This document shows positions 1 through 64,000 of a stretch of DNA of 64,000 nucleotides, piece after piece. A program made the translations under genes and the position numbers. The stretch is from a virus. The notes beneath the pieces were generated by a model that searched no databases, had not been told where the DNA came from, and saw only the letters and a program-made list of their open reading frames with translations. Every line of letters begins with the position of its first letter. Positions within the stretch are counted from its first letter, which is position 1. The DNA lies in the IMG/VR virus record IMGVR_UViG_3300025674_000016, positions 1-64,000 of that record. The stretch is one strand, 5' to 3'.

Positions 1-113
1 TGAGCGGAGGCGTAGCCACCTCCCGAGAGCCCCGCTTGCCTCCAAGTCCCATAATCCCAGCCCTTGTCAGTCCCGACGCTGAAAACGCCGGGCTCGTCTG
101 TCCATTTGCTCAT
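1..113 (-). CDS. Hypothetical protein, N-terminal part (runs off the left edge)
   Basis: An open frame begins at the ATG at 113-111 and stays open for 37 codons to the window edge. It reads MSKWTDEPGVFSVGTDKG and continues rich in Gly and Trp. Its start overlaps the stop of the upstream gene (110-451) in an ATGA arrangement, which suggests translational coupling. The base composition is GC-rich like that neighbour and unlike the rest of the window. I do not recognise the product, and too little of it is present to assign one. Confidence 0.55.
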   Translation of the reverse strand, partial: MSKWTDEPGVFSVGTDKGWDYGTWRQAGLSGGGYASA

Positions 114-451
114 GGCGCGGCCTCCAATGCTTTGACGAGGGCTTCAGCCTCAGTGTCGAAGGCCGGCAGGACGATAGCCGCCAGCCCCTCAGAGCCGTAT
201 CGAGCGCCGACCCCCCATTTGTCGCCAACTTGCATAGTGCTAACAACTGAGTCGTCGCCCCGATGTGGCTCCCACGCCTCCCTCACAAGGGCAAGCAGAC
301 ACCCCAGCGTGGCGGGGTCGGAGAGGTCGGGCAGTGCTGCCTCCCAATCATCCGTCATCTCATCTAGGCGCAAGCCGGTATCCAAAGCCAGCATTCCCGG
401 CATCCACCGCCAGTCCTTGCAGGCGACGGCCTTTTTTGCAAGCTCAATCAT
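110..451 (-). CDS. Phage hypothetical protein with WRWMPGM motif
   Basis: A 113-residue protein beginning MIELAKKAVACKDWRWMPGM. The segments KDWRWMPGML and LPDLSDPATLGCLLALVREA resemble a small protein family I know from many unrelated phages, where its function is unknown. No catalytic motif or membrane segment is visible. A purine-rich GGAAAGAAG lies just before the ATG and can serve as ribosome binding site. The gene is noticeably GC-richer than everything after position 500, which hints at a different origin. Two plus-strand frames across it lack such motifs and are taken as shadows. Confidence 0.75.
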   Translation of the reverse strand: MIELAKKAVACKDWRWMPGMLALDTGLRLDEMTDDWEAALPDLSDPATLGCLLALVREAWEPHRGDDSVVSTMQVGDKWGVGARYGSEGLAAIVLPAFDTEAEALVKALEAAP

Positions 452-505
452 CTTCTTTCCTGTTTGCTAGAGTTTGACGTACTGACAAATAAAAATTTTT
501 CCGAT

Positions 506-727
506 TCAGATTTCTCTGCCATTAAAGTTTCGCTTTAGGCTTTCAATGCAATCTTCTGCTTCTGCAAGCAATTCTAAATGTTTTTTATATTCCTCCAACA
601 TATTGCTGTGCTCGCCAATGCCGACAGGGTTCTCAAAATAAAGTTTTAAGGTTGCAAGCGCAGCATCTCGCTGCGCGACATAGTGAGACAATAAGGCCCT
701 ATAAAAAGGCAACTCTTCGTATTTCAT
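506..727 (-). CDS. Small helical hypothetical protein (73 aa)
   Basis: A 73-residue protein beginning MKYEELPFYRALLSHYVAQR. It is predicted from composition to be almost wholly helical (ALATLKLYF, MLEEYKKHLELLAEAEDCIE). Its ATG overlaps the stop of the GIY-YIG gene, so the two probably form one short minus-strand transcript. I do not recognise a family. The AT-rich composition matches the main body of the window, not the GC-rich segment next to it. Confidence 0.6.
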   Translation of the reverse strand: MKYEELPFYRALLSHYVAQRDAALATLKLYFENPVGIGEHSNMLEEYKKHLELLAEAEDCIESLKRNFNGREI

Positions 728-996
728 ATCTTCTCCATTGTGTGTAAATTTGCAATTATAAGAAGCCCCTTTTCCACCCTAGAGAGCTTCTTGATTCTCC
801 ATTCTTCTCTTTGTGCTAAGCTTCTGCTTGGATACTCAGAATAAAAAACTAACTCTACTGGTCTGCGCGTCTTTGTGTACTTTGCTCCCTTGTTTGTATT
901 GTTGTGTTCGTTGAGTCTTCTTGATAGCTCAGTTGTTATTCCAGTATAATAAGTTCCATCGGCACATTGGACGATGTATGTGTACCAAGTCTTCAT
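724..996 (-). CDS. GIY-YIG endonuclease-like protein (YhbQ/UvrC-N type)
   Basis: A single-domain GIY-YIG protein of 90 residues. The first motif is degenerate (YTYIVQCADG), the second reads TYYTGITTELSRRLNEH with the usual Arg, and SLAQREEWRIKKLSR supplies the downstream conserved Glu/Arg-Lys region. Family members are nucleases that cut DNA. Single-domain forms in phages are either free-standing homing-type enzymes or YhbQ-like proteins of unclear role. I chose the ATG at 996 because the fold begins immediately after it. A longer frame would start inside the -35 box of the promoter at 1004-1032. The predicted transcript start then falls almost on the ATG, so the mRNA may be leaderless. Confidence 0.85.
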   Translation of the reverse strand: MKTWYTYIVQCADGTYYTGITTELSRRLNEHNNTNKGAKYTKTRRPVELVFYSEYPSRSLAQREEWRIKKLSRVEKGLLIIANLHTMEKI

Positions 997-1003
997 GCCA
1001 AAC

Positions 1004-1032
1004 AATATAGCACTGCGCAGTCCTAGTGTCAA
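1004..1032 (-). promoter_or_regulatory. Consensus sigma-70-type promoter for the minus-strand GIY-YIG operon
   Basis: On the minus strand TTGACA (1032-1027) is followed by exactly 17 bases and then TATATT (1009-1004). This is a near-perfect host vegetative promoter. The expected start of transcription, about seven bases later, lies at or next to the GIY-YIG start codon at 996. The same architecture (TTGACA/TTGAAA, 17, TATATT) recurs at 4561-4589 and 23434-23462. Confidence 0.7.
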
Positions 1033-1097
1033 GCAAAAGTTTGCTCATCTCGCAATGATAAACTATTTATTTGAGAAAAATAAAAGGAGTTTGATTA

Positions 1098-2168
1098 ATG
1101 CTATTGAAACGAGGGGACCGCAGCGAAGAAGTCAAAGCGGTTCAAGAAAAACTAAAACAATTAAATTTCTATGCTGGTGGTGTTGACGGCATCTTTGGCC
1201 AAAACACAGATCGGGCAGTTCGTTCTTTTCAGGCTTCACGAGGTCTTCTTGTGGATGGTGTCGTTGGCCCTCAAACAAACGCCGCTTTGCGAAAGGCTAC
1301 AGGGCAAAAAACAGCACCTTCTAGCCCTTTGAAAGCTCCAAGAGGCCAGAACTCCGTTCCACCAACTCACGACAGTATTTCGGCCTGTAGTCACGCTGCA
1401 TGGTCAAGGTATAAAAGTTTTAAAGATTGTTTATTGGGTAGCAACAATACAGGCGAGCATGTTTTCTATGGACCGGGGCGTGGCCTTTTTGAACAAGACA
1501 AATGGGTTGTCTCATATGGCCCAGGCAAGCTAGGCAGAAAAACATGGGCAGTTAAAGGCGGTAAGACAGGCCCAAGCTTGCACTGTTCTAGTTTAACAAA
1601 TTTATTTTTGGGATATCTGCTCAATTATAATGATAAGTGGACACACCAAGGCAATATGCCAGATCAAATGAAAATGTGTTTGCAAGATGATGGGCTGCAC
1701 CCGCTTCCTCAAAATAAAAAGATTAAGTATCGAGGATACGGCGACAATTGCATGCGCCTTGCAAGCAACGGCGATACCGCAGAAAGATGGGGTATTGGCG
1801 GCAAGTTTATGCACAACAGGCTTGATGCCCTTGAAGTCTGGGAGCGCAGAAAAGAACTGGCCACTTTCAATATCTGGGCTCAAAGCACAAAGAAAGGCCG
1901 CTCTTCAAAAATGAAGTGGGACCACCATGTAGGCTTATTTATTTATGACCATGCCGAAGACCGAATGTGGCGATTGGCTGCTGATGGCTATAGGGGCAGT
2001 GGCGGTGCTTATTCTGCAACGCCCGTTCAATATCGTGAAATAGATGCTGCTTGGTCAAAGCAAGACGCAGAAAACAAATTTTATCAGATTATGCGAATTA
2101 TCCCTGATGATGAGCATGGCAATTTTGGATTGGGCAGTGAATCTTTGCCAATGGAGGTTGAGGAGTGA
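1098..2168 (+). CDS. Cell-wall hydrolase with peptidoglycan-binding domain
   Basis: A 356-residue protein. Residues 1-68 are a PG_binding_1 domain (LKRGDRSEEVKAVQEKL, GGVDGIFGQNTDRAVRSFQ, LVDGVVGPQT). After a short Pro/Ser linker, residues from about 95 form a larger domain with Cys near residue 162 in SLHCSSLTN and a His pair near 275 in WDHHVGLFIYD. This spacing would suit a papain-like (NlpC/P60 or CHAP-type) peptidoglycan peptidase, but I could not match the family with certainty. An AAGGAG ribosome site lies eight bases before the ATG. No signal peptide is seen. It could be a lysin released at lysis or an entry enzyme carried in the virion. It is translationally coupled to the next gene. 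Confidence 0.75.
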   Translation: MLLKRGDRSEEVKAVQEKLKQLNFYAGGVDGIFGQNTDRAVRSFQASRGLLVDGVVGPQTNAALRKATGQKTAPSSPLKAPRGQNSVPPTHDSISACSHAAWSRYKSFKDCLLGSNNTGEHVFYGPGRGLFEQDKWVVSYGPGKLGRKTWAVKGGKTGPSLHCSSLTNLFLGYLLNYNDKWTHQGNMPDQMKMCLQDDGLHPLPQNKKIKYRGYGDNCMRLASNGDTAERWGIGGKFMHNRLDALEVWERRKELATFNIWAQSTKKGRSSKMKWDHHVGLFIYDHAEDRMWRLAADGYRGSGGAYSATPVQYREIDAAWSKQDAENKFYQIMRIIPDDEHGNFGLGSESLPMEVEE

Positions 2169-3661
2169 AAATTACAAAGACTGAATTAAAATCAATAATT
2201 TCAGAAGAGATGTCTTATGAGATCTTAGAACAAAGATTGGATTTATTAAACGAGGATCTTCGTTATATAAATAATAAAAAATTACTAAAGGAAGGTTTTT
2301 TAGACGCTGCGCAAGGTGTCTTGGACCTAGTTGGGCTAATACCTGGCGCTGGTGAGATTGCAGATGCTATTAATGGTGTGGTCTCTTTATTGAGGGCTCT
2401 TGTGGAGTCAGAAGGTAAATTTGAAAACGTATTAAATGCAATTTTTTCTTTTATATCAATGGTGCCAGCAATAGGAGATGCAGTTGGAAAAGGTGGCAAA
2501 CTTGGCATTTATTTTATAAAAATTTTAGATAAATTTCCCCAACTTAAAAAAGCGGGAGACTTAATTAATGCTGCAAAGAGCAATAAAAAATTAATGTTTG
2601 TTGTCACTAACGCTAAAAAGTTTTTCTCTGATCATGGTGACAAAGTAGTAGGTGTAGTGAAAGCTTTGCAAGAAAAAGATGTTGATTCTATCTATAGAAT
2701 TTTTAATATTAAAAAAATTAAAAATGAAAGAGTTCAACAAAAGATAGACCTCTTATTTGAACAAGGTCTAGAGGGCATCAGTGAAAGAATGCAGGGATTA
2801 GATACCGATTCTTTAACCAGTGCTATTGAAGTTCTTAATGGTTTAAATTTGCAAACAAATGAATCTATAAATAACCATAGTAATTCAATTACTAAATCAA
2901 AATTAAGACAAATTATTCGTGAAGAGTTAAATAAGCAACTCCATAAAGAAGGTATTTTTGATACACTTAAAGGCGCTTTTGGGGGCAAGAAAAGCACCAC
3001 TGGCGACTTGGATTTAGAAGCCAATGGGGACTTGGGTTCAAAGCTGGAAGAGAAAGAGAAAGAATTTAAAGCAGCAGGGACTATAGAAAAAGGAAGCCTA
3101 CGACAACCGTTTATAGATCTTGTTAATCAAGCCTTAGAAAGTAGTGATCCGGTCGCCAAAGAAAAGGCAAACGAAATAAAGAAAAAATATCGCTCTCTTT
3201 TTATAGATCCTGAGCCTTTCGATGGAAACTTGAGTTTATATTCAGGCAAAGATTTGAGTAGACAAGGTTTTAAAGGTAAAGACCTCAGAAATGTGAACTT
3301 TTCAAAATCCGATTTGCAAAATGCAAATTTTGAAAATGCTATTTTTTCTATTGACCCTGCTTTGGGTAAAGAAAATTACATTTTTTCTGGGAGTGACATT
3401 ACTGGGGCCAACTTCAAAGGTATAAGAATATATGTCCAAGGTTTAGATCAAAGTTGGCCAAAAGATGGAAAGCTCCCTTACACAGAGGAAGGTGAAGGAT
3501 ATATAGAGCGCCCAGAAGGAAACCTGCACGGCAGTCGCTACCGTCCGCGTGCTATGAGAGACTCTGACAGGAAAGCGCGGGCAGAGCACATGGAACTTTT
3601 CAAAAAGTATTTCAAAATGCTAACTAAAGGCTCGATCATAAAAGGGTATCCAAAATTTTAA
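2165..3661 (+). CDS. Putative packaged protein: two targeting peptides, hydrophobic domain, pentapeptide repeats
   Basis: A 498-residue protein with a GTG start, overlapping the previous stop, and GGAGG seven bases upstream. Residues 1-16 (MKITKTELKSIISEEM) match the N-terminal signature repeated in this region. LLKEGFLDAAQ follows, then a hydrophobic stretch (LDLVGLIPGAGEIADAI, ISMVPAIGDAVGKG) of the kind that precedes toxin domains or inserts in membranes. A second copy of the signature, ITKSKLRQIIREELNK, occurs near residues 242-257, again followed by KEGIFDTL. The C-terminal third has pentapeptide-like repeats (DLSRQGFKGKDLRNVNFSKS, DLQNANFENA). The layout suggests two once-separate capsid-targeted proteins fused in frame. 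The function is unknown. Confidence 0.75.
   Translation: MKITKTELKSIISEEMSYEILEQRLDLLNEDLRYINNKKLLKEGFLDAAQGVLDLVGLIPGAGEIADAINGVVSLLRALVESEGKFENVLNAIFSFISMVPAIGDAVGKGGKLGIYFIKILDKFPQLKKAGDLINAAKSNKKLMFVVTNAKKFFSDHGDKVVGVVKALQEKDVDSIYRIFNIKKIKNERVQQKIDLLFEQGLEGISERMQGLDTDSLTSAIEVLNGLNLQTNESINNHSNSITKSKLRQIIREELNKQLHKEGIFDTLKGAFGGKKSTTGDLDLEANGDLGSKLEEKEKEFKAAGTIEKGSLRQPFIDLVNQALESSDPVAKEKANEIKKKYRSLFIDPEPFDGNLSLYSGKDLSRQGFKGKDLRNVNFSKSDLQNANFENAIFSIDPALGKENYIFSGSDITGANFKGIRIYVQGLDQSWPKDGKLPYTEEGEGYIERPEGNLHGSRYRPRAMRDSDRKARAEHMELFKKYFKMLTKGSIIKGYPKF
2891..2935 (+). repeat. 45-bp repeat encoding a targeting peptide, copy 1
   Basis: This segment inside the 498-residue gene encodes TKSKLRQIIREELNK and matches 3729-3773 at 42 of 45 bases. 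The match at DNA level, including synonymous positions, indicates a recent duplication, not just protein-level convergence. Confidence 0.8.
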
Positions 3662-3695
3662 ATACTCTTAGAAACCAACTAGAAGAAAAATAAAA

Positions 3696-3776
3696 ATGAA
3701 GAAGATCAGCAGAAAGAAAATAGAAATAACTAAATTAAAATTAAAACAAATTATTCGTGAAGAGCTAAATAAGTGA
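3696..3776 (+). CDS. 26-residue mini-ORF consisting only of a targeting peptide
   Basis: The ATG at 3696 opens a 26-codon frame whose product begins MKKISRKKIEITK and ends LKQIIREELNK. It is nothing more than the signature peptide that starts many neighbouring proteins. Its first 33 bases match the start of the gene at 4145 (30 of 33), and its last 45 bases match 2891-2935 (42 of 45), so it is a chimera of two neighbours. A purine-rich AGAAGAAAA precedes it. It may be a translated stub, a decayed gene whose cargo was lost, or a duplication scar. Confidence 0.45.
   Translation: MKKISRKKIEITKLKLKQIIREELNK
3729..3773 (+). repeat. 45-bp repeat encoding a targeting peptide, copy 2
   Basis: This is the second copy of the segment at 2891-2935, with three base differences. 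It forms the 3' half of the 26-codon mini-ORF and ends directly before its stop codon. Confidence 0.8.
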
Positions 3777-3788
3777 TATAATGAATCC

Positions 3789-4148
3789 ATGAATTGGAAA
3801 ATAGTTCTTATCTCTGCTCTCTTGACAATTGTAGGCCAGATCTTGGTCTGGTTTCAATGCAGCCTGCAATATATTTCTGACTGGTGGAAAGATCACCCCA
3901 CACTCAATATTGTTTTATTTTCCCTTCCCGCAGCCTTTTGCTTTTATTGGGGCTGGACCTATATGGTTCAAGCCACCAATTCTTTATGGGCTGCTAGGCT
4001 AATTGGATTTGCAATTAGCTTTACAGTGTTCCCCTTTATGACGTGGTACTTTGTTGGCGAGAGCATGTTCAGGCCAAAGGTTATGATCTGCATTGTTCTT
4101 GCCATTATTATGATATTGGTTCAACTATTTTATCCGGAGACAAAATGA
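3789..4148 (+). CDS. Small four-helix membrane protein
   Basis: A 119-residue protein beginning MNWKIVLISALLTIVGQI with four hydrophobic segments: residues about 5-22, 41-62, 70-90 and 97-115. The order of helices and the polar loop STWYFVGES-like region (PFMTWYFVGESMFRPK) resemble DUF486/small DMT-type transporters, but I am not certain of the family. It is coupled by an ATGA overlap to the next gene. The role in the phage is unknown. Options include a transporter or a membrane protein affecting the host envelope. Confidence 0.65.
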   Translation: MNWKIVLISALLTIVGQILVWFQCSLQYISDWWKDHPTLNIVLFSLPAAFCFYWGWTYMVQATNSLWAARLIGFAISFTVFPFMTWYFVGESMFRPKVMICIVLAIIMILVQLFYPETK

Positions 4149-4369
4149 AGAAGATCAACAGAAAGAAAATGGAAAAAGATTTGTTATTGTTCGCAGAAAA
4201 GTTTGAAGACACAATAGTCGAGTGGCATGAATATGATGCTGCCAGCAAACAAGTTTTTATTTGGGTTGAAGGCAAGTGGGACTTGGACATTAAGTATGAG
4301 CTTAAAGATTATTTGCAAGAAAACTTTCACAATAGAATTCTTGTTAGCAGAATGATTTATAGAGATTAA
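4145..4369 (+). CDS. Hypothetical small protein (74 aa)
   Basis: The product starts MKKINRKKMEKDLLLFAEKF and continues DAASKQVFIWVEGKWDLDIK. This is a compact alpha/beta-looking protein with no family that I recognise. Its first ten codons are nearly the same DNA as the start of the mini-ORF at 3696. The ATG overlaps the stop of the membrane protein upstream. The gene ends where the structured region 4371-4554 begins. Confidence 0.6.
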   Translation: MKKINRKKMEKDLLLFAEKFEDTIVEWHEYDAASKQVFIWVEGKWDLDIKYELKDYLQENFHNRILVSRMIYRD

Positions 4370-4370
4370 G

Positions 4371-4554
4371 AGGCGTGGGCTACCCAACCCACCGCGCATG
4401 CTGCGCCCACCTGAACAGGGAGACAGGATTTTATACCTGTAAAAGATCAAGTATTCCTGGCTGTCTTATTCCTTGATCCGAGTCGTGTATGCATGTCGCC
4501 AGTAGAACTCTGCGTGTTTTCCGCCGCTCCCCTACCATCAGGGTATCTTCATTT
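4371..4554 (-). ncRNA. Candidate structured small RNA transcribed on the minus strand
   Basis: The gap 4370-4656 holds no convincing protein frame but is densely paired and GC-richer than its flanks. Visible stems are GATCAAG/CTTGATC (4445-4451 with 4472-4478), ACAGG/CCTGT (4423-4427 with 4436-4440), CCTG/CAGG (4410-4413 with 4416-4419), GTGGGC/GCCCAC (4375-4380 with 4405-4410) and GCGCA/TGCGC (4394-4398 with 4402-4406). A consensus minus-strand promoter at 4561-4589 would start transcription near 4554. On that strand the GATCAAG stem is followed by TTTT, so the RNA might end near 4441. I do not recognise the RNA family. The last two stems overlap and cannot form together. Confidence 0.45.
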
Positions 4555-4560
4555 ATAATA

Positions 4561-4589
4561 AATATAACACAGTCACAATATTTTGTCAA
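4561..4589 (-). promoter_or_regulatory. Consensus sigma-70-type promoter directed at the candidate ncRNA
   Basis: On the minus strand TTGACA (4589-4584) stands exactly 17 bases from TATATT (4566-4561). Nothing on the minus strand downstream is a credible protein gene, and transcription would run through the paired region 4554-4371. This is the main reason to propose an RNA gene there. Confidence 0.65.
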
Positions 4590-4656
4590 CTGTTTTTATA
4601 AAAAAAATAACTAATTATTTGGAATAAGAAAATTACAGTAAGGGAGAAACAAAAGC

Positions 4657-4929
4657 ATGAAGTTCACCTTTGAGCACGCTAAAACTGTTTTATCTGTCTT
4701 AGTCATTCCTGTTGCCCTTTGGGCTGTCAAGCTAGAAGTTAATAGCGCCGTAATGGCAGAGAACATGTCAAGAATGGAGGCAGATATAGAAGAGGCAAAC
4801 GAGATCAGCGCAGTTGTCCAACAAAATAAAGTAACACTTGCCCTACTAAAGGAGAGGCTAGACAATGCCAATGAAACTCTCAAAGACATTAAGGATATTC
4901 TCAGGGATCGCGTTCGTCCTGTTGATTAG
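4657..4929 (+). CDS. Membrane-anchored coiled-coil protein (spanin/holin-like candidate)
   Basis: A 90-residue protein with one N-terminal hydrophobic segment (VLSVLVIPVALWAVKLEV, residues about 10-27). The rest is charged and helical with heptad-like spacing (ISAVVQQNKVTLALLKERLD). The AGGGAG ribosome site is well placed. Its 3' end overlaps a second membrane-anchored coiled-coil gene in another frame. Overlapping pairs of this shape occur among phage spanins and holin/antiholin pairs, but the downstream protein has no lipobox, so this is only an inference from layout. Confidence 0.65.
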   Translation: MKFTFEHAKTVLSVLVIPVALWAVKLEVNSAVMAENMSRMEADIEEANEISAVVQQNKVTLALLKERLDNANETLKDIKDILRDRVRPVD

Positions 4930-5128
4930 TTATCTTTCTTGGGCCAGTGGCAAGACAAGCCAAGCTCAGGAATCAAATAAAGGATCTATTTATAAAGACG
5001 AACAATCTATAGATGTTAAGCAAATAGAAAAGCTTGACGAAGAACTACTTGATCTCAAACAACAAATAACAGAGATCAAAAGGAAGCAGCAAAATGATAA
5101 GGATTATAATCAGAGGAAAAGACGGTAA
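4865..5128 (+). CDS. Membrane-anchored coiled-coil protein, overlapping partner
   Basis: An 87-residue protein with start at 4865, or at 4871 (MKLSKTLRIF). A hydrophobic stretch, IFSGIAFVLLISYLSWASG, is followed by a charged helical tail (DVKQIEKLDEELLDLKQQIT) and a basic end. It overlaps the previous gene by 65 bases in another frame and overlaps the next by 35. The topology, one inner-membrane helix plus periplasmic or cytoplasmic coiled coil, is that of an Rz-like inner spanin. No sequence family is recognised. Confidence 0.55.
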   Translation: MPMKLSKTLRIFSGIAFVLLISYLSWASGKTSQAQESNKGSIYKDEQSIDVKQIEKLDEELLDLKQQITEIKRKQQNDKDYNQRKRR

Positions 5129-5693
5129 AGCCAAGCTTTGCCCCGAAGCAACTCAAGATCTCGAATTAAATACAAAAAATAGGGACGCCTCTATAAAAGC
5201 AGATCATATACAATATGGCCCTCTTAATGTTGATGAGCCGGGTAGCTACTGGAAGGATATTGCAGACCACTGGGATACTGCCGAGGAGGCTGCAAAAAAA
5301 TCTCTTTGTGGTAACTGTGTTGCATTTGATATCTCTCCAAGAATGAAAGATTGTATGCCAGGTGAAACGTCTGATGACGACGGTGAGCTAGGCTATTGCT
5401 GGATGCATCATTTTAAATGTCACTCTGCAAGATCTTGCCGAACATGGGCAAAAGGTGGCCCAATCAAAAACGACGAAAAGTCAAAAGAATGGCAAGACAA
5501 AAACAAAGAACAATTAGACGAAAAGAAAAAGAAACGTAAAAAGAAGAAAAAGAAACGTAAAAAGAAGAAAAAGAAAGCAGGGGATAGATGTGTGAGAATT
5601 GCAAAGCGCAAGTATGACGTTTGGCCCTCTGCCTACGCCTCTGGCGCTGTAGTTAAGTGCAGGCAAGGTAAAATATGGAAGGGTGAAAAATGA
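5094..5693 (+). CDS. Cys-rich protein with Lys/Arg linker and KYDVWPSAYASGA module
   Basis: A 199-residue protein. The middle (about residues 71-124) is rich in Cys and His (SLCGNCVAF, MKDCMPG, GYCWMHHFKCHSARSCRTW), a likely metal or cluster site. A run of about 20 Lys/Arg residues follows (near 143-162). The C-terminus, AGDRCVRIAKRKYDVWPSAY then ASGAVVKCRQG, is a module I recognise from marine phage proteins of unknown function. The same kind of basic linker occurs in the next three genes. The strong positive charge suggests contact with packaged DNA. No N-terminal targeting peptide is seen, so packaging here is inference. Confidence 0.7.
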   Translation: MIRIIIRGKDGKAKLCPEATQDLELNTKNRDASIKADHIQYGPLNVDEPGSYWKDIADHWDTAEEAAKKSLCGNCVAFDISPRMKDCMPGETSDDDGELGYCWMHHFKCHSARSCRTWAKGGPIKNDEKSKEWQDKNKEQLDEKKKKRKKKKKKRKKKKKKAGDRCVRIAKRKYDVWPSAYASGAVVKCRQGKIWKGEK

Positions 5694-6229
5694 TAAGAAT
5701 TAGAATTGTTTCATCACTAAAAAGCAAAATAAGAAAAGCTCTTCACGATGAAGGTGGCGCTGCCGGTATGGATGCCTTGATAAAACATACCGGCTCTGAC
5801 AAGCAAACTATAGATGCCGCTGTTCAGGAGATGCCAGATGTTGCGATACACAAGCACGGGGATTATATCATTGACGACGATGCTTGGGTGGATGTTGATG
5901 GCACTCAAAGAATAGATGAAAAAAAGAAGCGTAAAAAAAAACGCAAAAAAAAGAAACGTAAAAAGAAAGCCGGTACTGAATCCTCAAAGGAAAGCTCTTT
6001 AAGAGACTGGTTTGGCAGAAGAGGCGGTAAAGGCAAAGCCAAGGGCTGGGTTGATTGCAATACATGCCGCAAAGATAAGAAGACAGGTCGCAAAAAATGC
6101 AAGCCTTGCGGTCGCCAAAAAGGCGAAAAAAGATCAAAATATCCAGCTTGCCGACCAACGCCCGGAGCCTGCGAAGAAAGAGGTCGTGGTAAGAGTTGGG
6201 GCAAAAAATCCAAAAAGGGGAAAAAATAA
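5690..6229 (+). CDS. Basic protein with Lys/Arg linker and CRPTP Cys-rich tail
   Basis: A 179-residue protein. The N-terminal 65 residues look like a small helix-turn-helix-like fold (HDEGGAAGMDALIKHTGSDK, IDAAVQEMPDVAIHKHGDYI). A Lys/Arg block of about 20 residues comes next, then a Cys-rich basic tail: WVDCNTCRKDKKTGRKKCKP, CGRQKGEKRSKYPACRPTPG and ACEERGRGKSWGKKS. The tail is a conserved module in marine phage proteins, with six Cys that could bind metal. The ATG overlaps the previous stop and the gene is coupled to the next by TAATG. Minus-strand frames opposite the Lys block are poly-Phe shadows. Confidence 0.7.
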   Translation: MIRIRIVSSLKSKIRKALHDEGGAAGMDALIKHTGSDKQTIDAAVQEMPDVAIHKHGDYIIDDDAWVDVDGTQRIDEKKKRKKKRKKKKRKKKAGTESSKESSLRDWFGRRGGKGKAKGWVDCNTCRKDKKTGRKKCKPCGRQKGEKRSKYPACRPTPGACEERGRGKSWGKKSKKGKK

Positions 6230-6486
6230 TGAAACTAACAAAAAGTCTATTGGAGTCTCTAATCAGGGAAGCACTAGAAGAGACAGGATGTAGAGGAAGA
6301 GAACTAGAAGAAGGCAACTGTGTAAGCGAAGAAGAACAAACTTTAGAGGAAAAGAAAAAGAAGAAAAAGAAAAAATCCAAAAAAGTTGAAAACCCAAGAA
6401 AGTACAAAAAGAGGAATTACGATAGAGATGGTGACGGTGTTCCAAATGGGGCAGACTCTAAACCAGATGATGGTAGTAAATCATGA
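6229..6486 (+). CDS. Small putative packaged protein with targeting peptide and Ca-binding-like motif
   Basis: An 85-residue protein beginning MKLTKSLLESLIREALEETG, a clear copy of the signature peptide with L-I-R-E|A as a possible processing site. RELEEG follows, a second L-x-E|G site. An eight-Lys run comes next, and the C-terminal part RDGDGVPNGADSKPDDG resembles a DxDxDG calcium-binding loop of thrombospondin type-3 or dockerin style. I chose the start at 6229 over an upstream in-frame ATG because the signature peptide begins there and the TAATG overlap is typical of this operon. Confidence 0.65.
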   Translation: MKLTKSLLESLIREALEETGCRGRELEEGNCVSEEEQTLEEKKKKKKKKSKKVENPRKYKKRNYDRDGDGVPNGADSKPDDGSKS

Positions 6487-7076
6487 AAATGCAAAACTTA
6501 TTTGAAGGCTTCAGAAAATGGTCAAATGAAAAGCCTATTATTTCTGAGGCTCTTCAGTATCACATAGATCACGATGTTGGAATTGATAGAAATGTATTCA
6601 GGCCGGGATCTAAAGAGTTTTTATCTTTATTCAAAGAAGTTAGAGATCTCTATAATAAAGGCCAATACAAACTAAACGAAGGTGAAGAATATTATATTCT
6701 CGAAACAGACATAGGCGAATACGCTTTATATGAAGGCGAGATGGTCCCTCTTGATATGCCGATGCCGATTGAGGAAGCTAAAAAGAGGCGTAAAAAAAAG
6801 AAAAAGAAAAACCCTCCTCTCAACAAACCTTCGCTAAACACAGGCGGCGGCAAAAAGTGGAAAGTCTTTGTTCGAAGTAAATCAGGTGGTGTTAAAAAAG
6901 TTACCTTTGGAGACAAGAAAGGCGGATTGAAAGGCAACTGGAATGATCCAAAAGCTCGCGCATCTTTTGCAAAAAGACACAAGTGTGCAGAGAAAAAAGA
7001 TAAAACCAAAGCAGGCTACTGGTCTTGTAGGGCACACAAATACTTTGGCAAGAATGTCCCAGGCCGTTTCTGGTGA
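6483..7076 (+). CDS. Putative packaged protein with Lys/Arg linker and YWSCRAHKYFG module
   Basis: A 197-residue protein beginning MKMQNLFEGFRKWSNEKPII, a second signature class (LFExxRxW) also seen at 7086. L-F-E|G and I-S-E|A are possible processing sites. A basic run, KKRRKKKKKK, lies near residues 100-109. The C-terminal domain (KWKVFVRSKSGGVKKVTFGD, ARASFAKRHKCAEKKDKTKA, GYWSCRAHKYFGKNVPGRFW) is conserved in marine phage genomes and carries two Cys. Its function is unknown. The ATGA overlap couples it to the preceding gene. Confidence 0.7.
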   Translation: MKMQNLFEGFRKWSNEKPIISEALQYHIDHDVGIDRNVFRPGSKEFLSLFKEVRDLYNKGQYKLNEGEEYYILETDIGEYALYEGEMVPLDMPMPIEEAKKRRKKKKKKNPPLNKPSLNTGGGKKWKVFVRSKSGGVKKVTFGDKKGGLKGNWNDPKARASFAKRHKCAEKKDKTKAGYWSCRAHKYFGKNVPGRFW

Positions 7077-7085
7077 GAATATAGA

Positions 7086-8096
7086 ATGAAGTTAATCTTT
7101 GAAAACTGGCGGAGGCACTTAAAAGAAAATTTTTCTCAAGGGGGTGAATACTTCTTGAGGTTCGGAGACCCACGAGAGGTAAAAAACTCTGTTATACACG
7201 ATCCTAGAATGGAATATGAGCGACTATCTTCTGATGACTGGTCTAGCGGCATGGTGCATCAGAAATATGAAGCTGGTATTTCCGCATACCCAGTCTTGCA
7301 TTATGGTGAAGACAAAGTAGTTTTTGAAGCTCCTGTGGGGCTTGATGTTTTTGCCGGTCAGGCTAAAGGGTTTCTTTTCGATAGATTGCTTAATCAAGAA
7401 ATATATGTTTTCAAAGCAGACAAGCTAAGTAAGGCCGGAACTGACGGTGAGCCATTGATCATCGACAACACAATAGAGGATGTTCAAAGAATAAAACATA
7501 GAAATATCTATTTGGGACAAGAAATCTGGGATGAAAAAGAGAAAAAGGCCACTCTCATACAATACAAAAATATATTTGATTTCATCAGGCCATATGATAT
7601 TAAATTCGAATATGAAAATAGTTATGAAAAGTTTTTTGACTACGATAAACACACAACCATCGATAAACTTCTGCCCCCCGAAGAGGTAAAGAAAAAATAT
7701 CAAGCAGAGTTTGATAGACTAAAACAGATCTTTCCAACAGAGGAACACCGTAAAGTAATAGACGAACAAATAACAGATTACGACGAGGAACTTGAGTATT
7801 ATAAAGAGCGTTATAAAAAAAAACAAGCAGATAGCATGCCCTTCTCTCAAGAACAAATAGATGAGTCCACATTTATCAGAGAGTTTAGTCAGGACATTGA
7901 CAGTGAAGAACTTATCTGGCACATGGATCGTGAAGATAGAACCGTTACCATCCTAGAGTCAAGTGGCTGGGAGTTTCAAATGGACAATGAACTTCCAAAG
8001 ATATTAAAAGAAGGCGATGTGCTTTTTATTCCCAAATACACTTATCACAGGGTAATTAAAGGTAGTGGAAAACTTATCGTGGAGATCAAAGAGTGA
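7086..8096 (+). CDS. Putative packaged protein, C-terminal cupin-like domain
   Basis: A 336-residue protein beginning MKLIFENWRRHLKEN, the LFExxR signature class, with L-K-E|N as a possible processing site. Residues about 20-150 form an alpha/beta-looking domain (YEAGISAYPVLHYGEDKVVF, GFLFDRLLNQEIYVFKAD) that I cannot assign. The middle is charged and helical. The last 60 residues (ILKEGDVLFIPKYTYHRVIK) look like a cupin strand pair with a single His, so metal binding is uncertain. It is coupled to the next gene by an overlapping GTG start. Confidence 0.6.
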   Translation: MKLIFENWRRHLKENFSQGGEYFLRFGDPREVKNSVIHDPRMEYERLSSDDWSSGMVHQKYEAGISAYPVLHYGEDKVVFEAPVGLDVFAGQAKGFLFDRLLNQEIYVFKADKLSKAGTDGEPLIIDNTIEDVQRIKHRNIYLGQEIWDEKEKKATLIQYKNIFDFIRPYDIKFEYENSYEKFFDYDKHTTIDKLLPPEEVKKKYQAEFDRLKQIFPTEEHRKVIDEQITDYDEELEYYKERYKKKQADSMPFSQEQIDESTFIREFSQDIDSEELIWHMDREDRTVTILESSGWEFQMDNELPKILKEGDVLFIPKYTYHRVIKGSGKLIVEIKE

Positions 8097-9463
8097 TAAA
8101 GGTATCAGTTAAGAAAAAAATATTAAAAGAATCCCTCTCATTAAATGAGGGTTCCCTCTCAAGCAATCTTGGGTTTCCCAAATCCTTAGAGGAAGCTTTT
8201 GAAGATATTTTTGGCAATCGTGTCACAACATATGGCAAGTGGTTTAAAGAGTATCAGGGAAAGTCTAGATATGGCGGCCCTTGGTATTCTGGCATAAGCC
8301 ACTACCAATCACCATCTGACTTGAGTCTGCTTGATTGTGTAAAAATGTTGGAGGCCATTCGAGTAAATGATGAAGAAAGATTTAATCAACTTATAGAAGT
8401 AGACGAATGGAGCGATAGGGGTGACTCTAAATGGGCAAAGATAGGATTAAAAGAAAAAGGCATGCAGAATGCCAAGCCATACTTGGAAAAACAACTACGC
8501 GACGGCCTCGTTGATGATGCCACATTTTTTACAAGAGATATTGTCGAAGATCGTGAAAAAATAAAAAAACAAGAATTTAAGCAATATTCAAAAATGTCTT
8601 TTAAAGATGCGTCCGCCAAGTATTCACGAATCAAAGCTTTTTCCGAGTCAAAAGAAGTAATGACATTTGATGATGGCCATAGGTGGCTTGACGTTGGTCC
8701 TGAGTGTCAGTTTGTTGGAAGGGAAATGAAAAACTGTGGATCGACAGGCGTTATGTCTTTAGACTCTGACAAAACAATGCTGATCTTGGTTGACTCTAAA
8801 AACAAGCCAAGAATTGTCGCTACACTATCTCCAAATGAAAAAAGATTATCCGGCGTTGAGGGCTCTGCCGGAAGTCTCCCGAAAGAAGAATACTACGACC
8901 ATATCGTTAAGCTTGCAGATTTTCTAGATGTAAAATTTGATGTTACAAGATCTAATTCGTTTTTATTAAATTTGAAATATTTGTTCAGAGGGGTCAAGAT
9001 AAAAATCAAACGACTAAAAACAGATAACGAGTATGAGAGGCTTTATGAGATTATCTTACCAGATAAAAGAAAATTGTACTCTGATACATCCTATTTTTTT
9101 CTAGAAGATGAAGCAAGAAAAGCGGGCGAGATCTTAAATCAAAAACATTTCTCAAAGCCTGTTAATTTTTCAACACGGCTTAGGAACAATATAAAAAAAA
9201 TATTTCACGGCAGAAACCGGCAACTTGTTGGTGATAAGGTCGAATATTACACGATATACACTATAAGTCAATTCGCAGATGAATTAAGATCAACCTCTAA
9301 GCAACCAATCAAAGAAGAGATCCGCAAGACAGGCAGCAAGTGGTGTCTTTATTCCAAGAAGAAAACAAAAAAAGGCAAAAAGAAAAAGCTTGGCTGCTAT
9401 GGGACCAAGGGCGGTGCAAAGAAAAGAGAAAAGCAGGTACAATATTTTAAACACAAGGGGTAA
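8093..9463 (+). CDS. Putative packaged protein with PcfJ-like core and WCLYSKK C-terminal module
   Basis: A 456-residue protein with a GTG start. The N-terminus, MIKVSVKKKILKESLSLNEG, contains L-N-E|G, a possible head-protease site. The segment around residues 190-280 (WLDVGPECQFVGREMKNCGS, then MLILVDSKNKPRIVATLSPN) resembles the PcfJ-like/phage domain in which a GxxMxxC segment precedes a short beta-hairpin. The C-terminus (GSKWCLYSKKKTKKGKKKKL, GAKKREKQVQYFKHKG) is a recurrent end-module in phage proteins, here with the same Lys-rich linker seen in the neighbouring genes. The function is unknown. Confidence 0.65.
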   Translation: MIKVSVKKKILKESLSLNEGSLSSNLGFPKSLEEAFEDIFGNRVTTYGKWFKEYQGKSRYGGPWYSGISHYQSPSDLSLLDCVKMLEAIRVNDEERFNQLIEVDEWSDRGDSKWAKIGLKEKGMQNAKPYLEKQLRDGLVDDATFFTRDIVEDREKIKKQEFKQYSKMSFKDASAKYSRIKAFSESKEVMTFDDGHRWLDVGPECQFVGREMKNCGSTGVMSLDSDKTMLILVDSKNKPRIVATLSPNEKRLSGVEGSAGSLPKEEYYDHIVKLADFLDVKFDVTRSNSFLLNLKYLFRGVKIKIKRLKTDNEYERLYEIILPDKRKLYSDTSYFFLEDEARKAGEILNQKHFSKPVNFSTRLRNNIKKIFHGRNRQLVGDKVEYYTIYTISQFADELRSTSKQPIKEEIRKTGSKWCLYSKKKTKKGKKKKLGCYGTKGGAKKREKQVQYFKHKG

Positions 9464-9468
9464 ATAAA

Positions 9469-9696
9469 ATGAACAAGTTCTCACCTGGTGATCACGTTAG
9501 ACTTAGATCGGATGTTTATGATGACGGTATAGTGTTGATGGAGTGTGAGAACGAAACAGGATTTTATTTTGTTGTGTTCTGCAAAGGGTCTGGTTACAAC
9601 TGCCAGCCTTGGATAAGAAAGCTACACGTTGATAAATTAACGCTTGTGAAAAAAGAAGCACACAAACCAGATCCGCCACCAAAGTTCAAAAAATAA
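9469..9696 (+). CDS. Small SH3/KOW-like hypothetical protein
   Basis: A 75-residue protein (MNKFSPGDHVRLRSDVYDDG). The FSPGDHVRLRSD opening with alternating hydrophobic strands suggests a small beta-barrel of SH3/KOW style. It sits between two putative packaged-protein genes and is preceded by GGGGTAAATAAA, a weak ribosome site. No catalytic residues are visible. Confidence 0.55.
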   Translation: MNKFSPGDHVRLRSDVYDDGIVLMECENETGFYFVVFCKGSGYNCQPWIRKLHVDKLTLVKKEAHKPDPPPKFKK

Positions 9697-9705
9697 AATA
9701 CTGTT

Positions 9706-10869
9706 ATGAAACTAACATCAAAATACCTAAAAAAATTAATATTGGAAGCATTTGTTGAAAAGCGTGGTAAATTTCTATGCTGGCATGCTTTTGGATGGGG
9801 TGGCCAATCAGCGGGACAGCGTGGCAAAATGGACCCAGAGCTTATGGATAAGTTTGGTGTCAAACTAAGAGCAAGAATGATAAAAGAGAAGGGCTTTACT
9901 CCTGGTAATGGAGCAATGTACGGAATGGGCGTCTATACCGTTATGGACCCAAGAGATATTAGTTATAATAAATACGGCCCTCTCGCGCTTCAATTTGAGA
10001 TTTCCAAATCAGCAGTCGATCAAAGTTTTCTTGTGATTCCATCTAACCATGACGATAACCAGATAGAAGACTATAAATCAAGTGCCACAACGATTGAAGA
10101 ACAGTTGGAGGCATTCGGCGTCCTCAACGAAGAAACAGCGGGGTTAGTCAAAAAACATTCTGATGAATATTTTGGTAGTGGGCTAGCACTTGAACTATCC
10201 AGACTAAAATATGTAAGAGACGCAATAAAAGGTCTCATATTTCATGGCGCTCAAGATGGCCATGTTCTGGTTTGTTATGACCCTAGCCTATTAAAACTAA
10301 CAGGATACACATCGTCAAGAAACAGCCAACCTAGATATACAACCGAGATTGAATTTAGATTCAATAAAAACCCAAAAGAAATCCACAAGATTGTAAAAAA
10401 CTATTTTGATTTCCCCAATTCAGAAAGTATTGATCAACAAATTCAAACTTGCCAATACGTTGACAGATTTATGTCTGATAATGAGTACTCAAAAGAAGCA
10501 ATGCTTGATCATGCTCGAAATGGATTAAGGGTGGAAGAGCTAAGAACATTAAAGACATACATGCCAGAAGATACTGAGTTGTTGCCCGACGATGCTTGGG
10601 AAAGGCCGAATGAAGATGACTATAACGAACATGACATACTTTATGATAAGTTGCTGGATGGTACTTTAATACGGGACGAAGAGCGTGACATTGACGAATA
10701 TGCCGATCTTACATACCTTGGTTCTATGATTGATACAGAAGCCCAGCAGTATAAAGCAAGAGCATGGGCAGATTTTGTCCAGTTTATTGAAGGCGGAGCT
10801 TTTGAAGAAATGATCTCCGGTCTAGATGGATCTAAAAAACTATTCGGGATTAAAAAGATTAAACAATGA
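9706..10869 (+). CDS. Putative packaged ADP-ribosyltransferase-like protein
   Basis: A 387-residue protein. Residues 1-18 (MKLTSKYLKKLILEAFVE) are the signature peptide with L-I-L-E|A as a candidate processing site. Behind it, FLCWHAF (His27), GMGVYTV (Tyr77), YNKYGPLALQFEI and LIFHGAQDGHVLVCYDPSLL have the order and spacing of the H-Y core plus the closing strand seen in PARP/ART-fold proteins. That assignment is inference from motif layout. No clear third catalytic Glu was placed. T4 Alt is a packaged, injected ADP-ribosyltransferase, which makes the idea plausible here. The C-terminal half is acidic and unassigned. The gene overlaps the next by ATGA. Confidence 0.55.
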   Translation: MKLTSKYLKKLILEAFVEKRGKFLCWHAFGWGGQSAGQRGKMDPELMDKFGVKLRARMIKEKGFTPGNGAMYGMGVYTVMDPRDISYNKYGPLALQFEISKSAVDQSFLVIPSNHDDNQIEDYKSSATTIEEQLEAFGVLNEETAGLVKKHSDEYFGSGLALELSRLKYVRDAIKGLIFHGAQDGHVLVCYDPSLLKLTGYTSSRNSQPRYTTEIEFRFNKNPKEIHKIVKNYFDFPNSESIDQQIQTCQYVDRFMSDNEYSKEAMLDHARNGLRVEELRTLKTYMPEDTELLPDDAWERPNEDDYNEHDILYDKLLDGTLIRDEERDIDEYADLTYLGSMIDTEAQQYKARAWADFVQFIEGGAFEEMISGLDGSKKLFGIKKIKQ

Positions 10870-12191
10870 AACTAACAAGCAATATTTTAAAAAAATTAAT
10901 ACTAGAAGCCCTTAGAGAAAAATACGACTACTCTAGCGAAGAAGATGAAAACATTAAAGCTCTTAAAAAATACAAGGCAGCAGGGTTGTCTGGCGTATCA
11001 CAAAGAATTGGTAAGTGCCTTATCAAAAACAAAGAATACGCAAAGGGTAAAAGCTCCTTTTCTTACGAGGATCGGCTTTGCTTAGAAGAACAAGGTTTCA
11101 CTAAGCTTGGGTTGGGCTCGTTTAGGATTGTGTTTTTAGATAATCAAAATAAAGATAGAGTTATAAAGCTTGCTCTCGACCTACCCGAACAAGAAGAGGA
11201 AGATGAAGAGGAAGAACAAGAGGAAGAAGAACAAGAACAGCAAGAAGAAGAACAAGAACAGCAAGAAGAAGAACAAGAACAGGAAGAAGATGAAGAAGAG
11301 GAAGAAGAAGAGGTAGAAATTTCTAAAGGCATGTCTATGAACTTAAAAGAGGCAAGTTTAAGACTCCAAACCTTATCCCCAATGTTCCCGAAAGTTTACA
11401 GCAAACACCCACATGGCATTTGGATCGAGGTAGAAAGAGTAAATATTTTTAAATTTAAACACAAGGACGATTATTTCGGCAATGAAAGTTGGGCTCCGAT
11501 AAAAAAGTTTTTTCCAAACTTCTCCAAAAATTACCAGAAATTCGATCAGATAAGGACTGAACTCAAAGAATTGGTCCCAGACCTGATAACCGAAGCCGCA
11601 GGGCAAAAATACACTCTTGATGACATACACAAACTGCTTCCGTTTACTAAAGAAAAGCCATTAGACAAAGCATTTATGATTCCAGACATCCATTCAACAT
11701 ATCACTCCATTGCGGATAAAGAAAGCGCGTTTGTGGCAACGTGGAGTTTGCTTATTATTGGCAATAAGGGGCTTAGGGGTAAGTCTTCTTATAAATTTCT
11801 TTATGACAATATAATTTCCCGTGTAAGAACTATGGTCTCCCAAGTGTTTGATCCCAAAGAAGAACAAGAAGAAGAAGAAGAAAGCTTTATTGATGATGAA
11901 TGGTTTGAGGATTTTGTGTTCGAAAACTTAGATAAAAATAATGCAGTTATAGAAGAAATTGTAAATAAAGTAGAAAATTATCTACAACCAAGATTGCAAA
12001 GCGCGTATAAACTAATTACAAGTGACCGTACTTACCAAGAGCTTTTGAGAGTTCATGACGAACTTGATGAAGATTTTCAATTATGGGATTTGAGGCCAGA
12101 CAACTTGGGATCAGCAATAAGAAATGGAAAAGAAACTCTTGTGCTCATTGATCCTGGTTTCGATATGGATATCGACCCCAGAAATAGATAA
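10866..12191 (+). CDS. Putative packaged protein-kinase-like protein with acidic insert
   Basis: A 441-residue protein. The N-terminus, MKLTSNILKKLILEALREK, is nearly the same signature peptide as in the preceding gene. Residues 80-103 (KLGLGSFRIVFLDN, then DRVIKLALD) fit a glycine-rich loop and the ATP-contacting Lys101. LWDLRPDNLG (Asp408, Asn413) fits the catalytic loop, and VLIDPG (Asp429) the metal-binding DFG-like motif. An acidic Glu/Gln stretch of about 45 residues sits between the Lys strand and the next helix, built from 21-bp DNA repeats. I read this as an atypical kinase or phosphotransferase, possibly delivered with the DNA like an early host-takeover enzyme. The substrate is unknown. 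Confidence 0.6.
   Translation: MKLTSNILKKLILEALREKYDYSSEEDENIKALKKYKAAGLSGVSQRIGKCLIKNKEYAKGKSSFSYEDRLCLEEQGFTKLGLGSFRIVFLDNQNKDRVIKLALDLPEQEEEDEEEEQEEEEQEQQEEEQEQQEEEQEQEEDEEEEEEEVEISKGMSMNLKEASLRLQTLSPMFPKVYSKHPHGIWIEVERVNIFKFKHKDDYFGNESWAPIKKFFPNFSKNYQKFDQIRTELKELVPDLITEAAGQKYTLDDIHKLLPFTKEKPLDKAFMIPDIHSTYHSIADKESAFVATWSLLIIGNKGLRGKSSYKFLYDNIISRVRTMVSQVFDPKEEQEEEEESFIDDEWFEDFVFENLDKNNAVIEEIVNKVENYLQPRLQSAYKLITSDRTYQELLRVHDELDEDFQLWDLRPDNLGSAIRNGKETLVLIDPGFDMDIDPRNR
11223..11285 (+). repeat. Three 21-bp tandem repeats encoding EEEQEQQ units
   Basis: Three consecutive 21-base units (GAAGAAGAACAAGAACAGCAA, the last differing by one base) lie within the kinase-like gene. Together with flanking GAA/GAT codons they create the long acidic insert. 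Tandem units of this kind are prone to copy-number change, always in frame. Confidence 0.85.
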
Positions 12192-12206
12192 GAGGAAATA
12201 TTGTCA

Positions 12207-12245
12207 ATGAAGATAACTAAATCTAAACTTGGAAGAAAAAAATGA
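12207..12245 (+). CDS. 12-residue mini-ORF starting with a truncated targeting peptide
   Basis: ATG at 12207 encodes MKITKSKLGRKK and stops, with AGAGGA upstream. The first seven residues repeat the signature peptide. The stop codon overlaps the ATG of the next gene. It may act as a translated leader for that gene or be the remnant of a gene whose cargo was deleted. Confidence 0.35.
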   Translation: MKITKSKLGRKK

Positions 12246-12496
12246 GTGATAGCGAATCAGGATCAAAATATTTAGAGTTCTTGAATTTGGTTGAAAGCGG
12301 TGTCTTCGACCCAACAAGCCTAGAAGAAGCAGCCGAGTTTAAAACATATAATGAATATGCTGAACATCAAGTTAATAAATTTCCAGAAATCTTAATGGCT
12401 TTCATGCAATATGACACTGGCGAGGATAGTATGTTTTATCTCCAGTTAGTCTGGATGCATGACTATTTTAAAGGAAAGAAAAAACAAGCGGTTTAA
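12242..12496 (+). CDS. Acidic small hypothetical protein (84 aa)
   Basis: An 84-residue acidic protein beginning MSDSESGSKYLEFLNLVESG, predicted mainly helical, with an aromatic C-terminal part (MFYLQLVWMHDYFKGKKK). Its ATG overlaps the stop of the 12-codon mini-ORF. I do not recognise a family. Confidence 0.55.
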   Translation: MSDSESGSKYLEFLNLVESGVFDPTSLEEAAEFKTYNEYAEHQVNKFPEILMAFMQYDTGEDSMFYLQLVWMHDYFKGKKKQAV

Positions 12497-12560
12497 TGAT
12501 TTTAAACCCCTATTGACTATTTATTGTGAACGTTTAAACGATCAAAGGAGAACTTAACAA

Positions 12561-12986
12561 ATGAGTCAACAAAACACAAACAAAATTTTTAATCAATTAT
12601 TTTTACTTGAAAACCTTACCGCTGACACTACACTTGACGAGTTTAGTACCGGAAAGATTTATTCTCTCAACCCTACTGGCGCGATGGTTATCACACTACC
12701 AACCCCAGTAGCAGGCTGGAACGCTAGATTTGTTGTTGAGACAACCTCTCAAACGATTACACTATCGGGGAGCGCCGATGGTAACATCGTTGGTTTAATT
12801 TTTGGTACTGATGGTGGTGCCGGAAGCTCCAAAGACCTCGGCACCTTCGGTAATGATGCTGCGACTTCTGTGAAGACAAATTCTACTGAGTCTTTCCTTA
12901 GCGATAATCTTGAGATTGTCAGTACTGATTCCACGTTTGTTGTTATGGGTAGAGCTTCTAGCTCTGCTGGTTTTGTATTTGAATGA
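12561..12986 (+). CDS. Probable virion surface or structural beta protein
   Basis: A 141-residue protein rich in Thr, Ser, Gly and Val and lacking Cys. It has alternating strands (GAMVITLPTPVAGWNARFVV, TITLSGSADGNIVGLIFGTD) typical of small beta-sandwich virion proteins such as decoration or fibre-tip proteins. AAGGAG precedes the ATG at good spacing. It stands alone between the packaged-protein genes and the hairpin at 12993-13050. The assignment is by composition only. Confidence 0.55.
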   Translation: MSQQNTNKIFNQLFLLENLTADTTLDEFSTGKIYSLNPTGAMVITLPTPVAGWNARFVVETTSQTITLSGSADGNIVGLIFGTDGGAGSSKDLGTFGNDAATSVKTNSTESFLSDNLEIVSTDSTFVVMGRASSSAGFVFE

Positions 12987-12992
12987 TTTAGC

Positions 12993-13050
12993 TTTTTAAC
13001 CTTTCTATTCATTTCTGGTATAATATACCTCACACTAGAAAGGTTAAAAA
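12993..13050 (+). promoter_or_regulatory. 15-bp perfect inverted repeat that would hide the 2OG-oxygenase ribosome site
   Basis: TTTTTAACCTTTCTA (12993-13007) and TAGAAAGGTTAAAAA (13036-13050) are perfect complements separated by 28 bases. The right arm contains the GAAAGG ribosome site and ends one base before the ATG at 13051, so an RNA that includes both arms would sequester the start site. The spacer contains an extended -10 promoter (13016-13024), so an RNA begun there lacks the left arm and would be freely translated. T4 genes e, soc and I-TevI use this arrangement to silence readthrough transcripts. Confidence 0.7.
13016..13024 (+). promoter_or_regulatory. Extended -10 promoter inside the hairpin loop
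   Basis: TGGTATAAT is a consensus extended -10 element (TG-n-TATAAT). No good -35 is seen upstream, which extended -10 promoters do not need. The start of transcription would be near 13031, between the two hairpin arms. Confidence 0.6.
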
Positions 13051-13452
13051 ATGATTATCGGAACACCACACCAACCTTGGGAACTTCTCGACACCACAGC
13101 AGAAGACTTCCTCCTACAAATGCTAAAATACGGAAAACCTATTGAAACCTCGCTTGTTGGCTCATTTGATCAATCGGGGCGAGGCTCAAGAAGGGATATT
13201 CCGCTCCCATTTCATCGAGATGGCGACTACTCAAAAGAAAAAGCTTCAAAAAACAGCATAGATGTTGTCGGCCTCTTCTGTATTAGGGGCGGAGAAGCCA
13301 ATACCCTCATTAAATACAACGATAAAATAACATCATACAACCTCAAGAAAGGTCAAGGTATTATTTTTGATAATAAAGAAGTCCTACACGCCAGAGAAGG
13401 CGAGGTAGGAGACAGATTATTGCTTAGAGTGTGGGTCGAGAGGCAAAAATGA
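13051..13452 (+). CDS. Compact 2-oxoglutarate/Fe(II) oxygenase-like protein
   Basis: A 133-residue protein with the facial-triad pattern of 2OG-Fe(II) enzymes: His55 and Asp57 in PFHRDGDYS, His113 in EVLHAREGE, and a following Arg (122 or 126, in DRLLLRVW) that could bind the 2OG carboxylate. Strands between them (VVGLFCIRGGEANTLI, LKKGQGIIFDN) fit the double-stranded beta-helix. At this length it is close to the minimum for the fold. The substrate is unknown; options include protein, nucleic acid or a small metabolite. Expression is probably controlled by the hairpin/promoter just upstream. Confidence 0.7.
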   Translation: MIIGTPHQPWELLDTTAEDFLLQMLKYGKPIETSLVGSFDQSGRGSRRDIPLPFHRDGDYSKEKASKNSIDVVGLFCIRGGEANTLIKYNDKITSYNLKKGQGIIFDNKEVLHAREGEVGDRLLLRVWVERQK

Positions 13453-13772
13453 GCCTAGACCAAGAAAAAGCTAACAAAGTATGGAAGTACCTAGTTTTTT
13501 CTTTGTGTATCCTTAGTATTTTAGACTTACAGTTCACAATCTACGAGCTAGAGCTAGGAATAGCCTATGAATACAACATATTCTTAGCTAACGTGCTTCA
13601 TTTAGGCTATTTGCCTTTTATTCTAACAAAAACCAACATAACTTTAGCTTCTTGTGTTATATTATTAGCAGGAATAGACAAGATCTTTGCTAAAATAGGT
13701 GTTTTAGCTTGTAATCTTATTTATTTCTTTATTTTTGTTTATCATATCATCGGAATTGCAATCTACTCATAA
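13449..13772 (+). CDS. Small multi-pass membrane protein
   Basis: A 107-residue protein starting at the ATG that overlaps the oxygenase stop (MSLDQEKANKVWKYLVF). Three to four hydrophobic helices follow (YLVFSLCILSILDLQF, GYLPFILTKTNITLASCVIL, VLACNLIYFFIFVYHIIGIA). It resembles DUF5658-type small membrane proteins in outline, but this is weak. Coupling to the oxygenase suggests co-expression. Confidence 0.6.
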   Translation: MSLDQEKANKVWKYLVFSLCILSILDLQFTIYELELGIAYEYNIFLANVLHLGYLPFILTKTNITLASCVILLAGIDKIFAKIGVLACNLIYFFIFVYHIIGIAIYS

Positions 13773-13786
13773 CAAAGGAAGGAAAA

Positions 13787-14776
13787 ATGATTGTAGACGT
13801 TATCGTAGACTTACAGTATGGCGATTGTGGCAAGGGAAAAGTAACTCATCACCTCTGCAAGAAGGGTAAATACACCCATGTTGTTAGATATAACGGTGGA
13901 TGTAATGCGGGACACACAATTTATCACGAAGGAAGGAAGTTTGTAACCCATCACATCCCTGCTGGCGTCTTTTTTGGCGTTAAATCGGTCATTGGACCTG
14001 GTTGTGTTGTTAATGTTGATCGTTTTTTCGAAGAAATGGACATGTTAAGGGATGGAGGCATCCCCTATCTTGAAGATTTAGTTAAAATTGCTAAGAATGC
14101 ACACATTATTACAGACGAACATGTTAACTCAGACTCATCTGACACTAGTATTGGCACCACAAAGCGTGGTAATGGTCCTGCATATGCCGCTAAGTACGCC
14201 AGAACAGGGGTCAGGGCAGAAGATGTAAGAGAATTACAGCCTTATTTGGTTGATTTCTTTGAAGAAATGCATCAAAAGGACACTATTGCCCTGTTTGAAG
14301 GCGCTCAGGGCTTTGGTTTGGACGTTGATTGGGGTGATTACCCTTATGTTACCTCCTCTCACTGCACTGTTGCAGGTGCAATGCTCAATGGCATACCTCC
14401 AAAAGCCATTAGAAACGTTTGGGGAGTGGCAAAGTGCTATGAAACATACGTTGGAGCAAAGGATTTCGGTGGTGATGACCCTATTTTCGACACAATCTGC
14501 GAATTAGGACAAGAATATGGCGCTACAACGGGTAGAAAGCGCCAAGTTAACTGGATGGAGTGGGAATTACTCGAAAAAGCGGTTAAAATCAACGGTGTAA
14601 CCCATTTGGTGGTCAATAAAATGGATATTTTAAGCGAAATACAGCGTTGGAGCCTGTTTTGCAACAAAATTAAGCATAGTTTCCCCTCAGAGCAGTCATT
14701 TAAGACATATTTTGAAGAAAAGTTAGGAGAAACAGGCATTTCCATCTATTTTTCTGGTGATAAGGGTCGTATTTAG
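13787..14776 (+). CDS. purA: Adenylosuccinate synthetase (short phage/archaeal-type)
   Basis: A 329-residue enzyme. The family joins IMP and aspartate using GTP to make adenylosuccinate, the first step from IMP to AMP. The GTP loop QYGDCGKGK holds the catalytic Asp13. NAGHT, GTTKRGNGPAYA, FEGAQG, DYPYVTSSH and GATTGRKRQ are all present. It is about 100 residues shorter than bacterial PurA (around 430), like archaeal and viral forms. Phage PurZ, which makes 2-aminoadenine precursors, replaces this Asp with Ser or Gly. Its retention favours PurA activity on IMP or the PurZ0-like intermediate clade. GGAAGGAAAAA precedes the ATG. It probably raises adenine nucleotide supply during infection. Confidence 0.88.
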   Translation: MIVDVIVDLQYGDCGKGKVTHHLCKKGKYTHVVRYNGGCNAGHTIYHEGRKFVTHHIPAGVFFGVKSVIGPGCVVNVDRFFEEMDMLRDGGIPYLEDLVKIAKNAHIITDEHVNSDSSDTSIGTTKRGNGPAYAAKYARTGVRAEDVRELQPYLVDFFEEMHQKDTIALFEGAQGFGLDVDWGDYPYVTSSHCTVAGAMLNGIPPKAIRNVWGVAKCYETYVGAKDFGGDDPIFDTICELGQEYGATTGRKRQVNWMEWELLEKAVKINGVTHLVVNKMDILSEIQRWSLFCNKIKHSFPSEQSFKTYFEEKLGETGISIYFSGDKGRI

Positions 14777-14811
14777 GCTATTTATAGTGCAAAAAATGCT
14801 TTAAAATAGCC
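14776..14811 (+). terminator. Imperfect hairpin directly after purA
   Basis: GGCTATTT (14776-14783) and AAATAGCC (14804-14811) pair, and the inner bases extend the stem imperfectly around an A-rich loop. The left arm begins at the last base of the stop codon. There is no T-run directly after it, so it is more likely a 3'-end protecting structure or the first of two tandem hairpins. Confidence 0.45.
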
Positions 14812-14828
14812 CATTTCAAGGTATATTT

Positions 14829-14874
14829 TGCCCCATTTTTGGCCCTTTTTGGCCCTTAAATGGGGTATTTTTTT
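14829..14874 (+). terminator. Rho-independent terminator after purA
   Basis: CCCCATTT (14831-14838) pairs with AAATGGGG (14858-14865), extended outward by a G-T and a T-A pair, and is followed by TATTTTTTT. The loop holds two copies of TTGGCCCTT. This is the best intrinsic terminator in the window and closes the transcript that contains the oxygenase, membrane protein and purA. Confidence 0.8.
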
Positions 14875-14920
14875 GCTTAAGATCTATAAAAATAGTATGT
14901 CTTGGAGGATAAATAAGCAA

Positions 14921-16315
14921 ATGAGTAGCGATTCAAAACCTAAATTTAAGATAATCATTAAAGAACAGCAAGAAAAACAAGAGCTAGAAGAAGGTTTTTT
15001 GGATTATGTTAGTGTTATCGGCGGAGATATCAAAAATTCAGTACAAAACTACTTTAAGAGCGTTGGGGACAGAGCAAATACAAGATCAAATAGGAGAGCC
15101 GCCAATACATTAATAAAGAAACTACAATCACAATTGGCACCATTGAAGAAAAAGTGTGATAGAAACCCCTCACAGTGTGACGAAAGAACAAAAAAAATTA
15201 TTCAAAATCTTGAAGGGTTGATTAGCAATCTTCAAGAAAATCCAGATGGTACACTAGAGGCAATTGATGGAGATCGGCTCGATCTAAGTGCTCGACGGGT
15301 ACTAGCGCCGAGTACCCCAATTACGGGAACAAGATCAGAACCATCAGCACAGCCAGAAGCAGACGGTGGTCCAGCACAGTCAACAGAGCCCCCAGCGCAG
15401 CCAGCAGCAAGCGGTAGTCCAACACAACAACAAGATCGGCCAGCACAACAAAAAAAGCCCAAACCAGCACAAAAAGCTAGACAATTAAGAAAAAATCCCA
15501 AGCCTGGCAAGGTTCTGTCTCGTGCCTCTGCTCTCTATAGGCTGCAAGCAGCAGGTGTTGAAGATCCAAAAGAAAAAGCAACACAAATTTCTCAAACAAT
15601 TAAAGACTTCTTAAAAGACAACCCCTCGATAAAAAATAAAGTTAAAGTACTTGCAGAAAACGTAAACTTGACTGTTGGAAAAGAGTCACTTTTGGCGACT
15701 TTGAGGAAGAACCACTCTGATGTGGATACTAGAATACTTCAAATAATCGTGTCAGATATAGCCGCACAATTAAAGGCAAGTAGAGTAGAATTAATCTCAA
15801 CAAAGAAACAACTAAGAAAAAGCAAAGAACAGCAAAGAAGTGATTCTGGTGAAGAGCAAACTAACACCGATAGTGAAGAACTAGATCAAGAAACTGAGAT
15901 TGAAAATCAAGAAACAGAAAAGAAAACAATCTTTGATGAGTGGTTGCAACAAAATTTTGAAGACACAACTGTAGAAGAGTGGCTTGTTGCAAACAGTAAC
16001 CAAAAAGACCGACTTATAATCCAATTGCTTAGAAACTATCTCATACACCAATTACATGACAACAAACCAGAGATAAAACAAAATATTTTAAGAGGTTTTA
16101 TTAATTATCTGAAGAGAAACCTGAAAGATGAGGCCAAAGGTAGAGCTAACAAATTACATGGACTTTTTAATACAACAATTAATCCAGGGGGCGGTTTCAG
16201 AAGAAAAGATCTATCCAATTACACAATGACTGAGGGCAAAACTCTTCAAGAATCATTTAACAAAAGAAACCAAAAGATATATAATTCTCTATTAAAGAAG
16301 TTTTTAAAAAATTGA
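14921..16315 (+). CDS. Putative packaged or structural protein with Pro/Gln-rich linker
   Basis: A 464-residue protein. I chose the ATG at 14921 with GGAGG twelve bases upstream. The longer frame would start inside the terminator. The N-terminus reads MSSDSKPKFKIIIKEQQEKQ then ELEEGFLDYVSVIGG. L-E-E|G followed by FLDxV parallels LLKEGFLDA in the 498-residue protein, so a related processing site is likely. Residues about 140-195 are Pro, Gln and Ala rich (linker), and the rest is helical and charged. No enzymatic motif is seen. It is coupled to the protease gene downstream by a TTGA overlap. Confidence 0.6.
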   Translation: MSSDSKPKFKIIIKEQQEKQELEEGFLDYVSVIGGDIKNSVQNYFKSVGDRANTRSNRRAANTLIKKLQSQLAPLKKKCDRNPSQCDERTKKIIQNLEGLISNLQENPDGTLEAIDGDRLDLSARRVLAPSTPITGTRSEPSAQPEADGGPAQSTEPPAQPAASGSPTQQQDRPAQQKKPKPAQKARQLRKNPKPGKVLSRASALYRLQAAGVEDPKEKATQISQTIKDFLKDNPSIKNKVKVLAENVNLTVGKESLLATLRKNHSDVDTRILQIIVSDIAAQLKASRVELISTKKQLRKSKEQQRSDSGEEQTNTDSEELDQETEIENQETEKKTIFDEWLQQNFEDTTVEEWLVANSNQKDRLIIQLLRNYLIHQLHDNKPEIKQNILRGFINYLKRNLKDEAKGRANKLHGLFNTTINPGGGFRRKDLSNYTMTEGKTLQESFNKRNQKIYNSLLKKFLKN

Positions 16316-16923
16316 AATATCAATTCTTAAATAAAACAGATAAAGATATGTCTAATATTGAGCAGTTTATAGATGAATTTTATCCCTATGCTCAAAAAAG
16401 ACTCAGCATCGACAAGCCTGTTACAATTATTCTGAAATCTGATAGCGATAATGCTAAAAAGATATTAGGAAAAACAGGCTATTACGATCCAGACAATCTT
16501 GAAGTGGTTGTCTATGTTGATAATAGGCACCCAAAAGATATCTTAAGATCAATATCTCACGAACTAATACACCATGCACAAAACTGTCGTGGCGAATTCG
16601 ATGATTCAGGCCCCCTTTATCAAGGTTATGCTCAAGATGACGATCAAATGAGAAAAATGGAAATGGAAGCCTATTTATTGAGTAACGGCGACGATTTAAT
16701 GATATTCAGGGACTTTGAAGATAAGATGAAAAAAGAAAAAGGAATGATTAACGAAAGTCTAGAAAAAAAAGATCTTGAAAAAAAGATTGCAGAAATCTTA
16801 AAGCAAAAACAAACAAAAAATAAAGAAAAGCCACAACCATTGCAGGAAAAAACTCAAATCTCAGATCAGCAGTGGTATCAGCAAGAACTTTACAAGAAGC
16901 TTGCAAAGAAGTGGTCGAAATAG
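16312..16923 (+). CDS. HExxH metalloprotease-like protein
   Basis: A 203-residue protein with a TTG start overlapping the preceding stop. An ATG at 16351 (MSNIEQFIDEF) is the alternative. ISHELIHHAQNC is a zinc-metalloprotease HExxH motif, and EMEAYLLSNG downstream supplies a plausible third Glu ligand, as in SprT or gluzincin-like enzymes. The helical Lys/Gln-rich tail ends in QWYQQELYKKLAKKWSK, an end-module also seen in marine phage proteins. It probably acts on a virion or host protein. Its place among the putative packaged proteins suggests it may be carried in the particle. Confidence 0.7.
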   Translation: MKYQFLNKTDKDMSNIEQFIDEFYPYAQKRLSIDKPVTIILKSDSDNAKKILGKTGYYDPDNLEVVVYVDNRHPKDILRSISHELIHHAQNCRGEFDDSGPLYQGYAQDDDQMRKMEMEAYLLSNGDDLMIFRDFEDKMKKEKGMINESLEKKDLEKKIAEILKQKQTKNKEKPQPLQEKTQISDQQWYQQELYKKLAKKWSK

Positions 16924-16933
16924 GAGAAAAACA

Positions 16934-17233
16934 ATGGCTAGCCCAAGAAAAAGAAGAGCATTGAAGCTTGCAAGAGCAAAAAGACTAGCAGAGGCAGCAA
17001 ATCCACAACCAGAGCCTAAAGTTGAAGAAACTTTGCCCGCAACTCCCCCTGCCCCTACGCCAGTTGAGGAGTTTAAGTGCGATAAATGCGATAAAGTTTT
17101 GGAGTCCAAAGACCAAGACTGCAAGGCGTGTGCAGAGCCTGGGCCTGAAAAGAAGAAACCTAGAACTAGAAGATCTAGAAAGAAGCCTGAGCAGGTTAGC
17201 GAGGCGGCTGTCGATGTCAAAACAGAAGAATGA
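16934..17233 (+). CDS. Small basic protein with zinc-ribbon motif
   Basis: A 99-residue protein starting at the ATG after AGGAGAAAAACA. It is basic at both ends (MASPRKRRALKLARAKRLAE, EKKKPRTRRSRKKPEQ), with a Pro-rich linker and a CxxC-x(11)-CxxC zinc-knuckle (FKCDKCDKVL, DQDCKACAE). Nucleic-acid binding is likely from charge and zinc knuckle. It overlaps the next gene by 20 bases. Confidence 0.6.
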   Translation: MASPRKRRALKLARAKRLAEAANPQPEPKVEETLPATPPAPTPVEEFKCDKCDKVLESKDQDCKACAEPGPEKKKPRTRRSRKKPEQVSEAAVDVKTEE

Positions 17234-17399
17234 AACAAGAGAGCTTTTAGAGTCTTTAATAAAAGAAAGATTAAAGATTGTAATAAAAAAGCTCTTGCTA
17301 GGTGAAAAGGAGCTTGAAGAAGCTTCTACAGTGGCCGGTGGCAGTGTAGCAGGTGCCCCAGTTAGCAATAATAAAAACAATTCTCTTATTGGAGAATAA
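17214..17399 (+). CDS. Small putative packaged protein with LEEASTVAGG tail
   Basis: A 61-residue protein starting inside the previous gene (MSKQKNETRELLESLIKERL). RELLESLIKE resembles the helical signature peptide at 6229. The tail ELEEASTVAGGSVAGAPVSN resembles a short motif (LEExSTMAGGAV-like) that recurs in marine phage proteins, and L-E-E|A could be a processing site. I accept the frame because both motifs lie in it and it overlaps the upstream gene in the way typical here. Confidence 0.55.
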   Translation: MSKQKNETRELLESLIKERLKIVIKKLLLGEKELEEASTVAGGSVAGAPVSNNKNNSLIGE

Positions 17400-17413
17400 T
17401 ATGGAGTCAATAA

Positions 17414-18217
17414 ATGCATATCAATCGAGACGAACTTATCCAAGAAATGATTCTTAGGAAGCAAATTAGATCGATTATAAAAGAATCGTCTAAGCAGTGG
17501 ATCAAGGACAACCACCCTAATGAATACGGTCAATTTTTGGAAGAACAAAAACTCAGAAAAGCTATTCAATCTATTGCTCCTAGAATCTTAAATGAAGAGA
17601 TGTCTGACTCTGAGGCTGAGGATATGGCTATCTCTTTCGTTAGAGAGACTTTACTAGCTGTGATCAAAATTGTCAAGCAAGATCAGTCAAAATTTACTAG
17701 TTCTGAGGTTCAGGATGGATTTATTAAATTTTGTTTATTGGCGCTTAAAAATGATTTTGAGGAAAACAGAGGAGAAGAGTTTGAAGAATCCTCAAATGTC
17801 TCAGAAGAAGATGAAGATCTAGCAATTCTTAAAGAATTAGAAGACAACAACGATGGAATTGTTGATGTCAAGGTTGGACCTAAAGATGACCCAATGTTTA
17901 TTTCAGATGAACCAGACGAGCCCGAAGAAGAAGATGAGGAAGAAGATCTTTCTCCAAGAGAAACAAAAGAACAAGAGCTTTATTTAACTTTAAGCGATGA
18001 AGAAAAAGTAGGCTTTAGATATGCCAGAGATAATACTTGGCCTAAAGTTACTAAGCAGATTAAAAAAATACACAAGCAAGTCCTACCTCATAAAAAAGCA
18101 GTTGATTATTATGAAGAATGGTTAACTAAAAACTTTAAGTTACATGGTGAAAATACTAAAGAAGAAATGCCTTTGAAAGGCGAAGAAGAGCAAGAAGAAG
18201 AATCTTTAGAGCTATAA
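17414..18217 (+). CDS. Acidic hypothetical protein, possibly packaged
   Basis: A 267-residue protein beginning MHINRDELIQEMILRKQIRS then IIKESSKQW. RKQIRSIIKES echoes the signature peptide, repeated as LRKAIQSI near residue 47. A strongly acidic middle (DEPDEPEEEDEEEDLSPRE) is followed by a charged helical end with YYEEWLTKNFK. No family is recognised. Acidic packaged proteins would be unusual next to the basic ones upstream, so the role is open. Confidence 0.6.
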   Translation: MHINRDELIQEMILRKQIRSIIKESSKQWIKDNHPNEYGQFLEEQKLRKAIQSIAPRILNEEMSDSEAEDMAISFVRETLLAVIKIVKQDQSKFTSSEVQDGFIKFCLLALKNDFEENRGEEFEESSNVSEEDEDLAILKELEDNNDGIVDVKVGPKDDPMFISDEPDEPEEEDEEEDLSPRETKEQELYLTLSDEEKVGFRYARDNTWPKVTKQIKKIHKQVLPHKKAVDYYEEWLTKNFKLHGENTKEEMPLKGEEEQEEESLEL

Positions 18218-18265
18218 AGTAACAAGATTATATCATATTTTTTACCAAAAGTCAAGAGTTAAGTA

Positions 18266-18649
18266 ATGCCTTGGAAAAAGAAGTTAAATAGAACTATTCC
18301 AAAAAGATATTTTGGTAAAACTAAAAACTATTCAATCTCAAACAAGTTAAGAAAAGAAGGTAAGATAACTGAGGAGTTTGAAATTATGTTATCTAGTCTT
18401 ACTCTAGAAGATATAATTGGTCTTAAACTAGAATTATCAACTAAAGTTGCCGGTGGTTTATTATATGGCTTTCCCTTATGGAGTGCCATTCCTAATATTT
18501 GTAGAGAAGCAGTATTAAAATATACAATCTCAGCGAGCAGGTCTAATCAAGAGGCTGCTAGGTTTATAGGAGTAGACCTTCACAAGCTAAAGTATTTATA
18601 TAAAAAATATAACATCAATAAATATTTTAGTGGACTCGGTGAGAAATGA
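18266..18649 (+). CDS. Helix-turn-helix DNA-binding protein
   Basis: A 127-residue basic protein (MPWKKKLNRTIPKRYFGKTK). The C-terminal segment ASRSNQEAARFIGVDLHKLK followed by YLYKKYNI fits a Fis/resolvase-style helix-turn-helix. The middle helix region (LSSLTLEDIIGLKLELSTKV) could mediate dimer formation. It lies just upstream of the tmRNA, and its own control region (18218-18265) is AT-rich without a clear promoter. A regulatory role is inferred from the motif. Confidence 0.6.
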   Translation: MPWKKKLNRTIPKRYFGKTKNYSISNKLRKEGKITEEFEIMLSSLTLEDIIGLKLELSTKVAGGLLYGFPLWSAIPNICREAVLKYTISASRSNQEAARFIGVDLHKLKYLYKKYNINKYFSGLGEK

Positions 18650-18743
18650 GGTATATACTATAAATCCTGAATAGCACTCATTGTCTATAACGAGGGCGGT
18701 ATAAAGGGGGTGATCCAATTCCTAAATAGAAGATAGGCTGGTG

Positions 18744-18772
18744 TTGCCGCACACGAGAAGATAGTATTTAAT
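18744..18772 (+). promoter_or_regulatory. Possible promoter for the tmRNA
   Basis: TTGCCG (18744-18749) and TTTAAT (18767-18772) are 17 bases apart and would start transcription about 19 bases before the mature tmRNA 5' end, leaving a short leader for RNase P. Both boxes are imperfect. The rest of 18650-18797 shows no gene and no clear structure. Confidence 0.35.
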
Positions 18773-18797
18773 ATCAGGAGCTATCAGCGGCTATTTT

Positions 18798-19101
18798 GGG
18801 GGTGACTTGGTATCGACTGGGTACGGAATTAGTTCTTGCAAGGAAGTTTGAGCAAACTTTAAAAAGTTCAACCATTTTAATTGACGAAAGCCAATTCGAA
18901 TACGCAATGGCCGCTTGAGGTCTTGCTGGGGTGGCAACAGCCCTATTATCCAAAGTTGCGAAAATAAAGGTTCGTTTACTTTCCTTTTCCAAAAGTAAAC
19001 AATCGTTTACTTTGCTTGTTGGAGCACTAAACCAACTAACCTTGTGAATGAAAGAACAAAGTGAAGTATTTAGGACGCGGGTTCGAATCCCGCCTCCTCC
19101 A
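18798..19101 (+). ncRNA. ssrA: tmRNA (ssrA), one-piece
   Basis: tmRNA rescues stalled ribosomes and tags the nascent peptide for proteolysis. The 5' end GGGGGTGACTTGGTATCGAC matches the conserved tRNA-like start (D-loop portion). The 3' end GGACGCGGGTTCGAATCCCG then CCTCCTCCA gives a perfect T-arm and an acceptor strand pairing with GGGGGTG, with one U-U mismatch. CCA is not encoded. The tag frame ends ...DESQFEYAMAA followed by TGA at 18916-18918. The resume codon cannot be fixed by eye. AAGTTTgagcAAACTT is a visible helix. The length of 304 bases fits the one-piece form. Its last base abuts the stop of the convergent protease gene. Confidence 0.93.
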
Positions 19102-19908
19102 TTAGTTAAGAAAATCTCGTCTTAAAAGTAATTCGCGGTGGTCCCACACCTCTCTCTCATAGAATCTTCTAAGAGAGTCGTAACTCGGTGAGTACACAAT
19201 AAAATTAAATCTTGTGTTCATCATGGACACGAGACCTACGACCTCGCCTCTTTGGTTCATAATGGCGCTACCTGAAGATCCGCCTGTAACAGGCAAACTA
19301 TAAACCGAAAGGTTTGCTTCTGGGTCATAGCCGTTAAAGAAACCATCAGTAATAAAAGGAGCATTCTTATGGAGAATCCCAGCAGGAGCAGCCACATTTA
19401 ATATTCTATCTCCTGGTCTAGGAGCATGAGCAGCAATCTTTAGTTTCGGCCTCTCCAGATCCTTTGCATAAAGCAAACAGAGATCACCTTTTTTATCCAT
19501 TCTGATTACTTTAGTTGTAAACTTTTTTCTTTCTTTGGTGATCGCACTTACTTCTAATCCAGCAGTAATGCTTAGTCCTTTTGAAGTAAATTTGTTTGGA
19601 AGTTTCTGAGGTTCACAGACATGTGCAGCAGTGGCAACATAAGAACCTTGAATATCTGAATGTTCGATCACAAATCCAGAACCAAATACAAGAGGAATAC
19701 TTTCAGAATGACAACTTTTTGTTAGTTCGTCGCAGATGTTTGCAATTACTGATGTTTCAAGCATAACAAAAGCATCTCGCGCTCTGTCCAGTGGTGTGTT
19801 ATACTTGGAATCATCAGCGTCCACATTGGATGCATGGACGCAGGAGGTTGTGAACATTGAGATCAAAAGCACCTTTAAGAAGATTAGATCAAAAGTTCTT
19901 TTAAACAT
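19102..19908 (-). CDS. Exported trypsin-like serine protease
   Basis: A 268-residue S1-type protease. An N-terminal signal peptide (FLKVLLISMFTTSCVHA) precedes a full catalytic triad: His near residue 96 (TAAHVC), Asp near 142 (KKGDLCLL) and Ser near 212 (GGSSGSA). The oxyanion region GSGFVI is also present. I chose the ATG at 19908 because GGAGG lies nine bases upstream of it. A longer frame starts at 19926. A Cys in the signal region is not in a proper lipobox. The enzyme would act in the periplasm or outside the cell. It is one of only a few minus-strand genes, ends flush with the tmRNA and is divergent from PhoH, so it may be a cargo gene of bacterial origin. Confidence 0.8.
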   Translation of the reverse strand: MFKRTFDLIFLKVLLISMFTTSCVHASNVDADDSKYNTPLDRARDAFVMLETSVIANICDELTKSCHSESIPLVFGSGFVIEHSDIQGSYVATAAHVCEPQKLPNKFTSKGLSITAGLEVSAITKERKKFTTKVIRMDKKGDLCLLYAKDLERPKLKIAAHAPRPGDRILNVAAPAGILHKNAPFITDGFFNGYDPEANLSVYSLPVTGGSSGSAIMNQRGEVVGLVSMMNTRFNFIVYSPSYDSLRRFYEREVWDHRELLLRRDFLN

Positions 19909-19947
19909 GGCGTTTACCCTCCGCATTAATAGATAGAGGTGAAAAAT

Positions 19948-19977
19948 AGAAAAATTAATAATATCTCTAATTTTTCT
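19948..19977. promoter_or_regulatory. 10-bp perfect palindrome between divergent protease and phoH genes
   Basis: AGAAAAATTA (19948-19957) and TAATTTTTCT (19968-19977) are perfect complements around a 10-base AT spacer, in the 116-base region between two divergent genes. This is the usual position for an operator or overlapping promoters. No consensus -35/-10 pair could be fixed on either strand. Confidence 0.45.
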
Positions 19978-20024
19978 AAATTCTATTTAGTTGTAGTGCT
20001 ACTCAACACTAGGAAGGAACCAAA

Positions 20025-21359
20025 ATGGCAAAGAAATTTTATGTGTTTGACACCTCAGTCTGCTTGACTGATTTTAATTCTGTTTACTCTTATGGGAATA
20101 ACGATATCGTTATTCCTTTTAAAGTTTTAGACGAGATCGATAACCACAAACAAAGACAAGATGGCGTAGGTACTAACGCTCGTGGCTTTATTAGAATGCT
20201 CGACCTACTCAGGGAAAAAGGAAGTATTATTAAAGGGGCAAGACTAGACAAAGGAAAGGGGCTGTTGATTGCTCGCGGCTACTCAACTGGAGTCTTGCCT
20301 GACGGATTCGATATAAAAATACCCGACAACCAAATTATTGCAACAGCCCTGACTCTCATGGCCGAGAATGAGGATACTAGAAGAAAAGTTGTTCTTGTTT
20401 CTCGTGATATCAATATGAGGGTTAAGTGCGATAGTCTAGGAATTCTCACAGAAGATTATTCAAAAGAAAAAGTTGTAAACAAAAGAACTGATATCTATAC
20501 AGGCATGTCAAAAGTGCTTGTTGACGACCAAGTAATTGATCAGTTCTATGAGGGCGATAAGGACGTGTTTTTAGGGGAAGATGTTGCTCTTTACCCAAAC
20601 GAGTTCGTTATGATGGTTTCATCTTCAAACGAAAAAAAGACTGCTATCGGCAGATACTTGAACGAAAGTTCTCCTTTGATGTTTGTGCCTGAATCTAACG
20701 GATCTTCCAAGAAAAGAGCGGCTTGGGGCATTAAACCAAGAAACAAAGAGCAGGGTTTTGCTCTTAATCTGCTTAGAGACCCAAACATTCATTTGGTATC
20801 ACTCATTGGAAAGGCGGGTAGCGGAAAAACCTTATGTGCAATTGCAGCAGGTCTAGAGCAGGTATTGGGCAAGAGCAGCACTTATAGTCACCTTATTGTT
20901 TCAAGATCCATTCAGCCAATGGGAAAGGATTTAGGATACTTACCAGGTACTCTAGAAGACAAGATGATGCCTTGGATTGCTCCTATTAGAGATAATTTAA
21001 AGTATCTTATGGGTAATGACCATGAAGCTTTAGATAATTACTTAGATCATGGTGTTATCGAAATAGAAGCTCTTACATATATAAGAGGGCGTAGTATTAG
21101 TAATGCTTTTATTATTATAGACGAAGCTCAAAACTTGACAATGCACGAGCTAAAGACTATAATCACTAGAGCAGGCGAAGGAACAAAGATTGTCCTTACT
21201 GGAGATATTGAGCAGATCGATAATGTTTATGTTGATGAAGTTTCAAACGGACTAACATACGCTGTTGAAAAATTTAAAGAGTATGATATATCTGGCCACG
21301 TTACTCTTTTAAAGGGAGAGAGAAGTAGGGTGGCCACACTTGCGGCAAAGATATTATGA
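20025..21359 (+). CDS. phoH: PhoH-family protein: PIN domain plus PhoH ATPase
   Basis: A 444-residue PhoH2-type protein. Residues 1-150 form a PIN-like RNase domain (FYVFDTSVCLTDF, FKVLDEIDNHK, IIATALTLM, LVSRDINMR). Residues from about 240 form the PhoH ATPase with Walker A GKAGSGKT near 262 and Walker B FIIIDEAQN near 365, plus VLTGDIEQID. Cellular homologues couple helicase-like ATPase and RNase activity. PhoH is very common in aquatic phages, though its role there is unsettled. GGAAGGAACC precedes the ATG. It overlaps the next gene by ATGA. Confidence 0.92.
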   Translation: MAKKFYVFDTSVCLTDFNSVYSYGNNDIVIPFKVLDEIDNHKQRQDGVGTNARGFIRMLDLLREKGSIIKGARLDKGKGLLIARGYSTGVLPDGFDIKIPDNQIIATALTLMAENEDTRRKVVLVSRDINMRVKCDSLGILTEDYSKEKVVNKRTDIYTGMSKVLVDDQVIDQFYEGDKDVFLGEDVALYPNEFVMMVSSSNEKKTAIGRYLNESSPLMFVPESNGSSKKRAAWGIKPRNKEQGFALNLLRDPNIHLVSLIGKAGSGKTLCAIAAGLEQVLGKSSTYSHLIVSRSIQPMGKDLGYLPGTLEDKMMPWIAPIRDNLKYLMGNDHEALDNYLDHGVIEIEALTYIRGRSISNAFIIIDEAQNLTMHELKTIITRAGEGTKIVLTGDIEQIDNVYVDEVSNGLTYAVEKFKEYDISGHVTLLKGERSRVATLAAKIL

Positions 21360-21706
21360 CACAAATGAAATTTAACTGGCTAGATTACCAAACAGAAGAT
21401 TTTTTTCTCGATGAGGATAGTCTAGTAACTCCTAAAATTCCAATGGATATCGATATGACGGCCTACGTCAGAATAGATATGCATGAAACTGAGGCTTGCG
21501 ATAGAAAGGCTTTAATAAGAGCCAGAAAGAAATTTATTAATATATCTAATTGCAAACCAAAATTTCAAAGTGTAGAGGTTATAAAGAAGAAAACCATTAT
21601 TCTCTTTACTTCCAGAAAGATAGAGTATATAATAAAGATCTTAGCTGATTACAACTCTGTAACAGAATACTACAACAACGCACGAGGAGAAGATGCAAAG
21701 TATTAG
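21356..21706 (+). CDS. Hypothetical protein (116 aa)
   Basis: A 116-residue protein (MTQMKFNWLDYQTEDFFLDE). After an acidic N-terminus come alternating basic strands (FKFQSVEVIKKKTIILFTSRK-like region, KTIILFTSRKIEYIIKILA), suggesting a small alpha/beta fold. No family is recognised. It is coupled to phoH by ATGA and overlaps the next gene. Confidence 0.6.
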   Translation: MTQMKFNWLDYQTEDFFLDEDSLVTPKIPMDIDMTAYVRIDMHETEACDRKALIRARKKFINISNCKPKFQSVEVIKKKTIILFTSRKIEYIIKILADYNSVTEYYNNARGEDAKY

Positions 21707-21959
21707 CGAAAAAGAGGCAACAAAGAATCCAACACTTGAAAGCTTGATTGGAAAAGAAACACAAATTAAAGAAATGATTGTTAATTACGTTGGCGAAAAA
21801 ATGGACAATGAAAGTGTAACAGTTCAGATGATCGTTGATGTTCTTGCAGAACAGTTTCCTGAATTAGTTCTTGCGGTAGCAGAAGAAAATTGGATTCGAG
21901 GATACCACCAGGCACTAGAAGATGTTGACGCTGGTCGCCAAGCCGAAGCAGAAGAATGA
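21693..21959 (+). CDS. Small helical hypothetical protein (88 aa)
   Basis: An 88-residue acidic, helical protein (MQSISEKEATKNPTLESLIG; FPELVLAVAEENWIRGYHQA). GAGGAG lies just before the ATG. Proteins with the pattern ENWIRGYHQALEDVD are frequent small neighbours of early genes in T4-like marine phages. The function is unknown. Confidence 0.6.
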   Translation: MQSISEKEATKNPTLESLIGKETQIKEMIVNYVGEKMDNESVTVQMIVDVLAEQFPELVLAVAEENWIRGYHQALEDVDAGRQAEAEE

Positions 21960-22636
21960 ACTTTACACCATCCAGCGAAGCCAAAAATAAGATTGGCGAG
22001 CACACTCTATTTAACAGAATCATAGCATACACAATAGAACCACTACCTGACAATGTGAGCCTTTCAGCCGTCCTAGAAAAGGTAGAAGAACTGGTTCCTA
22101 AAATTTTCTTTGATAATGTAGATTCTATTTATATCGGACATTTCAGAGAATTTGAAGAAAATCAAACAAATGCCTTTTACAGTGATGGCGCTCTCTTTAT
22201 CTCAAACAATCAAACAGATAACGACGACTTGCTTGATGATATTCTTCACGAGACGGCACACGCTGTTGAAAGGGAGTATGAGGCATTTATTTATGATACT
22301 GATCTTGAAAAAGAGTTTCTAACAAGAAGAAAAGTGCTTTACAACAGGGTTAAGACCTTAAACGATAGCAAGAGTCTTGATCTAGATTTCAATAAACAAG
22401 AATTTATGAGATTAGAATACAATAGAGAGTTCGATGAGTTTTTGTATCAGACATTGGGATATGCTTTTCTTCATAATATTTCATATGATCTTTTTGTTTC
22501 ACCTTATGGAGCAACTTCATTACAAGAATATTGGGCAAACGGTTTCGAGAACTATTTTGCGGATAATCCAGAAACTGTAAGAAAAATAAGTCCAATTCTT
22601 TACGGCAAGATTCAATCAATTGCAGAAGAGGCATAA
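21956..22636 (+). CDS. HExxH metallopeptidase-like protein
   Basis: A 226-residue protein. DILHETAHAVERE is the zinc-binding HExxH motif near residue 98, and ATSLQEYWANGFENYFAD near residues 182-199 gives the downstream Glu ligand. The strand before it (GALFISNNQTD) fits the edge strand of gluzincins. The fold resembles the lethal-factor/anthrax-type metallopeptidase style more than SprT. It is not related in sequence to the HELIHH protein at 16312 beyond the motif. It shares a transcript with phoH and the nuclease. Confidence 0.65.
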   Translation: MNFTPSSEAKNKIGEHTLFNRIIAYTIEPLPDNVSLSAVLEKVEELVPKIFFDNVDSIYIGHFREFEENQTNAFYSDGALFISNNQTDNDDLLDDILHETAHAVEREYEAFIYDTDLEKEFLTRRKVLYNRVKTLNDSKSLDLDFNKQEFMRLEYNREFDEFLYQTLGYAFLHNISYDLFVSPYGATSLQEYWANGFENYFADNPETVRKISPILYGKIQSIAEEA

Positions 22637-22637
22637 T

Positions 22638-23429
22638 ATGTCACACATTTCATTTAGTGAGTTGAGAAACTGGCTTCACTGCCCTCACTATCACAAAGTA
22701 AATCACATAGATGGACTAAGATCTTTTAATGGCAATTTGTTCACAAGCTTTGGCAAGGCTCTTCACGAAGTTGCAGAAAAGCTTGTTTTGAAGGAAATCA
22801 AACAAGAGGACTCAGCCGCCTATTTTAAAAATAAATTTTTTGATTTTGTTGATGAACTAGAAGATAAAGACAGCCAAGACGGCGAATTATTTGAACAGAT
22901 GATTCCGCAGGGTGAACACTTAGCGAACCTTATTTTTCCTGCTCTTGTGGCTGAATTTGGCAAATTTGAGCTTGTAGGCGTCGAAGAATTGATCTATGAG
23001 GATATCGAGAAGCCAGAGGATCTAGAGATAGGAGACAGAAAGTTTAAAGGCTTTATTGATCTTATTATAAAGGCTGAAAATGGCAAGCATGTTATATTAG
23101 ATTGGAAGACTTGTGGTTGGGGCTGGGACCAGAGGAAAAAGACTGATCCCAAATACACCTACCAGCTAGTCTACTATAAAAACTTTTTTGCAAAGAAGCA
23201 CGGCATTGATCCAAAGGATATTGAAGTTTACTTCGCTCTTTTGAAAAGAACCGCAAAGAAAGATAATGTTGAAATCTTCAGGGTAACAAGCGGTCCAAGA
23301 AAAACAAAGAATGCTCTAAAGATGCTTCACAATGCTCTTCACAATATTGAAAAAAAGAACTATGTGAAGAACCTCCTAAACTGCGAAGGCTGCGAATTGT
23401 TCAGAACTGAACATTGCAAAAGAAATTAA
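22638..23429 (+). CDS. PD-(D/E)XK nuclease, Cas4/RecB-like, with four Cys
   Basis: A 263-residue protein. I start it at MSHISFSELRNWL (22638), just after the previous stop. ISFSELRNWLHCPHYH opens the RecB-family fold, GFIDLII gives the motif II Asp, and VILDWKT supplies the Asp-x-Lys. Cys in LHCPHYH plus three C-terminal Cys (NCEGCELFRTEHCKRN) match the 4Fe-4S pattern of Cas4 and AddB nucleases. It is likely an exonuclease in phage recombination or replication. No CRISPR array or other cas gene is present. Confidence 0.85.
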   Translation: MSHISFSELRNWLHCPHYHKVNHIDGLRSFNGNLFTSFGKALHEVAEKLVLKEIKQEDSAAYFKNKFFDFVDELEDKDSQDGELFEQMIPQGEHLANLIFPALVAEFGKFELVGVEELIYEDIEKPEDLEIGDRKFKGFIDLIIKAENGKHVILDWKTCGWGWDQRKKTDPKYTYQLVYYKNFFAKKHGIDPKDIEVYFALLKRTAKKDNVEIFRVTSGPRKTKNALKMLHNALHNIEKKNYVKNLLNCEGCELFRTEHCKRN

Positions 23430-23433
23430 AAAT

Positions 23434-23462
23434 TTGAAAATCCAAAATAAGTGTGCTATATT
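23434..23462 (+). promoter_or_regulatory. Strong sigma-70-type promoter of the sugar operon
   Basis: TTGAAA (23434-23439), 17 bases, TATATT (23457-23462). The -35 region is part of ATTTGAAAATC, which is repeated 39 bases downstream in the leader at 23472-23482. The gap 23430-23495 is the only real break between the nuclease and the 11-kb glycan operon, so this is its likely start. Confidence 0.7.
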
Positions 23463-23495
23463 TTTCATATTATTTGAAAATCTAAAGGTACACTT

Positions 23496-24773
23496 ATGAG
23501 CGAAACCAATTCAAAAAAAATTAAAATACTCACCCTTTCTGATCACCCACTCAGCCCTTCTGGAGTTGGCACACAGACAAAATATATGATCGAAGGTCTT
23601 TTAAAGACTGGTGATTATGAAGTTGTGTCTCTAGGTGGCGCTGTAAAGCATCAAAACTACCAGCCAATGAAAACTGAAGAGTGGGGAGATGCCTGGACCA
23701 TTTATCCTGTTGATGGATATGGAACCCAAGATGTTATCCGTTCTGTGATAAGAAGCGAGAAGCCAGATATACTGTGGATGATGACTGATCCAAGATTTTG
23801 GCAGTGGCTGTGGCAAATGGAGGATGAAATCCGACCACTAGTGCCAATTGTCTATTATCATGTTTGGGATAATTATCCGCCACCCAAATACAACAAACCA
23901 GCATATGATTGTAATGATACAATTGTAACAATTTCTAGATTAACAAATGAAATTGTAAATGCAGTCACAGATGTTCCCGATGTAGTTCACCATCCTCACG
24001 CAGTGAATACGGATATATTTAAAAAGTTGAACCCTGAAGATGTAAAAACTTTTAGAGAGAACAGTTTTGAGGGTGGAGAGAAAAATCCAAACAGAATGGT
24101 TTTCTTTTGGAACAACAGGAATGCAAGAAGAAAACAAAGTGGCACTTTAATTTACTGGTTTAAGGAGTTTTTAGATAAGGTTGGTTATGATAATGCTTGT
24201 CTGATAATGCACACCGACCCCAAAGATCAACATGGTCAAGACTTGGAACATATCATAACTGAATTGGGCCTCCACAACGGACAAGTTATGATATCTAGAA
24301 ATAAGATTCCACCAGAAGGTTTAGCCATGCTCTATAACATGGCTGATTGCACAATTAACATTTCAGACGCAGAAGGATTCGGACTAGCCACTCTTGAATC
24401 TTTAGCCTGTGAGACCCCTATTATCGTAAATATGACTGGCGGCTTGCAAGAACAAGTGACCAATGGTGAGGACTGGTTTGGAATCGGAATCGAGCCTTGC
24501 TCTAAGGCAATTATCGGGTCTCAGGAAATTCCATACATCTATGAAGACCGCTTAAATAAAGAGCAGTTCTTAGAGTCTATTGAGAAATTCTATAATCTTA
24601 CAAAAGAGCAAAGAGAGGAGCTAGGTCAAAAAGGTAGAGAGCATGTTCTAAAGAACTATGATTTTGTCAACTACCAAGAAGGTTGGGACAAGATTATGAA
24701 GGACGTTCACCAGAAACACGGTTCTTGGGATAGTAGAAAGGGCTACGATACCTGGAGGCACGAGGAACTATGA
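23496..24773 (+). CDS. Glycosyltransferase, GT4-like (GT-B fold)
   Basis: A 425-residue protein. LTLSDHPLSPSGVGTQTKYM is the N-terminal acceptor-side loop. The C-terminal domain contains MVFFWNNRNARRK, ADCTINISDAEGFGLATLES and ACETPIIVNMTGG, the usual E-x7-E sugar-nucleotide region of GT4 retaining enzymes. It is the first gene of the glycan operon, coupled by ATGA to a second GT4-like gene. The sugar and acceptor are unknown. Confidence 0.85.
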   Translation: MSETNSKKIKILTLSDHPLSPSGVGTQTKYMIEGLLKTGDYEVVSLGGAVKHQNYQPMKTEEWGDAWTIYPVDGYGTQDVIRSVIRSEKPDILWMMTDPRFWQWLWQMEDEIRPLVPIVYYHVWDNYPPPKYNKPAYDCNDTIVTISRLTNEIVNAVTDVPDVVHHPHAVNTDIFKKLNPEDVKTFRENSFEGGEKNPNRMVFFWNNRNARRKQSGTLIYWFKEFLDKVGYDNACLIMHTDPKDQHGQDLEHIITELGLHNGQVMISRNKIPPEGLAMLYNMADCTINISDAEGFGLATLESLACETPIIVNMTGGLQEQVTNGEDWFGIGIEPCSKAIIGSQEIPYIYEDRLNKEQFLESIEKFYNLTKEQREELGQKGREHVLKNYDFVNYQEGWDKIMKDVHQKHGSWDSRKGYDTWRHEEL

Positions 24774-26035
24774 AGCAAAAAATATTAGTTAGGGGACCAG
24801 CCCTAAGTCAAAGTGGGTACGGCGAGCATGCAAGATTTGTCTTGAGGGCTCTAAAAACAAGAGAAGATCTATTTGATATTTTTCTACAAAATATCAATTG
24901 GGGTAGAACAAGTTGGCTCTGGGAGGACACTGAGGAAAGAAGGTGGATCGATAACCTGCTTAACAAGACTATACATTTTAGACAAAGCGGTGGGCAGTTT
25001 GATGTTTCCTTGCAAGTTACCATTCCAAATGAATGGGAGCGCCTAGCGCCCATTAATATTGGCTGTACCGCAGGAATTGAGACAACAAAGATTGCCCCAC
25101 AATGGGTAGAGAAAAGCTATCTCATGGACAAGATTATAGTTGTCTCAGAACACGCAAAATATGGCTTTGTAGAAACTGTGTACAATGCAACAAATTCTCA
25201 AACCGGACAATCTCAATCTGTTTCTGCAAAAGGTCCAATCGAGATTGTAAATTACCCACATAGGCCCGTTGAAGCCTCAGAGATCAATTTAGACTTGAGA
25301 CATGATTTTAACTTTCTTGCCATCTCTCAATGGAGTCCAAGAAAGAATTTAGAAAATACAATTAAGTGGTTTGTTGAAGAGTTTATTGATCAAGAAGTTG
25401 GCTTGGTAGTTAAAACCTCGGTTGCTAACAATTCAAATAATGATTTTCAATTTACAAAAGATAGAATTAAAAGCCTCTTAAGTGACCAAAGATATTCCAA
25501 TAGGAAGTGTTCCGTTCATGTGGTTCATGGTTACATGAAGGACGCAGAGATGTCTGCACTTTATCAACACCCAAAAATCAAAGCTCTTGTGAATATTGCT
25601 CATGGTGAGGGTTATGGTTTGCCCCTATTCGAGGCTGCTGGCTATGGGCTTCCTGTGATAACGATTCCTTGGGGTGGACAAGTTGATTTCCTTTATGTGC
25701 CTGAGCGGCAAGGAAAGAAAAAGAAAATGAAGCGCAAGTTTGCTGAAGTTGAATACACGCTTGGCCATATTCAAAAAGAAGCTCACTGGGAAGGCGTTCT
25801 TCAAAAGGATTCTATGTGGGCTTATGCTGATCAAGGTTCCTATAAGATGACTTTGAGGGACGTTTTCAAAAAGTATGGGGTGTACAAAAAGAGGGCAGAG
25901 GCACTAAAGGAACATATTGAGAATAGTTTTTCCGAAGAGAGAATTTACAAACAATTTAATGACACATTAGCACTTGGACTCTTCAGCACAAATTCGGCAT
26001 CTGAAAGTCCATCAGAAATCAAGATCTTTACTTAA
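24770..26035 (+). CDS. Glycosyltransferase, GT4-like
   Basis: A 421-residue GT-B protein. GPALSQSGYGEHARFVLRAL forms the N-terminal loop, FLAISQWSPRKNLEN opens the C-terminal domain, and VNIAHGEGYGLPLFEAAGYG with LPVITIPWGG is the donor-binding motif. It is related in layout to the preceding gene but distinct. No signal or membrane segment is seen, so it acts in the cytoplasm. Confidence 0.85.
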   Translation: MKQKILVRGPALSQSGYGEHARFVLRALKTREDLFDIFLQNINWGRTSWLWEDTEERRWIDNLLNKTIHFRQSGGQFDVSLQVTIPNEWERLAPINIGCTAGIETTKIAPQWVEKSYLMDKIIVVSEHAKYGFVETVYNATNSQTGQSQSVSAKGPIEIVNYPHRPVEASEINLDLRHDFNFLAISQWSPRKNLENTIKWFVEEFIDQEVGLVVKTSVANNSNNDFQFTKDRIKSLLSDQRYSNRKCSVHVVHGYMKDAEMSALYQHPKIKALVNIAHGEGYGLPLFEAAGYGLPVITIPWGGQVDFLYVPERQGKKKKMKRKFAEVEYTLGHIQKEAHWEGVLQKDSMWAYADQGSYKMTLRDVFKKYGVYKKRAEALKEHIENSFSEERIYKQFNDTLALGLFSTNSASESPSEIKIFT

Positions 26036-26036
26036 T

Positions 26037-27668
26037 ATGAAAATTATAATTATTTCGGATTTTTTTTGTGATGAGGTTCTTGGCGGTGGAGAGATAAATG
26101 ATCAAGTTCTATACGATTGTTTGCTAGAATCTGGCCATGAAGTTTTAAAAATAAAATCACAAGAAGTAGATTTAAAATTTATAAATAAAAATTCTAATGC
26201 AAAGTTTATAGTATCTAATTTTGCATTGTTGAGAGATGATGTCAAAGTTACCTTAGAGTTTTGTGAGTATATAATCTATGAACATGATCACAAATATTTG
26301 ACAACAAGAAACCCAGCAATGTTTAAGGGGTATAGGGCTCCTGACACATTTTTGACAAACGTGTCATTTTATAGAAATGCCAAAGCAGTATTTTGTCAGA
26401 GTAATCTACACTCAGAAATACTTTTAAAAAACATTCCACTAGAAAATATTAGAAATGTTGGTGGAAATTTATGGTCCAATCAACAACTAGATTATATCGC
26501 TAGTTTGACTTCAATCAAAAAAAGAGATAGATTTTCTATTATGGATTCTTCGATTGAGCATAAAAATACAAAAGGAGCTATCTCTTACTGCGAGAAGATT
26601 GGAAAGGAATACGAGTTAATAAAAGGTTCTTATTTTGATTTCTTAAAGGCGATATCTTTAAATGATAAATTGGCGTTTTTTCCAAAAACACCAGAAACTT
26701 TATCTAGATTGGTTGTTGAAGCAAGAATGTTAGAAATAGAGGTTCATACAAACTCTCTAGTTGGTGCCGTATCTGAAGGATGGTTTCACCTTAAGGGACC
26801 GGCATTGATAGACTTTTTAAGGAAAAAGAGACAAGACGTAGTAGACTCAATTAAGGAAACATTTACAGTTGATAAGATATATTATAATATTTTACCAAAT
26901 TTAAAACCAAAAGTTTCTTTGATAACATCCTTATATGACGGTGATTTGTTTATTAGCGATTTTTTGAAAGATATAACAGATCAAACTATATTTGAGGATT
27001 GTGAATTAATAATAGTAGATGCAAATTCCCCTGGAAACGAAAGAGCAGAGATAGAGAAATATCAGAATAGATTTCCTAATATCAAATATCATCGAACTAA
27101 AGATAGAATTAGTATATACTCTGCTTGGAATGTTGGTATAAGCCTTTCTGATGGAAAATATTTATCAAATACAAACCTTGACGATAGGAGATCTAAACAG
27201 CAACTTGAAATACTAGTTGACTTGCTAGAGGAAAATTCCGATCTTGATTTATCATATTCTGAGTGTCTTATGACAAGAAAGCCAAATGAAACTTTTGCTT
27301 ATAATTCATCACTAGGCGAGGTATATCCGGTTTCTTCTTTTTCTAGACAAGCTATGATAAAATGTTTACCTGGGTGCATGCCGGTGTGGAGAAGGGAAGT
27401 CCATGATGCAGTTGGTGTTTTTGATGAAGACTATAAGTATGCAGGGGATTGGGAGATGTGGCTTAGGATGGTCAGGAGGGGGTCAAAATTCATCAAGAAA
27501 GATTGCCCTCTGGGGCTCTATTATATGAACCCAGAAGGACTATCAACTTCTCATAAAAATGAGGTAGAAAGATATAGAGAAGAACAAAAGATTTTCTGGG
27601 AATATACTGATGTCTTCGGAGAAAAAATGACTAGTTTATATGCACAACATTTTGGGAGAAAAGTATGA
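26037..27668 (+). CDS. Two-domain glycosyltransferase (GT-B-like plus GT2)
   Basis: A 543-residue protein. The start at 26037 (MKIIIISDFFCDEVLGGGEI) directly follows the previous stop. A longer frame starts inside it. Residues 1-270 look like a GT-B half (GGGEINDQVLYDCL, FSIMDSSIEHKNTKGAISYC, FFPKTPETLSRLVVEARMLE). Residues from about 290 are a GT2 domain (VSLITSLYDGDLFISDFLKD, CELIIVDANSPGNE, AWNVGISLSDGKYLSNTNLD) with the DD motif. The fusion suggests two successive transfers by one protein. Confidence 0.8.
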   Translation: MKIIIISDFFCDEVLGGGEINDQVLYDCLLESGHEVLKIKSQEVDLKFINKNSNAKFIVSNFALLRDDVKVTLEFCEYIIYEHDHKYLTTRNPAMFKGYRAPDTFLTNVSFYRNAKAVFCQSNLHSEILLKNIPLENIRNVGGNLWSNQQLDYIASLTSIKKRDRFSIMDSSIEHKNTKGAISYCEKIGKEYELIKGSYFDFLKAISLNDKLAFFPKTPETLSRLVVEARMLEIEVHTNSLVGAVSEGWFHLKGPALIDFLRKKRQDVVDSIKETFTVDKIYYNILPNLKPKVSLITSLYDGDLFISDFLKDITDQTIFEDCELIIVDANSPGNERAEIEKYQNRFPNIKYHRTKDRISIYSAWNVGISLSDGKYLSNTNLDDRRSKQQLEILVDLLEENSDLDLSYSECLMTRKPNETFAYNSSLGEVYPVSSFSRQAMIKCLPGCMPVWRREVHDAVGVFDEDYKYAGDWEMWLRMVRRGSKFIKKDCPLGLYYMNPEGLSTSHKNEVERYREEQKIFWEYTDVFGEKMTSLYAQHFGRKV

Positions 27669-28366
27669 GACCATTCAAACCTTCTAGTCTTATAGAGCTA
27701 AATAATAAACAATATTATTACCTAAATGATGATAATCCATCTTTAGGATACACAACATCTGATGTTTCTTTCGTTGCACAACCGCTCTACAACAAGAGTA
27801 CAAATAAGAAATTTAATGTTGTTGCTGTACCGCTTATGATGACTGACGAGTGGTCAATCATGGAAGAAAACCCAGACATTATTCAAGAATTGAGAAGTGT
27901 TGAAAAAGAATACGATTATATGTTTATTGGTCAATGTCATTATATGGGTAGGCAAGTATTTAGAACTCTAAAATTAGATAATTATTACTTTAGAGAGAAC
28001 TCCAAAGGAATTTTTCACTTAAGAGCAGAAGATAAAAAAGTTGAATTAATAAAGTTTTTAAAAGAGATCGCAAAATCAAAATTTATTTTCTGCCCCCGTG
28101 GTGTAGGCTCCAGCTCATTCAGGCTTTATCAAACTATGATGGTTGGGTCAGTCCCTATTGAGACTGGCATGAATGATTATCCCTTTGATGAAGAAGTAGA
28201 TTGGGATACATTTTGTATTAGGGGCGATTTAAGTAATTTATATTCTTTAATTGAAAAAAGTAAGAATATTAATTTTGAATACTTTAGAAATAATGGTATG
28301 GAATTTTGGGATAAGTATTGTCGTCATGATGAAATGAAGAAGAGGCTAGAGGAAAAATATGGCTAG
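27665..28366 (+). CDS. Exostosin-like glycosyltransferase (GT47 type)
   Basis: A 233-residue protein. FIFCPRGVGSSSFRLYQTMM followed by VGSVPIETG is the hallmark of the exostosin/GT47 C-terminal domain, in which the Arg and Glu contact the nucleotide sugar. It is shorter than usual GT47 enzymes. It overlaps both neighbours by a few bases. Confidence 0.75.
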   Translation: MRPFKPSSLIELNNKQYYYLNDDNPSLGYTTSDVSFVAQPLYNKSTNKKFNVVAVPLMMTDEWSIMEENPDIIQELRSVEKEYDYMFIGQCHYMGRQVFRTLKLDNYYFRENSKGIFHLRAEDKKVELIKFLKEIAKSKFIFCPRGVGSSSFRLYQTMMVGSVPIETGMNDYPFDEEVDWDTFCIRGDLSNLYSLIEKSKNINFEYFRNNGMEFWDKYCRHDEMKKRLEEKYG

Positions 28367-29150
28367 GGCGTGCTTGTTTAATGTATATCTTGGCAAATTA
28401 CCTCATTGGATTGAATTTTTTATAAAGAGTGCAAACCACAATCAAGATTACCATTTCTACATTTTCAATGATAATGTGAATAGCGACTATAACGTGGGAA
28501 ATGTTTTTTTAAAGAAGATTAACAAAGATCAAGTTGAAAAAGCAATAAGCAGGAAGTTTAATAAGCAGTATAGTTTGCCAAACACAAGAAAACTGTGTGA
28601 CTGGAAAACCGCATACGGGGTGATATTTTCTGAAATCTCTACAAAATATGAGTTTTGGGGACATTGTGATTTGGACATAGTATGGGGTGATATTTCTAAT
28701 TTTATTGGAGATGATGATTACGACAAATATGACATAATTTCAGGAGACCAAAAAAGATTATGTGGTCCTTTCAATTTATATAAGACATCTTGTAATATTG
28801 ATGTGTGTAAGCATCATCCAAACTGGGAGCACATACTATTTCGCCTTCCGCATGTTGCCTATGACGAAATTGGTCTAGATCTGTCGATAAAAGCCAATTA
28901 TGATAGGAGTAAAATACTGTATGGAATGGGAAGAAACAATTTACCCATGCAGAACTATGGCTCACCAAGTGAGCAACCTCCTTTGAGAGTTCCTGCTAGG
29001 TGGAGACAAGGAGAGTTGAGAATTCTGGAAGATGGCAGGGAAACAATGTTTATACACATGGGCTTTAAAAAGTTAATGAAACCAACAAAGTTTAAAGAAA
29101 GCGAGGAGTTTTTTGTATATAAAGAGGGTATAAAAATATGTCTAATGTGA
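28359..29150 (+). CDS. Glycosyltransferase-like protein (DUF6625 type)
   Basis: A 263-residue protein. YEFWGHCDLDIVWGDISNF contains a DxD that would bind metal and nucleotide sugar, as in DUF6625-type GT-A proteins. DWKTAYGVIF and ISGDQKRLCGPFNLYKTS follow as in that group. Its 3' end overlaps the next gene by 13 bases. Confidence 0.7.
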   Translation: MARACLFNVYLGKLPHWIEFFIKSANHNQDYHFYIFNDNVNSDYNVGNVFLKKINKDQVEKAISRKFNKQYSLPNTRKLCDWKTAYGVIFSEISTKYEFWGHCDLDIVWGDISNFIGDDDYDKYDIISGDQKRLCGPFNLYKTSCNIDVCKHHPNWEHILFRLPHVAYDEIGLDLSIKANYDRSKILYGMGRNNLPMQNYGSPSEQPPLRVPARWRQGELRILEDGRETMFIHMGFKKLMKPTKFKESEEFFVYKEGIKICLM

Positions 29151-29725
29151 GAAAAATAACTAGAAGAGGTCCACTTAATAAATCACCTGGTAGTTTTTAT
29201 GGCGGAGTGCCAACTGGCCAGAGGGTCGAGGCGTTTGAAGTGCTAAAGAGAGTCGTCGAGGATTACAAGCCAGAGGCTATTATTGAAATAGGCTTTTGGC
29301 AAGGTGGTATGAGCCTATTTTTATCTGATTTAGATGTTTGTTCTGTATGGTCTTTTGATATTAAAAATTCGAATTATCCTGTTTCAAACAGCAACTTGAA
29401 TATGATAGTAAAAAATTGTCACTCACAAGAAACTAAGATTTATTTAGAACAAATAACAAAAAACAAAAAAACATTGTGGATGATAGACGGGGGCGATAAA
29501 GCAAAAGAATTTAATTTCTTATCGGATATAATCAAGACTGGGGAATTAGCCATGACTCATGACTTCGCACCGGACAAAGAAGGTTTTAATTATTTAGTTG
29601 ATAATAATATTTGGTATTGGTGGGAATCTAGTCTAGATCAGTTAGATCTATCTAGTTTTGAAAATCATGATGATTTTGAATATATTTGGAAAACTTCTGT
29701 TTGGGGGGCGTTTGTAAAACAATGA
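29138..29725 (+). CDS. Class I SAM-methyltransferase-like protein (CmcI-like)
   Basis: A 195-residue protein. AIIEIGFWQGGMSLFLSDLD is the SAM-binding motif I with an acidic residue in motif II (VWSFDIKNSN). LWMIDGGDKAKEF and LAMTHDFAPDKEG resemble cephalosporin-hydroxylase (CmcI)-type methyltransferases often found in surface-sugar clusters. It probably methylates a sugar of the glycan. Confidence 0.65.
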   Translation: MSNVRKITRRGPLNKSPGSFYGGVPTGQRVEAFEVLKRVVEDYKPEAIIEIGFWQGGMSLFLSDLDVCSVWSFDIKNSNYPVSNSNLNMIVKNCHSQETKIYLEQITKNKKTLWMIDGGDKAKEFNFLSDIIKTGELAMTHDFAPDKEGFNYLVDNNIWYWWESSLDQLDLSSFENHDDFEYIWKTSVWGAFVKQ

Positions 29726-30384
29726 TCGATCTTAATATCTTTACAAACTGCACCGAACAGAACTCAGACTCTGCGGCTTTGATAGAAAGAACTTTCAATT
29801 CATGGAAAAGAGTTTTTTCTGCAAATACAATTAGCGCCCTTAAAGTGTTTATAGACCCAAAACCTAAATCTAAAAACTTTCATTCTTACTCAAGCAAGAT
29901 ACAAACTTTCTTTGAAAAAGAAGGCATGCAATGTTCTGTTTTTGAGACAAATGGATTGGCAGATGGGTATTTAAAATCTACTAAGCTTTGTGACTCGGAC
30001 TATATTTTCCAACTAGAACATGATTGGGAATTTCTTCCATCAATAGTACATGATATTCCACTTTTAATTGAGTGCATGAAAAAGCAACAAATGGAGCATC
30101 TTAGGTTTAATAAAAGAGAGAATATAAATTTAAACGAATCGTTAACTGAAATTCAAGTCGGAGATATTGCTTTTTGTAAAACAAACAAGAGGTCTAACAA
30201 TCCTCACATCATTGATAGGAAAAGCTATCTACAAAGGTGGAATAAGCGTATTGATGTTTCCAATAGACCTAAAAGAGCCGATGGTATAGAAAACATGCTT
30301 GTTGGTGTTGAGGGCTATATTTATGGCCCATTTAGATACCCTAAGCAAATTAATCATATCGACGGCAGGGGTCAAAAAATATGA
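29722..30384 (+). CDS. Glycosyltransferase-like protein (GT-A fold)
   Basis: A 220-residue protein starting at the ATG that overlaps the previous stop (MIDLNIFTNCTEQNSDSAAL). SDYIFQLEHDWEFLPSIVHD carries an acidic motif in the position of the GT-A DxD, followed by MEHLRFNKRENI. It resembles short GT2-like proteins of phages. The specificity is unknown. Confidence 0.6.
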   Translation: MIDLNIFTNCTEQNSDSAALIERTFNSWKRVFSANTISALKVFIDPKPKSKNFHSYSSKIQTFFEKEGMQCSVFETNGLADGYLKSTKLCDSDYIFQLEHDWEFLPSIVHDIPLLIECMKKQQMEHLRFNKRENINLNESLTEIQVGDIAFCKTNKRSNNPHIIDRKSYLQRWNKRIDVSNRPKRADGIENMLVGVEGYIYGPFRYPKQINHIDGRGQKI

Positions 30385-31043
30385 ATTTATTATTAGCGTT
30401 CCCTAGGACAGGCTCAACTTGGACTAGATATATAGTTGAATTTTTTAGTGAAGGAGTTTGTGACGGATATTATGATAACAAGTCAGTTCTAAGTACCATA
30501 AAAGATAACAATATTGATACTTTATATGAAATTAAAAATCAAAATGTTTTTATGACTATGATACACCACCACCATGAAATTAGAAACAGCCCAACAAAGT
30601 TAATCGTGACTCAAAGAAACCCAGTAGAATTACTACCTAGCTTTTACTATAGCAGGAATCATAAAAATAAAAAAATACCAATTAAAAATTTTATGAAAAC
30701 TTTAACTTTTTCTAAACTAAAGAACATTTGTCGTTCTTACAAAGAAAATTTAAATTTTTATAAAAGATTTAAAGGTGAAAAAATTATTTTAAATTATGAA
30801 TTTTTGATGACAGAACCAGAGAAAGAGATAATAAAAATTACAAAATTTTTAAATTGCTACAGTGAAGAGAAAATGAAAAGTTTTATGCATCAATATGAAA
30901 AGCATAAAATAGCGTGTTTGAATTATAAATCCCTGCCAAAACACATGGCGGTCAACACCTCTGGGGAATTGAATAAAATTGAAGAGCTTTTACAGAAAAG
31001 CACAATAGATGATATAATAAATTTTTACAAGGACATTAAATGA
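30381..31043 (+). CDS. PAPS-dependent sulfotransferase-like protein
   Basis: A 220-residue protein. The N-terminal FPRTGSTWTRYIVEF is the 5'-phosphosulfate loop, and KLIVTQRNPVELLPSFYYSR is the 3'-phosphate-binding segment of sulfotransferases. GEKIILNYEFLMTEPEKEI continues the family pattern. It would transfer sulfate from PAPS to a sugar hydroxyl, giving an acidic glycan. Sulfotransferases are uncommon in phages. Confidence 0.8.
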   Translation: MNLLLAFPRTGSTWTRYIVEFFSEGVCDGYYDNKSVLSTIKDNNIDTLYEIKNQNVFMTMIHHHHEIRNSPTKLIVTQRNPVELLPSFYYSRNHKNKKIPIKNFMKTLTFSKLKNICRSYKENLNFYKRFKGEKIILNYEFLMTEPEKEIIKITKFLNCYSEEKMKSFMHQYEKHKIACLNYKSLPKHMAVNTSGELNKIEELLQKSTIDDIINFYKDIK

Positions 31044-31522
31044 GTAGCTATATAAACTATGTTTTAAATAACTTTCCTCAAGATACTTGTGTGCTAGAAA
31101 TAGGCGCAGGATTTAGGAGCACAAAGTCTTTCTCTCAGTATTTCAATAAGATGTATAGCATTGAACATGATCATAGTTTTATAGGGCACTATGATAGTGA
31201 ATATTTACACGTTGAAATAAATAACGAAACTGGATGGTATGATGTTGATCAATTTCGTAAAAATTTACCAAAAGATTATGATTTAATAATTCTAGACGGC
31301 CCACAAGGCGGATTCATACCATCCAAACCAAGCAATAAAGAATTTAGGTATGGGTTTTGTAATCTTTTTCAAGATATCAAGAAAAATGTTATAATAATAG
31401 TTGATGATACAGATAGACCTTGGAGAGAAGTAGAGGTTGTAGAATTTTTGAAGAGTAAGGGATATAGAGTAGACGTTAAAGATGGCTTCACGGTTTGCCA
31501 CCCCCAAAAAGAATTAAAATGA
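31040..31522 (+). CDS. Small SAM-methyltransferase-like protein
   Basis: A 160-residue protein. TCVLEIGAGFRSTKSFSQYF is a motif I-type loop, with MYSIEHDHSF after it for motif II and DYDLIILDGPQGG for motif IV. The fold resembles a truncated class I methyltransferase as in other surface-glycan loci. The catalytic function is inferred. Confidence 0.6.
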   Translation: MSSYINYVLNNFPQDTCVLEIGAGFRSTKSFSQYFNKMYSIEHDHSFIGHYDSEYLHVEINNETGWYDVDQFRKNLPKDYDLIILDGPQGGFIPSKPSNKEFRYGFCNLFQDIKKNVIIIVDDTDRPWREVEVVEFLKSKGYRVDVKDGFTVCHPQKELK

Positions 31523-32271
31523 AAATAATAACAATTTTTAATTATCCTGATGTCAAAAGATACAATGATATGTGCATAATTTGGGCAACACAAATTAGAA
31601 AATATTGCCCAAAGATAACTGTACAGGTTTTAAGTGAAAACACTGTTCCAACAGTAGTTCAGGATTTTTTATTAAAAAACAATATACAAATTATAAATAA
31701 ACATCGAAAAGATAATATATTTAGTTTTAATTCTGATATATCAAAAAAGGCACAACACAACATTTTTTTTAAAATGTACAATTTGTGTAATGAGGTTGAG
31801 CCGTATATATTTATAGATGCAGATGCATTTCTACTTTCTGATATTGAAGATTTGTTGATAGCATCAAGAGATAAACCTTTCATAGCCGTTAATCATGAAA
31901 AAATCCCTAAACACTGTGCTCACTTACCATACAACTTCTTAAACACCGGCATGATGGTGGTTTCTGATCCATCTTTTTTAAATTTTAATAAAAAGATAGA
32001 AATCCTAAAGAGAGATCGAACTTTCAGATACCCAGGCACAGACCAGTCTCTAGTGAATTCATATGTTAAGGAGCTGGGTTATGATTATGAGCATCCGTTG
32101 GTTGGCTTTGGCTGGAATCATTGCGCTGGCTATACAAAGTTTATTGAAGGCGACATAGCTGTGTCTGCCGGACTCGGATCTGAATATAGAATTAATCTCA
32201 ATCATTATTGGCATGAATTTAAACCTTGGAATGTTAATTGTCCAATCTTTAAAAAACATTTAAGGAAATAA
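31519..32271 (+). CDS. Glycosyltransferase-like protein (GT8-like)
   Basis: A 250-residue protein, started at the ATG overlapping the previous stop (MKIITIFNYPDVKRYNDMCI). YIFIDADAFLLSDIEDLL contains the DxD with the conserved context of GT8/nucleotide-sugar transferases, and LNTGMMVVSDPSF and TDQSLVNSYVKE are the following GT8-like motifs. Confidence 0.75.
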   Translation: MKIITIFNYPDVKRYNDMCIIWATQIRKYCPKITVQVLSENTVPTVVQDFLLKNNIQIINKHRKDNIFSFNSDISKKAQHNIFFKMYNLCNEVEPYIFIDADAFLLSDIEDLLIASRDKPFIAVNHEKIPKHCAHLPYNFLNTGMMVVSDPSFLNFNKKIEILKRDRTFRYPGTDQSLVNSYVKELGYDYEHPLVGFGWNHCAGYTKFIEGDIAVSAGLGSEYRINLNHYWHEFKPWNVNCPIFKKHLRK

Positions 32272-32272
32272 A

Positions 32273-33169
32273 GTGAAAAAAGCTTTAGTAACTGGTGGCG
32301 CTGGATTTATTGGCTCAAATCTAGTTGATAGATTGATAAATATGAATTTCGAAGTCTTGGTTGTTGATAATGAATCTTCTGATTCGCACGAGTCGTTCTA
32401 TTGGAACGAAAAAGCTTCGAACTATAAACTAGATATCAGAGAGTACTCCAAAATTAGGCCGCTTTTTGATGGAGTTGATTTTGTTTTTCATTTAGCGGCA
32501 GAGTCTAGAATACAGTCTGCCATCGATAATCCTGTTGATGCTGTTTCTACTAATGTGCTTGGTACTTGCAATATTTTACAAGCAGCAAGAGAAGCAAATG
32601 TAGAAAGAGTGATATACTCTTCCACCTCTTCTGCCTACGGGCTAAAAAATACCCCCCCAATGCTTGAAGATATGCCTTCTGATTGTCTGAATCCATACTC
32701 GGTGTCTAAGGTTTGTGGAGAAGAACTATGTAAGGTTTATACTAATCTATTCGGACTAAAAACAATAATATTTAGATATTTTAATGTTTACGGAGAAAGA
32801 CAACCTACAAAAGGTAAATATGCCACAGTTGTTGGCCTTTTTCTCAAGCAGAGAAGAGATGGACAACCAATGACAATAGTTGGAGACGGCCTCCAGACAA
32901 GAGACTTTACTTATGTTGGGGATATTGTGGACGCAAATATTAAAGCAATTTGTGCTACTAGTGGATTTGGAGAAAAATACAATATAGGTTGTGGATCTGA
33001 ATATAGCATATTAGAACTTGCAGAAATGATAGGCGGAGATTATGTTTTCACTGAGTCTAGGATAGGTGAGACTAGAAATACTAGAGCGGATATAACTAAG
33101 GCTGAAAAAAAATTAAATTGGAAGCCAAAAACTAAATTAAAAGACTGGATTGACAGAACGAAAACTTAA
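32273..33169 (+). CDS. NAD-dependent sugar epimerase/dehydratase (SDR)
   Basis: A 298-residue extended SDR with a GTG start. The Rossmann loop is TGGAGFIGSNLVDRL, the catalytic Tyr-x3-Lys is PYSVSKVCGEE, and the active-site Ser lies in YSSTSSAYG. RYFNVYGERQPTKGKYATVV is typical of UDP-glucose 4-epimerase-like enzymes. It likely makes a nucleotide-sugar precursor for the operon's transferases. The exact sugar cannot be read from sequence. Confidence 0.85.
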   Translation: MKKALVTGGAGFIGSNLVDRLINMNFEVLVVDNESSDSHESFYWNEKASNYKLDIREYSKIRPLFDGVDFVFHLAAESRIQSAIDNPVDAVSTNVLGTCNILQAAREANVERVIYSSTSSAYGLKNTPPMLEDMPSDCLNPYSVSKVCGEELCKVYTNLFGLKTIIFRYFNVYGERQPTKGKYATVVGLFLKQRRDGQPMTIVGDGLQTRDFTYVGDIVDANIKAICATSGFGEKYNIGCGSEYSILELAEMIGGDYVFTESRIGETRNTRADITKAEKKLNWKPKTKLKDWIDRTKT

Positions 33170-33178
33170 ATACTATTG

Positions 33179-33187
33179 TGATATAAT
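33179..33187 (+). promoter_or_regulatory. Possible extended -10 promoter before the GDP-mannose epimerase gene
   Basis: TGATATAAT fits TG-n-TATAAT and ends 19 bases before the ATG at 33207, in a 37-base gap. A TTGACA at 33150-33155 is 26 bases away, too far to be its -35. It may be an internal promoter serving the last part of the operon. Confidence 0.4.
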
Positions 33188-33206
33188 TGCAGAAAGGAGC
33201 TTTAAT

Positions 33207-34259
33207 ATGAAGAAAATATTAGTACTAGGGGCCGGTGGCTTCATTGGTGGAGCAATGGTAAAAAGGTTGAAAAAAGATGGGCATTGGGTTCGAGGTGTAG
33301 ATTTAAAGTATCATGAATTTTTTGATATTACTAAAATTGCAGATGATTTTGTAATTGGAGACTTGAGAGACCCTAGGTTCGTTGCTTCGATTATGATAGC
33401 ACCAAATCAAACTAACAAAAATGATTATCAAAATTCTTTTGATGAGGTTTATCAATTTGCTGCCGATATGGGAGGAGCAGGTTTTGTTTTCACTGGAGAA
33501 AACGATGCAGATATAATGCACAATTCTGCAATTATCAATTTAAATGTTGCAGAACAGTGCGTTAAAAATTCTGTTAAAAAAGTGTTTTATTCATCATCTG
33601 CCTGCATGTATCCAGAACACAACCAAGAAGATCCAGACAATCCAAATTGTAAGGAGGATTCAGCATACCCAGCAAATCCAGATTCAGAGTATGGGTGGGA
33701 AAAGTTGTTTAGTGAGAGATTATGGTTGGCTTTTTCTAGAAATTATAATTTAAACGTCTCGGTAGCTAGATATCATAATATTTTTGGTCCAGAAGGAACT
33801 TGGCAAGGTGGAAGGGAAAAAGCACCAGCGGCTTTTTGTAGGAAAGTCGCCCTAGCATCTAGCGGAGATTCAATTGAAGTTTGGGGACCGGGAACACAAA
33901 CTAGGTCTTTTCTTTATATTGACGAATGTATAGAAGCAACTTTGAGATTGATGAATTCAGAATTTAATGGACCTGTAAATATTGGAAGCGAAGAGATGCT
34001 TTCTATTAATGACTTTGCCGAGATGGCAATTACTATTTCTAGAAAAGATTTATCAATAAATAATATACAAGGAGAAGAATTCTTTAAAAAATATGGTTAC
34101 AAGTGTCCCATTGGGGTCAATGGCAGGAATTCTGACAATGCTCTTTACGAGTGTGAGATTGGTTGGCGAGTATCTCAACCACTTTTGGAAGGTATGAAAA
34201 AAACTTATCAGTGGATCAAGTCCGAGGTTGATAGAACTAGGGTTGTAAATGATGATTGA
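33207..34259 (+). CDS. GDP-mannose 3,5-epimerase-like SDR
   Basis: A 350-residue extended SDR starting MKKILVLGAGGFIGGAMVKR, with GAAAGGAG before the ATG. FAADMGGAGFVFTGENDADI and FYSSSACMYPEHN are signatures of GDP-mannose 3,5-epimerase. Tyr-x3-Lys is in SEYGWEKLFSE. The enzyme makes GDP-L-galactose (and L-gulose) from GDP-mannose. In bacteria and phages it serves surface polysaccharide synthesis. The upstream gene provides a second SDR, so at least two activated sugars are made. Confidence 0.85.
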   Translation: MKKILVLGAGGFIGGAMVKRLKKDGHWVRGVDLKYHEFFDITKIADDFVIGDLRDPRFVASIMIAPNQTNKNDYQNSFDEVYQFAADMGGAGFVFTGENDADIMHNSAIINLNVAEQCVKNSVKKVFYSSSACMYPEHNQEDPDNPNCKEDSAYPANPDSEYGWEKLFSERLWLAFSRNYNLNVSVARYHNIFGPEGTWQGGREKAPAAFCRKVALASSGDSIEVWGPGTQTRSFLYIDECIEATLRLMNSEFNGPVNIGSEEMLSINDFAEMAITISRKDLSINNIQGEEFFKKYGYKCPIGVNGRNSDNALYECEIGWRVSQPLLEGMKKTYQWIKSEVDRTRVVNDD

Positions 34260-34599
34260 ATATAGACCGTGGGGCAACTACGTCGTATTACATGATGGAG
34301 AAGATTGCAAAGTAAAAAGAATTATCGTAGGACCAGGGCACAGACTGTCCCTACAATCACACGAGTACAGACAAGAGCATTGGATTATTGTTGAAGGCAA
34401 AGGTGTGATGGAAGTCGGCAAAAGCAAACGAAATATCGAAGCAGGCACCGACATCTTTATTCCAAAGCGAACAAAACACAGAATTAAAAACATAGGCGAA
34501 ACAGACCTTGTTTTTATCGAAGTTCAGACAGGCACCTATTTTGGTGAAGACGACATTATTAGATACGAAGACGATTACGGTAGACTGGAGGAAAAATGA
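34249..34599 (+). CDS. Sugar-isomerase-type cupin (mannose-6-phosphate isomerase-like)
   Basis: A 116-residue single cupin. RPWGNYVVLHDG, then GHRLSLQSHEYRQEHWIIVE with three His-type ligands, and IFIPKRTKHRIKN match the type II phosphomannose isomerase/GMP cupin. It could supply mannose phosphates for the GDP-mannose route used by the preceding epimerase. It begins within the end of that gene and overlaps the next by ATGA. Confidence 0.8.
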   Translation: MMIEYRPWGNYVVLHDGEDCKVKRIIVGPGHRLSLQSHEYRQEHWIIVEGKGVMEVGKSKRNIEAGTDIFIPKRTKHRIKNIGETDLVFIEVQTGTYFGEDDIIRYEDDYGRLEEK

Positions 34600-34781
34600 C
34601 ACTATCAAATCAAGCACTAGGCGCTATTATGATGGCGCTGCAAAAAGCACTAATGGAACAATCAGACATTACAAAAACTTTAAAAGGCTTCGAGTTCGTC
34701 CAAGACGACTCAGGTGAATTAATCGTAACCAACCCACCAATTGTTCAGTTGGGCAAAAAAGAACCACACAATCTAGACTGA
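34596..34781 (+). CDS. Small conserved phage protein (61 aa)
   Basis: A 61-residue protein (MTLSNQALGAIMMALQKALM, EQSDITKTLKGFEFV). The pattern ALGAIMMALQK-LMEQ-DI is familiar from small proteins near late-gene regulators in marine T4-like phages. The role is unknown. It forms an ATGA/TGATG-coupled series with neighbours on both sides. Confidence 0.65.
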   Translation: MTLSNQALGAIMMALQKALMEQSDITKTLKGFEFVQDDSGELIVTNPPIVQLGKKEPHNLD

Positions 34782-35032
34782 TGCCAATTTACACTTACCA
34801 CTGCACAAGTTGCGAAAAGCAGTTTGACAAGTTTCATTCTATGTTGGACACACCAACAACTTGCGATTTGTGCGGAGAACAAGACTGCTTAACAAAACAA
34901 ATTCCAGAACTAAGCAGCATCAAAAAACAAGAAAGTGGGCCTAGAGTGGGAGATATCGTGAAAAAACACATTGAAGAAGCCAAGCGTGATCTCAAAGAGG
35001 ATCGACAACTGGCGATACAGGAGATCGAATAA
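34781..35032 (+). CDS. FmdB-like zinc-ribbon protein
   Basis: An 83-residue protein. MPIYTYHCTSCEKQFDKFHS and TTCDLCGEQDC form the two Cys pairs of an FmdB-type zinc ribbon, followed by a charged helix. Such proteins in T4-like phages lie near late transcription genes. Regulatory function is suspected but not proven. Confidence 0.7.
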   Translation: MPIYTYHCTSCEKQFDKFHSMLDTPTTCDLCGEQDCLTKQIPELSSIKKQESGPRVGDIVKKHIEEAKRDLKEDRQLAIQEIE

Positions 35033-35370
35033 TGGCTTGGTTGCTTGCGTTTTTTATAATTTTGAGCATTGCCTCGATTGCATTCAATGGGGTGCTCTTG
35101 TGGTATAACCGAGAAGCAGTTAAAAAAATAGTTTTTGTCTCGGACAACTTGGGCGACATGATGGGCTACTTTAAAGAGTTTCAGGTTCATCTTGAAAGCC
35201 TTTATGAAATGGAAGTGTTTTATGGTGACGAAACAATTAAAGGTCTTATTGATCACACAAAGTTCATGGTTGATCAAATAGGAGACTTTGAAGAAATATA
35301 TTCTCTAACAAGAGAAGAGGAAGAACAGGATGACGGAGAACTCGGACCCGAAGCCGAAGAAGAAGCGTAG
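35032..35370 (+). CDS. Single-pass membrane protein (112 aa)
   Basis: A 112-residue protein beginning with one hydrophobic helix (WLLAFFIILSIASIAFNGVL), then a charged, acidic helical domain (YFKEFQVHLESLYEMEVFYG; SLTREEEEQDDGELGPEAEE). It resembles small proteins preceding gp55 in marine T4-like phages. Its 3' end overlaps the sigma factor gene by 41 bases. Confidence 0.65.
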   Translation: MAWLLAFFIILSIASIAFNGVLLWYNREAVKKIVFVSDNLGDMMGYFKEFQVHLESLYEMEVFYGDETIKGLIDHTKFMVDQIGDFEEIYSLTREEEEQDDGELGPEAEEEA

Positions 35371-36043
35371 AAAAAGAAAAAAGAATTTATATTTCACCTC
35401 TGTTCACGAAGAGGCTATCATTGAATATTCCAAGACAACCGACAAAAAGCGTCGTGGCGAGCTTTATGTTGAATTTATTCAACCAGCATTCAATGAAATG
35501 GTTGACAAGATAGTCTATACCTATAAGTTTACTTCTCTACCCAACATAGATTACCTGAAAGACGACTGCAAGATCTGGCTTACGATGATCTTGGATAAGT
35601 ACGACAAGGACAAAGGCTACAAAGCTTTTTCTTATTTTAGCATTGTCACAAAAAACTGGTTTATTCAAAAGGTCAAAAAAACAAAAGTCAATTGTCAAAG
35701 GGAAATCTCTTATGAAGATGCCTTTAAGGATGAGGACTCTCAAGCAGTAACCCACCATGAATATGAAAAGATAAGAGAAGAAGAGGAATTCTGGATGAGC
35801 TTTGCAGAAGAAATGCAAAGTTGGGATGAAGAACTTTTAAAAGAGAATGAACAAAAAGTCTTAAAAGCAGTCAAAATACTCTTTGAAAGTTGCGATGATA
35901 TAGAAATTTTTAATAAAAAAGCTATTTACCTATACTTGAGAGAGCTAACTGGTCTCAATACAAAACAAGTTGTAAGTAACCTAAACAAGCTTAGGGAAAA
36001 GTACAGGACTTTTAAAAAGAAATGGCACGACGGAAAGATCTAG
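35330..36043 (+). CDS. Late-transcription sigma factor, T4 gp55-like
   Basis: A 237-residue protein. A basic N-terminus (PKPKKKRRKRKKNLYFT) leads into YSKTTDKKRRGELYVEFIQP, AFNEMVDKIVYTYKFTSLPN and GYKAFSYFSIVTKNWFIQKV, the region-2-like core of gp55 that recognises late -10 elements and binds host RNA polymerase. T4 gp55 is 185 residues, so this has an extended C-terminal helical part (LYLRELTGLNTKQVVSNLNK). It would direct late (tail, head) gene expression with a sliding clamp encoded elsewhere. No canonical TATAAATA was found before the tail genes here. Confidence 0.85.
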   Translation: MTENSDPKPKKKRRKRKKNLYFTSVHEEAIIEYSKTTDKKRRGELYVEFIQPAFNEMVDKIVYTYKFTSLPNIDYLKDDCKIWLTMILDKYDKDKGYKAFSYFSIVTKNWFIQKVKKTKVNCQREISYEDAFKDEDSQAVTHHEYEKIREEEEFWMSFAEEMQSWDEELLKENEQKVLKAVKILFESCDDIEIFNKKAIYLYLRELTGLNTKQVVSNLNKLREKYRTFKKKWHDGKI

Positions 36044-36327
36044 ATTCCTATATTCAAGAAACAACAGACAACATCAGAAAAGATAGAGCTATGACCAATT
36101 TTTTGTTGACCGAGCTTATCCAAGAGATGAAAGCCGGAACACAACAAGAATATGGCCTTATTGCAGCAAAGTACGTTGAAACACTTCAGAGATCCAACGA
36201 ACAACTTGTAAAGCTCGCAGCACTGATTCAGAAAGATTCAAAGGGAGACCAAGGTCTCTCTCAAGAAGATAAACAAGATCTTTTTGATATGATTAATGCT
36301 GATGTAGGTGTAGATAGTGGCAGTTAA
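36022..36327 (+). CDS. Helical hypothetical protein next to gp55
   Basis: A 101-residue helical protein (MARRKDLDSYIQETTDNIRK, YVETLQRSNEQLVKLAALIQ). It starts 22 bases inside the gp55 gene and ends over the GTG of the hub gene. The family recurs in marine phages. Its place would fit a late-transcription co-factor or a baseplate assembly factor, but the sequence does not decide this. Confidence 0.6.
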   Translation: MARRKDLDSYIQETTDNIRKDRAMTNFLLTELIQEMKAGTQQEYGLIAAKYVETLQRSNEQLVKLAALIQKDSKGDQGLSQEDKQDLFDMINADVGVDSGS

Positions 36328-38335
36328 AAAGAACTCAGTAAACTTAACAGGAAAGCCTGGCGACTATACATATGGAATATTAAATTCCATTGAGAGGCCA
36401 ATTATTGGAAAGGCTGTACCTTCGCACGGTTCTGATCCTTGGAGTATGCTTAGTGTTGTTGCTTCTGAGTTTTATAAAGTTGATGCCCTGAAGAACACTG
36501 GTCCCTATAGAGGAATAGTGTTAAGAGTAGAATCTGGACCAGAAAAGAAAGCAAAAACGGCGGAACAAGGCGGAGCTTTGTTTGACGATCCTGATGATGC
36601 AACACACTATATCTATAACAACGAAACAGTTGGCGGAGATCCACCCGAACTAGTAAGAATAAAAGTTAGAGTACCGGAACTCCACGCACACATTAAAGCT
36701 CCTGAAAACTGGGGGGACGTAGATGGAGACCATCAACTTGTTATAGATCTACACCCCACATACGTTGCACAGACGGATCTGGTTCCACAACCAGCTATAG
36801 GAGATATAGTTTGGGTTGATTATACAAATAAAAATGATTTTACAGACCCCATCTATATAAGGCCAGTTACAGAAAAGCAGCACTTTATTGAGCTAATAGA
36901 GGGAATAGTAAGTAAATATGCTTTTTTAAATTGCAACAAGACCACGGCGGCAATAAACATGCCAGGGATAAAAATATCAGATACAGTACCTTCTGTTAAT
37001 TATGCAGCCAACCAAAACTATCCAAAAGGAACTAGAACAGTTCCACCGGGAGAAATAACAGAAATTCTGGAAGCAGGAGAAAGCGAGGGCATTCAAGCAC
37101 CAGAATCAGAAATCTCTCCAATCTTAGCTAAGATTGCAAAAGATGCTGGCATAGTAATTAAAGCTTGGGTTGGGAGGGCGGCTGGCAACGGGTATCGTAA
37201 TGTTATAGTTATGATGCCCAAGACAACAAATTTGGACAATCCTTTCGAATTGATATATCATTTTCATGGACACGCTAGTTGGTTTTCTGGGGGCACACCA
37301 AAGCACATATTAGAAAACATGAAGACGCTATCCGAGCAAAAAAGAAATTTTGTCCTAGTATACCCTCAGATGCCTTGGGGTGGGAATCAAAAATCTCCAA
37401 ATTCTTTTTTATATAGCTCAAAAGTAAATGGAATAAATGATCGTGAACCGGGAGTGTTTCTGGGGCCGCCAGCGGGGACTTCAAAGGGCGGGTCTTTTCA
37501 AGCTTTAAATGATCAAGTGTTAACTGTAATTAAAGAAGTTTTAAAGGGTGCGTCTCAAAGCGACGAAAGCACAATGCAAATTGGATTTCTAACTGTTACT
37601 TGCCATAGTCGAGGTGGTATTGCGCTGGCCATGATAGCCGCTACGGGCGGCTTTATGGAGGTAAAGCCAGATAAGATTACCTTGGGCGACGCAGACTATG
37701 GATATGGAGGCCCACCAGGAGAATATCGTAGAACCGAAAAAACACACTTTAACACGTTTACTAATAAAGACAGAAATCGTTACTATAATTCTGAGTTTCC
37801 ACAAGAACTGCTTGATCCAGATACTCAACCGTATGGGGAATTAACGCCAAGCATAAGGCCAACCGATGTAGTTTGGGAGTACTATGTAAAGGGAGCCAAA
37901 AAATTAGTAGAATATAACTTATTAGTCATTTCTCCTGAAAGGAGAGGAGATAGCCACACAGAAAGCTTGGCAACCTTTCCAAGGGCGGCTGCGCAAGAGT
38001 TAATAAGTCGGAGAATAGGCAAAGCAGTACCATCATCAAATCAAAAAAGGTTTGTGGAGGAATATGAAGATGGGACAACGGCTTCCATTAATTATGTTCC
38101 TTTGAATAAATCTCATAGTAAGATAGGCAGCGAAGATACCATAATATATGCTGGCAGCAGAGAGGATTTGCCAGTAGATAATGACTCTGGCAAAGAAATA
38201 AACCCAGAGGACGAAATTCCTATTGGAGGTGGAGTTGGAGTTGGATATGGGGATGGAGGTGATGAAGGCTTCCTTGATGGAGAAAATGCAAGCTTTGAAG
38301 AAGCCCCACCCCCAGAAGACGAAACTGAAGGATAA
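36317..38335 (+). CDS. Baseplate hub/spike OB-fold protein fused to alpha/beta-hydrolase-like domain
   Basis: A 672-residue protein with a GTG start. Residues about 100-190 look like the gp5/VgrG-type OB-fold (LVRIKVRVPELHAHIKAPEN, PAIGDIVWVDYTNKNDF). Residues about 270-560 are hydrolase-like: NVIVMMPKTTNLDNPFELIY, HFHGHASWFSGG (oxyanion-type HGH), FVLVYPQMPWGG, then TVTCHSRGGIALAMIAATGG with Ser in the nucleophile elbow, and GDADYG as an acid candidate. It would place an esterase or amidase at the tail tip. A Gly-rich C-terminus (GGGVGVGYGDGGDEG) follows. The substrate is unknown. Confidence 0.65.
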   Translation: MAVKKNSVNLTGKPGDYTYGILNSIERPIIGKAVPSHGSDPWSMLSVVASEFYKVDALKNTGPYRGIVLRVESGPEKKAKTAEQGGALFDDPDDATHYIYNNETVGGDPPELVRIKVRVPELHAHIKAPENWGDVDGDHQLVIDLHPTYVAQTDLVPQPAIGDIVWVDYTNKNDFTDPIYIRPVTEKQHFIELIEGIVSKYAFLNCNKTTAAINMPGIKISDTVPSVNYAANQNYPKGTRTVPPGEITEILEAGESEGIQAPESEISPILAKIAKDAGIVIKAWVGRAAGNGYRNVIVMMPKTTNLDNPFELIYHFHGHASWFSGGTPKHILENMKTLSEQKRNFVLVYPQMPWGGNQKSPNSFLYSSKVNGINDREPGVFLGPPAGTSKGGSFQALNDQVLTVIKEVLKGASQSDESTMQIGFLTVTCHSRGGIALAMIAATGGFMEVKPDKITLGDADYGYGGPPGEYRRTEKTHFNTFTNKDRNRYYNSEFPQELLDPDTQPYGELTPSIRPTDVVWEYYVKGAKKLVEYNLLVISPERRGDSHTESLATFPRAAAQELISRRIGKAVPSSNQKRFVEEYEDGTTASINYVPLNKSHSKIGSEDTIIYAGSREDLPVDNDSGKEINPEDEIPIGGGVGVGYGDGGDEGFLDGENASFEEAPPPEDETEG

Positions 38336-38359
38336 TTTTTTTAATAACGAGGTTTTATA

Positions 38360-40318
38360 GTGGGAGAAACAAAAACAAATCCAGAAAGACCAAAAGTATC
38401 TGGAACTAGAACAGAAGCAAGGCCCCCAAACGAAAAAGAAGGCGGTGGCCCCCTAGGCGACCTTAAGAATCTTGCGGAAGAAACAGCGGAAGAAGCAGTT
38501 GCTCAACTGGGCGCACCAAGCAAAGTAAAGTCACAATACTCCGATCTTGTAGAGGAGCCAGAGAAGTATAAAGAAAGCAGAGTTAGGTTAAAAAATTTTA
38601 CAGGAATACCGGGTGCGCCTAGCTATGGAGGGTTTCCAAATAACCCATATAGTTATGTCAACCCCGACACCCAGATAAAACTTTTAGTCCCAGTTCCATC
38701 TGTGGACCCCAATAAACAACAATACCTTCATGTCTTGGCAGCAAAAAGATTAAAACTGCTAAATGAAAAATGGCAGAAAGACCACCCAACTAAAGAAGAA
38801 CTCAAGCTTTGTAGTGGTTTTAGGCCAAATAGATTTCCTAAAGGTTCTCAAATAAAAAACCCTAAATCTTATCATCTTTTTTGTAAAGGAAAAGGTTATT
38901 GGTTGCCGAATATGTCGCCGTGGGGACCAGGCGCCGCTAGTCCTAGTGCAATGGGCTTGACCGGCTCTCTTGATCAAAGCAAGAGGTGTAATAAGTGGAT
39001 TGCTTACTATTCACCTCACGAAACGGGTCTAGCAATGGATTTTGGAAACCACGGTTTAACGGCTTCATCGCAAGTAAAAGGGCAGAAAGAAACCCCACTA
39101 TTTAAATGGCTCCAGCAAAATGCTCACTTATTTGGCATAACACCGCTCTTGCATGAAGCTTGGCACTGGGAGGTCAATGTACCAGTTGAGGCTTGGCGTA
39201 CTGGAGAAGAATTTGTAGAAGGAGATGATTACGCTGTTAGGGTTAAGGGAGACGGAAAGCGAGGGGACATAATACAGTCGGCAGGCGGAACGGGTGTCGG
39301 AAACCCAAGCCAAACTCCTCCATGCCCACCAACAAGTCTTTTGGGAGGAGAAGAAGAAAAAAAACGAGTATTGCCAGATTTAAGAACATTCTCAGTACAA
39401 GAACCAAAATATGGAGCCGATCCAGGAGTTAAGTTTAAAGGACTGAGGGAGAGATCATTAGACAGTATTGTGAATATTGTTATACATGACACAGCGGGCT
39501 TTTGGAATACAGTTGAGGCACCGCCCGGAGTTGGGAAAAACGGCAAATCAAAAGAAAGATTGTGCATAGCAGTATTAGCAGAAAAAGGAGCAAGCGTTCA
39601 CTTTACCATAGGAAGAGGTGGCGGAGTAAGGCAGCATGCCGATCTTAAAGAAAGGTGTGGTCATATAAGCGGTAGAATAAATCCAATATCTATTGGATTA
39701 GAATTTATCAACCCAATAAGCCTAACAAAAGACAAGGCCAAGAAGTTTGCCAAACAGACATTGGGAAAAAATGCTTTAGAGATGCACCCTATAATAGAAA
39801 AAGGAAATATATGGCCAGGAGGTGGAGCGAAGCCTTATTTTATCGCAAATACTTTCTATGCTTGCAAAGCACTATATGAACTAATAGATAAAATAATAAA
39901 ATCGGAACATTGTAAAAACCTTCGTCATGAATACCCATGTACAGAAGGAGGAGCGCTCTACCATAAAGACGACCGCCATAGGCAACCAGGTATCTTTGCC
40001 CATAGAAGAGAACAGACAAACAGAACAGATGGAATGTTTGGCGAATATTATTGTGCGCGGAAGAAGTTGCATCCTGATGAGAGCTACGCGGAGTGCTGGT
40101 ATCAAACGATGTCTGTGTTTATCGAGAAATCAAAGGGCAGCGATCCTAAAGCAGGTTATCCAGACCCAAAAACATACAAAAAAGACGGGGCAAAAAAGTT
40201 TGTTGAAGACGAACTAAATAGAGTTGCAAAGCTTTTGGTTGGAGAGGATAAGCCAGAGGCAGAAACACCGCCAGCAGAACCGCCACCAGAAACACCAGCA
40301 GAACCGCCTGCGGAGTGA
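38360..40318 (+). CDS. Tail-associated double lysin: M15 peptidase plus Amidase_2
   Basis: A 652-residue protein with a GTG start. Residues about 140-280 are a D-Ala-D-Ala carboxypeptidase-like M15 domain with CSGFRPNRF, HETGLAMDFG (HxxGxAxD) and LHEAWHWEVN (ExWH), a full zinc set. Residues about 365-570 are an N-acetylmuramoyl-L-alanine amidase (Amidase_2/PGRP) with VIHDTAGFW, SVHFTIGRGGGVRQHADL and FAHRREQTNRTDGMFGEYY. The tail end is Pro/Glu-rich. The position between hub and baseplate genes suggests a virion lysin for cell-wall entry; it could also serve as endolysin. Confidence 0.85.
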   Translation: MGETKTNPERPKVSGTRTEARPPNEKEGGGPLGDLKNLAEETAEEAVAQLGAPSKVKSQYSDLVEEPEKYKESRVRLKNFTGIPGAPSYGGFPNNPYSYVNPDTQIKLLVPVPSVDPNKQQYLHVLAAKRLKLLNEKWQKDHPTKEELKLCSGFRPNRFPKGSQIKNPKSYHLFCKGKGYWLPNMSPWGPGAASPSAMGLTGSLDQSKRCNKWIAYYSPHETGLAMDFGNHGLTASSQVKGQKETPLFKWLQQNAHLFGITPLLHEAWHWEVNVPVEAWRTGEEFVEGDDYAVRVKGDGKRGDIIQSAGGTGVGNPSQTPPCPPTSLLGGEEEKKRVLPDLRTFSVQEPKYGADPGVKFKGLRERSLDSIVNIVIHDTAGFWNTVEAPPGVGKNGKSKERLCIAVLAEKGASVHFTIGRGGGVRQHADLKERCGHISGRINPISIGLEFINPISLTKDKAKKFAKQTLGKNALEMHPIIEKGNIWPGGGAKPYFIANTFYACKALYELIDKIIKSEHCKNLRHEYPCTEGGALYHKDDRHRQPGIFAHRREQTNRTDGMFGEYYCARKKLHPDESYAECWYQTMSVFIEKSKGSDPKAGYPDPKTYKKDGAKKFVEDELNRVAKLLVGEDKPEAETPPAEPPPETPAEPPAE

Positions 40319-40350
40319 ACAACATAGTTTTAGAGATTTAGGAAATAAAA

Positions 40351-41313
40351 ATGACGGTTATAAGAAGGACAAAAATTCTAGATGGATTGAGCAAAACAAA
40401 AAAGAAAAATCAATCCGCCGTTGCAGGTACTAGTAGAGACTGTATGACTCTGGGCAAGTGCGATACTGGCGACAGCCCTAAGTTAGATAATATTATTGAT
40501 GATAGCGGAACACAGACATGCGAAATAATTTATTCTAATGCGCATAATGCTTCCATAGTGTTAGGCAGGGATAGACCAGGCCACGTCAATTCAGGATATG
40601 GCGGCAGGGGCGACTCTCATTGTGCATCCATTGATATAGTTGCTGGCAGGATGGCAAGCAAGGCAAAAACTGGAGTAGAAAGCAGCAGCGGCCTATACGA
40701 ACAACTATATGTAAACCCAGACTTCAAGACTGATGCGGCTAGAATTTATATTAGTCAAAAAACAGATGTTGATAGAAACTTTAGACTACCACAAGGATCA
40801 ATGCCTTATGCAACAACAAGATCGGCAATAGCCATGAAAGCAGATGGAATTAGAATAATTGCCAGAGAAGGAATAAAATTAGTTTCAGGAGCAGAGGAAA
40901 TAAACTCTCAGGGATCTAAAATATCTACTGCTGTTTACGGTATAGATTTAATTGCAAACAATGATGATTCTGATTTGCAACCTATACCTAAAGGAGATAA
41001 CCTACAAGAAGCACTAGAAACACTAGCCTCAAATTTAGATGACCTTGCAGGTATAGTTAATTCTTTCCTGATATCTCAGATGTACTACAACACAACAGTC
41101 CAACTTCACACACACAATTCTCCCTTTTTTGGAATTCCTGTTACTTTGTCTCCCAGCCTGCAAATCAGCAATCCACAAACCAACATTGATCTTGTAACAA
41201 AGTGTACTGCTGGTCTTTATTTTCATAAAGTTAACATGGCTTTGTGGAGATTGTCAAACTTGTCCCCAATGGGCGATAACTATATAAACAGTCTTTATAA
41301 TAATACTAATTAG
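40351..41313 (+). CDS. Baseplate/spike structural protein
   Basis: A 320-residue protein. It is Gly/Ser rich at the front (GRDRPGHVNSGYGGRGDSHC), then beta-rich (AIAMKADGIRIIAREGIKLV, a pattern of triple-helix or spike proteins). LHTHNSPFF near the C-terminus contains a His-rich stretch seen in spike-associated phage proteins. It lies between the lysin and a giant baseplate gene. I call it structural by context and the spike-like repeats. Confidence 0.6.
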   Translation: MTVIRRTKILDGLSKTKKKNQSAVAGTSRDCMTLGKCDTGDSPKLDNIIDDSGTQTCEIIYSNAHNASIVLGRDRPGHVNSGYGGRGDSHCASIDIVAGRMASKAKTGVESSSGLYEQLYVNPDFKTDAARIYISQKTDVDRNFRLPQGSMPYATTRSAIAMKADGIRIIAREGIKLVSGAEEINSQGSKISTAVYGIDLIANNDDSDLQPIPKGDNLQEALETLASNLDDLAGIVNSFLISQMYYNTTVQLHTHNSPFFGIPVTLSPSLQISNPQTNIDLVTKCTAGLYFHKVNMALWRLSNLSPMGDNYINSLYNNTN

Positions 41314-41324
41314 GAAAATATAAA

Positions 41325-44300
41325 ATGAGCAACTTTGACCTACTAGAAAATGGTGTAGATAGACCCACAGAGAGACCCTCAGAAAGGTACGATAGACCAC
41401 CGAGTGCAGAATCCTATAGAAATACTGAAGCAACCCATTTTGTTCACTTTGTTTGGGATGAAAATTGGGATGAAGAAAATTGGCAATCTTCTTCACATTT
41501 AGTGAGAAGAGATTTATCGGGCACCGATTGGGATATAGTTACAAAAGATTGCGCTATTTTATATAGTGATCTTCCAAACTTGGAAAGCTCTACAGTTGTT
41601 GCTAGACTATCCCACAAATCTTTAGTTAATGTTATTAGAGAAAGGGTTGGTCCGAGCGGACTATATCATTATGTTAGAGTGACGAATACAAACCCATCTG
41701 TAGATGGCCTTGAGGGATATATAAACTATGAGCATTTAACAAAGTTGCCGGGAATTGCCCCTTCTCTACCAGTTACATTTCGATGCATAAAACAACACGA
41801 TAAAAATAGAGATTTTTGCTCGATAACCTCTACAAATTGGCATTCAACAACAGAGCCATATTTAGATACTTTTGATTGTAACTACAAAATAAATGTTGTA
41901 ACTGGCTATTCCGACACTGGAGACGGCTCTCTAAAACAAAGAATGCAAGAGCAGATACCTAGAGGAGTTCAAGAGTTATTAGTTTATTATGATAAAGAAA
42001 GATCACCAGAGCAACTACAAAGACTATTGGGCGCATTTAGATTTGCGGAAGCTACTAGTTGGAACTTAGATCTACAAGATCAAGGTTCAAGATTGAAAGT
42101 TCTTGTAACTGTACCTGCAAGATATTTTGATGCAATACCAGACGCCTCATCAAAACTATCGTCAGTTGGAGATGGGGTTGTGAGATCTGCAACTCTGGAG
42201 TCCTCCAACATAGATAGAAGAATAGAAAGACTAGCTAAGAAAATGAGATCTTGGCATAGATCTTCAAGTTGGGAAAAGTCCAAAAGCCTGTACAGTGGCC
42301 CAGAGCCCTTCTATAAAGAATACAGTTTTTCTGAAGAAGCATCTAGGCTAGAAGCGTTTTTATCTGGCTTGAGAAGGCTATTAGCTCTAAACAGAAAAAG
42401 TATAAGAGCCAGATCAAACGATACAATAGAAATTGGTATGGATGCAGAGTATAAGCTATCTTATGTGTTGGTCAACGATGATAGTGGCACTCATAGAATG
42501 AAAATTGGCATTAACAAGCTAAAACAAATGGAGCCATTCAACCACCAAAGAACAATGGCTTATATTTTTTATCTTTATGAAATTTCTAATGAATTTAAAA
42601 GATCTAACGGTATTAAAGGAGGTTGGCCAGTATTTCTAAAGAAGTACACCTTCCCACCACCCAACCAACAACCAGCCTCTAAGAAGAAAAAATGTAAACC
42701 AACAATTAAAGATCCTTTCAAGTGTATGCCAAAAGAGTTTCAGGACTTTGCAAAAGGGCACCTTAATAATGTTAAGTGTGAAGATCTACCAGCAGAGATG
42801 AGAACCACCCCAATGAACTTGGGCTCCTCTGAAATAAATATGTTTTATGAAGCTCTAGAGAGTGGAGAGTGGAGCAATTACGAAGATAGGTTTGCCAAAG
42901 TTAGAACGCAAGCAGAAAATATAATTTCTAAAAAATCAATAAAAGAATTTAAAGAACAAATAAGAAGAGAAAACCAACAATTTGATGGAAGTTATGATTT
43001 TGTTGGTGATCCCTTTGTTGAAAGCCTAGACAAGCGCCTGCAAAAATATGGATCAGAAGAGTACGCTGAGGAATTTGAAAATAAATTATTTGACAAGTTT
43101 ATGAAAGATGTTGTCGTTAAGGTGGATATAAAAGGCGCCATCTCAACTCTCCATCAATGTCTTTGTGATGAATTGCAAAGACAAGTTGATATTCTAATAA
43201 ATAATTTACAAGACAGAGATCACCCAGCCGTTAGAGCAGCAGAGCTTACTGCAAGTGCTGCTGGGTGTGGCAATCCCTGTCAAGTCTTGCCGATTCTTTG
43301 CAGTTGTCTGCCAATACCTTGGCCCTTGAAGTTTGATTTACCGGCAAAATTCTCCATACCAGATATCATGAGATATCTGACCGCTGCAATTATTGATGCA
43401 ATTATATCAGCAGCGTTTAAGTTTTTGCTTGATTTGATAAAAGCAATTATCTCTGAAACTATTAAATGTGATAGATCTTCTGATGTTTCAAGAGACTTCA
43501 AAAAGCAATTTGAATTAAATTATCCTTTTGCTGAAACAAACTTTTCAAAAGAAGAAATAGAAGACACGCTATCAAAAAATGAAATGCCCAGCGAGCTTGT
43601 GGATATAGATAAAATAAATTCTCTTATAACTGAGACTGTTTTATTGTTGACGCCTCGTGAATTTTGTAACTTGATCTCTGGAGAACCTTCTTTGTCTGCA
43701 ATCGAAGCAGTATCATTTTTAATAAATGAGAGATACCCAGACTTTAAAGAAAATTTCTCAACTCATGAAAAAATAAAAACTCTATATTCTTCTATAGGGG
43801 ACATGATAGACCCAGATATTTGTAGAAACTTAGATCAAATACTGGATTCTGTTCCAATAGAGCCGGGAAACTATATTTGTGATGAAACTAATTTAAGAAG
43901 CGATATTGCCTCTGGCAAAGCTACTCGTGAACAAATTGGAGAAATCATGATAGAGGCTTCAAAATGCTCTAGCGAGAAATTGGAAACAATAACTAATCTA
44001 ACTAGAGATTTGGTAGCTGGCAATAGCATTATGGGTGCCTTAATGCCAGAGCTTATAAAGACACCAGCAAACCCAGGAGGAATAATACCAAGAGATCCTC
44101 CCCCTGTTTTATACATGACCAATCTTGCTAATGACTCAATTTTTAAAGGAGTTGAGAGAAGATTTTACACAGAAATGAATAGTCATGTCCCCACTCTTAT
44201 CACCACAAAGCAGATTCCTAGGGGGACCGGTGAGGGGTTTGTGAAATTTTTTGAAGACAACGGTTTCGCAGGGGAAGGTGACGCAGATCTGCAAAAGAGT

Positions 44301-47300
44301 CTTGGAAAAACAATTGCAGACGGGCTTGGAGAGATATTGACATACGAAGCGGTACGCCGGGAGGATTATGTTGATACATTAAATTTAGCTTCTCTAGACA
44401 TTCCAAGTAGATCAATATATCCAAGTGTAACCTCTGAGCAAAACTTCTCTCTTGGAGATAATCTATATGAATTGTTTCCAATACCCGGATTTAGCAACGG
44501 CTCTATAAATCAAGACCTCAGTCCACCAATAAGACAAGAAAGCTTGAGAGTGGAATACAATATCTGTGGAGAGACCGTTTCATCAGTTAACTTTAGCAGT
44601 ATAAGAGATGCCTATTCCGTTAGGATACAAGATACGCAGGATGCTACAAGAGGGCCATTGGACCTGATGACTTTCGATGGCAAGAAAAAGATAAAAGATA
44701 ATATCTTAGCACTTTACGAAGATTTTATAACTAGTGGAGAATACTCTCCCTCAAGAGAGTTACTATCGGTTATTTTATCTAATAAGTGGGCTTCTTTATC
44801 TGGGGCACCGGATAGCCTAAAAGACAAGCTCAAAGATCCAACATATGGTCTGAATAAGTTTCATGCAAATACCTTGTTTCAATTCGAAACAAATAAAATT
44901 TTATCTAGATTGGCAAAGATTTTCTCCAAATCTAGATTACTAGACTCTAGAAGAGTTGACTTTTTGCCGTTGCTGGGTAATGCAACAACTTTTGATGAAG
45001 CATTTGAAAACCTTAGATCAATAAGATTTAGCCCTGATCTAGATTGTGAAATAAAAGAACCTGGGCTTTTAAATCTTGATGACGTTATGTCTAAAGTCTT
45101 TAACTATTACAATAACGATCTACAGCAAGACCCTTCCATAAGATATGTCAACTCTTCAAACTACGGAGTGATCATGCTAATAGTCAGGGTTATCTGCATA
45201 CATGAAATATTAAATTCTGTATTTACTTTTGCACAATTTAGAGCCGAGAACATTTTAGAATCTGAATTGATGGTTCATTATTTACTTTCTAAATTTAGAA
45301 AAGAAATAGCAACTCAAACTTTTGTAAATCATCCAAATTTTTATGAAGAATTGAGATCTACTATTGGTGTTCTAATTGCACAAAGAAAATTTGTCGAGAA
45401 AGAAGACTTTGCTGATCCCTTTACCAATGAGCCTGTCGATGTAAGACTAGACCCTAGGTATGTTATGGAGCTAGTCCAATCAACTCAGCACGACCCAACA
45501 GGACTAATAGAAACTATTGACCTAGAGGAGCTTGATGGCGGTGAATTAGATTACAATCCTAATGGCTTAGATAGTGTTTTAAATTGCTATATTGCTGGGG
45601 TTGATCAACGGGAAGAGTCCGTTAATGAGTGCGTTCCACAAACAGAATCCGACGCTCTTAATGAAACATCAGACGGGACGCCAGTAAATTCAGGTAACGA
45701 GGAAATCTTAAACGATACAAGTGTCGCACAGCAAGACATGAGAGGCGGTAAAACTCCCGTAGGGTTTATGGAGTTCTTTGTAAAAGAACAACTTAAAGCA
45801 ATTTCTGGTGAGTTGGAAGTTTTATTGGGGACCGAAATAAATGATATTGATCAATATATGATTAATGGAATATCACGAACGACAGACGTGCAGTCTTTTT
45901 ATGCTGGCGATGGCTTCGATCCAAGACCACAAAACAGGCTATTTTTACAAAGTTCTAGAAGGGAAGGATCAATTAGTTTAGCCGCTGTTGCAGAATCAGA
46001 GCTTAGAGAAATATACGAGGTGTATAAGCTTTATCTGGAAACAGGCTCTTATGATACTAATTTTTTCTCTAGATTGTCAAGAATGCATCGTCGAGGTGAA
46101 ATTTCTGATCAGGTATACGAAAGATATATGTCACCTAGAAACATCACTGTAGAAAATAGAAATAGAAATATCATTAGGGACTTTGCGACCGGCGCGGCTG
46201 TCGGTGCTAGAGCGGGCGCGGTGACGGTGGGCGGAGCATTGGTCGGAGCATTCGTTGGGGGGTTTGTAGGTGCTTCAAGAGGAGAGCGGAGGAGAGATAG
46301 GGATAGAAGACAAGAATATTTCCAAGACAGGGACGAAGTGTTCGCCCTTTTGATGGAAGACTTGCAATCTTTATTTGTGCCCACTAGTCAACAAAGGATA
46401 TTGAATAATAAATTTGATTATTTACAAAATGGTGGCTTTATAACCGAAAGGTATGTAAGGGTGCGAGATTTAAGCGAACAAGAGTGGAATGAGTTAATAG
46501 ATAATCCAAACACCCCAGAGACAAAAGAAATAAAACAACTTTTGAAAGAAAAAATACTTGGTAGGCATGGAACTCTAAAAGGGGTTGTTTCTTTGCAGGA
46601 CTGGTATCGATTCAATTCGGACCTTGCAGACTTTCTTGTCAATCAGACAATAAGCCCTTATGACAATATTCGGACAATAAACCCTCGCGTCGCCGCAGTA
46701 ATCCTTAGAAAAGTCAACACTTGGTATAAAAGCGTAAAGTTTGGCAAAAGAATGTGTTATGTCTACCCTCTTCTTGAAGGTCTGAGTGGGGATGGCGATC
46801 AAGTCCAGTATCTACCGCAATTAAAAGAAGCAATAAATACCCTGCAAAGAGATATGCTTAAGCCAGAATTTTTTGACCAAGCAAGAAGAGAAAAAACTTT
46901 TATTTCCTTTGAGAGTGTTCAGACAGATTTTAGCGTGACAAACATCACAGAAACAGGAGACAGTATAGGTAAAGAACTCTCTGTTGCTAGGGATTATATA
47001 ATTTTTACAGTACCAGTTGTTAGTGCCGAGATGGAATTAACACTAGACTCCTTTAGAGGTTCTGGATTTGATTCTTCTGATTATGATTCATTTAACATTT
47101 ATGATCCATTTAACAATATGGACCATAATCCATATGTAAAAATGTATGAAGATCTATTTGAAATCAACTTGACAAATCAAATACTCAACAAAGATGAATA
47201 CAAAGCAATATTTGACTATATATTCCCTCTAGATAGATTTGTTTCTTTATTAACTATTTATACTGCTGAGTATGTTGCTGGTTTGCCAGGCAGAAAAGAA

Positions 47301-47594
47301 CTATTTGATGGAACTAAAGAGTTACTATACAACATGTACGAGGCTTTAAGAAAGTCTCTAAGTGAGGAATGGTGGCACAAAGAAGAGCGTAGATTTAAAA
47401 AATGGGAGAAACCACTAGATTTATCGGTCCCCGGTATTCTATTCATGACTCCTTGGAAAATTCTACAAGCACTCTTAACTCTTGTTCCTCCGTTAGATTG
47501 GTTCTTGGGCAAACTGAAAGACAGAATCCCAGCACTACCGCCTTACAGAAGGGGCAAAGAGGAGCCGTGCCCAGAAGATAGGGCAGAAAGATGA
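41325..47594 (+). CDS. Giant baseplate/tail structural protein (2089 aa)
   Basis: A 2089-residue protein. The N-terminal part contains an SH3-like segment (DWDIVTKDCAILYSDLPN, LEGYINYEHLTKLPG). The body is mostly helical and charged, with a Cys cluster near residues 645-670 (AAGCGNPCQVLPILCSCLPI). Around residue 1625-1650 is a Gly/Ala-rich hydrophobic stretch (AAVGARAGAVTVGGALVGAF) followed by a basic patch, like a membrane-inserting glycine-zipper segment. No enzymatic motif is seen. It is flanked by lysin and gp25-like genes, so a baseplate or tail-tube-associated role is likely. Confidence 0.7.
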   Translation: MSNFDLLENGVDRPTERPSERYDRPPSAESYRNTEATHFVHFVWDENWDEENWQSSSHLVRRDLSGTDWDIVTKDCAILYSDLPNLESSTVVARLSHKSLVNVIRERVGPSGLYHYVRVTNTNPSVDGLEGYINYEHLTKLPGIAPSLPVTFRCIKQHDKNRDFCSITSTNWHSTTEPYLDTFDCNYKINVVTGYSDTGDGSLKQRMQEQIPRGVQELLVYYDKERSPEQLQRLLGAFRFAEATSWNLDLQDQGSRLKVLVTVPARYFDAIPDASSKLSSVGDGVVRSATLESSNIDRRIERLAKKMRSWHRSSSWEKSKSLYSGPEPFYKEYSFSEEASRLEAFLSGLRRLLALNRKSIRARSNDTIEIGMDAEYKLSYVLVNDDSGTHRMKIGINKLKQMEPFNHQRTMAYIFYLYEISNEFKRSNGIKGGWPVFLKKYTFPPPNQQPASKKKKCKPTIKDPFKCMPKEFQDFAKGHLNNVKCEDLPAEMRTTPMNLGSSEINMFYEALESGEWSNYEDRFAKVRTQAENIISKKSIKEFKEQIRRENQQFDGSYDFVGDPFVESLDKRLQKYGSEEYAEEFENKLFDKFMKDVVVKVDIKGAISTLHQCLCDELQRQVDILINNLQDRDHPAVRAAELTASAAGCGNPCQVLPILCSCLPIPWPLKFDLPAKFSIPDIMRYLTAAIIDAIISAAFKFLLDLIKAIISETIKCDRSSDVSRDFKKQFELNYPFAETNFSKEEIEDTLSKNEMPSELVDIDKINSLITETVLLLTPREFCNLISGEPSLSAIEAVSFLINERYPDFKENFSTHEKIKTLYSSIGDMIDPDICRNLDQILDSVPIEPGNYICDETNLRSDIASGKATREQIGEIMIEASKCSSEKLETITNLTRDLVAGNSIMGALMPELIKTPANPGGIIPRDPPPVLYMTNLANDSIFKGVERRFYTEMNSHVPTLITTKQIPRGTGEGFVKFFEDNGFAGEGDADLQKSLGKTIADGLGEILTYEAVRREDYVDTLNLASLDIPSRSIYPSVTSEQNFSLGDNLYELFPIPGFSNGSINQDLSPPIRQESLRVEYNICGETVSSVNFSSIRDAYSVRIQDTQDATRGPLDLMTFDGKKKIKDNILALYEDFITSGEYSPSRELLSVILSNKWASLSGAPDSLKDKLKDPTYGLNKFHANTLFQFETNKILSRLAKIFSKSRLLDSRRVDFLPLLGNATTFDEAFENLRSIRFSPDLDCEIKEPGLLNLDDVMSKVFNYYNNDLQQDPSIRYVNSSNYGVIMLIVRVICIHEILNSVFTFAQFRAENILESELMVHYLLSKFRKEIATQTFVNHPNFYEELRSTIGVLIAQRKFVEKEDFADPFTNEPVDVRLDPRYVMELVQSTQHDPTGLIETIDLEELDGGELDYNPNGLDSVLNCYIAGVDQREESVNECVPQTESDALNETSDGTPVNSGNEEILNDTSVAQQDMRGGKTPVGFMEFFVKEQLKAISGELEVLLGTEINDIDQYMINGISRTTDVQSFYAGDGFDPRPQNRLFLQSSRREGSISLAAVAESELREIYEVYKLYLETGSYDTNFFSRLSRMHRRGEISDQVYERYMSPRNITVENRNRNIIRDFATGAAVGARAGAVTVGGALVGAFVGGFVGASRGERRRDRDRRQEYFQDRDEVFALLMEDLQSLFVPTSQQRILNNKFDYLQNGGFITERYVRVRDLSEQEWNELIDNPNTPETKEIKQLLKEKILGRHGTLKGVVSLQDWYRFNSDLADFLVNQTISPYDNIRTINPRVAAVILRKVNTWYKSVKFGKRMCYVYPLLEGLSGDGDQVQYLPQLKEAINTLQRDMLKPEFFDQARREKTFISFESVQTDFSVTNITETGDSIGKELSVARDYIIFTVPVVSAEMELTLDSFRGSGFDSSDYDSFNIYDPFNNMDHNPYVKMYEDLFEINLTNQILNKDEYKAIFDYIFPLDRFVSLLTIYTAEYVAGLPGRKELFDGTKELLYNMYEALRKSLSEEWWHKEERRFKKWEKPLDLSVPGILFMTPWKILQALLTLVPPLDWFLGKLKDRIPALPPYRRGKEEPCPEDRAER

Positions 47595-47604
47595 GGGAAA
47601 CTAA

Positions 47605-47982
47605 ATGCCAGGTATATCTCCAAAACTACCATTAGTCAAAGATCCAGTTGATGGCTTTCTTCTTACCAAAAGTTATCGTGAGGCAATAAAACAAAATTTT
47701 AAAATGCTAATGTTGACTTCTCCCGGCGAAAGAATGATGGAACCAGATTTTGGAGTTGGGCTGAGAAGGTTCTTATTTGAACCTTTCGATAGTTTTGTTT
47801 TCGACGACATAGAAGAAAAGATTTATGAACAAGTTCAAGAGTATATGCCATTTATAGAAATTGTAAATATTGTTTTTAACGATCCACAAACAGAAGAATA
47901 TGAGAATCTTTTGGGGATTCAAATAGATTATTTCATAACTCCAATCGGAGAAATGGCTACATTAGACTTTTTCCCTAGTTAG
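47605..47982 (+). CDS. Baseplate wedge protein, T4 gp25-like
   Basis: A 125-residue protein. LLTSPGERMMEPDFGVGLRR with FLFEPFDSF is the signature of the gp25/GPW family (T4 gp25 is 132 residues), which nucleates sheath assembly at the baseplate. Related proteins are found in type VI secretion and R-type pyocins. It sits directly before a gp6-like wedge protein, as in many contractile-tail systems. Confidence 0.9.
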   Translation: MPGISPKLPLVKDPVDGFLLTKSYREAIKQNFKMLMLTSPGERMMEPDFGVGLRRFLFEPFDSFVFDDIEEKIYEQVQEYMPFIEIVNIVFNDPQTEEYENLLGIQIDYFITPIGEMATLDFFPS

Positions 47983-47994
47983 TGAGGTTTTGAC

Positions 47995-49800
47995 ATGTCA
48001 GATAAACTAGTACCTATAGATTACACAAGTAGAGATTTCGCTTCAATAAAAGGGGATCTAGAAGAGTATGCTAGGAGATATTACCCCGACACCTTCAGAG
48101 ATTTCAGCGAAGCCAGCTTTGGCTCTTTAATGCTGGACACCGTAGCTTATGTCGGAGACATCTTATCTTTTTATTTGGATTTTCAAGTTAATGAATCCTT
48201 CTTACACACTTCAATACAATATGATAACATTGAAAGAATAGGCAGGCAACTTGGCTACAAATACAGGATGGCGCCTACGTCACATGGTATTTTAGCCCTA
48301 TACATAACAGTACCAGCAAATACGAACGGACTTGGACCAGATACTGATTATTTACCAATATTGAGATCGGGTGCTACTTTTTCTTCAACTAACGGCTTGT
48401 CTTATACGCTCATAAGCGAAGTTAATTTTGCAGATAGTAATAACGAAGTTGTTGTTGCCAATGTAGACCGAGAGACAGGCATACCTACTTCATACGCAGT
48501 TAGGGCTTATGGACAGATAATTTCCGGTATTAATAATAGCGTTTCTATTGAAACAGGAGGGTTTTCAAGATTTAAAAGAATACAAATCCCATCCAGAAAC
48601 ATATCAGAAATATTATCTGTCGTAGACTCCGAGGGCCATACATACTATGAGGTAGAGTATTTATCACAAAATACAGTATTCATAGAGACCCTTAATAGAG
48701 GCAGCGACAGAGAAACTGCAAAAACAATTTTAAAGCCAGTTATAGTCCCCAGAAGGTTTACCGTGGAGAGCACGCCTACTGGGGTTTACTTGCAATTTGG
48801 ATACGGATCAGAAGAAAACTTAAGTAGCAACCTTATCACAGATCCAAGTGACGTTCTTATGGATGTTCATGGAAAGAACTATACAGCAGATAGCTCCTTT
48901 GATCCAACGAGATTAACACAAACAGACAAATTTGGAATAGTACCAGTCAACACAACATTGGTTGTGACATTTAGATCTAACCCGTCTGTTATTGTAAATT
49001 CTGGGACAAATACGATCAATACTCCAACCTCATTTAATTTCGTCTTCCCTGCCTTGCAAGAGGGCAAATCACTTAGTGATGCCGAAATCAATTCAGTTAT
49101 TGATTCTCTAGAATGTACTAACCAAGAGCCCGTTGTTGGTGGAACTTCGACACCTTCGTCTACAGAGTTGAAACATAGAATCTTTGCACATCATGCTGCG
49201 CAAAACAGAGCCGTTACAAGGAACGACTATAAAAGCATGATCTATAGCATGCCAAGCGGTCTTGGATCGATCAAGAGAGTTAATATCGTACAAGACACAG
49301 ATAGCTTTAAAAGGAACTTAAATATTTATGTTTTATCGGAAGATTCGGTCGGCAACTTTATAAGATCAAATACGACCATAAAGGCTAACTTAAAAAATTG
49401 GATCAATAGATATAAAATGATTAATGATACGGTTGATATTCTTGATGCGTACATTGTCAATATAGGGATAGAATATACAGCCGTCGCAATGAGAGGTGCA
49501 AATAGATTTGATTTAGTTGAAACTGCAAACGCAATACTTAGAGAAAGAATTGCTAGAAGAAAGATGGATATTGGAGAAAGGTTTTATATTTCCGATGTAT
49601 ATGATATTCTTAAATTTGTCCCCGGCTTGTCTGATGTTGTGGATGTTACAATAACAAGAAATGTTGGAGGAAGATATTCTGATACAACTTTCTTTTTAGA
49701 TGAGTTTATAGACCCAGACGGAAAATACATTGATATTCCAGAGAACGTAATTTTAGAAATTAAATTTCCAAACGCAGATATAAAAGGAACTATAAGATAA
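47995..49800 (+). CDS. Baseplate wedge protein, gp6/baseplate-J-like
   Basis: A 601-residue protein. PIDYTSRDFASIKGDLEEYA and ASFGSLMLDTVAYVGDILSF are the conserved N-terminal helices of gp6/gpJ-type wedge proteins. FAHHAAQNRAVTRNDYKSMI and GLGSIKRVNIVQ are the matching later motifs. In T4 gp6 (660 residues) forms the wedge ring that carries tail-fibre attachment. It overlaps the next gene by TAATG. Confidence 0.88.
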   Translation: MSDKLVPIDYTSRDFASIKGDLEEYARRYYPDTFRDFSEASFGSLMLDTVAYVGDILSFYLDFQVNESFLHTSIQYDNIERIGRQLGYKYRMAPTSHGILALYITVPANTNGLGPDTDYLPILRSGATFSSTNGLSYTLISEVNFADSNNEVVVANVDRETGIPTSYAVRAYGQIISGINNSVSIETGGFSRFKRIQIPSRNISEILSVVDSEGHTYYEVEYLSQNTVFIETLNRGSDRETAKTILKPVIVPRRFTVESTPTGVYLQFGYGSEENLSSNLITDPSDVLMDVHGKNYTADSSFDPTRLTQTDKFGIVPVNTTLVVTFRSNPSVIVNSGTNTINTPTSFNFVFPALQEGKSLSDAEINSVIDSLECTNQEPVVGGTSTPSSTELKHRIFAHHAAQNRAVTRNDYKSMIYSMPSGLGSIKRVNIVQDTDSFKRNLNIYVLSEDSVGNFIRSNTTIKANLKNWINRYKMINDTVDILDAYIVNIGIEYTAVAMRGANRFDLVETANAILRERIARRKMDIGERFYISDVYDILKFVPGLSDVVDVTITRNVGGRYSDTTFFLDEFIDPDGKYIDIPENVILEIKFPNADIKGTIR

Positions 49801-51278
49801 TGGCAATCAAGAGATACCTCGCATCTAAAGACAACACTATAACAAATGCATTTAAATCCAGCCTCATACTTAGAGGAACGGGTTCAAATATGGGCCTTTC
49901 TGATGTTTCAGAGGTATTCTCTATTTACGGTCAGCAAAGCACTTCATCAATTGAAAAGTCTAGAATCTTAACAGAATGGGATATTAGCACTATCCAGTCA
50001 GATAGAGATGCGGGAGATATCCCGGCTAGTGGAAGTGTGAATTTCTTTCTAAATTTATATAACGCAAAACACTCTTTTACTTTGCCGAGAGAATTCACTT
50101 TGGTGGTTCACCCAATCTCAAGATCTTGGGATGAGGGAAGAGGTCTTGATATGGATGAGTATTCCGATCTGGGCTATTCAAACTGGATTGTCGCCTCTAG
50201 CTCTTCTTCTGGTCTAGTAAACTGGACTACTGAAGGCGGAGATTTTCACACTTTGCCTTATACGCCCGGTGCAACCTTGCCTTCATTTTCACAACATTTT
50301 GAAAAAGGCACAGAAGATTTGAGCATAGACGTAACTTCTCTAGTGGAAGAGTGGCTGGATGGCACAACCGATGAAGCTAGGAAGAACTATGGAGTTGGCG
50401 TTTTCCTAACAAGCAGTCAAGAGAATGGGTCCGAGAAACAAAGTTTTTATACTAAGAAATTTTTTGCTAGGGGAACTGAGTTTTTTTATAAGAGGCCGAT
50501 CATTGAAGCGAGATGGGATGATTCTAAGAAAGATAATGCAGGCAATTTCTTTTTAAGCAGTTCTCTAGCCGACGCTAGTGATAATTTAAATACTTTATTT
50601 TTATATAATTTTGTAAGAGGTCAATTAAAAGACATCCCAAGTGTCGGTTCTGGAGATATCTTTTTAAGTGTCTATTCAACTCTGGGTGGAGATAAAATAA
50701 CTCTACCAGTTGGATCGGGTGTTGTTTCCAATAACGATGTTAATGTCACAGGAAGCAGAGTCGAGGCTGGAATATATTCCGCTAAGTTTGCCTATACTGG
50801 ATCTGCAACAACAATCTACCCAGTATGGCATGACGGAACAACAGAGTTTTTCACAGGATCAGCGATATCAGTAAATAGCTTGTCTTCACTTAGCTACAAT
50901 CCTAATCCCAAGTATGTTTCAAATATAACTAATTTAAAGGCAATCTATGATACAGACGAGAATGCTCGTTTTAGATTGTACATCAGACAAAAAGATTGGA
51001 GTCCAACTATTTATACAAAGGCAACAGAGAATATTGAGACCGAAATAGTTGAAGACGCTTATTATAAAATATTTAGAATAATTGATGAGTTAGATGTGAT
51101 ACCATATGGCACAGGAAGTTTAAATCACACAAGATTGTCATATGACGTGTCAGGAAGTTATTTCGATCTAGATATGAGTCTCTTGGAGCCTGAGTATGCA
51201 TATGGAATTAAGTTTGTTTACTTTGTAAATGGTGCGTATCACGAGCAAAAAGAGCTATTCAAATTTAGAGTAGAATAA
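49800..51278 (+). CDS. Tail structural protein with DNRLRE-like domain
   Basis: A 492-residue protein. LSIDVTSLVEEWLDGTTDEA, YGVGVFLTSSQEN and FFYKRPIIEARWDD match a DNRLRE-type beta-sandwich, seen in surface proteins and in phage tail proteins. The rest is beta-rich. It is placed after the wedge genes, consistent with a baseplate-fibre connector. The function beyond that is unknown. Confidence 0.65.
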   Translation: MAIKRYLASKDNTITNAFKSSLILRGTGSNMGLSDVSEVFSIYGQQSTSSIEKSRILTEWDISTIQSDRDAGDIPASGSVNFFLNLYNAKHSFTLPREFTLVVHPISRSWDEGRGLDMDEYSDLGYSNWIVASSSSSGLVNWTTEGGDFHTLPYTPGATLPSFSQHFEKGTEDLSIDVTSLVEEWLDGTTDEARKNYGVGVFLTSSQENGSEKQSFYTKKFFARGTEFFYKRPIIEARWDDSKKDNAGNFFLSSSLADASDNLNTLFLYNFVRGQLKDIPSVGSGDIFLSVYSTLGGDKITLPVGSGVVSNNDVNVTGSRVEAGIYSAKFAYTGSATTIYPVWHDGTTEFFTGSAISVNSLSSLSYNPNPKYVSNITNLKAIYDTDENARFRLYIRQKDWSPTIYTKATENIETEIVEDAYYKIFRIIDELDVIPYGTGSLNHTRLSYDVSGSYFDLDMSLLEPEYAYGIKFVYFVNGAYHEQKELFKFRVE

Positions 51279-51279
51279 C

Positions 51280-54200
51280 ATGTCAATTAAAGATCTTTTT
51301 CAACCCAAAAGAGCCCTTAAAGTTTTATCCCAAAAAAGTGTGGAAGAAGTGGCATCTGATGTCGAATCAGTCGAGTATCTAAGATTAGCCATTCAAGATA
51401 AGAAAAGATTCTTTCCACAAGTCGATTTTTCAAGACCAGGTACTTTTTCAAAGTTTGGGTCAGCGGAAGAATATTTCGAATCTTCTATCTTCAGAATATA
51501 CGCGCAATATCCATATGACGGCTCCTTAAAAGAAAAGTTACAATGGGAACTAAGCTCTTCGTATTTGGATCTTCATATATTTGAAAACGAGTACCCTAGG
51601 ACTAATGGCTACGCTATTTTCTCACCAAGCGGGTGGGGTACTCTTCAAACAACTGTAGGTGATTATGGAGAGTCAAATAGTGATGAGTATATCACCTTAA
51701 AGGGTGGCCCCAACAAAGATCCCAACACGTCAGAAACAAAAAAGATTTTTCCATCAGACGGTGGCATTGCAAACATTTATGACACCTCCAATAATAGAGA
51801 ATCTAACTTAAAATTTGATCTTAGAAATAACGGCGTTACCATTGAATTCTGGTTTAAGCAGGACTCTTTTAATGTTGCAGATACTAAAAAGCAAGTAATT
51901 TTTGATCTATGGAACGGGCAGCCTTCTTCAAGTGCTGATTACGGAAGGCTAACGCTAGAAATATCAGGCACAGCCGCCTCTGAGTCTCCTTTTTATGTCA
52001 CGGCCCAATCGGGTACAGCGGGCTGTTTTAATGAACAAATTGGCTCTTCTATCGCAGGGACTGGCTCTTTAGAGACTTGGAAGCATTACGCCTTCAATTT
52101 TACAAAAAAGATTACAAGCCCCTTTTCTTCCAATGTTCAAGTGAAGTTTTATGTAAACGGGGATCTCAATTCAACTCAATTATTGGGAACCAAAGGGATT
52201 AACGAAGTAACTGGGGATTTAATAGCAAATATTGGAGCCTTGAGGACTTCTCCATCTGGAAACATATTCCACAACCAAGAAATGGAAGGATGGGGCAAAC
52301 TATCTGGCTCCATAGATGAATTTAGATTTTGGAAAACAAGTAGAAGTTCAAAGCAGATCGGCAGATATTGGTTCTCCCAAGTTGGCGGAGGGACAAATAC
52401 AGACCTTGCAAATACAGATCTGGGCGTTTACTATAAATTTAATGAAGGCATAACAGAGAAATCTTCTATTGATTCTGTTGTTTTGGACTATTCTGGTCGC
52501 ATAACTAATGGAACGTGGACTGGGTATACTACTAGTTCTAGAAACACTGGGTCTGCGATGGTGCTGTCTAATGCAGCCGAAAGAGAATTTAAAGACCCTA
52601 TCATTAGAACAAATCACCCAACTTTAAGTGACTTTATCACTTCCAAGAAATTAGATGGTAAGGCATTCGATAGCTATAATTCTTCACAACTTTATAAATC
52701 TTTGCCTGCTTGGGTGCTAGAGGAGGACGAAGAGCACTCTGCTAATATTAAAAAATTAACACAAATAATGTCAAATTATTTTGACACTTTGCATTTGCAG
52801 ATGGACTTGTTTCCTCACATACAAGATGTAACTTATCCCTCTGGATCGCTTACTGGTATTAGTCGCCCCCTTCCTTTCTCAAAAGATCTTTTAACGAGCA
52901 GGGGACTTATCACGCCGGACATCTTTGCAGATGCAACGGTTTTAGAGTATATTGGTGATAGAGATGAAGATAGGGAATATGAAAACGACCTTGAGACAAT
53001 AAAGAATACAATTTATAAAAATATTTATAATAACTTATCTTTTATTTTTAAGTCCAAAGGAACAGAAAAGTCTTTTAGAAATCTCATTAGATGCTTTGGT
53101 GTAGATGATGAACTAGTGAAAGTAAATATGTATGCCAATGAATATACATATACTTTCGAAAATAACTATAAACATATATCAAGGCGAACAAACTACGCCG
53201 ATTTTAATCACCCAACAAGATTCAACGCAACAGTTCACCAATATCCAGACTCAAACAACGTCAATACTGTATCTTACATAAGCGGGTCTAAAAGTGATTA
53301 CTTAGAGCAGGGACTAGCGATTACTTTTGAGACCGAGGTTCTTTTCCCTAAAACATTTGACAAATCCTCAGTACACTTTTTTGATCCTCCTGGGTTGGTA
53401 TCGAGTTTGTTTGGTGCTCACACGGCAGACACTAGCTTATCAGATACGGACACTACGACCGCCACTCCAGATGTTGCCAATTTTCAAGTATTTTCTGTCA
53501 GAAGAGATGAAACTTCTAAAGATGTTACGTTTAAACTAACAGGCTCTGCTGGCGGATATTTCCCAGAGTTAACAAGTAGTATCTTTGCAGACACTTATGA
53601 TAACGAAAGATGGCTCTTGGCTGTTAGAGTTGCGCCAACAAAGTTTCCGAATGTAGGTCAACTAGACGGCGATGACGATACATATACAATAAATTTTTAT
53701 GGTGTCAACACTACATTCGGAGACGTTAGTGGCGAGTTTGAATTAACGGGAACAATACCTAGCAGCCAAGGACTAGAGATTGTATCAAATCCAAAAAGAT
53801 TTTTTATAGGTGCCCATAGAGAAAATCTGACAGGATCGGTTCTAAACAAAACTGATGTAAAAATAAGCAATTGCAAGGTCTGGTATGATTATATATCTAA
53901 CGAAGATCTAAAAGCACACTCTCTAGATCCAGCGAGCTTTGGTACATCAAACCCTTCCCGTAGGGCTTTCCTGCATGAAGACAACATTGGAAAGAAGTCT
54001 ATTTCGCAGGCAGAGACTTTAGCATTACACTGGACATTTGAAACAGTAACCGGCTCAGATAGCGCAGGAAAGTTTTTAGTACCAGACTTATCTTCAGGCT
54101 CAGTGCTCGATGAAAATAGACATGGCTGGATTAGCAAAATTACAAATAGACAGCACTCTGGGCAGGGTTATGGATTCCAATCAAACTTTACAAGCTCTAT

Positions 54201-57200
54201 TGATAAAGATTTTATATTCTCATACAAACAGCAATTGCCTGAGATTCTTTCTAGTGAGGACACAGTAAACATTGTTAATCAAGATGACCTTGTTTTTACT
54301 AGAGAAAACAGACCTCAAAGCTTTTTCTTTGCAATCGAAAAAAGCATGTATCAGGAAATTTCCTATGAGATCCTAAAGATGTTTTCGACAATGAAAGATT
54401 TTAATAATCTTATAGGAGAGCCTGTTCACCGATATCGACAAAGCTATAAAAGTCTTGAAAAACTAAGACAACTATACTTTGAAAGAGTCAGAAACACACC
54501 AGATTTTGAAAGATTTGTTGATTTTTACAAATGGTTTGATGATTCATTATCTGACTTGATAAGACAACTAGTGCCAGCTTCTGCAATGATGTCAGAAGAA
54601 ATAATGACTGTAGTTGAAAGTCATATTTTAGAAAGAAACAAATATTGGCATAAATTCCCAACTTTAGAATCGCAACAAATAGAACCTGAAGCTGGGGCAC
54701 GAGGAATAAACGAGCTTTCTTATAACTGGAAAATTGGCCATGCACCAGTGTCTAGTAGAGAAAGTGATAATTGTTTTTGGTGGAACCAGAAAGCAGAAAG
54801 AGAAGGGGTCGTATCAAGTGGCGATGCGGGGGCCGATTCTAGTAGAGGGTCTATTTTATCTGCTAGTTTGCAAGTATTCAACAGAAAATTGTCCACCCCA
54901 CACAAATTAGTTGTCGGAGAATCTTCTGTTATAAAGTCTGGCGTGTCAATTCACCACAACAACAAGGCCGATTTTTTCAAATCTGAAATCTCCACGCTTG
55001 GAACGCCAAAGACAATAACTGCATCTTTTGATAATTATTTTAAAGATTGCAACGATGACAGACCAGAGACAGAAAAAACAAAAATATCTCTAAGTGTTGA
55101 GGATTTAAGTGTTTTAGACGGAGAGGCTAAAGGAGAAATGGTGTTGCCCTTCTCCGTATTCAGCTCTTCTGCAAACCCTCTTTTTGCAATTTCAACAGAC
55201 AAAGAGATAACAAATCTTCATAAAGATTATTCCAATAAATCATATGAAACCCCACTTCAAGGTCCGTTCACTCAAGAACATGTCGGTGGCCTACAGCATA
55301 GAAACATAGGTGCAATTGATTTTCTAGCCAATACAGATAACAATACAATCAATAGCAGACCTGAAGGTTTTAGAATTAGAATAAATGGAAGCACTGTATA
55401 TGTTGATGGTGCTAGCAAGGGCACTGACGGGGTTACAAACCTAAACCTGCCAAGAGCAATTTTCTTTAGGGATGAGACCTCCAAAAGACCAGTAAACATA
55501 AAAAACATAAAGTCATCTACTTCAAATGGCATCTTAGGCAACTACACCGAAGATCACGAGATAGTGCAAACATCAAATAGGAGAATAAACAATTCTTGGT
55601 TTACCTATAGTGGCAGCGCAGAAAATCTTGAGACACCAAGTGTCTTGGCTGATTTGGATTCTTTTGTAATAGGGACTGGTTCTTTCTCATCTCTAGAAGC
55701 CACAGAATATACCAAGCCACAAAGAGGCAAGAATAAACATGTTATCGTTGAAAGATTCTCAGCCCCCGGCGGTCCAGAAACAGCGGGTGATGCCAATGGC
55801 GGTATTGGACTAGATGCCTTATCTGCGGAATATTCAATCTATAACATGATGAATTACCGCAACAACATTGTTAGAACATCACTAAACGATAGATCGATTG
55901 AGCATGCAGGTCAATTTGGAACAAGGCAAGGCACATCAATTAGTGAATTGGATTACGATAACACTGCTGCTTTCCACAAAGTAAATCGTAACACCCTTAG
56001 AAGAATAGAGTTGAGTGGTTCTAACGACACTATTGTCACAGGAACAGTGAGAGACAATCTTTTCATTCAGCACCCTATTCCTCAAGGAGATTTAGGGTAT
56101 GCTTGGATTACTGCCTCTGCAATTAGCGCACCACTAGGTTACGCTAGGGATTCAAGACAATACCCAACAGCAGCAGATACAATTACATTTCTGAGTGCTA
56201 GCTCTTTTGGCCTCTATGACGACGGAGGAGACATATATTTTGGAATCGATGAGGTAGAGGCAGGGCTCAGCGGATATCCAATGTTTTATAATTTTGATTT
56301 TGTTGGATTAAACATAGGACTGAGCGAGCCTATAGTTTCATCAACCAACACTATTGGATTAGATTCTAGTGAAGATGTTGCAGAATATATAAACAGAACA
56401 GTTGCAATTAGTTTGGGACCATATGACGACTATCGAGCCCGCGTATTAAACTCTATTAACCTTAACAGAAACGGCCCTTATGGATATCCAACCTTCAAAC
56501 AAATTAGAACTGGTGAGCATAAAGTAGCCAGAGACCAGAGGAAAAATAACAGACTAGACCATATTACACCAGCTAGGAGAACTAGGGTATTAGGTAGAGA
56601 AATCGCAATACCACCTGTTAAATCAACGGTTATAGAACCCCCTCTTTCTTCAAGATTCAAGCCAATGTCTCATACATTACGAATGGAAACTAGAATTGAA
56701 GAAGGCGAGAGCGAAGAAAAAGAATTTATTCTTAAGCATACATATGCAAATAACTTGACTTATTTTGCAAACAAGTTCCTTGATGATAGGTTAACTAAAT
56801 TTGATGGCTCACCGCTACAAAATAATATCAGGCAGATCTATAACGAAATTACAGATCTTTATATCCGAGCAGATATGGACGACATGAGAAATCCAGTAAG
56901 CGATTTCATTTCTCTAAGATATAAAGAGACAATTTATCCGAGAGAAGAAAATACTTTCTTGAATAGAACAAGAAGCAGGGTAAACTACGACGTAGCAGAA
57001 ATATTAAAATGGAGAAGCTCGCGGATTGATCGAGCCTCTGGTTCCTTAACAAATTCGCTTGGAGAGCCGCAAACTGCTAGTTTATGGCCTCTAGATGGCC
57101 GCTTTGATGGAACTGGCTTTACGTCTGCAACAACTCTTAGGGTCGATCAAGTCGTGGCTGGCGCAGCGTCACCTGGGCTAGACAACTCTGGCGAACTGTT

Positions 57201-59853
57201 AAACACCTATACACAGTTCCATAACGGGACACCTGCAAACGTTAAGCCCAGTCCTCTATATGCTCGCAGGGATTTATATTATTCTGGTAGTGGAGAGGTT
57301 TTTGCTTGCGGCGATGCTAACTGGCAAGCAGCAGAACAATCCGGTAAGTATCCTTTTTATGATACATATGATGATTTCTCTGAGGAAATTAAAAGATATG
57401 GAAAAGATTATTCCATCGTACCAGAGTTTAGAATATCAGATCACATGGAATATTTTCTCAATGAAACTGAGCTTCCTGATGATCCTAGGGGTTTTAGGAC
57501 AATAATAGACGACCTCTTTAAGACGGAGGGCGCAAGCATAACTTCTAGTGCAGACCCCTCTTTTATTGAAGGAAAAGGTTTTTATCAAGTCTATTCTACT
57601 TCTGACTTTTTAAAATACTTTGATATTCTTGAGGCAGACCATAGTGCAAACGAACAAATAGGTGGCGCAAATTCAATTAGGCTGACATGCAAGGCCATTA
57701 AGAAGTTTAGGCCAAGAGAAGGCTTCTACCCCGCACAAAGAACTATGCAATTGGCAACTTTGTTTAGCAAGTCTTTTGGAAAATATACAAACCTTGAAGG
57801 TTCTGACGCAAACTTTAGAACAATGATGCAGCCTTTCTTTGCCCCTGGTATTATGTACAACTCAATAAAGTCTGGTGTTGCTGTTGATTATCCCGTTTAT
57901 TTGCAGCCTTATGATAAGTTTGTAATTGATGATTCCCTGTCTGTGGGTACTGCTGCTTGGACTCAACTTGCCCTATATTCCGCTGGCGGATATATCAGTA
58001 CTGGATATCCGCCCTTTTACGGCAGAGCTGCAAATTTGGGAAGATACGGAAGCTTAAATGGCAGTAACAAAAAAGAATATGTTTTAAGCTCAAGCTTCCA
58101 GGCTAGAGTGCCATTTGAGGCAATCTTAGACCCATCAATAATTTCTAATGCCCCAATTCATGATAATGAGCCTCACATTAGTGCGTCTTTAAATTCAACT
58201 GCTAGTTTTTATGGTGGGCCAACTATTAATCTTTATTCGCTCGCGGCCCACAACTTTACGGCAGAAGTGGCTAGTTTCTATTTGAAGGGTGGAGGGTTCA
58301 CCTCAATAACATCTAAATCGTCAAGAACACCTAGCTTTTTAACAGTTGAGAAAGTGGGAAATGAGTATAAAGAATACTCTATGGATGTTATCTTAACAGC
58401 ACAATTAGGGCAACAGACTAGTGTTGAAGTTGGTAGCCTTTTTGGAGGAACAACAGAATATGACATTATAACAAAAACTATAGAGATGTATGATAACCCA
58501 ACGGCTTTTGGTCCAATCTGCAATTCAAACTCAAACTCAGGCTCTTTGGAATACGAAGTTGGTGTGCTGGTTGGTACTCCTCTTCATAGTATTACTGCAT
58601 CATATGTTGATGTTACGCCATTTACTCCACCATATTATAATGGTTTTTCAAGAGTAAGGCTAACATACAAGCCAACATTTGACAGAACAACCTTAAGGGG
58701 CTTATTGACAAACATAACAGCCTCTTTTTATAGAGGTTCGATTATGAACTCTGGTTCTTCCGCAGTTTGTGCAACAGACGCAATGCAAATAACAGCATCA
58801 GTAAATGTATTTGACCCAGCTAAGTGCATGCTTACAGATAAATTAGTAGAGTTTGATGAATTAGGAAATATTATTTCAATAAAAGAAGATCCCGATGCTG
58901 GGGATAGGTGGGTAATCTCTACAAAGTTCGAGACACCAGTATTAGATTTTTCAAACGCGGAAAGAGACATTCCCTCTGATGGTAGCGAAGATCGGGGTGT
59001 TGTTCCAAAAGGCATGTGGCACCAATACGGAGAGATACCAACAGGGGAAGAACAAGGCATCTTTTTGCAAATTAAAAACATACCAGAAAGCGAGAAGGAC
59101 AACATAAATCTTACTGGTTCACTTGCAGATCTTGTTGGTTTCGACAACCAACAAAGAACAAAAAAGATTGGACAATTGCCAGATTCAAAAGAAGTTTATG
59201 AAGCAATTGTTGCGATACCTTTCCTTGAGGGTGAGAATGGAGAGCAGAGATTTTTACCCATTCCAAGGCAAGAAGTGGACGCTTCGCTGCTAAACTTAAC
59301 TAACGTACTTAATGTGCAAGCAAGGCCAGTTCTGAATAGTCCAATCACACCAGAACTCCCATCTGCAAATTCTGTTACAAATATGGTGAGAAAAATGCAA
59401 AAATATGTGTTCCCACCAAGATTTGATTTCTTGACTTACTCTGACATAGATCCTTTTGCTATGTATATTTTTGAATTTAAACATGTATTCTCAAAACAGG
59501 ACTTGGCAGACATGTGGCAGAACCTAAGCCCAGCGTCTGCCACAAGTTTTCAGGTTGCAGAGTCCGCGATTCAGCATGATATTCTTGCTAGGGAACTGAT
59601 TAGCTCGGATGATATAAATGGCATGACGGCTAGCGGTAAATTGAGATGGATGGTGTTTAAGGTAAAACAGAAGGGCTCAAAGAACTATTATGAAAAAACA
59701 CTAGCAAACTCAGATGATGACAGGTTCAATGTTGCGCTACCTGGTAGAGATGATGTTGTTCCTGAATATAGTTACAACTGGCCTTATGATTATTTTTCAC
59801 TAGTGGAGCTAATTAAGCTAGAAGCAGAAGTCGAGTATACCAAGAAGGAGTAG
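51280..59853 (+). CDS. Giant tail protein with LamG-like domain (2857 aa)
   Basis: A 2857-residue protein, the largest here. A concanavalin/LamG-like beta-jellyroll lies near residues 180-370 (NNGVTIEFWFKQDSF, WKHYAFNFTKKI, VKFYVNGDLN, GSIDEFRFWKTSRSS), which often binds sugars. A second, weaker copy may lie near 830-890 (KRFFIGAHRENLTG, KVWYDYISNEDL). The rest alternates helical and beta segments with many Tyr/Asn and no enzymatic motif. The size and LamG domain suggest a tail/baseplate protein contacting host glycans. Confidence 0.7.
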   Translation: MSIKDLFQPKRALKVLSQKSVEEVASDVESVEYLRLAIQDKKRFFPQVDFSRPGTFSKFGSAEEYFESSIFRIYAQYPYDGSLKEKLQWELSSSYLDLHIFENEYPRTNGYAIFSPSGWGTLQTTVGDYGESNSDEYITLKGGPNKDPNTSETKKIFPSDGGIANIYDTSNNRESNLKFDLRNNGVTIEFWFKQDSFNVADTKKQVIFDLWNGQPSSSADYGRLTLEISGTAASESPFYVTAQSGTAGCFNEQIGSSIAGTGSLETWKHYAFNFTKKITSPFSSNVQVKFYVNGDLNSTQLLGTKGINEVTGDLIANIGALRTSPSGNIFHNQEMEGWGKLSGSIDEFRFWKTSRSSKQIGRYWFSQVGGGTNTDLANTDLGVYYKFNEGITEKSSIDSVVLDYSGRITNGTWTGYTTSSRNTGSAMVLSNAAEREFKDPIIRTNHPTLSDFITSKKLDGKAFDSYNSSQLYKSLPAWVLEEDEEHSANIKKLTQIMSNYFDTLHLQMDLFPHIQDVTYPSGSLTGISRPLPFSKDLLTSRGLITPDIFADATVLEYIGDRDEDREYENDLETIKNTIYKNIYNNLSFIFKSKGTEKSFRNLIRCFGVDDELVKVNMYANEYTYTFENNYKHISRRTNYADFNHPTRFNATVHQYPDSNNVNTVSYISGSKSDYLEQGLAITFETEVLFPKTFDKSSVHFFDPPGLVSSLFGAHTADTSLSDTDTTTATPDVANFQVFSVRRDETSKDVTFKLTGSAGGYFPELTSSIFADTYDNERWLLAVRVAPTKFPNVGQLDGDDDTYTINFYGVNTTFGDVSGEFELTGTIPSSQGLEIVSNPKRFFIGAHRENLTGSVLNKTDVKISNCKVWYDYISNEDLKAHSLDPASFGTSNPSRRAFLHEDNIGKKSISQAETLALHWTFETVTGSDSAGKFLVPDLSSGSVLDENRHGWISKITNRQHSGQGYGFQSNFTSSIDKDFIFSYKQQLPEILSSEDTVNIVNQDDLVFTRENRPQSFFFAIEKSMYQEISYEILKMFSTMKDFNNLIGEPVHRYRQSYKSLEKLRQLYFERVRNTPDFERFVDFYKWFDDSLSDLIRQLVPASAMMSEEIMTVVESHILERNKYWHKFPTLESQQIEPEAGARGINELSYNWKIGHAPVSSRESDNCFWWNQKAEREGVVSSGDAGADSSRGSILSASLQVFNRKLSTPHKLVVGESSVIKSGVSIHHNNKADFFKSEISTLGTPKTITASFDNYFKDCNDDRPETEKTKISLSVEDLSVLDGEAKGEMVLPFSVFSSSANPLFAISTDKEITNLHKDYSNKSYETPLQGPFTQEHVGGLQHRNIGAIDFLANTDNNTINSRPEGFRIRINGSTVYVDGASKGTDGVTNLNLPRAIFFRDETSKRPVNIKNIKSSTSNGILGNYTEDHEIVQTSNRRINNSWFTYSGSAENLETPSVLADLDSFVIGTGSFSSLEATEYTKPQRGKNKHVIVERFSAPGGPETAGDANGGIGLDALSAEYSIYNMMNYRNNIVRTSLNDRSIEHAGQFGTRQGTSISELDYDNTAAFHKVNRNTLRRIELSGSNDTIVTGTVRDNLFIQHPIPQGDLGYAWITASAISAPLGYARDSRQYPTAADTITFLSASSFGLYDDGGDIYFGIDEVEAGLSGYPMFYNFDFVGLNIGLSEPIVSSTNTIGLDSSEDVAEYINRTVAISLGPYDDYRARVLNSINLNRNGPYGYPTFKQIRTGEHKVARDQRKNNRLDHITPARRTRVLGREIAIPPVKSTVIEPPLSSRFKPMSHTLRMETRIEEGESEEKEFILKHTYANNLTYFANKFLDDRLTKFDGSPLQNNIRQIYNEITDLYIRADMDDMRNPVSDFISLRYKETIYPREENTFLNRTRSRVNYDVAEILKWRSSRIDRASGSLTNSLGEPQTASLWPLDGRFDGTGFTSATTLRVDQVVAGAASPGLDNSGELLNTYTQFHNGTPANVKPSPLYARRDLYYSGSGEVFACGDANWQAAEQSGKYPFYDTYDDFSEEIKRYGKDYSIVPEFRISDHMEYFLNETELPDDPRGFRTIIDDLFKTEGASITSSADPSFIEGKGFYQVYSTSDFLKYFDILEADHSANEQIGGANSIRLTCKAIKKFRPREGFYPAQRTMQLATLFSKSFGKYTNLEGSDANFRTMMQPFFAPGIMYNSIKSGVAVDYPVYLQPYDKFVIDDSLSVGTAAWTQLALYSAGGYISTGYPPFYGRAANLGRYGSLNGSNKKEYVLSSSFQARVPFEAILDPSIISNAPIHDNEPHISASLNSTASFYGGPTINLYSLAAHNFTAEVASFYLKGGGFTSITSKSSRTPSFLTVEKVGNEYKEYSMDVILTAQLGQQTSVEVGSLFGGTTEYDIITKTIEMYDNPTAFGPICNSNSNSGSLEYEVGVLVGTPLHSITASYVDVTPFTPPYYNGFSRVRLTYKPTFDRTTLRGLLTNITASFYRGSIMNSGSSAVCATDAMQITASVNVFDPAKCMLTDKLVEFDELGNIISIKEDPDAGDRWVISTKFETPVLDFSNAERDIPSDGSEDRGVVPKGMWHQYGEIPTGEEQGIFLQIKNIPESEKDNINLTGSLADLVGFDNQQRTKKIGQLPDSKEVYEAIVAIPFLEGENGEQRFLPIPRQEVDASLLNLTNVLNVQARPVLNSPITPELPSANSVTNMVRKMQKYVFPPRFDFLTYSDIDPFAMYIFEFKHVFSKQDLADMWQNLSPASATSFQVAESAIQHDILARELISSDDINGMTASGKLRWMVFKVKQKGSKNYYEKTLANSDDDRFNVALPGRDDVVPEYSYNWPYDYFSLVELIKLEAEVEYTKKE

Positions 59854-59858
59854 TAGCA

Positions 59859-60893
59859 TTGACTTTCTTTAATAGAAAAGAAGAAGTAATAGACATAGAA
59901 CTAACACAGTTTGGCAAACACAAGCTATCTAAAGGCATGTTCAAGCCCGCTTATTATGCTTTTTTTGATGATGATGTAATTTATGATTATAAGTTTGCTG
60001 GTATTACCACAGAGACTCAAAATCAAATAACCGACAGAATCAAAGAAACTCCAAGACTTAGAACTCAGTATGCATATAGTGGAATAGAATCTGAGATAAC
60101 AAAAAATATAGCCGACATAAGAAGAGAAAATACAGTTGGAGATAGATTAGAGTTCTTGATGATCCAGCCAACAGCAGAAAAGCATTTCAACAGTGCATCA
60201 CCAATTGGCAATTCACAACTAGGAACTCAGAAATCTCCAACATGGCAATTAAATTTTCTAAAAGGCACAATAAGTGGATCTGTGTCAATACAAACCAATG
60301 CAGAGCAACCGTCTTTGAGAATACCTCAAGTAGATGTAGAGGTAAAATATGTAACCAATGTGCTTAGAGTTGATCAAGTGCCCGAAGAAAATGAAGCTTG
60401 GAATGATTCTGCTACCGATACAACATTAAATATTGAATTTGAAGATGGAACAGATATACATGTAAAAGAAGATTATGTGGTCCTGCAAGTTGAAGAGCTT
60501 AACAGTTTAAACTTAAATAAAGAATTTGATATAGAGGTCTTTAAAGTAGAGAAAGAAGTTGTAAATGGCGAAACAACTGATAGAGAAATGCTGATCCCGC
60601 TCAAGTTTCAACCTGATTTCCAAAAAAATTATAGAATTACTGATAACAATGTTTATGTTCCAACAAGAACTAGAAGACAAGAGATATATGCTCCTGAAAG
60701 AGATAACGTTGAATATTTTCTAGACATAGATATAGATTCGCAAATTGATTCTCAATTGATGTGTGAATTGAAACCAGCAGACAGGACAAAGGGTCTATAT
60801 TCTAAAAGATTCTACGAGTGTGAAGATGTGGTGCAGGAAGTTGACAATATTTATGAACCAGAGTCTCCTTATGAAGACCCGTGTGAGGACTAA
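59859..60893 (+). CDS. Conserved tail/baseplate protein (344 aa)
   Basis: A 344-residue protein with a TTG start and AAGGAG eight bases upstream. MTFFNRKEEVIDIELTQFGK, then HKLSKGMFKPAYYAFFDDD, is a conserved opening in marine T4-like phages, within the tail module. The acidic body (YLDIDIDSQ-like, EYFLDIDIDSQIDSQ) has no enzymatic motif. It overlaps the next gene by TAATG. Confidence 0.7.
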   Translation: MTFFNRKEEVIDIELTQFGKHKLSKGMFKPAYYAFFDDDVIYDYKFAGITTETQNQITDRIKETPRLRTQYAYSGIESEITKNIADIRRENTVGDRLEFLMIQPTAEKHFNSASPIGNSQLGTQKSPTWQLNFLKGTISGSVSIQTNAEQPSLRIPQVDVEVKYVTNVLRVDQVPEENEAWNDSATDTTLNIEFEDGTDIHVKEDYVVLQVEELNSLNLNKEFDIEVFKVEKEVVNGETTDREMLIPLKFQPDFQKNYRITDNNVYVPTRTRRQEIYAPERDNVEYFLDIDIDSQIDSQLMCELKPADRTKGLYSKRFYECEDVVQEVDNIYEPESPYEDPCED

Positions 60894-63800
60894 TGGCTAA
60901 TTTAAGATTTGATACAAGAAGTATATTGGGGACTTTAGTTCCTAATGCCTATATTGATAAGATTACTCTAGAATCTAGTGGCGATGTTAATGTAGAGAAA
61001 AATCCTCATATTGATGAAGTTGCATCTTTTGGGCAGCGAAATATTAGAACAACAACTGACGAGCTAGGCCAACAGTTTATATTGACTGATGAAGAAGAAA
61101 CAGAGCAATTTGACGAGAACCAAGTCCTTGGCGGCGCAGGGTCTTTTTTAACAGTCAAAGTTGACGTGCTTTTAAAAGATATTATAGAAGACAACGCCAT
61201 CTCTTCTTGGCTGGAACAGCGCGATGTTCTTGCGCAGACCCCAAACCTACTTTCACTTCTTAATGTTGCTGCAATTGTTAGTACAGATAAAGATATAACA
61301 AATGTAATTTTAAGATCTAATAATTCGATTGCAGATATGGTCTTTGGCGGGGCAAGCTTAAAATCCAACATAATAAGCTATATATCCCCAAGAATTGGCA
61401 TAAAATCAGATCAAATATTAAACAACCCAGCATATCAAAGAATCCTAGACACTAGGGCAGAAGGCAACAGGCCGCGCTGCGAAGAGAACATAAGAGCAGA
61501 GTCGATTAGATTCAGAATATCTAATAGTAATATTGGCACTCGTGGAAGGTCAGAAATACAAGAAACATCAGACGGAGTTAGAATTAGAAATTTTAATATA
61601 AGATTTCAATTTACAGATATAAAAAATATAAATCCAAATGATTTAGATATTTTTGTTTTTGCATACATTGATATAAATAATTTTTCAGAACAATTACTTG
61701 GATTAGATACGCAATATAACTATAATAGATCTGCTTTACAATTTGCCACTGGCAATGCCGCACATAGATCTATTATATCCAATGGGTCAATTGTCAGAAA
61801 TGCTACTGCATTTAGAAAGTCAGATGGATCTTTTTGGATAGGGCCAGTTCACCAAATGCCCAACGGTGCATGGATGGCGGGGGCTTCTCATGGGGGAGGA
61901 GGTCCAGAAATATTTTTAGAAAAAGTAGTACTGCCTAACATATCCATCCAAGACTTTAGAAATATTGAGAACATAGAAAAAAATATTCAAAATCTATCCC
62001 TTTTTGAATCCACCGCATATCCAGCCTTTGGCAAGATATTCAAAGAAAGAGTAAAGAAAAATCTAACAATCTCAGATGTATCATCTTATTTCTCAGATCT
62101 TTACCTATCCAGAAGCAAAGACGATAGCGCAACTTTATTCTTTTCTTTTAATTTTGATAAGTTTGCAAAAGAAAACACAACCTATCCAAACTTACTATCC
62201 TCTATGCCAAGCTTATTGGCCGAAAATTTTGAGATTTTAAATTTAAAAATAATAAGAAGAAGAGTTCAGAAGCCAAGCAACTTTAAAAATAGTGAAATAG
62301 GATTCGAAGTTGACAGCAGAGAAATACATATATTCGATAAAGAACAAGTAGAGTCCACAGTAATACAGGCCAAGCAAGTTGGATCTTCAATACCCTCTTT
62401 AGAGGGCGCTATTTTTGGAAATTCAATTAGAGAGCTAAGAGCCACTCAAGAAATTGGAGTAAGATGCTTCTCGGTGAAAGACAGGTCCATAGGATCTTCT
62501 ACTGATGGTTTTTATCAATATGGCGTCGAAATACAAGTAAGAGATTCTTTGGCAGACTTTTTAAATTCCAAACTCGCACAACTTGTTCAAGAAAGAAAAA
62601 ACCTTTATAATTATTTTGTGGATGCATCGCGCCCATTTGGATCTCATAGAGATCCAGAAGAGTTACCAAGAGACCCACACGTTAATGTTCTTAGGCGATC
62701 CATTTCAAGCGAACCAGAAGAAGAAGAAAGAGGAAACTATAATCTATACACGAACCGCTTTACCCAAGGGTTTATTGAAAAAATTGAATCAGATTACGCA
62801 ACAAGAGAAAACCAGAAGCCTTGGATAAGAGCAACTTCTTTGATGACAGAAATACTCTTAATCTTATCTGGTGAATCTATAGGCACAGGGACTGATTTTA
62901 ATTATTTATTTGCAAGAGATATATGGACCCTATGTTCCCCGCAAACTGGTACGCCTGACGGAATTCAAACAGTTATTGGTCTTTTAGATCGGATAATCAG
63001 CAGAATGAGCAATATGTTGGGAGCCAGCCACTCAACAGTAACTGAGGACTCTACTGGTGCGACTAGAAGAAATAGTTTAGATGGCGGGGGATCTAGCTCT
63101 TCTTCTTCCGAGGCAAAGAAGAATATTCATACAATAAAATATTATTTTAATAATGCAATTTTTGATTCAAATATAATGAAGCAAACTGGTTTTCACTTCT
63201 TGCCTAGGGTCGGACAAAATGCAAGTGATTTTATTAGCGAAGGTTTTGCGGGAACAACAACTCTAACCTCTGGGCAGTTTAGAGGTAGACATGTAACAGA
63301 GGTTTTGAAATATTTTAATGATCTGAACCCGCAACTTTCCACAGAAGAGGTGACTGATTTTGAACTTATTCAAATGCTAGTAAATATTAATCCATCTAGC
63401 TTTAGTTACTTATCTACATCTACAGTCATGACAAACGGACAATCTTTCTTCTTGGACGGAGAAAGCTCAGACGATAATATTGCTATTTTGGCTAGCAATA
63501 TTATGAACCTTAAGTCGCCCCCAAACGAACCAAAAAGGATGCTCTCTCCAGTCGGCAGAAGCGCGAACGAATGGAATGAAATAACGACCTTAAAAGATAG
63601 AATTATTAGAGACAATTTGATAGATGTGTTAGCCGATAAAAATTGCACAATAGAGACCCCAGCATCACCAGCACTGTTGGTAGAAGATTTAACAATGTCT
63701 CGTTTTCAAACGAGATTGCAGAGAGATAGCGAATCTGACTTATCCGGGCAGAACGTTAATTTTAGAGATTACTTAGGAGAGTCATCTCAAGCCCCAAATC

Positions 63801-64000
63801 AATTAAGAGAAAATCTAGATAGAATAATAGATATCCACACCAGAAGAGATGGCGATGTATTCAACCCAGGTGTTATATTTCTAAAATTAATGGTAAACTT
63901 TATTGTTGATAACGAATCTTTATTTAGAGATCTGCCAGGAGGTTCTCTAGGGGACTTATCAGAACTGACGAAGATAGATAATTTTAATTTAAGAAGCGAA
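60893..64000 (+). CDS. Large tail/virion structural protein, N-terminal 1036 residues
   Basis: ATG at 60893 (TAATG overlap) opens a frame that runs without stop to the right edge, so at least 1036 residues. The start reads MANLRFDTRSILGTLVPNAY. It contains NLRFDTRS, LKDIIEDNAISSW and LGGAGSFLTVKVDVLL near the front, a Gly-rich turn (AGASHGGGGPEIF) near residue 330, and a Ser run (GGGSSSSSS) near residue 730. It is helical and beta mixed, with no enzyme motif. It is the third giant gene of the module and is probably a baseplate or fibre component. The C-terminus lies outside the window. Confidence 0.7.
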   Translation, partial: MANLRFDTRSILGTLVPNAYIDKITLESSGDVNVEKNPHIDEVASFGQRNIRTTTDELGQQFILTDEEETEQFDENQVLGGAGSFLTVKVDVLLKDIIEDNAISSWLEQRDVLAQTPNLLSLLNVAAIVSTDKDITNVILRSNNSIADMVFGGASLKSNIISYISPRIGIKSDQILNNPAYQRILDTRAEGNRPRCEENIRAESIRFRISNSNIGTRGRSEIQETSDGVRIRNFNIRFQFTDIKNINPNDLDIFVFAYIDINNFSEQLLGLDTQYNYNRSALQFATGNAAHRSIISNGSIVRNATAFRKSDGSFWIGPVHQMPNGAWMAGASHGGGGPEIFLEKVVLPNISIQDFRNIENIEKNIQNLSLFESTAYPAFGKIFKERVKKNLTISDVSSYFSDLYLSRSKDDSATLFFSFNFDKFAKENTTYPNLLSSMPSLLAENFEILNLKIIRRRVQKPSNFKNSEIGFEVDSREIHIFDKEQVESTVIQAKQVGSSIPSLEGAIFGNSIRELRATQEIGVRCFSVKDRSIGSSTDGFYQYGVEIQVRDSLADFLNSKLAQLVQERKNLYNYFVDASRPFGSHRDPEELPRDPHVNVLRRSISSEPEEEERGNYNLYTNRFTQGFIEKIESDYATRENQKPWIRATSLMTEILLILSGESIGTGTDFNYLFARDIWTLCSPQTGTPDGIQTVIGLLDRIISRMSNMLGASHSTVTEDSTGATRRNSLDGGGSSSSSSEAKKNIHTIKYYFNNAIFDSNIMKQTGFHFLPRVGQNASDFISEGFAGTTTLTSGQFRGRHVTEVLKYFNDLNPQLSTEEVTDFELIQMLVNINPSSFSYLSTSTVMTNGQSFFLDGESSDDNIAILASNIMNLKSPPNEPKRMLSPVGRSANEWNEITTLKDRIIRDNLIDVLADKNCTIETPASPALLVEDLTMSRFQTRLQRDSESDLSGQNVNFRDYLGESSQAPNQLRENLDRIIDIHTRRDGDVFNPGVIFLKLMVNFIVDNESLFRDLPGGSLGDLSELTKIDNFNLRSE

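What the first reader, a model, noticed from the sequence alone, without database searches (positions are those of the whole stretch)
2165..18217. A family of short N-terminal peptides marks a dozen unrelated proteins as probable capsid-packaged, injected cargo
Genes at 2165 (twice), 3696, 6229, 9706, 10866 and 12207 start with, or contain, MK(I/L)TKxxLKxxIxE(E/A)-type helices. Genes at 6483 and 7086 start with MKxx(L)FExxR. Weaker forms occur at 8093, 14921, 17214 and 17414. Nearly all hold (L/I)-x-E followed by G or A (LIRE|A, LILE|A, LLKE|G, SLNE|G, ELEE|G), the specificity known for T4 prohead protease gp21, which trims internal proteins with capsid-targeting sequences. The bodies behind the peptides are unrelated to each other, as expected for a mobile targeting tag. 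This would be a large injected-effector arsenal in one 16-kb block. The peptide family is seen; packaging and cleavage are inference.
Basis: partly seen in the sequence, partly recalled or inferred. Interest (0 to 1): 0.9.

Follow-up and report, generated by a model that had tools for sequence, protein, structure and literature searches.

The report
Interchangeable capsid-targeting tags on phage cargo
This uncultured T4-like virus of bacteria, like many related ones, puts one of two short interchangeable N-terminal peptides on many otherwise unrelated proteins; all computed evidence says the peptides direct those proteins into the forming virus head, where the virus's own protease would clip them off before they are injected into the next host cell, but no virion has been examined.

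Summary
A profile built only from other contigs finds ten copies of tag 1 (MK[IL]TKxxLKxxIxEE) in this 155.7-kb virus, all on the coding strand, five in the window; a reversed-genome control gives none. A second tag (MKxLFExWRxYLxE) occurs at 6483, 7086 and elsewhere. The 'genes' at 3696 and 12207 are tag-only mini-ORFs; the four 'weaker forms' are not significant.

A gp21-type prohead protease (Pfam S77) lies outside the window at 89200. In 221 tagged proteins conservation ends at residue 22, on an enriched (L/I)xE site followed by G/A. The capsid propeptide ends in the same signature. Tags cluster upstream of the protease, are almost confined to viruses, and tags 1 and 2 replace each other before the same body in four families. 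210 tag-1 proteins form 164 body clusters; tagged cargo includes protein kinase, zeta-type kinases, GNAT, L,D-transpeptidase and LRR proteins.

Best reading: a capsid-targeting/prohead-protease system working like T4 internal proteins and Alt, with different tags and far more cargo. Packaging, cleavage and injection remain inference.

The parts
2165..3661 (+). Cargo gene (498 aa, GTG start): N-terminal tag 1 (2165-2230), later LLKE|GFLD site, then pentapeptide repeats
   Evidence: PSSM 33.4; Pfam Pentapeptide E 2e-8
2882..2947 (+). Second, internal tag-1 copy in the same ORF (NSITKSKLRQIIREELNKQLHK, then KE|GIFD); probably a fusion of two cargo proteins
   Evidence: PSSM 31.1
3696..3776 (+). 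26-aa ORF that is little more than a tag (MKKISRKKIEITKLKLKQIIREELNK*)
5094..5693 (+). Body without tag here; homologues in L013 and L277 carry tag 2
   Evidence: 83% identity over 124 aa
6229..6486 (+). Tag 1 (MKLTKSLLESLIRE|A) on a small Lys-rich protein
   Evidence: PSSM 12.0
6483..7076 (+). Cargo gene with tag 2 (MKMQNLFEGFRKWSNE..IISE|A); homologue in G057 has tag 1
7086..8096 (+). Cargo gene with tag 2 (MKLIFENWRRHLKE); weak cupin-like C-terminal part below Pfam cut-off
8093..9463 (+). Claimed weak tag (VIKVSVKKKILKESLSLNE|G); not statistically supported
9706..10869 (+). Cargo gene with tag 1 (MKLTSKYLKKLILE|A); body possibly ADP-ribosyltransferase-like; homologues in G057 and L277 have tag 2
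   Evidence: PSSM 11.0
10866..12191 (+). Cargo gene with tag 1 (MKLTSNILKKLILE|A); kinase-like motifs by eye only
   Evidence: PSSM 12.3
12207..12245 (+). 12-aa tag remnant (MKITKSKLGRKK*)
14921..16315 (+). Claimed weak form (FKIIIKEQQEKQELEE|GFLD); not significant on helix score
   Evidence: 4.4 against control maximum 8.9
17214..17399 (+). Claimed weak form; not significant
   Evidence: 4.0 against control maximum 8.9
17414..18217 (+). Claimed weak form; not among the 30 best windows

Best explanation
The peptides are capsid-targeting propeptides. During head assembly each amphipathic N-terminal helix (tag 1 or tag 2) binds the prohead core (scaffold or core proteins) and so carries its unrelated body into the prohead. 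The virus's gp21-type S77 protease then cuts after (L/I)xE, at the end of the tag, releasing the mature cargo inside the head, and the cargo is delivered to the next host with the DNA, as with T4 IPI-III and Alt. Shown by sequence: the tags, their modularity, swapping and duplication, the (L/I)xE|(G/A) boundary, the protease and T4-type head genes, the genomic association with the protease and head cluster, and the restriction to viruses. Inferred: binding to the core, cleavage, packaging, injection, and an anti-host role of the cargo.
For: gp21 homologue beside T4-type TerL, portal and gp23. Tag 1 pattern: at least 120 viral stretches, against 0 for the same codons in permuted order, and only 7 stretches, in four environmental MAGs, in 257 Gb of bacterial and archaeal genomes, two of those MAGs holding an S77 protease. 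S77 protease in 17 of 22 tag-bearing contigs, against 3 of 11 neutral ones (P = 0.009). Conservation ends at residue 22 with a second (L/I)xE site at P1 = 21/22 in 38% (1.3% expected) and P1' enriched in G and A. gp23 propeptide ends LRE|A here, and ISE|A, VSE|A, LSE|A, LTE|A in relatives and T4. T4 IPII and IPIII share MKTYQEFIAE|A with unrelated bodies; Alt starts MELITELFDE. 11 of 14 genomes under 200 kb have a tag within 20 kb upstream of the protease (rotation mean 3.4, sd 1.5). Four tag1/tag2 swaps. Tag DNA of 81406 and 82413 is 39/40 identical with background flanks on both sides. 210 tag-1 proteins give 164 body clusters. Core gene next to the protease has a tag-like N-terminus. T4 precedent: PMC9026906, PMC3012670, PMC12373910.
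Against: No virion proteomics or cleavage data for any phage with these tags; eight checked cultured relatives lack the exact patterns, although Flavobacterium phage immuto has a similar start, MKKSQLRQIIKE|A. In the largest genomes (over 240 kb) tags mostly lie far from the protease. One 125-kb tag-bearing contig (G005) has a terminase but no detectable S77 protease or gp23. Many tagged bodies are about 100-aa proteins of unknown function, which could be core components rather than effectors.
Confidence: 0.77

Rival explanations
1. The tags recruit proteins to the prohead core and are cut there, but the bodies are assembly aids (core filler, size control, DNA condensation) that stay in or leave the head; they are not effectors delivered to the host.
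For: Many tagged bodies are about 100 aa with no known domain; tag resembles the core gene next to the protease; tagged genes cluster with head genes; T4 core proteins are themselves cut to fragments (PMC9026906).
Against: Extreme diversity and turnover of bodies (164 clusters of 210) and enzymatic domains such as protein kinase, zeta-type kinase, GNAT and YkuD fit delivered effectors better than structural parts.
Confidence: 0.13
2. The helices are docking tags for some other phage or host structure (replication compartment, membrane, RNA polymerase, tail) and have nothing to do with the capsid.
For: Amphipathic helices can bind many partners; tags in genomes over 240 kb lie far from head genes; one tag-bearing contig with a terminase shows no S77 protease.
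Against: Enriched (L/I)xE|(G/A) exactly at the tag boundary, same signature in the gp23 propeptide, association with S77 protease and with the head cluster.
Confidence: 0.08
3. The likeness is an artefact: A-rich start regions conserved for translation initiation, low complexity, or plain homology of whole proteins.
For: Start regions are A-rich and codon entropy is somewhat lower in the tag than in the bodies.
Against: Synonymous codons vary; the permuted pattern gives 0 hits; reversed-pattern controls give 0 in all 34 records; bodies are unrelated.
Confidence: 0.02

Closest known systems
T4 internal proteins IPI, IPII, IPIII and Alt with capsid-targeting sequences (CTS), processed by gp21
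   Same: Short N-terminal peptide starting MK (ME in Alt), ending in a hydrophobic-x-E site; unrelated bodies behind shared peptides; S77 prohead protease; gp23-type capsid; one cargo family here may have the ADP-ribosyltransferase fold of Alt.
   Different: The tag sequences differ (22-residue MKITKxxLKxxIxEELxxxLxE and about 14-residue MKxLFExWRxYLxE, against 10-19 residues such as MKTYQEFIAE); two tag classes exchange on the same body; internal copies and tag-only ORFs occur; many more cargo families; packaging and injection not shown.
Diverse internal-protein (ip) genes of T-even phages (Repoila 1994, cited in PMC3012670; Silas 2025, PMC12373910)
   Same: Cargo recognised by a shared N-terminal leader, with non-homologous bodies and high turnover.
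   Different: At least ten Ips reported for T-even phages (PMC12373910); here 164 clusters in a sample of 120 stretches, and the cargo includes recognisable enzymes.
Phage P1 DarB capsid-targeting signal (PMC9024508)
   Same: An N-terminal 10-30 residue signal sends an injected anti-restriction protein into the capsid.
   Different: P1 Dar proteins share no common consensus by BLAST (PMC9024508).
Ejection proteins of giant phages phiKZ, 201phi2-1 and SPN3US (PMC5694885)
   Same: Inner-head proteins with propeptides removed by a prohead protease after a short motif ending in E.
   Different: Propeptides mostly over 100 residues; phiKZ protease is the type of family S80; no short shared tag.

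Membership tests
T4-type CTS / internal-protein system | Short shared N-terminal peptide in front of unrelated bodies | tested here: met
   210 tag-1 proteins, 164 body clusters; swaps; sharp DNA module
T4-type CTS / internal-protein system | gp21-type (S77) prohead protease in the same genome | tested here: met
   PF03420 E 1.3e-31; 17 of 22 tag-bearing contigs against 3 of 11 neutral; one contig with a terminase but no detectable protease remains unexplained
T4-type CTS / internal-protein system | gp21 cleavage signature (hydrophobic-x-E, then A or G) at the end of the peptide | tested here: met
   (statistical; not every member has it)
T4-type CTS / internal-protein system | Sequence homology of the tag to the T4 CTS (MKTYQEFIAE, MELITELFDE) | tested here: inconclusive
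   Resemblance by eye of tag 2 (MKLLFENWRKYLNE) to the T4 peptides; too short to test
T4-type CTS / internal-protein system | Protein present in purified virions, N-terminus processed | not testable with these tools
   needs mass spectrometry
T4-type CTS / internal-protein system | Peptide sufficient to package a foreign protein | not testable with these tools
   needs fusion experiments (done for T4 IPIII, PMC9026906)
T4-type CTS / internal-protein system | Injection into the host with DNA | not testable with these tools
   none
ADP-ribosyltransferase (9706 body) | ART fold and catalytic motif | tested here: inconclusive
   AF2 pLDDT 50; Foldseek best E 0.094, top hits almost all ART fold; no Pfam ART hit
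Protein kinase (10866 body) | Pkinase profile match | tested here: not met
   no Pkinase match; a tag-2 protein elsewhere (L283) does pass the cut-off
T4 superfamily (virus) | Gp23 capsid, Gp20 portal, S77 protease, T4-type terminase | tested here: met

The most novel reading that the evidence does not exclude
Uncultured T4-superfamily viruses share a general protein-delivery code: two or more interchangeable capsid-targeting tags that move as 40-66-bp modules between genes, with new cargo recruited by tag capture, including tag-tag fusions that the prohead protease would separate like a polyprotein. The tag then predicts capsid location and injection for a large class of 'hypothetical' phage proteins.
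Probability: 0.6. Interest if true: 0.88.

Novelty: new variant of a known kind. Interest (0 to 1): 0.8.

Why it matters
If true, a 22-residue sequence rule turns many anonymous phage genes into predicted capsid cargo and gives the mature N-terminus of each, so that new injected host-takeover or anti-defence proteins can be listed from sequence alone. In T4 the injected internal proteins IPI-III inhibit Type IV restriction enzymes (PMC12373910), so such lists are a likely source of anti-defence factors. The tags are also candidates for loading chosen proteins into phage heads in laboratory systems. Interchangeable tags make the recognition problem (what in the core reads two different helices?) directly testable.

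Tried and rejected
tblastn of a bare tag against cultured phages found nothing; a short, biased query, so not informative. Exact tag patterns are absent from eight cultured T4-superfamily or jumbo phages. A single-sequence AF2 model of 9706 was useless (pLDDT 33); the six-sequence model reached pLDDT 50 and gave only suggestive ART hits. Sequence search of 9706 in phages, PDB and viral contigs found no close relative; one was then found in G057. A GFLD motif after the site was partly due to an unrelated conserved VEGVFDA motif; after removing it the excess is 24 against 6, kept only as a hint. The kinase reading of 10866 rests on motifs only. A DNA-level explanation was disfavoured by codon usage. 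PADLOC found no defence family in the window cargo beyond one very weak match. Literature searches found no description of these tags in the library held.
Full report
What the virus is. The window is bases 1-64000 of a 155,702-base virus record. I read the rest as five stretches. Its head genes are of T4 type: terminase (Terminase_6N), portal (Portal_T4), prohead protease (Peptidase_S77, 106 bits), and capsid (Gp23, 243 bits). The best cultured matches for gp23, protease and terminase include Microcystis phage Mel-JY01, Flavobacterium phage immuto and Rhodothermus phage RM378, at about 30-54% identity. It is thus a distant, uncultured member of the T4 superfamily.

Noticed in passing
window 18798-19101 (+): Phage-encoded tmRNA with tag peptide DESQFEYAMAA.
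   Followed up: no
window 13787-14776 (+): Short adenylosuccinate synthetase (PF00709, E 3e-81, 329 aa); could be a PurZ-like enzyme of 2-aminoadenine DNA synthesis; its genetic partners were not looked for.
   Followed up: no
record G000 117990-118535 (outside the window): Stand-alone 181-aa protein whose N-terminal part resembles the gp23 propeptide region (KWEKTGLLDSLSDEKASKIAHLFENQA), matching gp23 N-termini in L057, L040 and L053; perhaps a free capsid-propeptide protein that acts in assembly.
   Followed up: partly
window 5094-7076: Long lysine/arginine tracts (KKRKKKKKKR...) in four neighbouring gene products, several also sharing small domains with relatives (L067, L122, L248); could balance packaged DNA charge.
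   Followed up: no
L256 (G057) 7595-14521: Six tag-1 genes with near-identical tags, five of them in direct tandem (7595-12585) and the sixth at 13496, apparently followed by leucine-rich-repeat bodies, suggesting rapid duplication of one cargo type; a further copy lies at 9-899.
   Followed up: partly
L027:4972-5511, L083:868-1482, L028:1518-2264: Tag-like helices at the C-terminus of tagged proteins (for example KIKKSQLKRIVKEELKRFLKNK*), reminiscent of the C-terminal processing of T4 Alt.
   Followed up: no
L248 (Flavobacterium phage immuto) 7930-9230: Two adjacent genes upstream of the terminase share another N-terminal motif (F-[DN]-L-[KR]-x-FL-x-EN-K-L-T-x-N-x-x-[IL]-L-K-E), possibly a third tag class.
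   Followed up: no
window about 23496-34599: Run of genes that look like glycosyltransferases, sugar-nucleotide enzymes and methyltransferases (by eye), partly syntenic with G057.
   Followed up: no

Follow-up and report, generated by a model that had tools for sequence, protein, structure and literature searches.

Here, we asked what the long runs of Lys and Arg do in the products of five neighboring genes in a 64,000-nucleotide window (positions 1 to 64,000) of the phage record IMGVR_UViG_3300025674_000016. The ORFs at 5094, 5690, 6229, 6483, and 8093 were confirmed at the coordinates of the original prediction, and all of the runs it reported were measured. They span residues 144–161 of the 5094 product (18 Lys/Arg), 78–93 of the 5690 product (16 Lys/Arg), 42–52 of the 6229 product (10 Lys and one Ser), 100–109 of the 6483 product (10 Lys/Arg), and 422–432 of the 8093 product (nine Lys/Arg in 11 residues). 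With a run defined as at least 8 Lys/Arg per 10 residues, the whole 155.7-kb record has seven among its 196 ORFs, five of which lie inside 5094–9463, compared with a mean of 0.72 and a maximum of 3 after residue shuffling of all 196 ORFs (200 shuffles). We consider it likely that the genes here encode precursors of T4-style internal head proteins, which would be cut by the prohead protease and leave Lys/Arg-tailed modules on the DNA.

The T4 prohead protease gp21 is described as cutting at the motif L/I-X-E (PMC9026906). In four of the five products, this motif is immediately N-terminal of the run or one Ala apart from it (LDE in 5094, IDE in 5690, LEE in 6229, and IEE-A in 6483). The record also contains genes for an S77 (gp21-family, PF03420) protease (89347–89757, 106 bits) and a Gp23-type capsid protein (92232–93734, 234 bits), and the phage's own capsid site, LRE↓AS, was aligned with LTE↓AE of T4 gp23. 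Because the motif directly precedes the run, the run is predicted to be the N-terminal tail of the mature product, which does not support the earlier idea of a linker between two end-modules in the working protein. Judged from the sequence, the run is better read as the edge of a protease cut site than as a bridge between two domains.

We propose the following scheme. In each precursor, an acidic pro-part at the N-terminus would be joined to a C-terminal module that is strongly basic. The S77 (gp21-type) prohead protease would cut next to the Lys/Arg run, after [L/I]-x-E, and free a small module with a net charge of +11 to +38, in which the run is now the N-terminal tail. Tail and module would be held to the packaged genome by charge, and the freed modules would probably enter the host together with it. 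Cleavage at [L/I]xE, DNA binding, ejection, and the role of each module are what we infer here.

All of the genes described below are on the plus strand. The 5094 product begins with an acidic pro-part carrying the Cys/His-rich module A (5094–5522, net −5), which ends in LDE (5514–5522) and is followed by the 18-residue run (5523–5576) and module B (5583–5690; DRC..PSAYASGA..CR..IWK), a distant relative of Pfam DUF5872; the predicted freed fragment has a net charge of +25. The pro-part of 5690 (5690–5920, net −5) contains the three-helix module C (EGGAAG..GDYI) and ends in IDE (5912–5920); its 16-residue run (5921–5968) leads to module D (5996–6226; LRDWF..GWVDCN..CGR..YPxCRPTPxxC), in which four Cys are invariant across 53 aligned sequences, and the fragment would carry +38. 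The acidic propeptide of 6229 (6229–6351, net −7) has a start resembling a T4 capsid-targeting sequence (CTS), MKLTKSLLESLIREA, and ends in LEE (6343–6351); the Lys run (6352–6384) precedes a DxDxDG tail (6385–6483) that we take to be Ca-loop-like, with putative Ca binding. In 6483, an acidic pro-part (6483–6776, net −9) ending in IEE (6768–6776) is followed by the 10-residue run (6780–6809) and module E (6813–7073; KxxVxVR..VKKVTFGD..RHKC..YWSCRAHK), a distant relative of Pfam DUF5754, with a predicted fragment of +30. The fragments of these four precursors range from +11 to +38.

The following genes probably belong to the same precursor class. The product of the neighboring gene at 7086–8096 opens with a CTS-like sequence (MKLIFENWRRHLKE) and has a weak cupin-like domain at its C-terminus; among 70 ORFs of relatives, 17 have a homologue of this domain following module E. 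At its C-terminus, 8093 carries module F (9317–9460), preceded by IKE (9308–9316); its Lys-rich stretch (9356–9388) is within the module and has no [L/I]xE directly before it. The genes at 9706–10869 and 10866–12191, the latter with a poly-Glu tract, also have CTS-like starts (MKLTSKYLKKLILEA and MKLTSNILKKLILEA, respectively), and their products are likely to be further head cargo. Kinase-like motifs were noticed by eye in the 10866 product. Sequence searches for an ADP-ribosyltransferase or kinase identity of 9706 and 10866 gave chance-level hits only, which leaves motif impressions, and no relatives of 9706 were found among viral contigs. CTS-like starts ending in [L/I]xE, a pattern defined post hoc, are present in 15 of the 172 plus-strand ORFs, including 6229, 9706, 10866, and 2165, and shuffling of these ORFs gave a mean of 1.8 and a maximum of 6. 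A clear T4-like targeting start was not seen in 5094 (MIRIIIRG) or 5690 (MIRIRIVSS), which counts against the precursor reading.

To count sites in relatives, we used profile hits that reach the module start (91 B, 87 D, 70 E, and 29 A; others were dropped) and removed near-duplicates (shared 4-mers >0.6), which left 59, 72, 64, and 18 copies, respectively. Of the 195 non-redundant copies of modules B, D, and E, 161 have the whole [LI]xE motif inside the 20 residues ahead of the module, compared with 66.5 in shuffles (z 15.4, the copies being partly kin). Register-shifted or substituted motifs were unenriched or weakly enriched (z −7.4 to 4.0). By module, a strict [LI]xE ends within 20 residues upstream in 53/59 B, 59/71 D, and 57/64 E copies (shuffle means 23.9, 21.6, and 27.5), and the looser [LIVMF]xE occurs within 30 residues in 55/59 B, 68/72 D, 63/64 E, and 14/18 A copies. 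Upstream sequences within one module family have common ancestry, and such copies are not fully independent. Lys/Arg runs lie behind [LI]xE in 23 of 31 cases in module ORFs but in 1 of 23 in other ORFs, the single case being 6229 (Fisher test, 1.7e-7; 1.3e-8 when 6229 is counted in the module group); the remaining eight in module ORFs were not counted as linked to a site.

The runs themselves are variable. Their length ranges from 0 to about 20 residues, and long linkers are missing from most homologues: at least six Lys/Arg separate site and module in 17/59 B, 13/72 D, and 10/64 E copies, about a fifth. All 195 copies have a net positive charge C-terminal of the site (59/59, 72/72, and 64/64). 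In the comparison of linker lengths suggested in the original prediction, the putative cleavage site and strong positive charge are the conserved features and long Lys/Arg runs are not; absence of the linkers from most homologues is an outcome that the prediction itself had named as refuting it. Mean charges in the 20 residues upstream of the site are −3.7, −1.4, and −4.6 for B, D, and E, and those downstream are +8.1, +4.0, and +5.4, while 724 control sites gave −1.3 before and −0.4 after. The P1' residue is often Lys (63) or Ala (62), and Asp and Glu also occur; in T4, P1' is usually Ala or Gly, and Lys, Asp, and Glu differ from that, a point against the proposed cleavage.

The end-modules, which had been predicted to be conserved, were found in other phages too. 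Module D is encoded by at least 348 stretches in the viral collection, and modules B and E are present in 177 and 21 phage records, respectively. In aquatic phages, the C-terminal modules occur in shuffled combinations (B-D 60, B-D-E 9, D-B 4, and others), and one ORF contains B, D, and E, each preceded by an LxE site. Modules acting as separate cleavage products would account for these arrangements, since fusion or splitting between genes would then be without consequence. As a point against this scheme, the S77 family was detected in only 15 of 24 module-bearing records, and in 10 of the 12 that are at least 100 kb, some records possibly being fragments. Phage CRP-6 has a fusion of module E with an XkdF-type prohead protease, which favors the scheme. 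Module E is also present in four small non-T4 phages, and in three of these (Kolga, CRP-902, and HTVC106P) the ORF begins at the module, without a pro-part.

The relationship to Pfam families is distant. DUF5872 gave a weak profile match in 19 of 50 alignment rows of module B (best 2.9e-5), and DUF5754 in 4 of 31 rows of module E (best 5.3e-6). The 5094 product did not match the DUF5872 profile, the homologue in Flavobacterium phage Immuto scored 23.0 bits, below the curated cut-off of 27.5, and 6483 did not match DUF5754 at E 0.01. Proteins of both families are listed for a virus that infects the alga Chrysochromulina and is not known to share T4 head assembly. The predicted models of 5094 and 5690 have mean pLDDT values of 61.5 (about 90 within module B) and 65.9, respectively, and a fold search of both against the PDB gave nothing at E <0.001. 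A nucleotide comparison of 4–24 kb with named phages gave no match. A cellular origin of module B was rejected after a pattern scan of 84,980 genomes, which gave 11 loci, every one a MAG record.

The run of 5094 is encoded by 2.6 copies of a perfect 21-bp unit, and 5690 carries an imperfect 12–13-bp unit. The original prediction suggested slippage as the source of the runs; the tandem repeats in these two genes are in keeping with expansion, but A-tracts are no longer than 9 nt, and of the seven Arg codons in the runs, six are CGT/CGC, while the window prefers AGA/AGG. On these grounds, we reject simple A-slippage as the sole source, and the origin looks more like repeat-unit duplication. The runs might then be low-complexity expansions that drift without function, with the flanking modules alone being important, and the perfect repeat in 5094 and the wide range of run lengths would fit this. 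We regard such drift as improbable, because the runs consist of Lys/Arg only, are in frame and nearly always behind the site, and every copy has net positive charge beyond it.

The uncut basic tether of the original prediction, in which the run permanently links two folded end-modules to packaged DNA, is also rather unlikely. The runs in the window do separate two different segments, and DNA binding would be expected of such basic stretches; however, [LI]xE is directly ahead of four of the five window runs and of 23 of the 31 found in module ORFs, the modules are found alone, fused, or split, and most homologues have no long run. Alternatively, the products may be basic DNA- or RNA-binding proteins that work in the infected cell, on the nucleoid or in takeover of the host, rather than in the head, with [L/I]xE belonging to amphipathic helices. 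The lack of a matching known fold and the listing of DUF5754 and DUF5872 in the Chrysochromulina virus are compatible with this, but we give it a low probability: the enrichment is specific in register, the site matches that of the capsid, module E of the three small non-T4 phages lacks a pro-part, and a homologue was detected in virions.

This homologue, S-CREM2 gp160, was present in CsCl-purified cyanophage virions with seven unique peptides (PMC10665884, Table 3), and the authors warn that non-structural proteins may co-purify. It is a distant homologue (68% across 28 residues of module B) in which a D-like module and module B lie behind LSE↓A and ISE↓G. The cyanophage T4-GC0119 protein, labelled structural in S-B68, and Syn9 gp114 share module B and the D-like module with S-CREM2 gp160; in all three, the D-like module has fewer Cys and the modules lack long Lys/Arg runs. 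While S-CREM2 has [L/I]xE sites, Syn9 gp114 has none ahead of module B. Of the earlier proposal that these proteins ride on packaged DNA, the head location is now the best reading, given the protease motif, the S77 protease, gp23, and this virion homologue; the permanent linker is not retained.

T4 internal head proteins are a known class: IPI, IPII, IPIII, and Alt have CTSs cut by gp21, and the IPs are described as binding DNA at low salt (PMC9026906). As in T4, there are a gp21-family protease, a gp23-type head, and basic (here predicted) mature products; several unrelated proteins, though not clearly those of 5094 and 5690, also begin with a putative short signal that ends in [L/I]xE. Unlike in T4, the putative sites are also internal and directly ahead of Lys/Arg runs, the pro-parts are long and acidic with modules of their own, P1' is often Lys, and the modules recombine as polyprotein-like strings. 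The predicted charges of +11 to +38 are much higher than the +2 of mature T4 IPI by the same count. These precursors also resemble, by description, the ejection proteins of SPN3US and phiKZ, which have many inner head proteins with propeptides of more than 100 residues cut by the prohead protease after a short Glu-ending motif (PMC5694885); that account does not use the word polyprotein, and its passages on these proteins mention no Lys/Arg tails.

More speculatively, aquatic T4-type phages may employ the head protease for polyprotein processing, in which interchangeable precursors would yield a set of histone-like peptides, each with a Lys/Arg tail made at the cut. The charge would be masked by the acidic pro-parts up to the sealing of the prohead, after which the peptides would condense and accompany the genome, and giant algal viruses might reuse DUF5754 and DUF5872 as shared virion DNA-compaction modules. 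The precursor reading gives the abundant families of modules D, B, and E a proposed location and processing logic. It also provides a simple sequence rule for finding candidate packaged and delivered proteins: where a phage encodes an S77 protease, basic modules preceded by [L/I]xE would qualify. The published, unexplained mass-spectrometry detection of S-CREM2 gp160 agrees with this rule.

The virus record that contains the window is 155,702 bases long and includes T4-type tail and head genes. As the original prediction had it, the products of ORFs 5094, 5690, 6229, 6483 and 8093 (named by start position) carry runs rich in Lys and Arg (at least 8 K/R in 10 residues), with lengths of 18, 16, 11, 10 and 11 residues, respectively. 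Only two further runs are present elsewhere among the 196 ORFs of the record (shuffling mean, 0.72). The runs of 5094, 5690, 6229 and 6483 are preceded by QLDE, RIDE, TLEE and PIEE-A, respectively, and cleavage after Glu of an [L/I]xE site would leave acidic pro-parts with predicted net charges of −5, −5, −7 and −9 and basic fragments with predicted charges of +25, +38, +11 and +30. The run of 5094 is a perfect 21-bp tandem repeat, and therefore such runs can grow by unit duplication. ORF 10866, whose product has a start resembling a T4 capsid targeting sequence, contains a poly-Glu tract (11187–11311) of GAA/GAG-rich repeats with a best-scoring unit of 21 bp, an acidic counterpart of the K/R runs. 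The window also holds a tmRNA gene (18798–19101, tag DESQFEYAMAA), the sole tRNA or tmRNA gene found in it, an ORF resembling adenylosuccinate synthetase by eye (13787–14776), and an ORF block (23496–34599) appearing by eye to encode glycosyltransferases, a sulfotransferase, methyltransferases and nucleotide-sugar epimerases. At the record edge, ORFs overlap on both strands (1–470) and G+C is raised (0.47 in the first 2 kb vs about 0.38); positions 1–470 are possibly a foreign or chimeric end.

The conserved segments of these proteins were designated modules A and B (5094), C and D (5690), E (6483) and F (8093). A scan with 6483 as the query gave 31 loci, and a module D scan gave at least 348 relatives among the 600 stretches listed; the best 80 of these relatives were kept. 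Script-built profiles detected modules A, B, C, D, E and F in 30, 92, 7, 87, 75 and 3 of 5033 ORFs, respectively. Module combinations vary freely: E alone (62), B-D (60), B-D-E (9), D-B (4), A-B (2), B-C-D (2) and others. Modules B, D and E, which are located in three genes in the window, are joined in a single ORF in a MAG stretch catalogued as WOR-3 bacterium, where they follow LEE, LDE and LEE. The phage-like genes of this stretch, whose module B is 86% identical to the query, are located close to one end of a MAG chromosome of 2.85 Mb; they may represent a prophage or an assembly error.

The conserved feature is the [L/I]xE site, and the variable feature is the K/R run. Among non-redundant copies, the last residue of a strict [LI]xE is no more than 20 residues upstream of module B in 53/59, D in 59/71 and E in 57/64 (shuffle means, 23.9, 21.6 and 27.5; random positions of the same proteins, 30%, 29% and 40%). 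Pooled, 161 of the 195 copies have the motif vs 66.5 in shuffles (z 15.4), although these site-placement figures exaggerate independence because module copies have common ancestry. Motifs shifted by one residue scored z 0.9 ([LI]E) and 2.5 ([LI]..E), and substituted motifs scored −1.7 ([LI].D), 0.4 ([LI].[QN]), −7.4 ([KR].E) and 4.0 ([VMF].E). The P3 residue is L (122), I (43), V (13), M (7) or F (1), and P1' is mostly K (63), A (62), D (22) or E (15). K/R runs follow a site in 23/31 cases in module ORFs vs 1/23 in other ORFs, the sole exception being 6229 of the window itself. With sites up to 30 residues away, the stretch from site to module spans 0–20 residues for B (median 5), 0–25 for D (6) and 3–18 for E (7). 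The runs had been proposed to be DNA-binding tethers; across relatives the charge is kept, but the long linker is not, as at least 6 K/R are found in only 17/59 B, 13/72 D and 10/64 E copies. The stretch plus module is net positive in 195/195 copies (minimum, +5). Averaged over copies, the sequence switches from acidic in the 20 residues preceding the site to basic in those following it; at 724 control sites, the charge difference was small. The simplest guess is that extension of the run to 18 residues in some lineages gives stronger DNA contact.

The T4 prohead protease gp21 cleaves after Glu in the motif [L/I]-X-E (PMC9026906). Genes for a gp21-family (S77) protease (PF03420, 106 bits) and a capsid protein of the gp23 type (234 bits) are present in the record; in the latter protein, LRE↓AS aligns with LTE↓AE of T4 gp23 and VSE↓AN of Flavobacterium phage Immuto (arrows, bond after Glu). 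A T4 bond at LTE↓AE is consistent with the 65-residue propeptide (PMC9026906). Several more ORFs of the record have starts like T4 targeting sequences, e.g., MKLTSKYLKKLILEA, the T4 counterparts being MKTYQEFIAEA in IPIII and MKTFKEF...TITEA in IPI. Among 24 module-bearing viral records, which can be fragments, S77 protease was found in 15 and Gp23 capsid protein in 13; in those of at least 100 kb, the protease was found in 10/12.

The phage collection has 177 records with module B, the majority from cyanophages. In Synechococcus phage S-CREM2, the module lies inside gp160 (128342–129235; net charge, +30), where a D-like module follows LSE↓A and module B follows ISE↓G. The authors found 7 unique peptides of this protein (13.1% coverage) in virions purified on CsCl, left it hypothetical and cautioned that highly expressed proteins may co-purify (PMC10665884). 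The virion cytidylyltransferase gp154 of this phage starts with MKNFSSFLTE↓A; not all virion proteins encoded in the region agree, as gp156, gp165, gp174 and gp176 have no such start. A homologue in S-B68 carries the label structural protein, T4-like GC0119 (PMC3037559). In phage Melnitz (locus 6315–8267), module E is C-terminal in a protein that by eye resembles the cyanophage virion cytidylyltransferase and starts with MKKFSEIIEA. Of four small non-T4 phages with module E, three have proteins beginning at the module without a pro-part. In the fourth, CRP-6 (locus 2438–3127), module E follows a short leader with LEE and forms the N-terminal part of a fusion with an XkdF-type prohead protease (PF14550, 65 bits), two genes from the capsid gene.

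T4 internal proteins and targeting sequences (PMC9026906, PMC10052503) and the long propeptides of giant phages (PMC5694885) are already known. As regards the modules, DUF5872, DUF5754, DUF5871 and DUF5679 appear in one paper, as gene-table entries only. Titles and abstract openings on targeting sequences, prohead proteases, lysine-rich runs and cyanophages contained no description of this arrangement, which is weak evidence of absence because open-licence papers alone were covered. We regard the K/R-run precursors as a new variation on the T4-type internal head proteins, although not as a proven member. The motif, its position, the step in charge, the protease and the module shuffling are observed. 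We infer, as the most likely course, that the precursors would enter the prohead, some via a T4-like signal and others perhaps via the acidic part, and would be cut by the protease after [L/I]xE. The acidic pieces would then depart or remain as separate modules, while the basic tailed modules would stay on the DNA and could be delivered.

Follow-up and report, generated by a model that had tools for sequence, protein, structure and literature searches.

An early-type promoter inside an RNA hairpin over the ribosome site of a marine phage gene: a proposed translational insulator against late read-through

Introduction

Phage T4 restricts the translation of some of its genes to transcripts that begin at a nearby promoter. 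In the T4 genes e, soc, 49, and I-TevI, the SD sequence and/or the start codon is sequestered in RNA initiated upstream, early and middle read-through is silenced, and expression comes from a local late promoter, TATAAATA (PMC3014915, PMC2988022). The T4 genes under such hairpin control are all late genes (PMC2988022). A 58-bp element of a marine phage, in which a promoter lies between two complementary arms and the downstream arm covers the ribosome site of the gene at 13051, raises the question of which transcripts of this gene can be translated, and whether the timing of this control is that of T4 or another one.

Materials and methods

The source is a marine phage record of 155,702 bases. 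The window, that is, the whole stretch of DNA analysed here, is 64,000 nt long and is part of that record. In the stem scan, the longest perfect stem covering the SD zone was taken for each of 180 gene starts; the first SD scan left out the DNA polymerase gene, with its start set at TTG 131975 and a 75-nt limit. Chance expectation for stems was obtained by keeping the SD region fixed and shuffling the upstream sequence, over 2114 genome equivalents. Promoters for the recurrence analysis were selected by a fixed rule (score of at least 10, outside long ORFs, an SD-preceded gene at most 60 nt away), which picks 8 promoters. In the duplex test, the 100 nt preceding the start were compared with the SD region of the gene.

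Results

A predicted hairpin covers the ribosome site of gene 13051

The element consists of the following features.

12993-13007, + strand: left arm of the hairpin, TTTTTAACCTTTCTA, the anti-SD strand in read-through RNA, including the weak -35 TTAACC
13016-13024, + strand: extended -10 TGGTATAAT in the hairpin loop, with TACCTCA one base further on, a feature it shares with the groEL promoter
13031-13032, + strand: predicted transcription start (C/A), 7-8 nt past the -10, placed by promoter geometry
13036-13050, + strand: right arm of the hairpin, TAGAAAGGTTAAAAA, including the SD GAAAGG (13038-13043)

The arms are 28 nt apart and 100% complementary over 15 bp, the SD lies 7 nt upstream of ATG 13051, and the right arm directly abuts that codon. 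The preliminary description of this DNA had reported a perfect 15-bp inverted repeat over this ribosome site, with an extended -10 in the spacer between the arms, and we verified both, including the coordinates, the arms, the SD, and TGGTATAAT at its position. Of all perfect inverted repeats in the 155,702-base record with loops up to 60 nt, this one is the longest, and its stem is the longest SD-covering stem among the 180 gene starts. Since SD-covering stems of at least 15 bp occurred only once in the 2114 shuffled genome equivalents (~5e-4 per genome), the stem is beyond chance expectation; stems of at least 12 bp occurred 39 times. When the DNA of 12900-13100 was searched against the record, the only matches were to the stretch itself, in direct and in reverse-complement orientation, and the arms are thus single-copy. 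The minus strand of the near-palindrome at 12993-13050 shows a promoter match as well, a weaker one (TTAACC-16-TATTAT, 9/12), from which RNA antisense to gene 12561 could be made.

The predicted fold of the read-through RNA has a free energy of -20.5 kcal/mol (z = -4.2 vs shuffles), and in a separate fold test of the 180 gene starts the lowest z belonged to 126082 (-5.2), followed by 13051 (-4.6). In read-through RNAs of 68-945 nt the core stem is predicted to pair with a probability of ~1 and the SD to be fully paired. For RNA starting at 13031, no structure comparable to the read-through stem is predicted; the SD would be free because the left arm is absent, and weak pairing with AACCTT near 13073, within the coding region, would still be possible. 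These predicted folds support the earlier suggestion that the SD is sequestered in read-through RNA and free in RNA begun near 13031. Predicted stability is higher in the cold, being -27.6 kcal/mol at 15 C vs -18.5 kcal/mol at 37 C for a near-identical stretch. A ribosome terminating at 12984-12986 would, by its footprint, mask part of the left arm. Removal of the outer 6 bp of the stem leaves 9 bp and -12 kcal/mol, and removal of 8 leaves 7 bp and -8.2 kcal/mol; with 7-9 bp left under a terminating ribosome the gate could partly open, and it may therefore be leaky while 12561 is translated.

Genes around the hairpin

The hairpin lies between the following features.

12516-12523, + strand: late-type motif ACTATTTA, an enriched 8-mer, upstream of the 12561 gene
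12561-12986, + strand: 141-aa ORF without functional assignment, the putative source of late read-through
13051-13452, + strand: ORF of the gated gene, 133 aa, possibly a 2OG/Fe(II) oxygenase (weak, sub-threshold TauD match)
13449-13772, + strand: 107-aa DUF5658 protein (Pfam DUF5658, 8.4e-10), in ATGA overlap with the 13051 stop
13787-14776, + strand: adenylosuccinate synthetase gene (Pfam, 3.3e-81), with its own open SD AAGGAAGG

The 12561 gene, whose product had no family match in our searches, has its stop codon 6 nt short of the hairpin, and no clear intrinsic terminator was found between 12516 and the hairpin. The gated gene had been labelled 2OG-oxygenase-like. In favor of this label, its product has HRD and a distal H/R, only these being in the expected order, and one TauD match; against it, that match is below threshold (E 0.0044, 17.4 bits vs a cut-off of 27) and the structure model has a pLDDT of 37. 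Searches of PDB, PHROG, viral, and genome sequences found no relatives of the product, and we keep the oxygenase assignment as a weak one. The 13449 gene is probably translationally coupled to 13051, as the overlap of the two reading frames suggests. Directly upstream of the adenylosuccinate synthetase gene there is no late motif, and this gene probably depends for its RNA on late read-through as well as on the early start. Elsewhere in the window, 18798-19101 (+ strand) encodes a phage tmRNA with the tag peptide DESQFEYAMAA (ARAGORN, Rfam RF00023).

The loop promoter matches the early-type class

Two classes of promoter motif are found in the record. The 8-mer ACTATTTA is the most enriched upstream 8-mer (9 seen vs 0.38 expected), lies 30-45 nt before start codons, and ranks first by enrichment in the related records G006 and G014 too. 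It precedes the endolysin (1098), tail sheath (96529), and tail tube (99543) genes as well as 12561, and we call it late-type because the endolysin, tail sheath, and tail tube genes stand behind it. The other class, which we label early-type, comprises CTTGACA-17-TATAAT promoters upstream of the DNA polymerase III alpha, groEL, and 5'-3' exonuclease genes.

The -35 of the loop promoter, TTAACC (12996-13001), is weak and falls within the left arm; with a 17-bp spacer the promoter has 10/12 matches, and it is without ACTATTTA. Its start region, TATAAT-A-TACCTC, resembles that of the groEL promoter, TATATT-G-TACCTCA, with equal spacing, and on this likeness of sequence it belongs to the early sigma70-like class and not to the late class.

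Other elements of possible relevance to transcription were noted. The 78-aa product of record 136519-136755 (L059), encoded directly upstream of a late-type promoter, contains a sigma-70 region 4 domain (Pfam 5.1e-8) and is a candidate late transcription factor. A repeated element, GTGAATAA ... CTGTCTAAG, occurs near tRNA and small genes in L060 at record ~148938, 151392, 153161, 153700, 153911, 154207, and 154557; its flanking arms vary by copy and are mostly still complementary (for example, ACCTCT/AGAGGT, CCAGCCTC/GAGGCTGG, CCTCAC/GTGAGG), and it may represent either an RNA element or a further, third class of promoter. At L034 10526 and L035 9707, the bases after the -10 of a TTGACA-TATAAT promoter, AATAACCAC, pair with a downstream GTGGTTATTTTTTT, and read-through RNA there would resemble a terminator.

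Recurrence at other promoters of the phage

The top three SD-covering stems of the 180 genes, 15 bp at 13051, 12 bp at 126082, and 9 bp at 120279, are all among the 8 promoters picked by the rule, and at each an early-type promoter has its predicted start between the arms or at the arm edge. The left arm at 126082 covers the -10 plus the bases up to the start; that at 120279 falls in the interval between -10 and start, and its arms end approximately at the predicted start. Gene 120279 is directly behind the late-motif gene 119926, as 13051 is behind 12561. One further possible case lies in the window.

23434-23498, + strand: TTGAAA-17-TATATT promoter with arms ATAAGTGT/ACACTTAT, where an inner stem also surrounds the SD of the glycosyltransferase gene 23496

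The duplex test was significant for 13051 (p 0.002), 23496 (p 0.005), 138118 (p 0.007), and the DNA polymerase gene 131990 (p 0.012), for which ATG 131990 is preferable to TTG 131975 as the start. It was near-significant for 126082 (p 0.06) and not significant for 120279 (p 0.56), 122708, 126396, and groEL. For the six TTGAC-type promoters, with 13051 and 23496 left out, the combined Fisher p for excess complementarity between upstream sequence and SD was 0.0017, in a test that was drawn up with the first cases already known and that covers few promoters. No such excess was found at ten late promoters of the phage (p 0.65) or at ~119 sigma70-like promoters in related records, and the latter result indicates a design that does not extend to the whole clade. 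The strongly pairing promoter matches 110068 and 111713 lie in coding sequence, are probably false, and were excluded.

Related records

The exact arms pattern of the 13051 element had 0 matches in IMG/VR viral contigs. A looser arms-TATAAT-arms pattern gave 18, which, once read, did not resemble this element. Homologues of 12561 and 13051 were found neither in viral contigs nor in 29 related records, and none of 13051 in phage records or genome contigs; with no orthologue of the element found, covariation offers no evidence on the stem. The near relative L095, whose DNA polymerase is 97% identical to that of the phage, has neither the 126082 gene nor its hairpin promoter and joins record 126023 to 126320. 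Record 126024-126319 (L059), with the 77-aa gene and the hairpin promoter, is thus a presence/absence cassette between two CTTGACA promoters. L095 also has ~1.05 kb extra at 2335-3388 (vs record position 125080) inside the ribonucleotide reductase gene, possibly an intron or intein. In L096 and L098, the DNA polymerase promoter lies between short complementary arms (ACTCCT/AGGAGT and CCGTTTGT/ACAAACGG; not significant, p 0.08 and 0.11).

Discussion

In this study, the arms, the promoter match, the two classes of promoter motif, the predicted folding, and the recurrence at other early promoters are read from the sequence, and taken together they lead us to think, with rather better than even confidence, that the 58-bp element is an early promoter inside an RNA hairpin that serves as a translational insulator. 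Early in infection, host sigma70 polymerase would start at ~13031 and make RNA without the left arm, in which the SD would be free and 13051 would be translated. Late RNA from 12516, running through gene 12561, would carry both arms; the left arm would lock the SD, 13051 would go untranslated, and coupling would reduce expression of the overlapping 13449 gene as well. The adenylosuccinate synthetase gene could still be expressed from late read-through by way of its own SD. Expression of 13051 would in this manner be confined to the early period despite its position right behind a late gene. The start site, the activity and timing of the promoter, the read-through, the translational block, and the benefit to the phage are what we infer from these sequence features.

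The comparison with T4 e, soc, and I-TevI made in the preliminary description stands for the anatomy and fails for the timing. As in the T4 hairpins, the SD of read-through RNA lies within the 3' arm and the predicted start lies between the arms, so that RNA from the element's own promoter would be without the 5' arm. Unlike in T4, the local promoter is early-type, with TATAAT, a groEL-like TACCTC and no ACTATTTA, and the nearest upstream promoter motif, at 12516, is late-type, a distant early promoter being possible. Because the loop promoter is early sigma70-like and not late, the element is a mirror image of the T4 switch; neither of the two timing features of the T4 class is found, and it is therefore T4-like in its working and not a member of that class. 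Transposase genes of the IS10/IS50 type are protected in a related way, with external transcripts folding over the ribosome site and RNA from the internal promoter not doing so. By analogy, the proposed insulation of 13051 against outside transcription would follow the same logic, in a phage temporal setting and at a locus without transposase or transposon ends. A promoter combined with an inverted repeat before phage genes also recalls the promoter stem-loops (PeSLs) of T4-type phages, with similar motifs in the haloarchaeal virus HGTV-1 (Arbiol et al. 2010, cited in PMC3950731). As far as PeSLs are described there, the 13051 element is like them in having an early-type promoter with an intergenic stem-loop, and the absence of the 126082 gene and its hairpin promoter from the near relative is like a shuffled PeSL cassette. 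By the same account, it differs in that the arms here vary from gene to gene, each fitting its own SD, and, unlike a mobile PeSL cassette, the 13051 element has no homologous copies in the record.

Several other explanations were weighed. A true T4-type late switch, in which transcription from the loop would be late and the read-through kept silent would be early RNA, would suit the anatomy shared with e, soc, and I-TevI; however, the loop promoter has TATAAT with a -35 and a groEL-like TACCTC, is without ACTATTTA, and the late motif belongs to the upstream gene 12561, and we regard such a switch as quite unlikely. The arms might instead act at the DNA level, as operator half-sites or two repressor sites that block the promoter or loop over it. 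The left arm does overlap the -35, the right arm falls at ~+5 to +19, and the arms are ~four helical turns apart; yet the arm sequences are absent elsewhere in the record, and the association with the SD across genes whose arm sequences differ suits base pairing over a protein site, making DNA-level control improbable, if not to be dismissed.

The position of the hairpin, beginning 6 nt past the 12561 stop codon, would also fit a hairpin at the 3' end of late 12561 mRNA, either a stabiliser or a terminator, with an incidental overlap of the SD. This we hold to be very unlikely, as no T-run follows the stem (A5-ATG does), the T5 is on the wrong side, and the element is absent from the terminator scan; an intrinsic terminator was accordingly rejected, the stem being followed by ATGATTATCGG. 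There is, finally, little probability in our view that the repeat arose by chance or by recent template switching and has no regulatory role. The lack of an orthologue in IMG/VR viral contigs agrees with such an origin, whereas the frequency of ~5e-4 per genome by shuffling and the recurrence at other early promoters speak against it.

Beyond the proposed insulator at 13051, recurrence raises a wider proposal, namely a genome-wide rule by which early promoters carry, upstream of the start, a strand able to pair with the SD of their own gene, late transcripts being translationally blind there. We find this rule doubtful as yet and treat it as a lead because the recurrence test was post hoc and small. 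If it is true, temporal insulation would be coded in promoter DNA, the inverse of the T4 late-gene hairpins. Other phages can be searched by a simple criterion, complementarity of a gene's SD to the DNA immediately before its transcription start. Known phage hairpins of this kind prevent the early synthesis of late proteins; if the mirror case works as proposed, phages would also bar early proteins from late synthesis with the same cheap device, and this would explain how early genes can lie within late transcription units.
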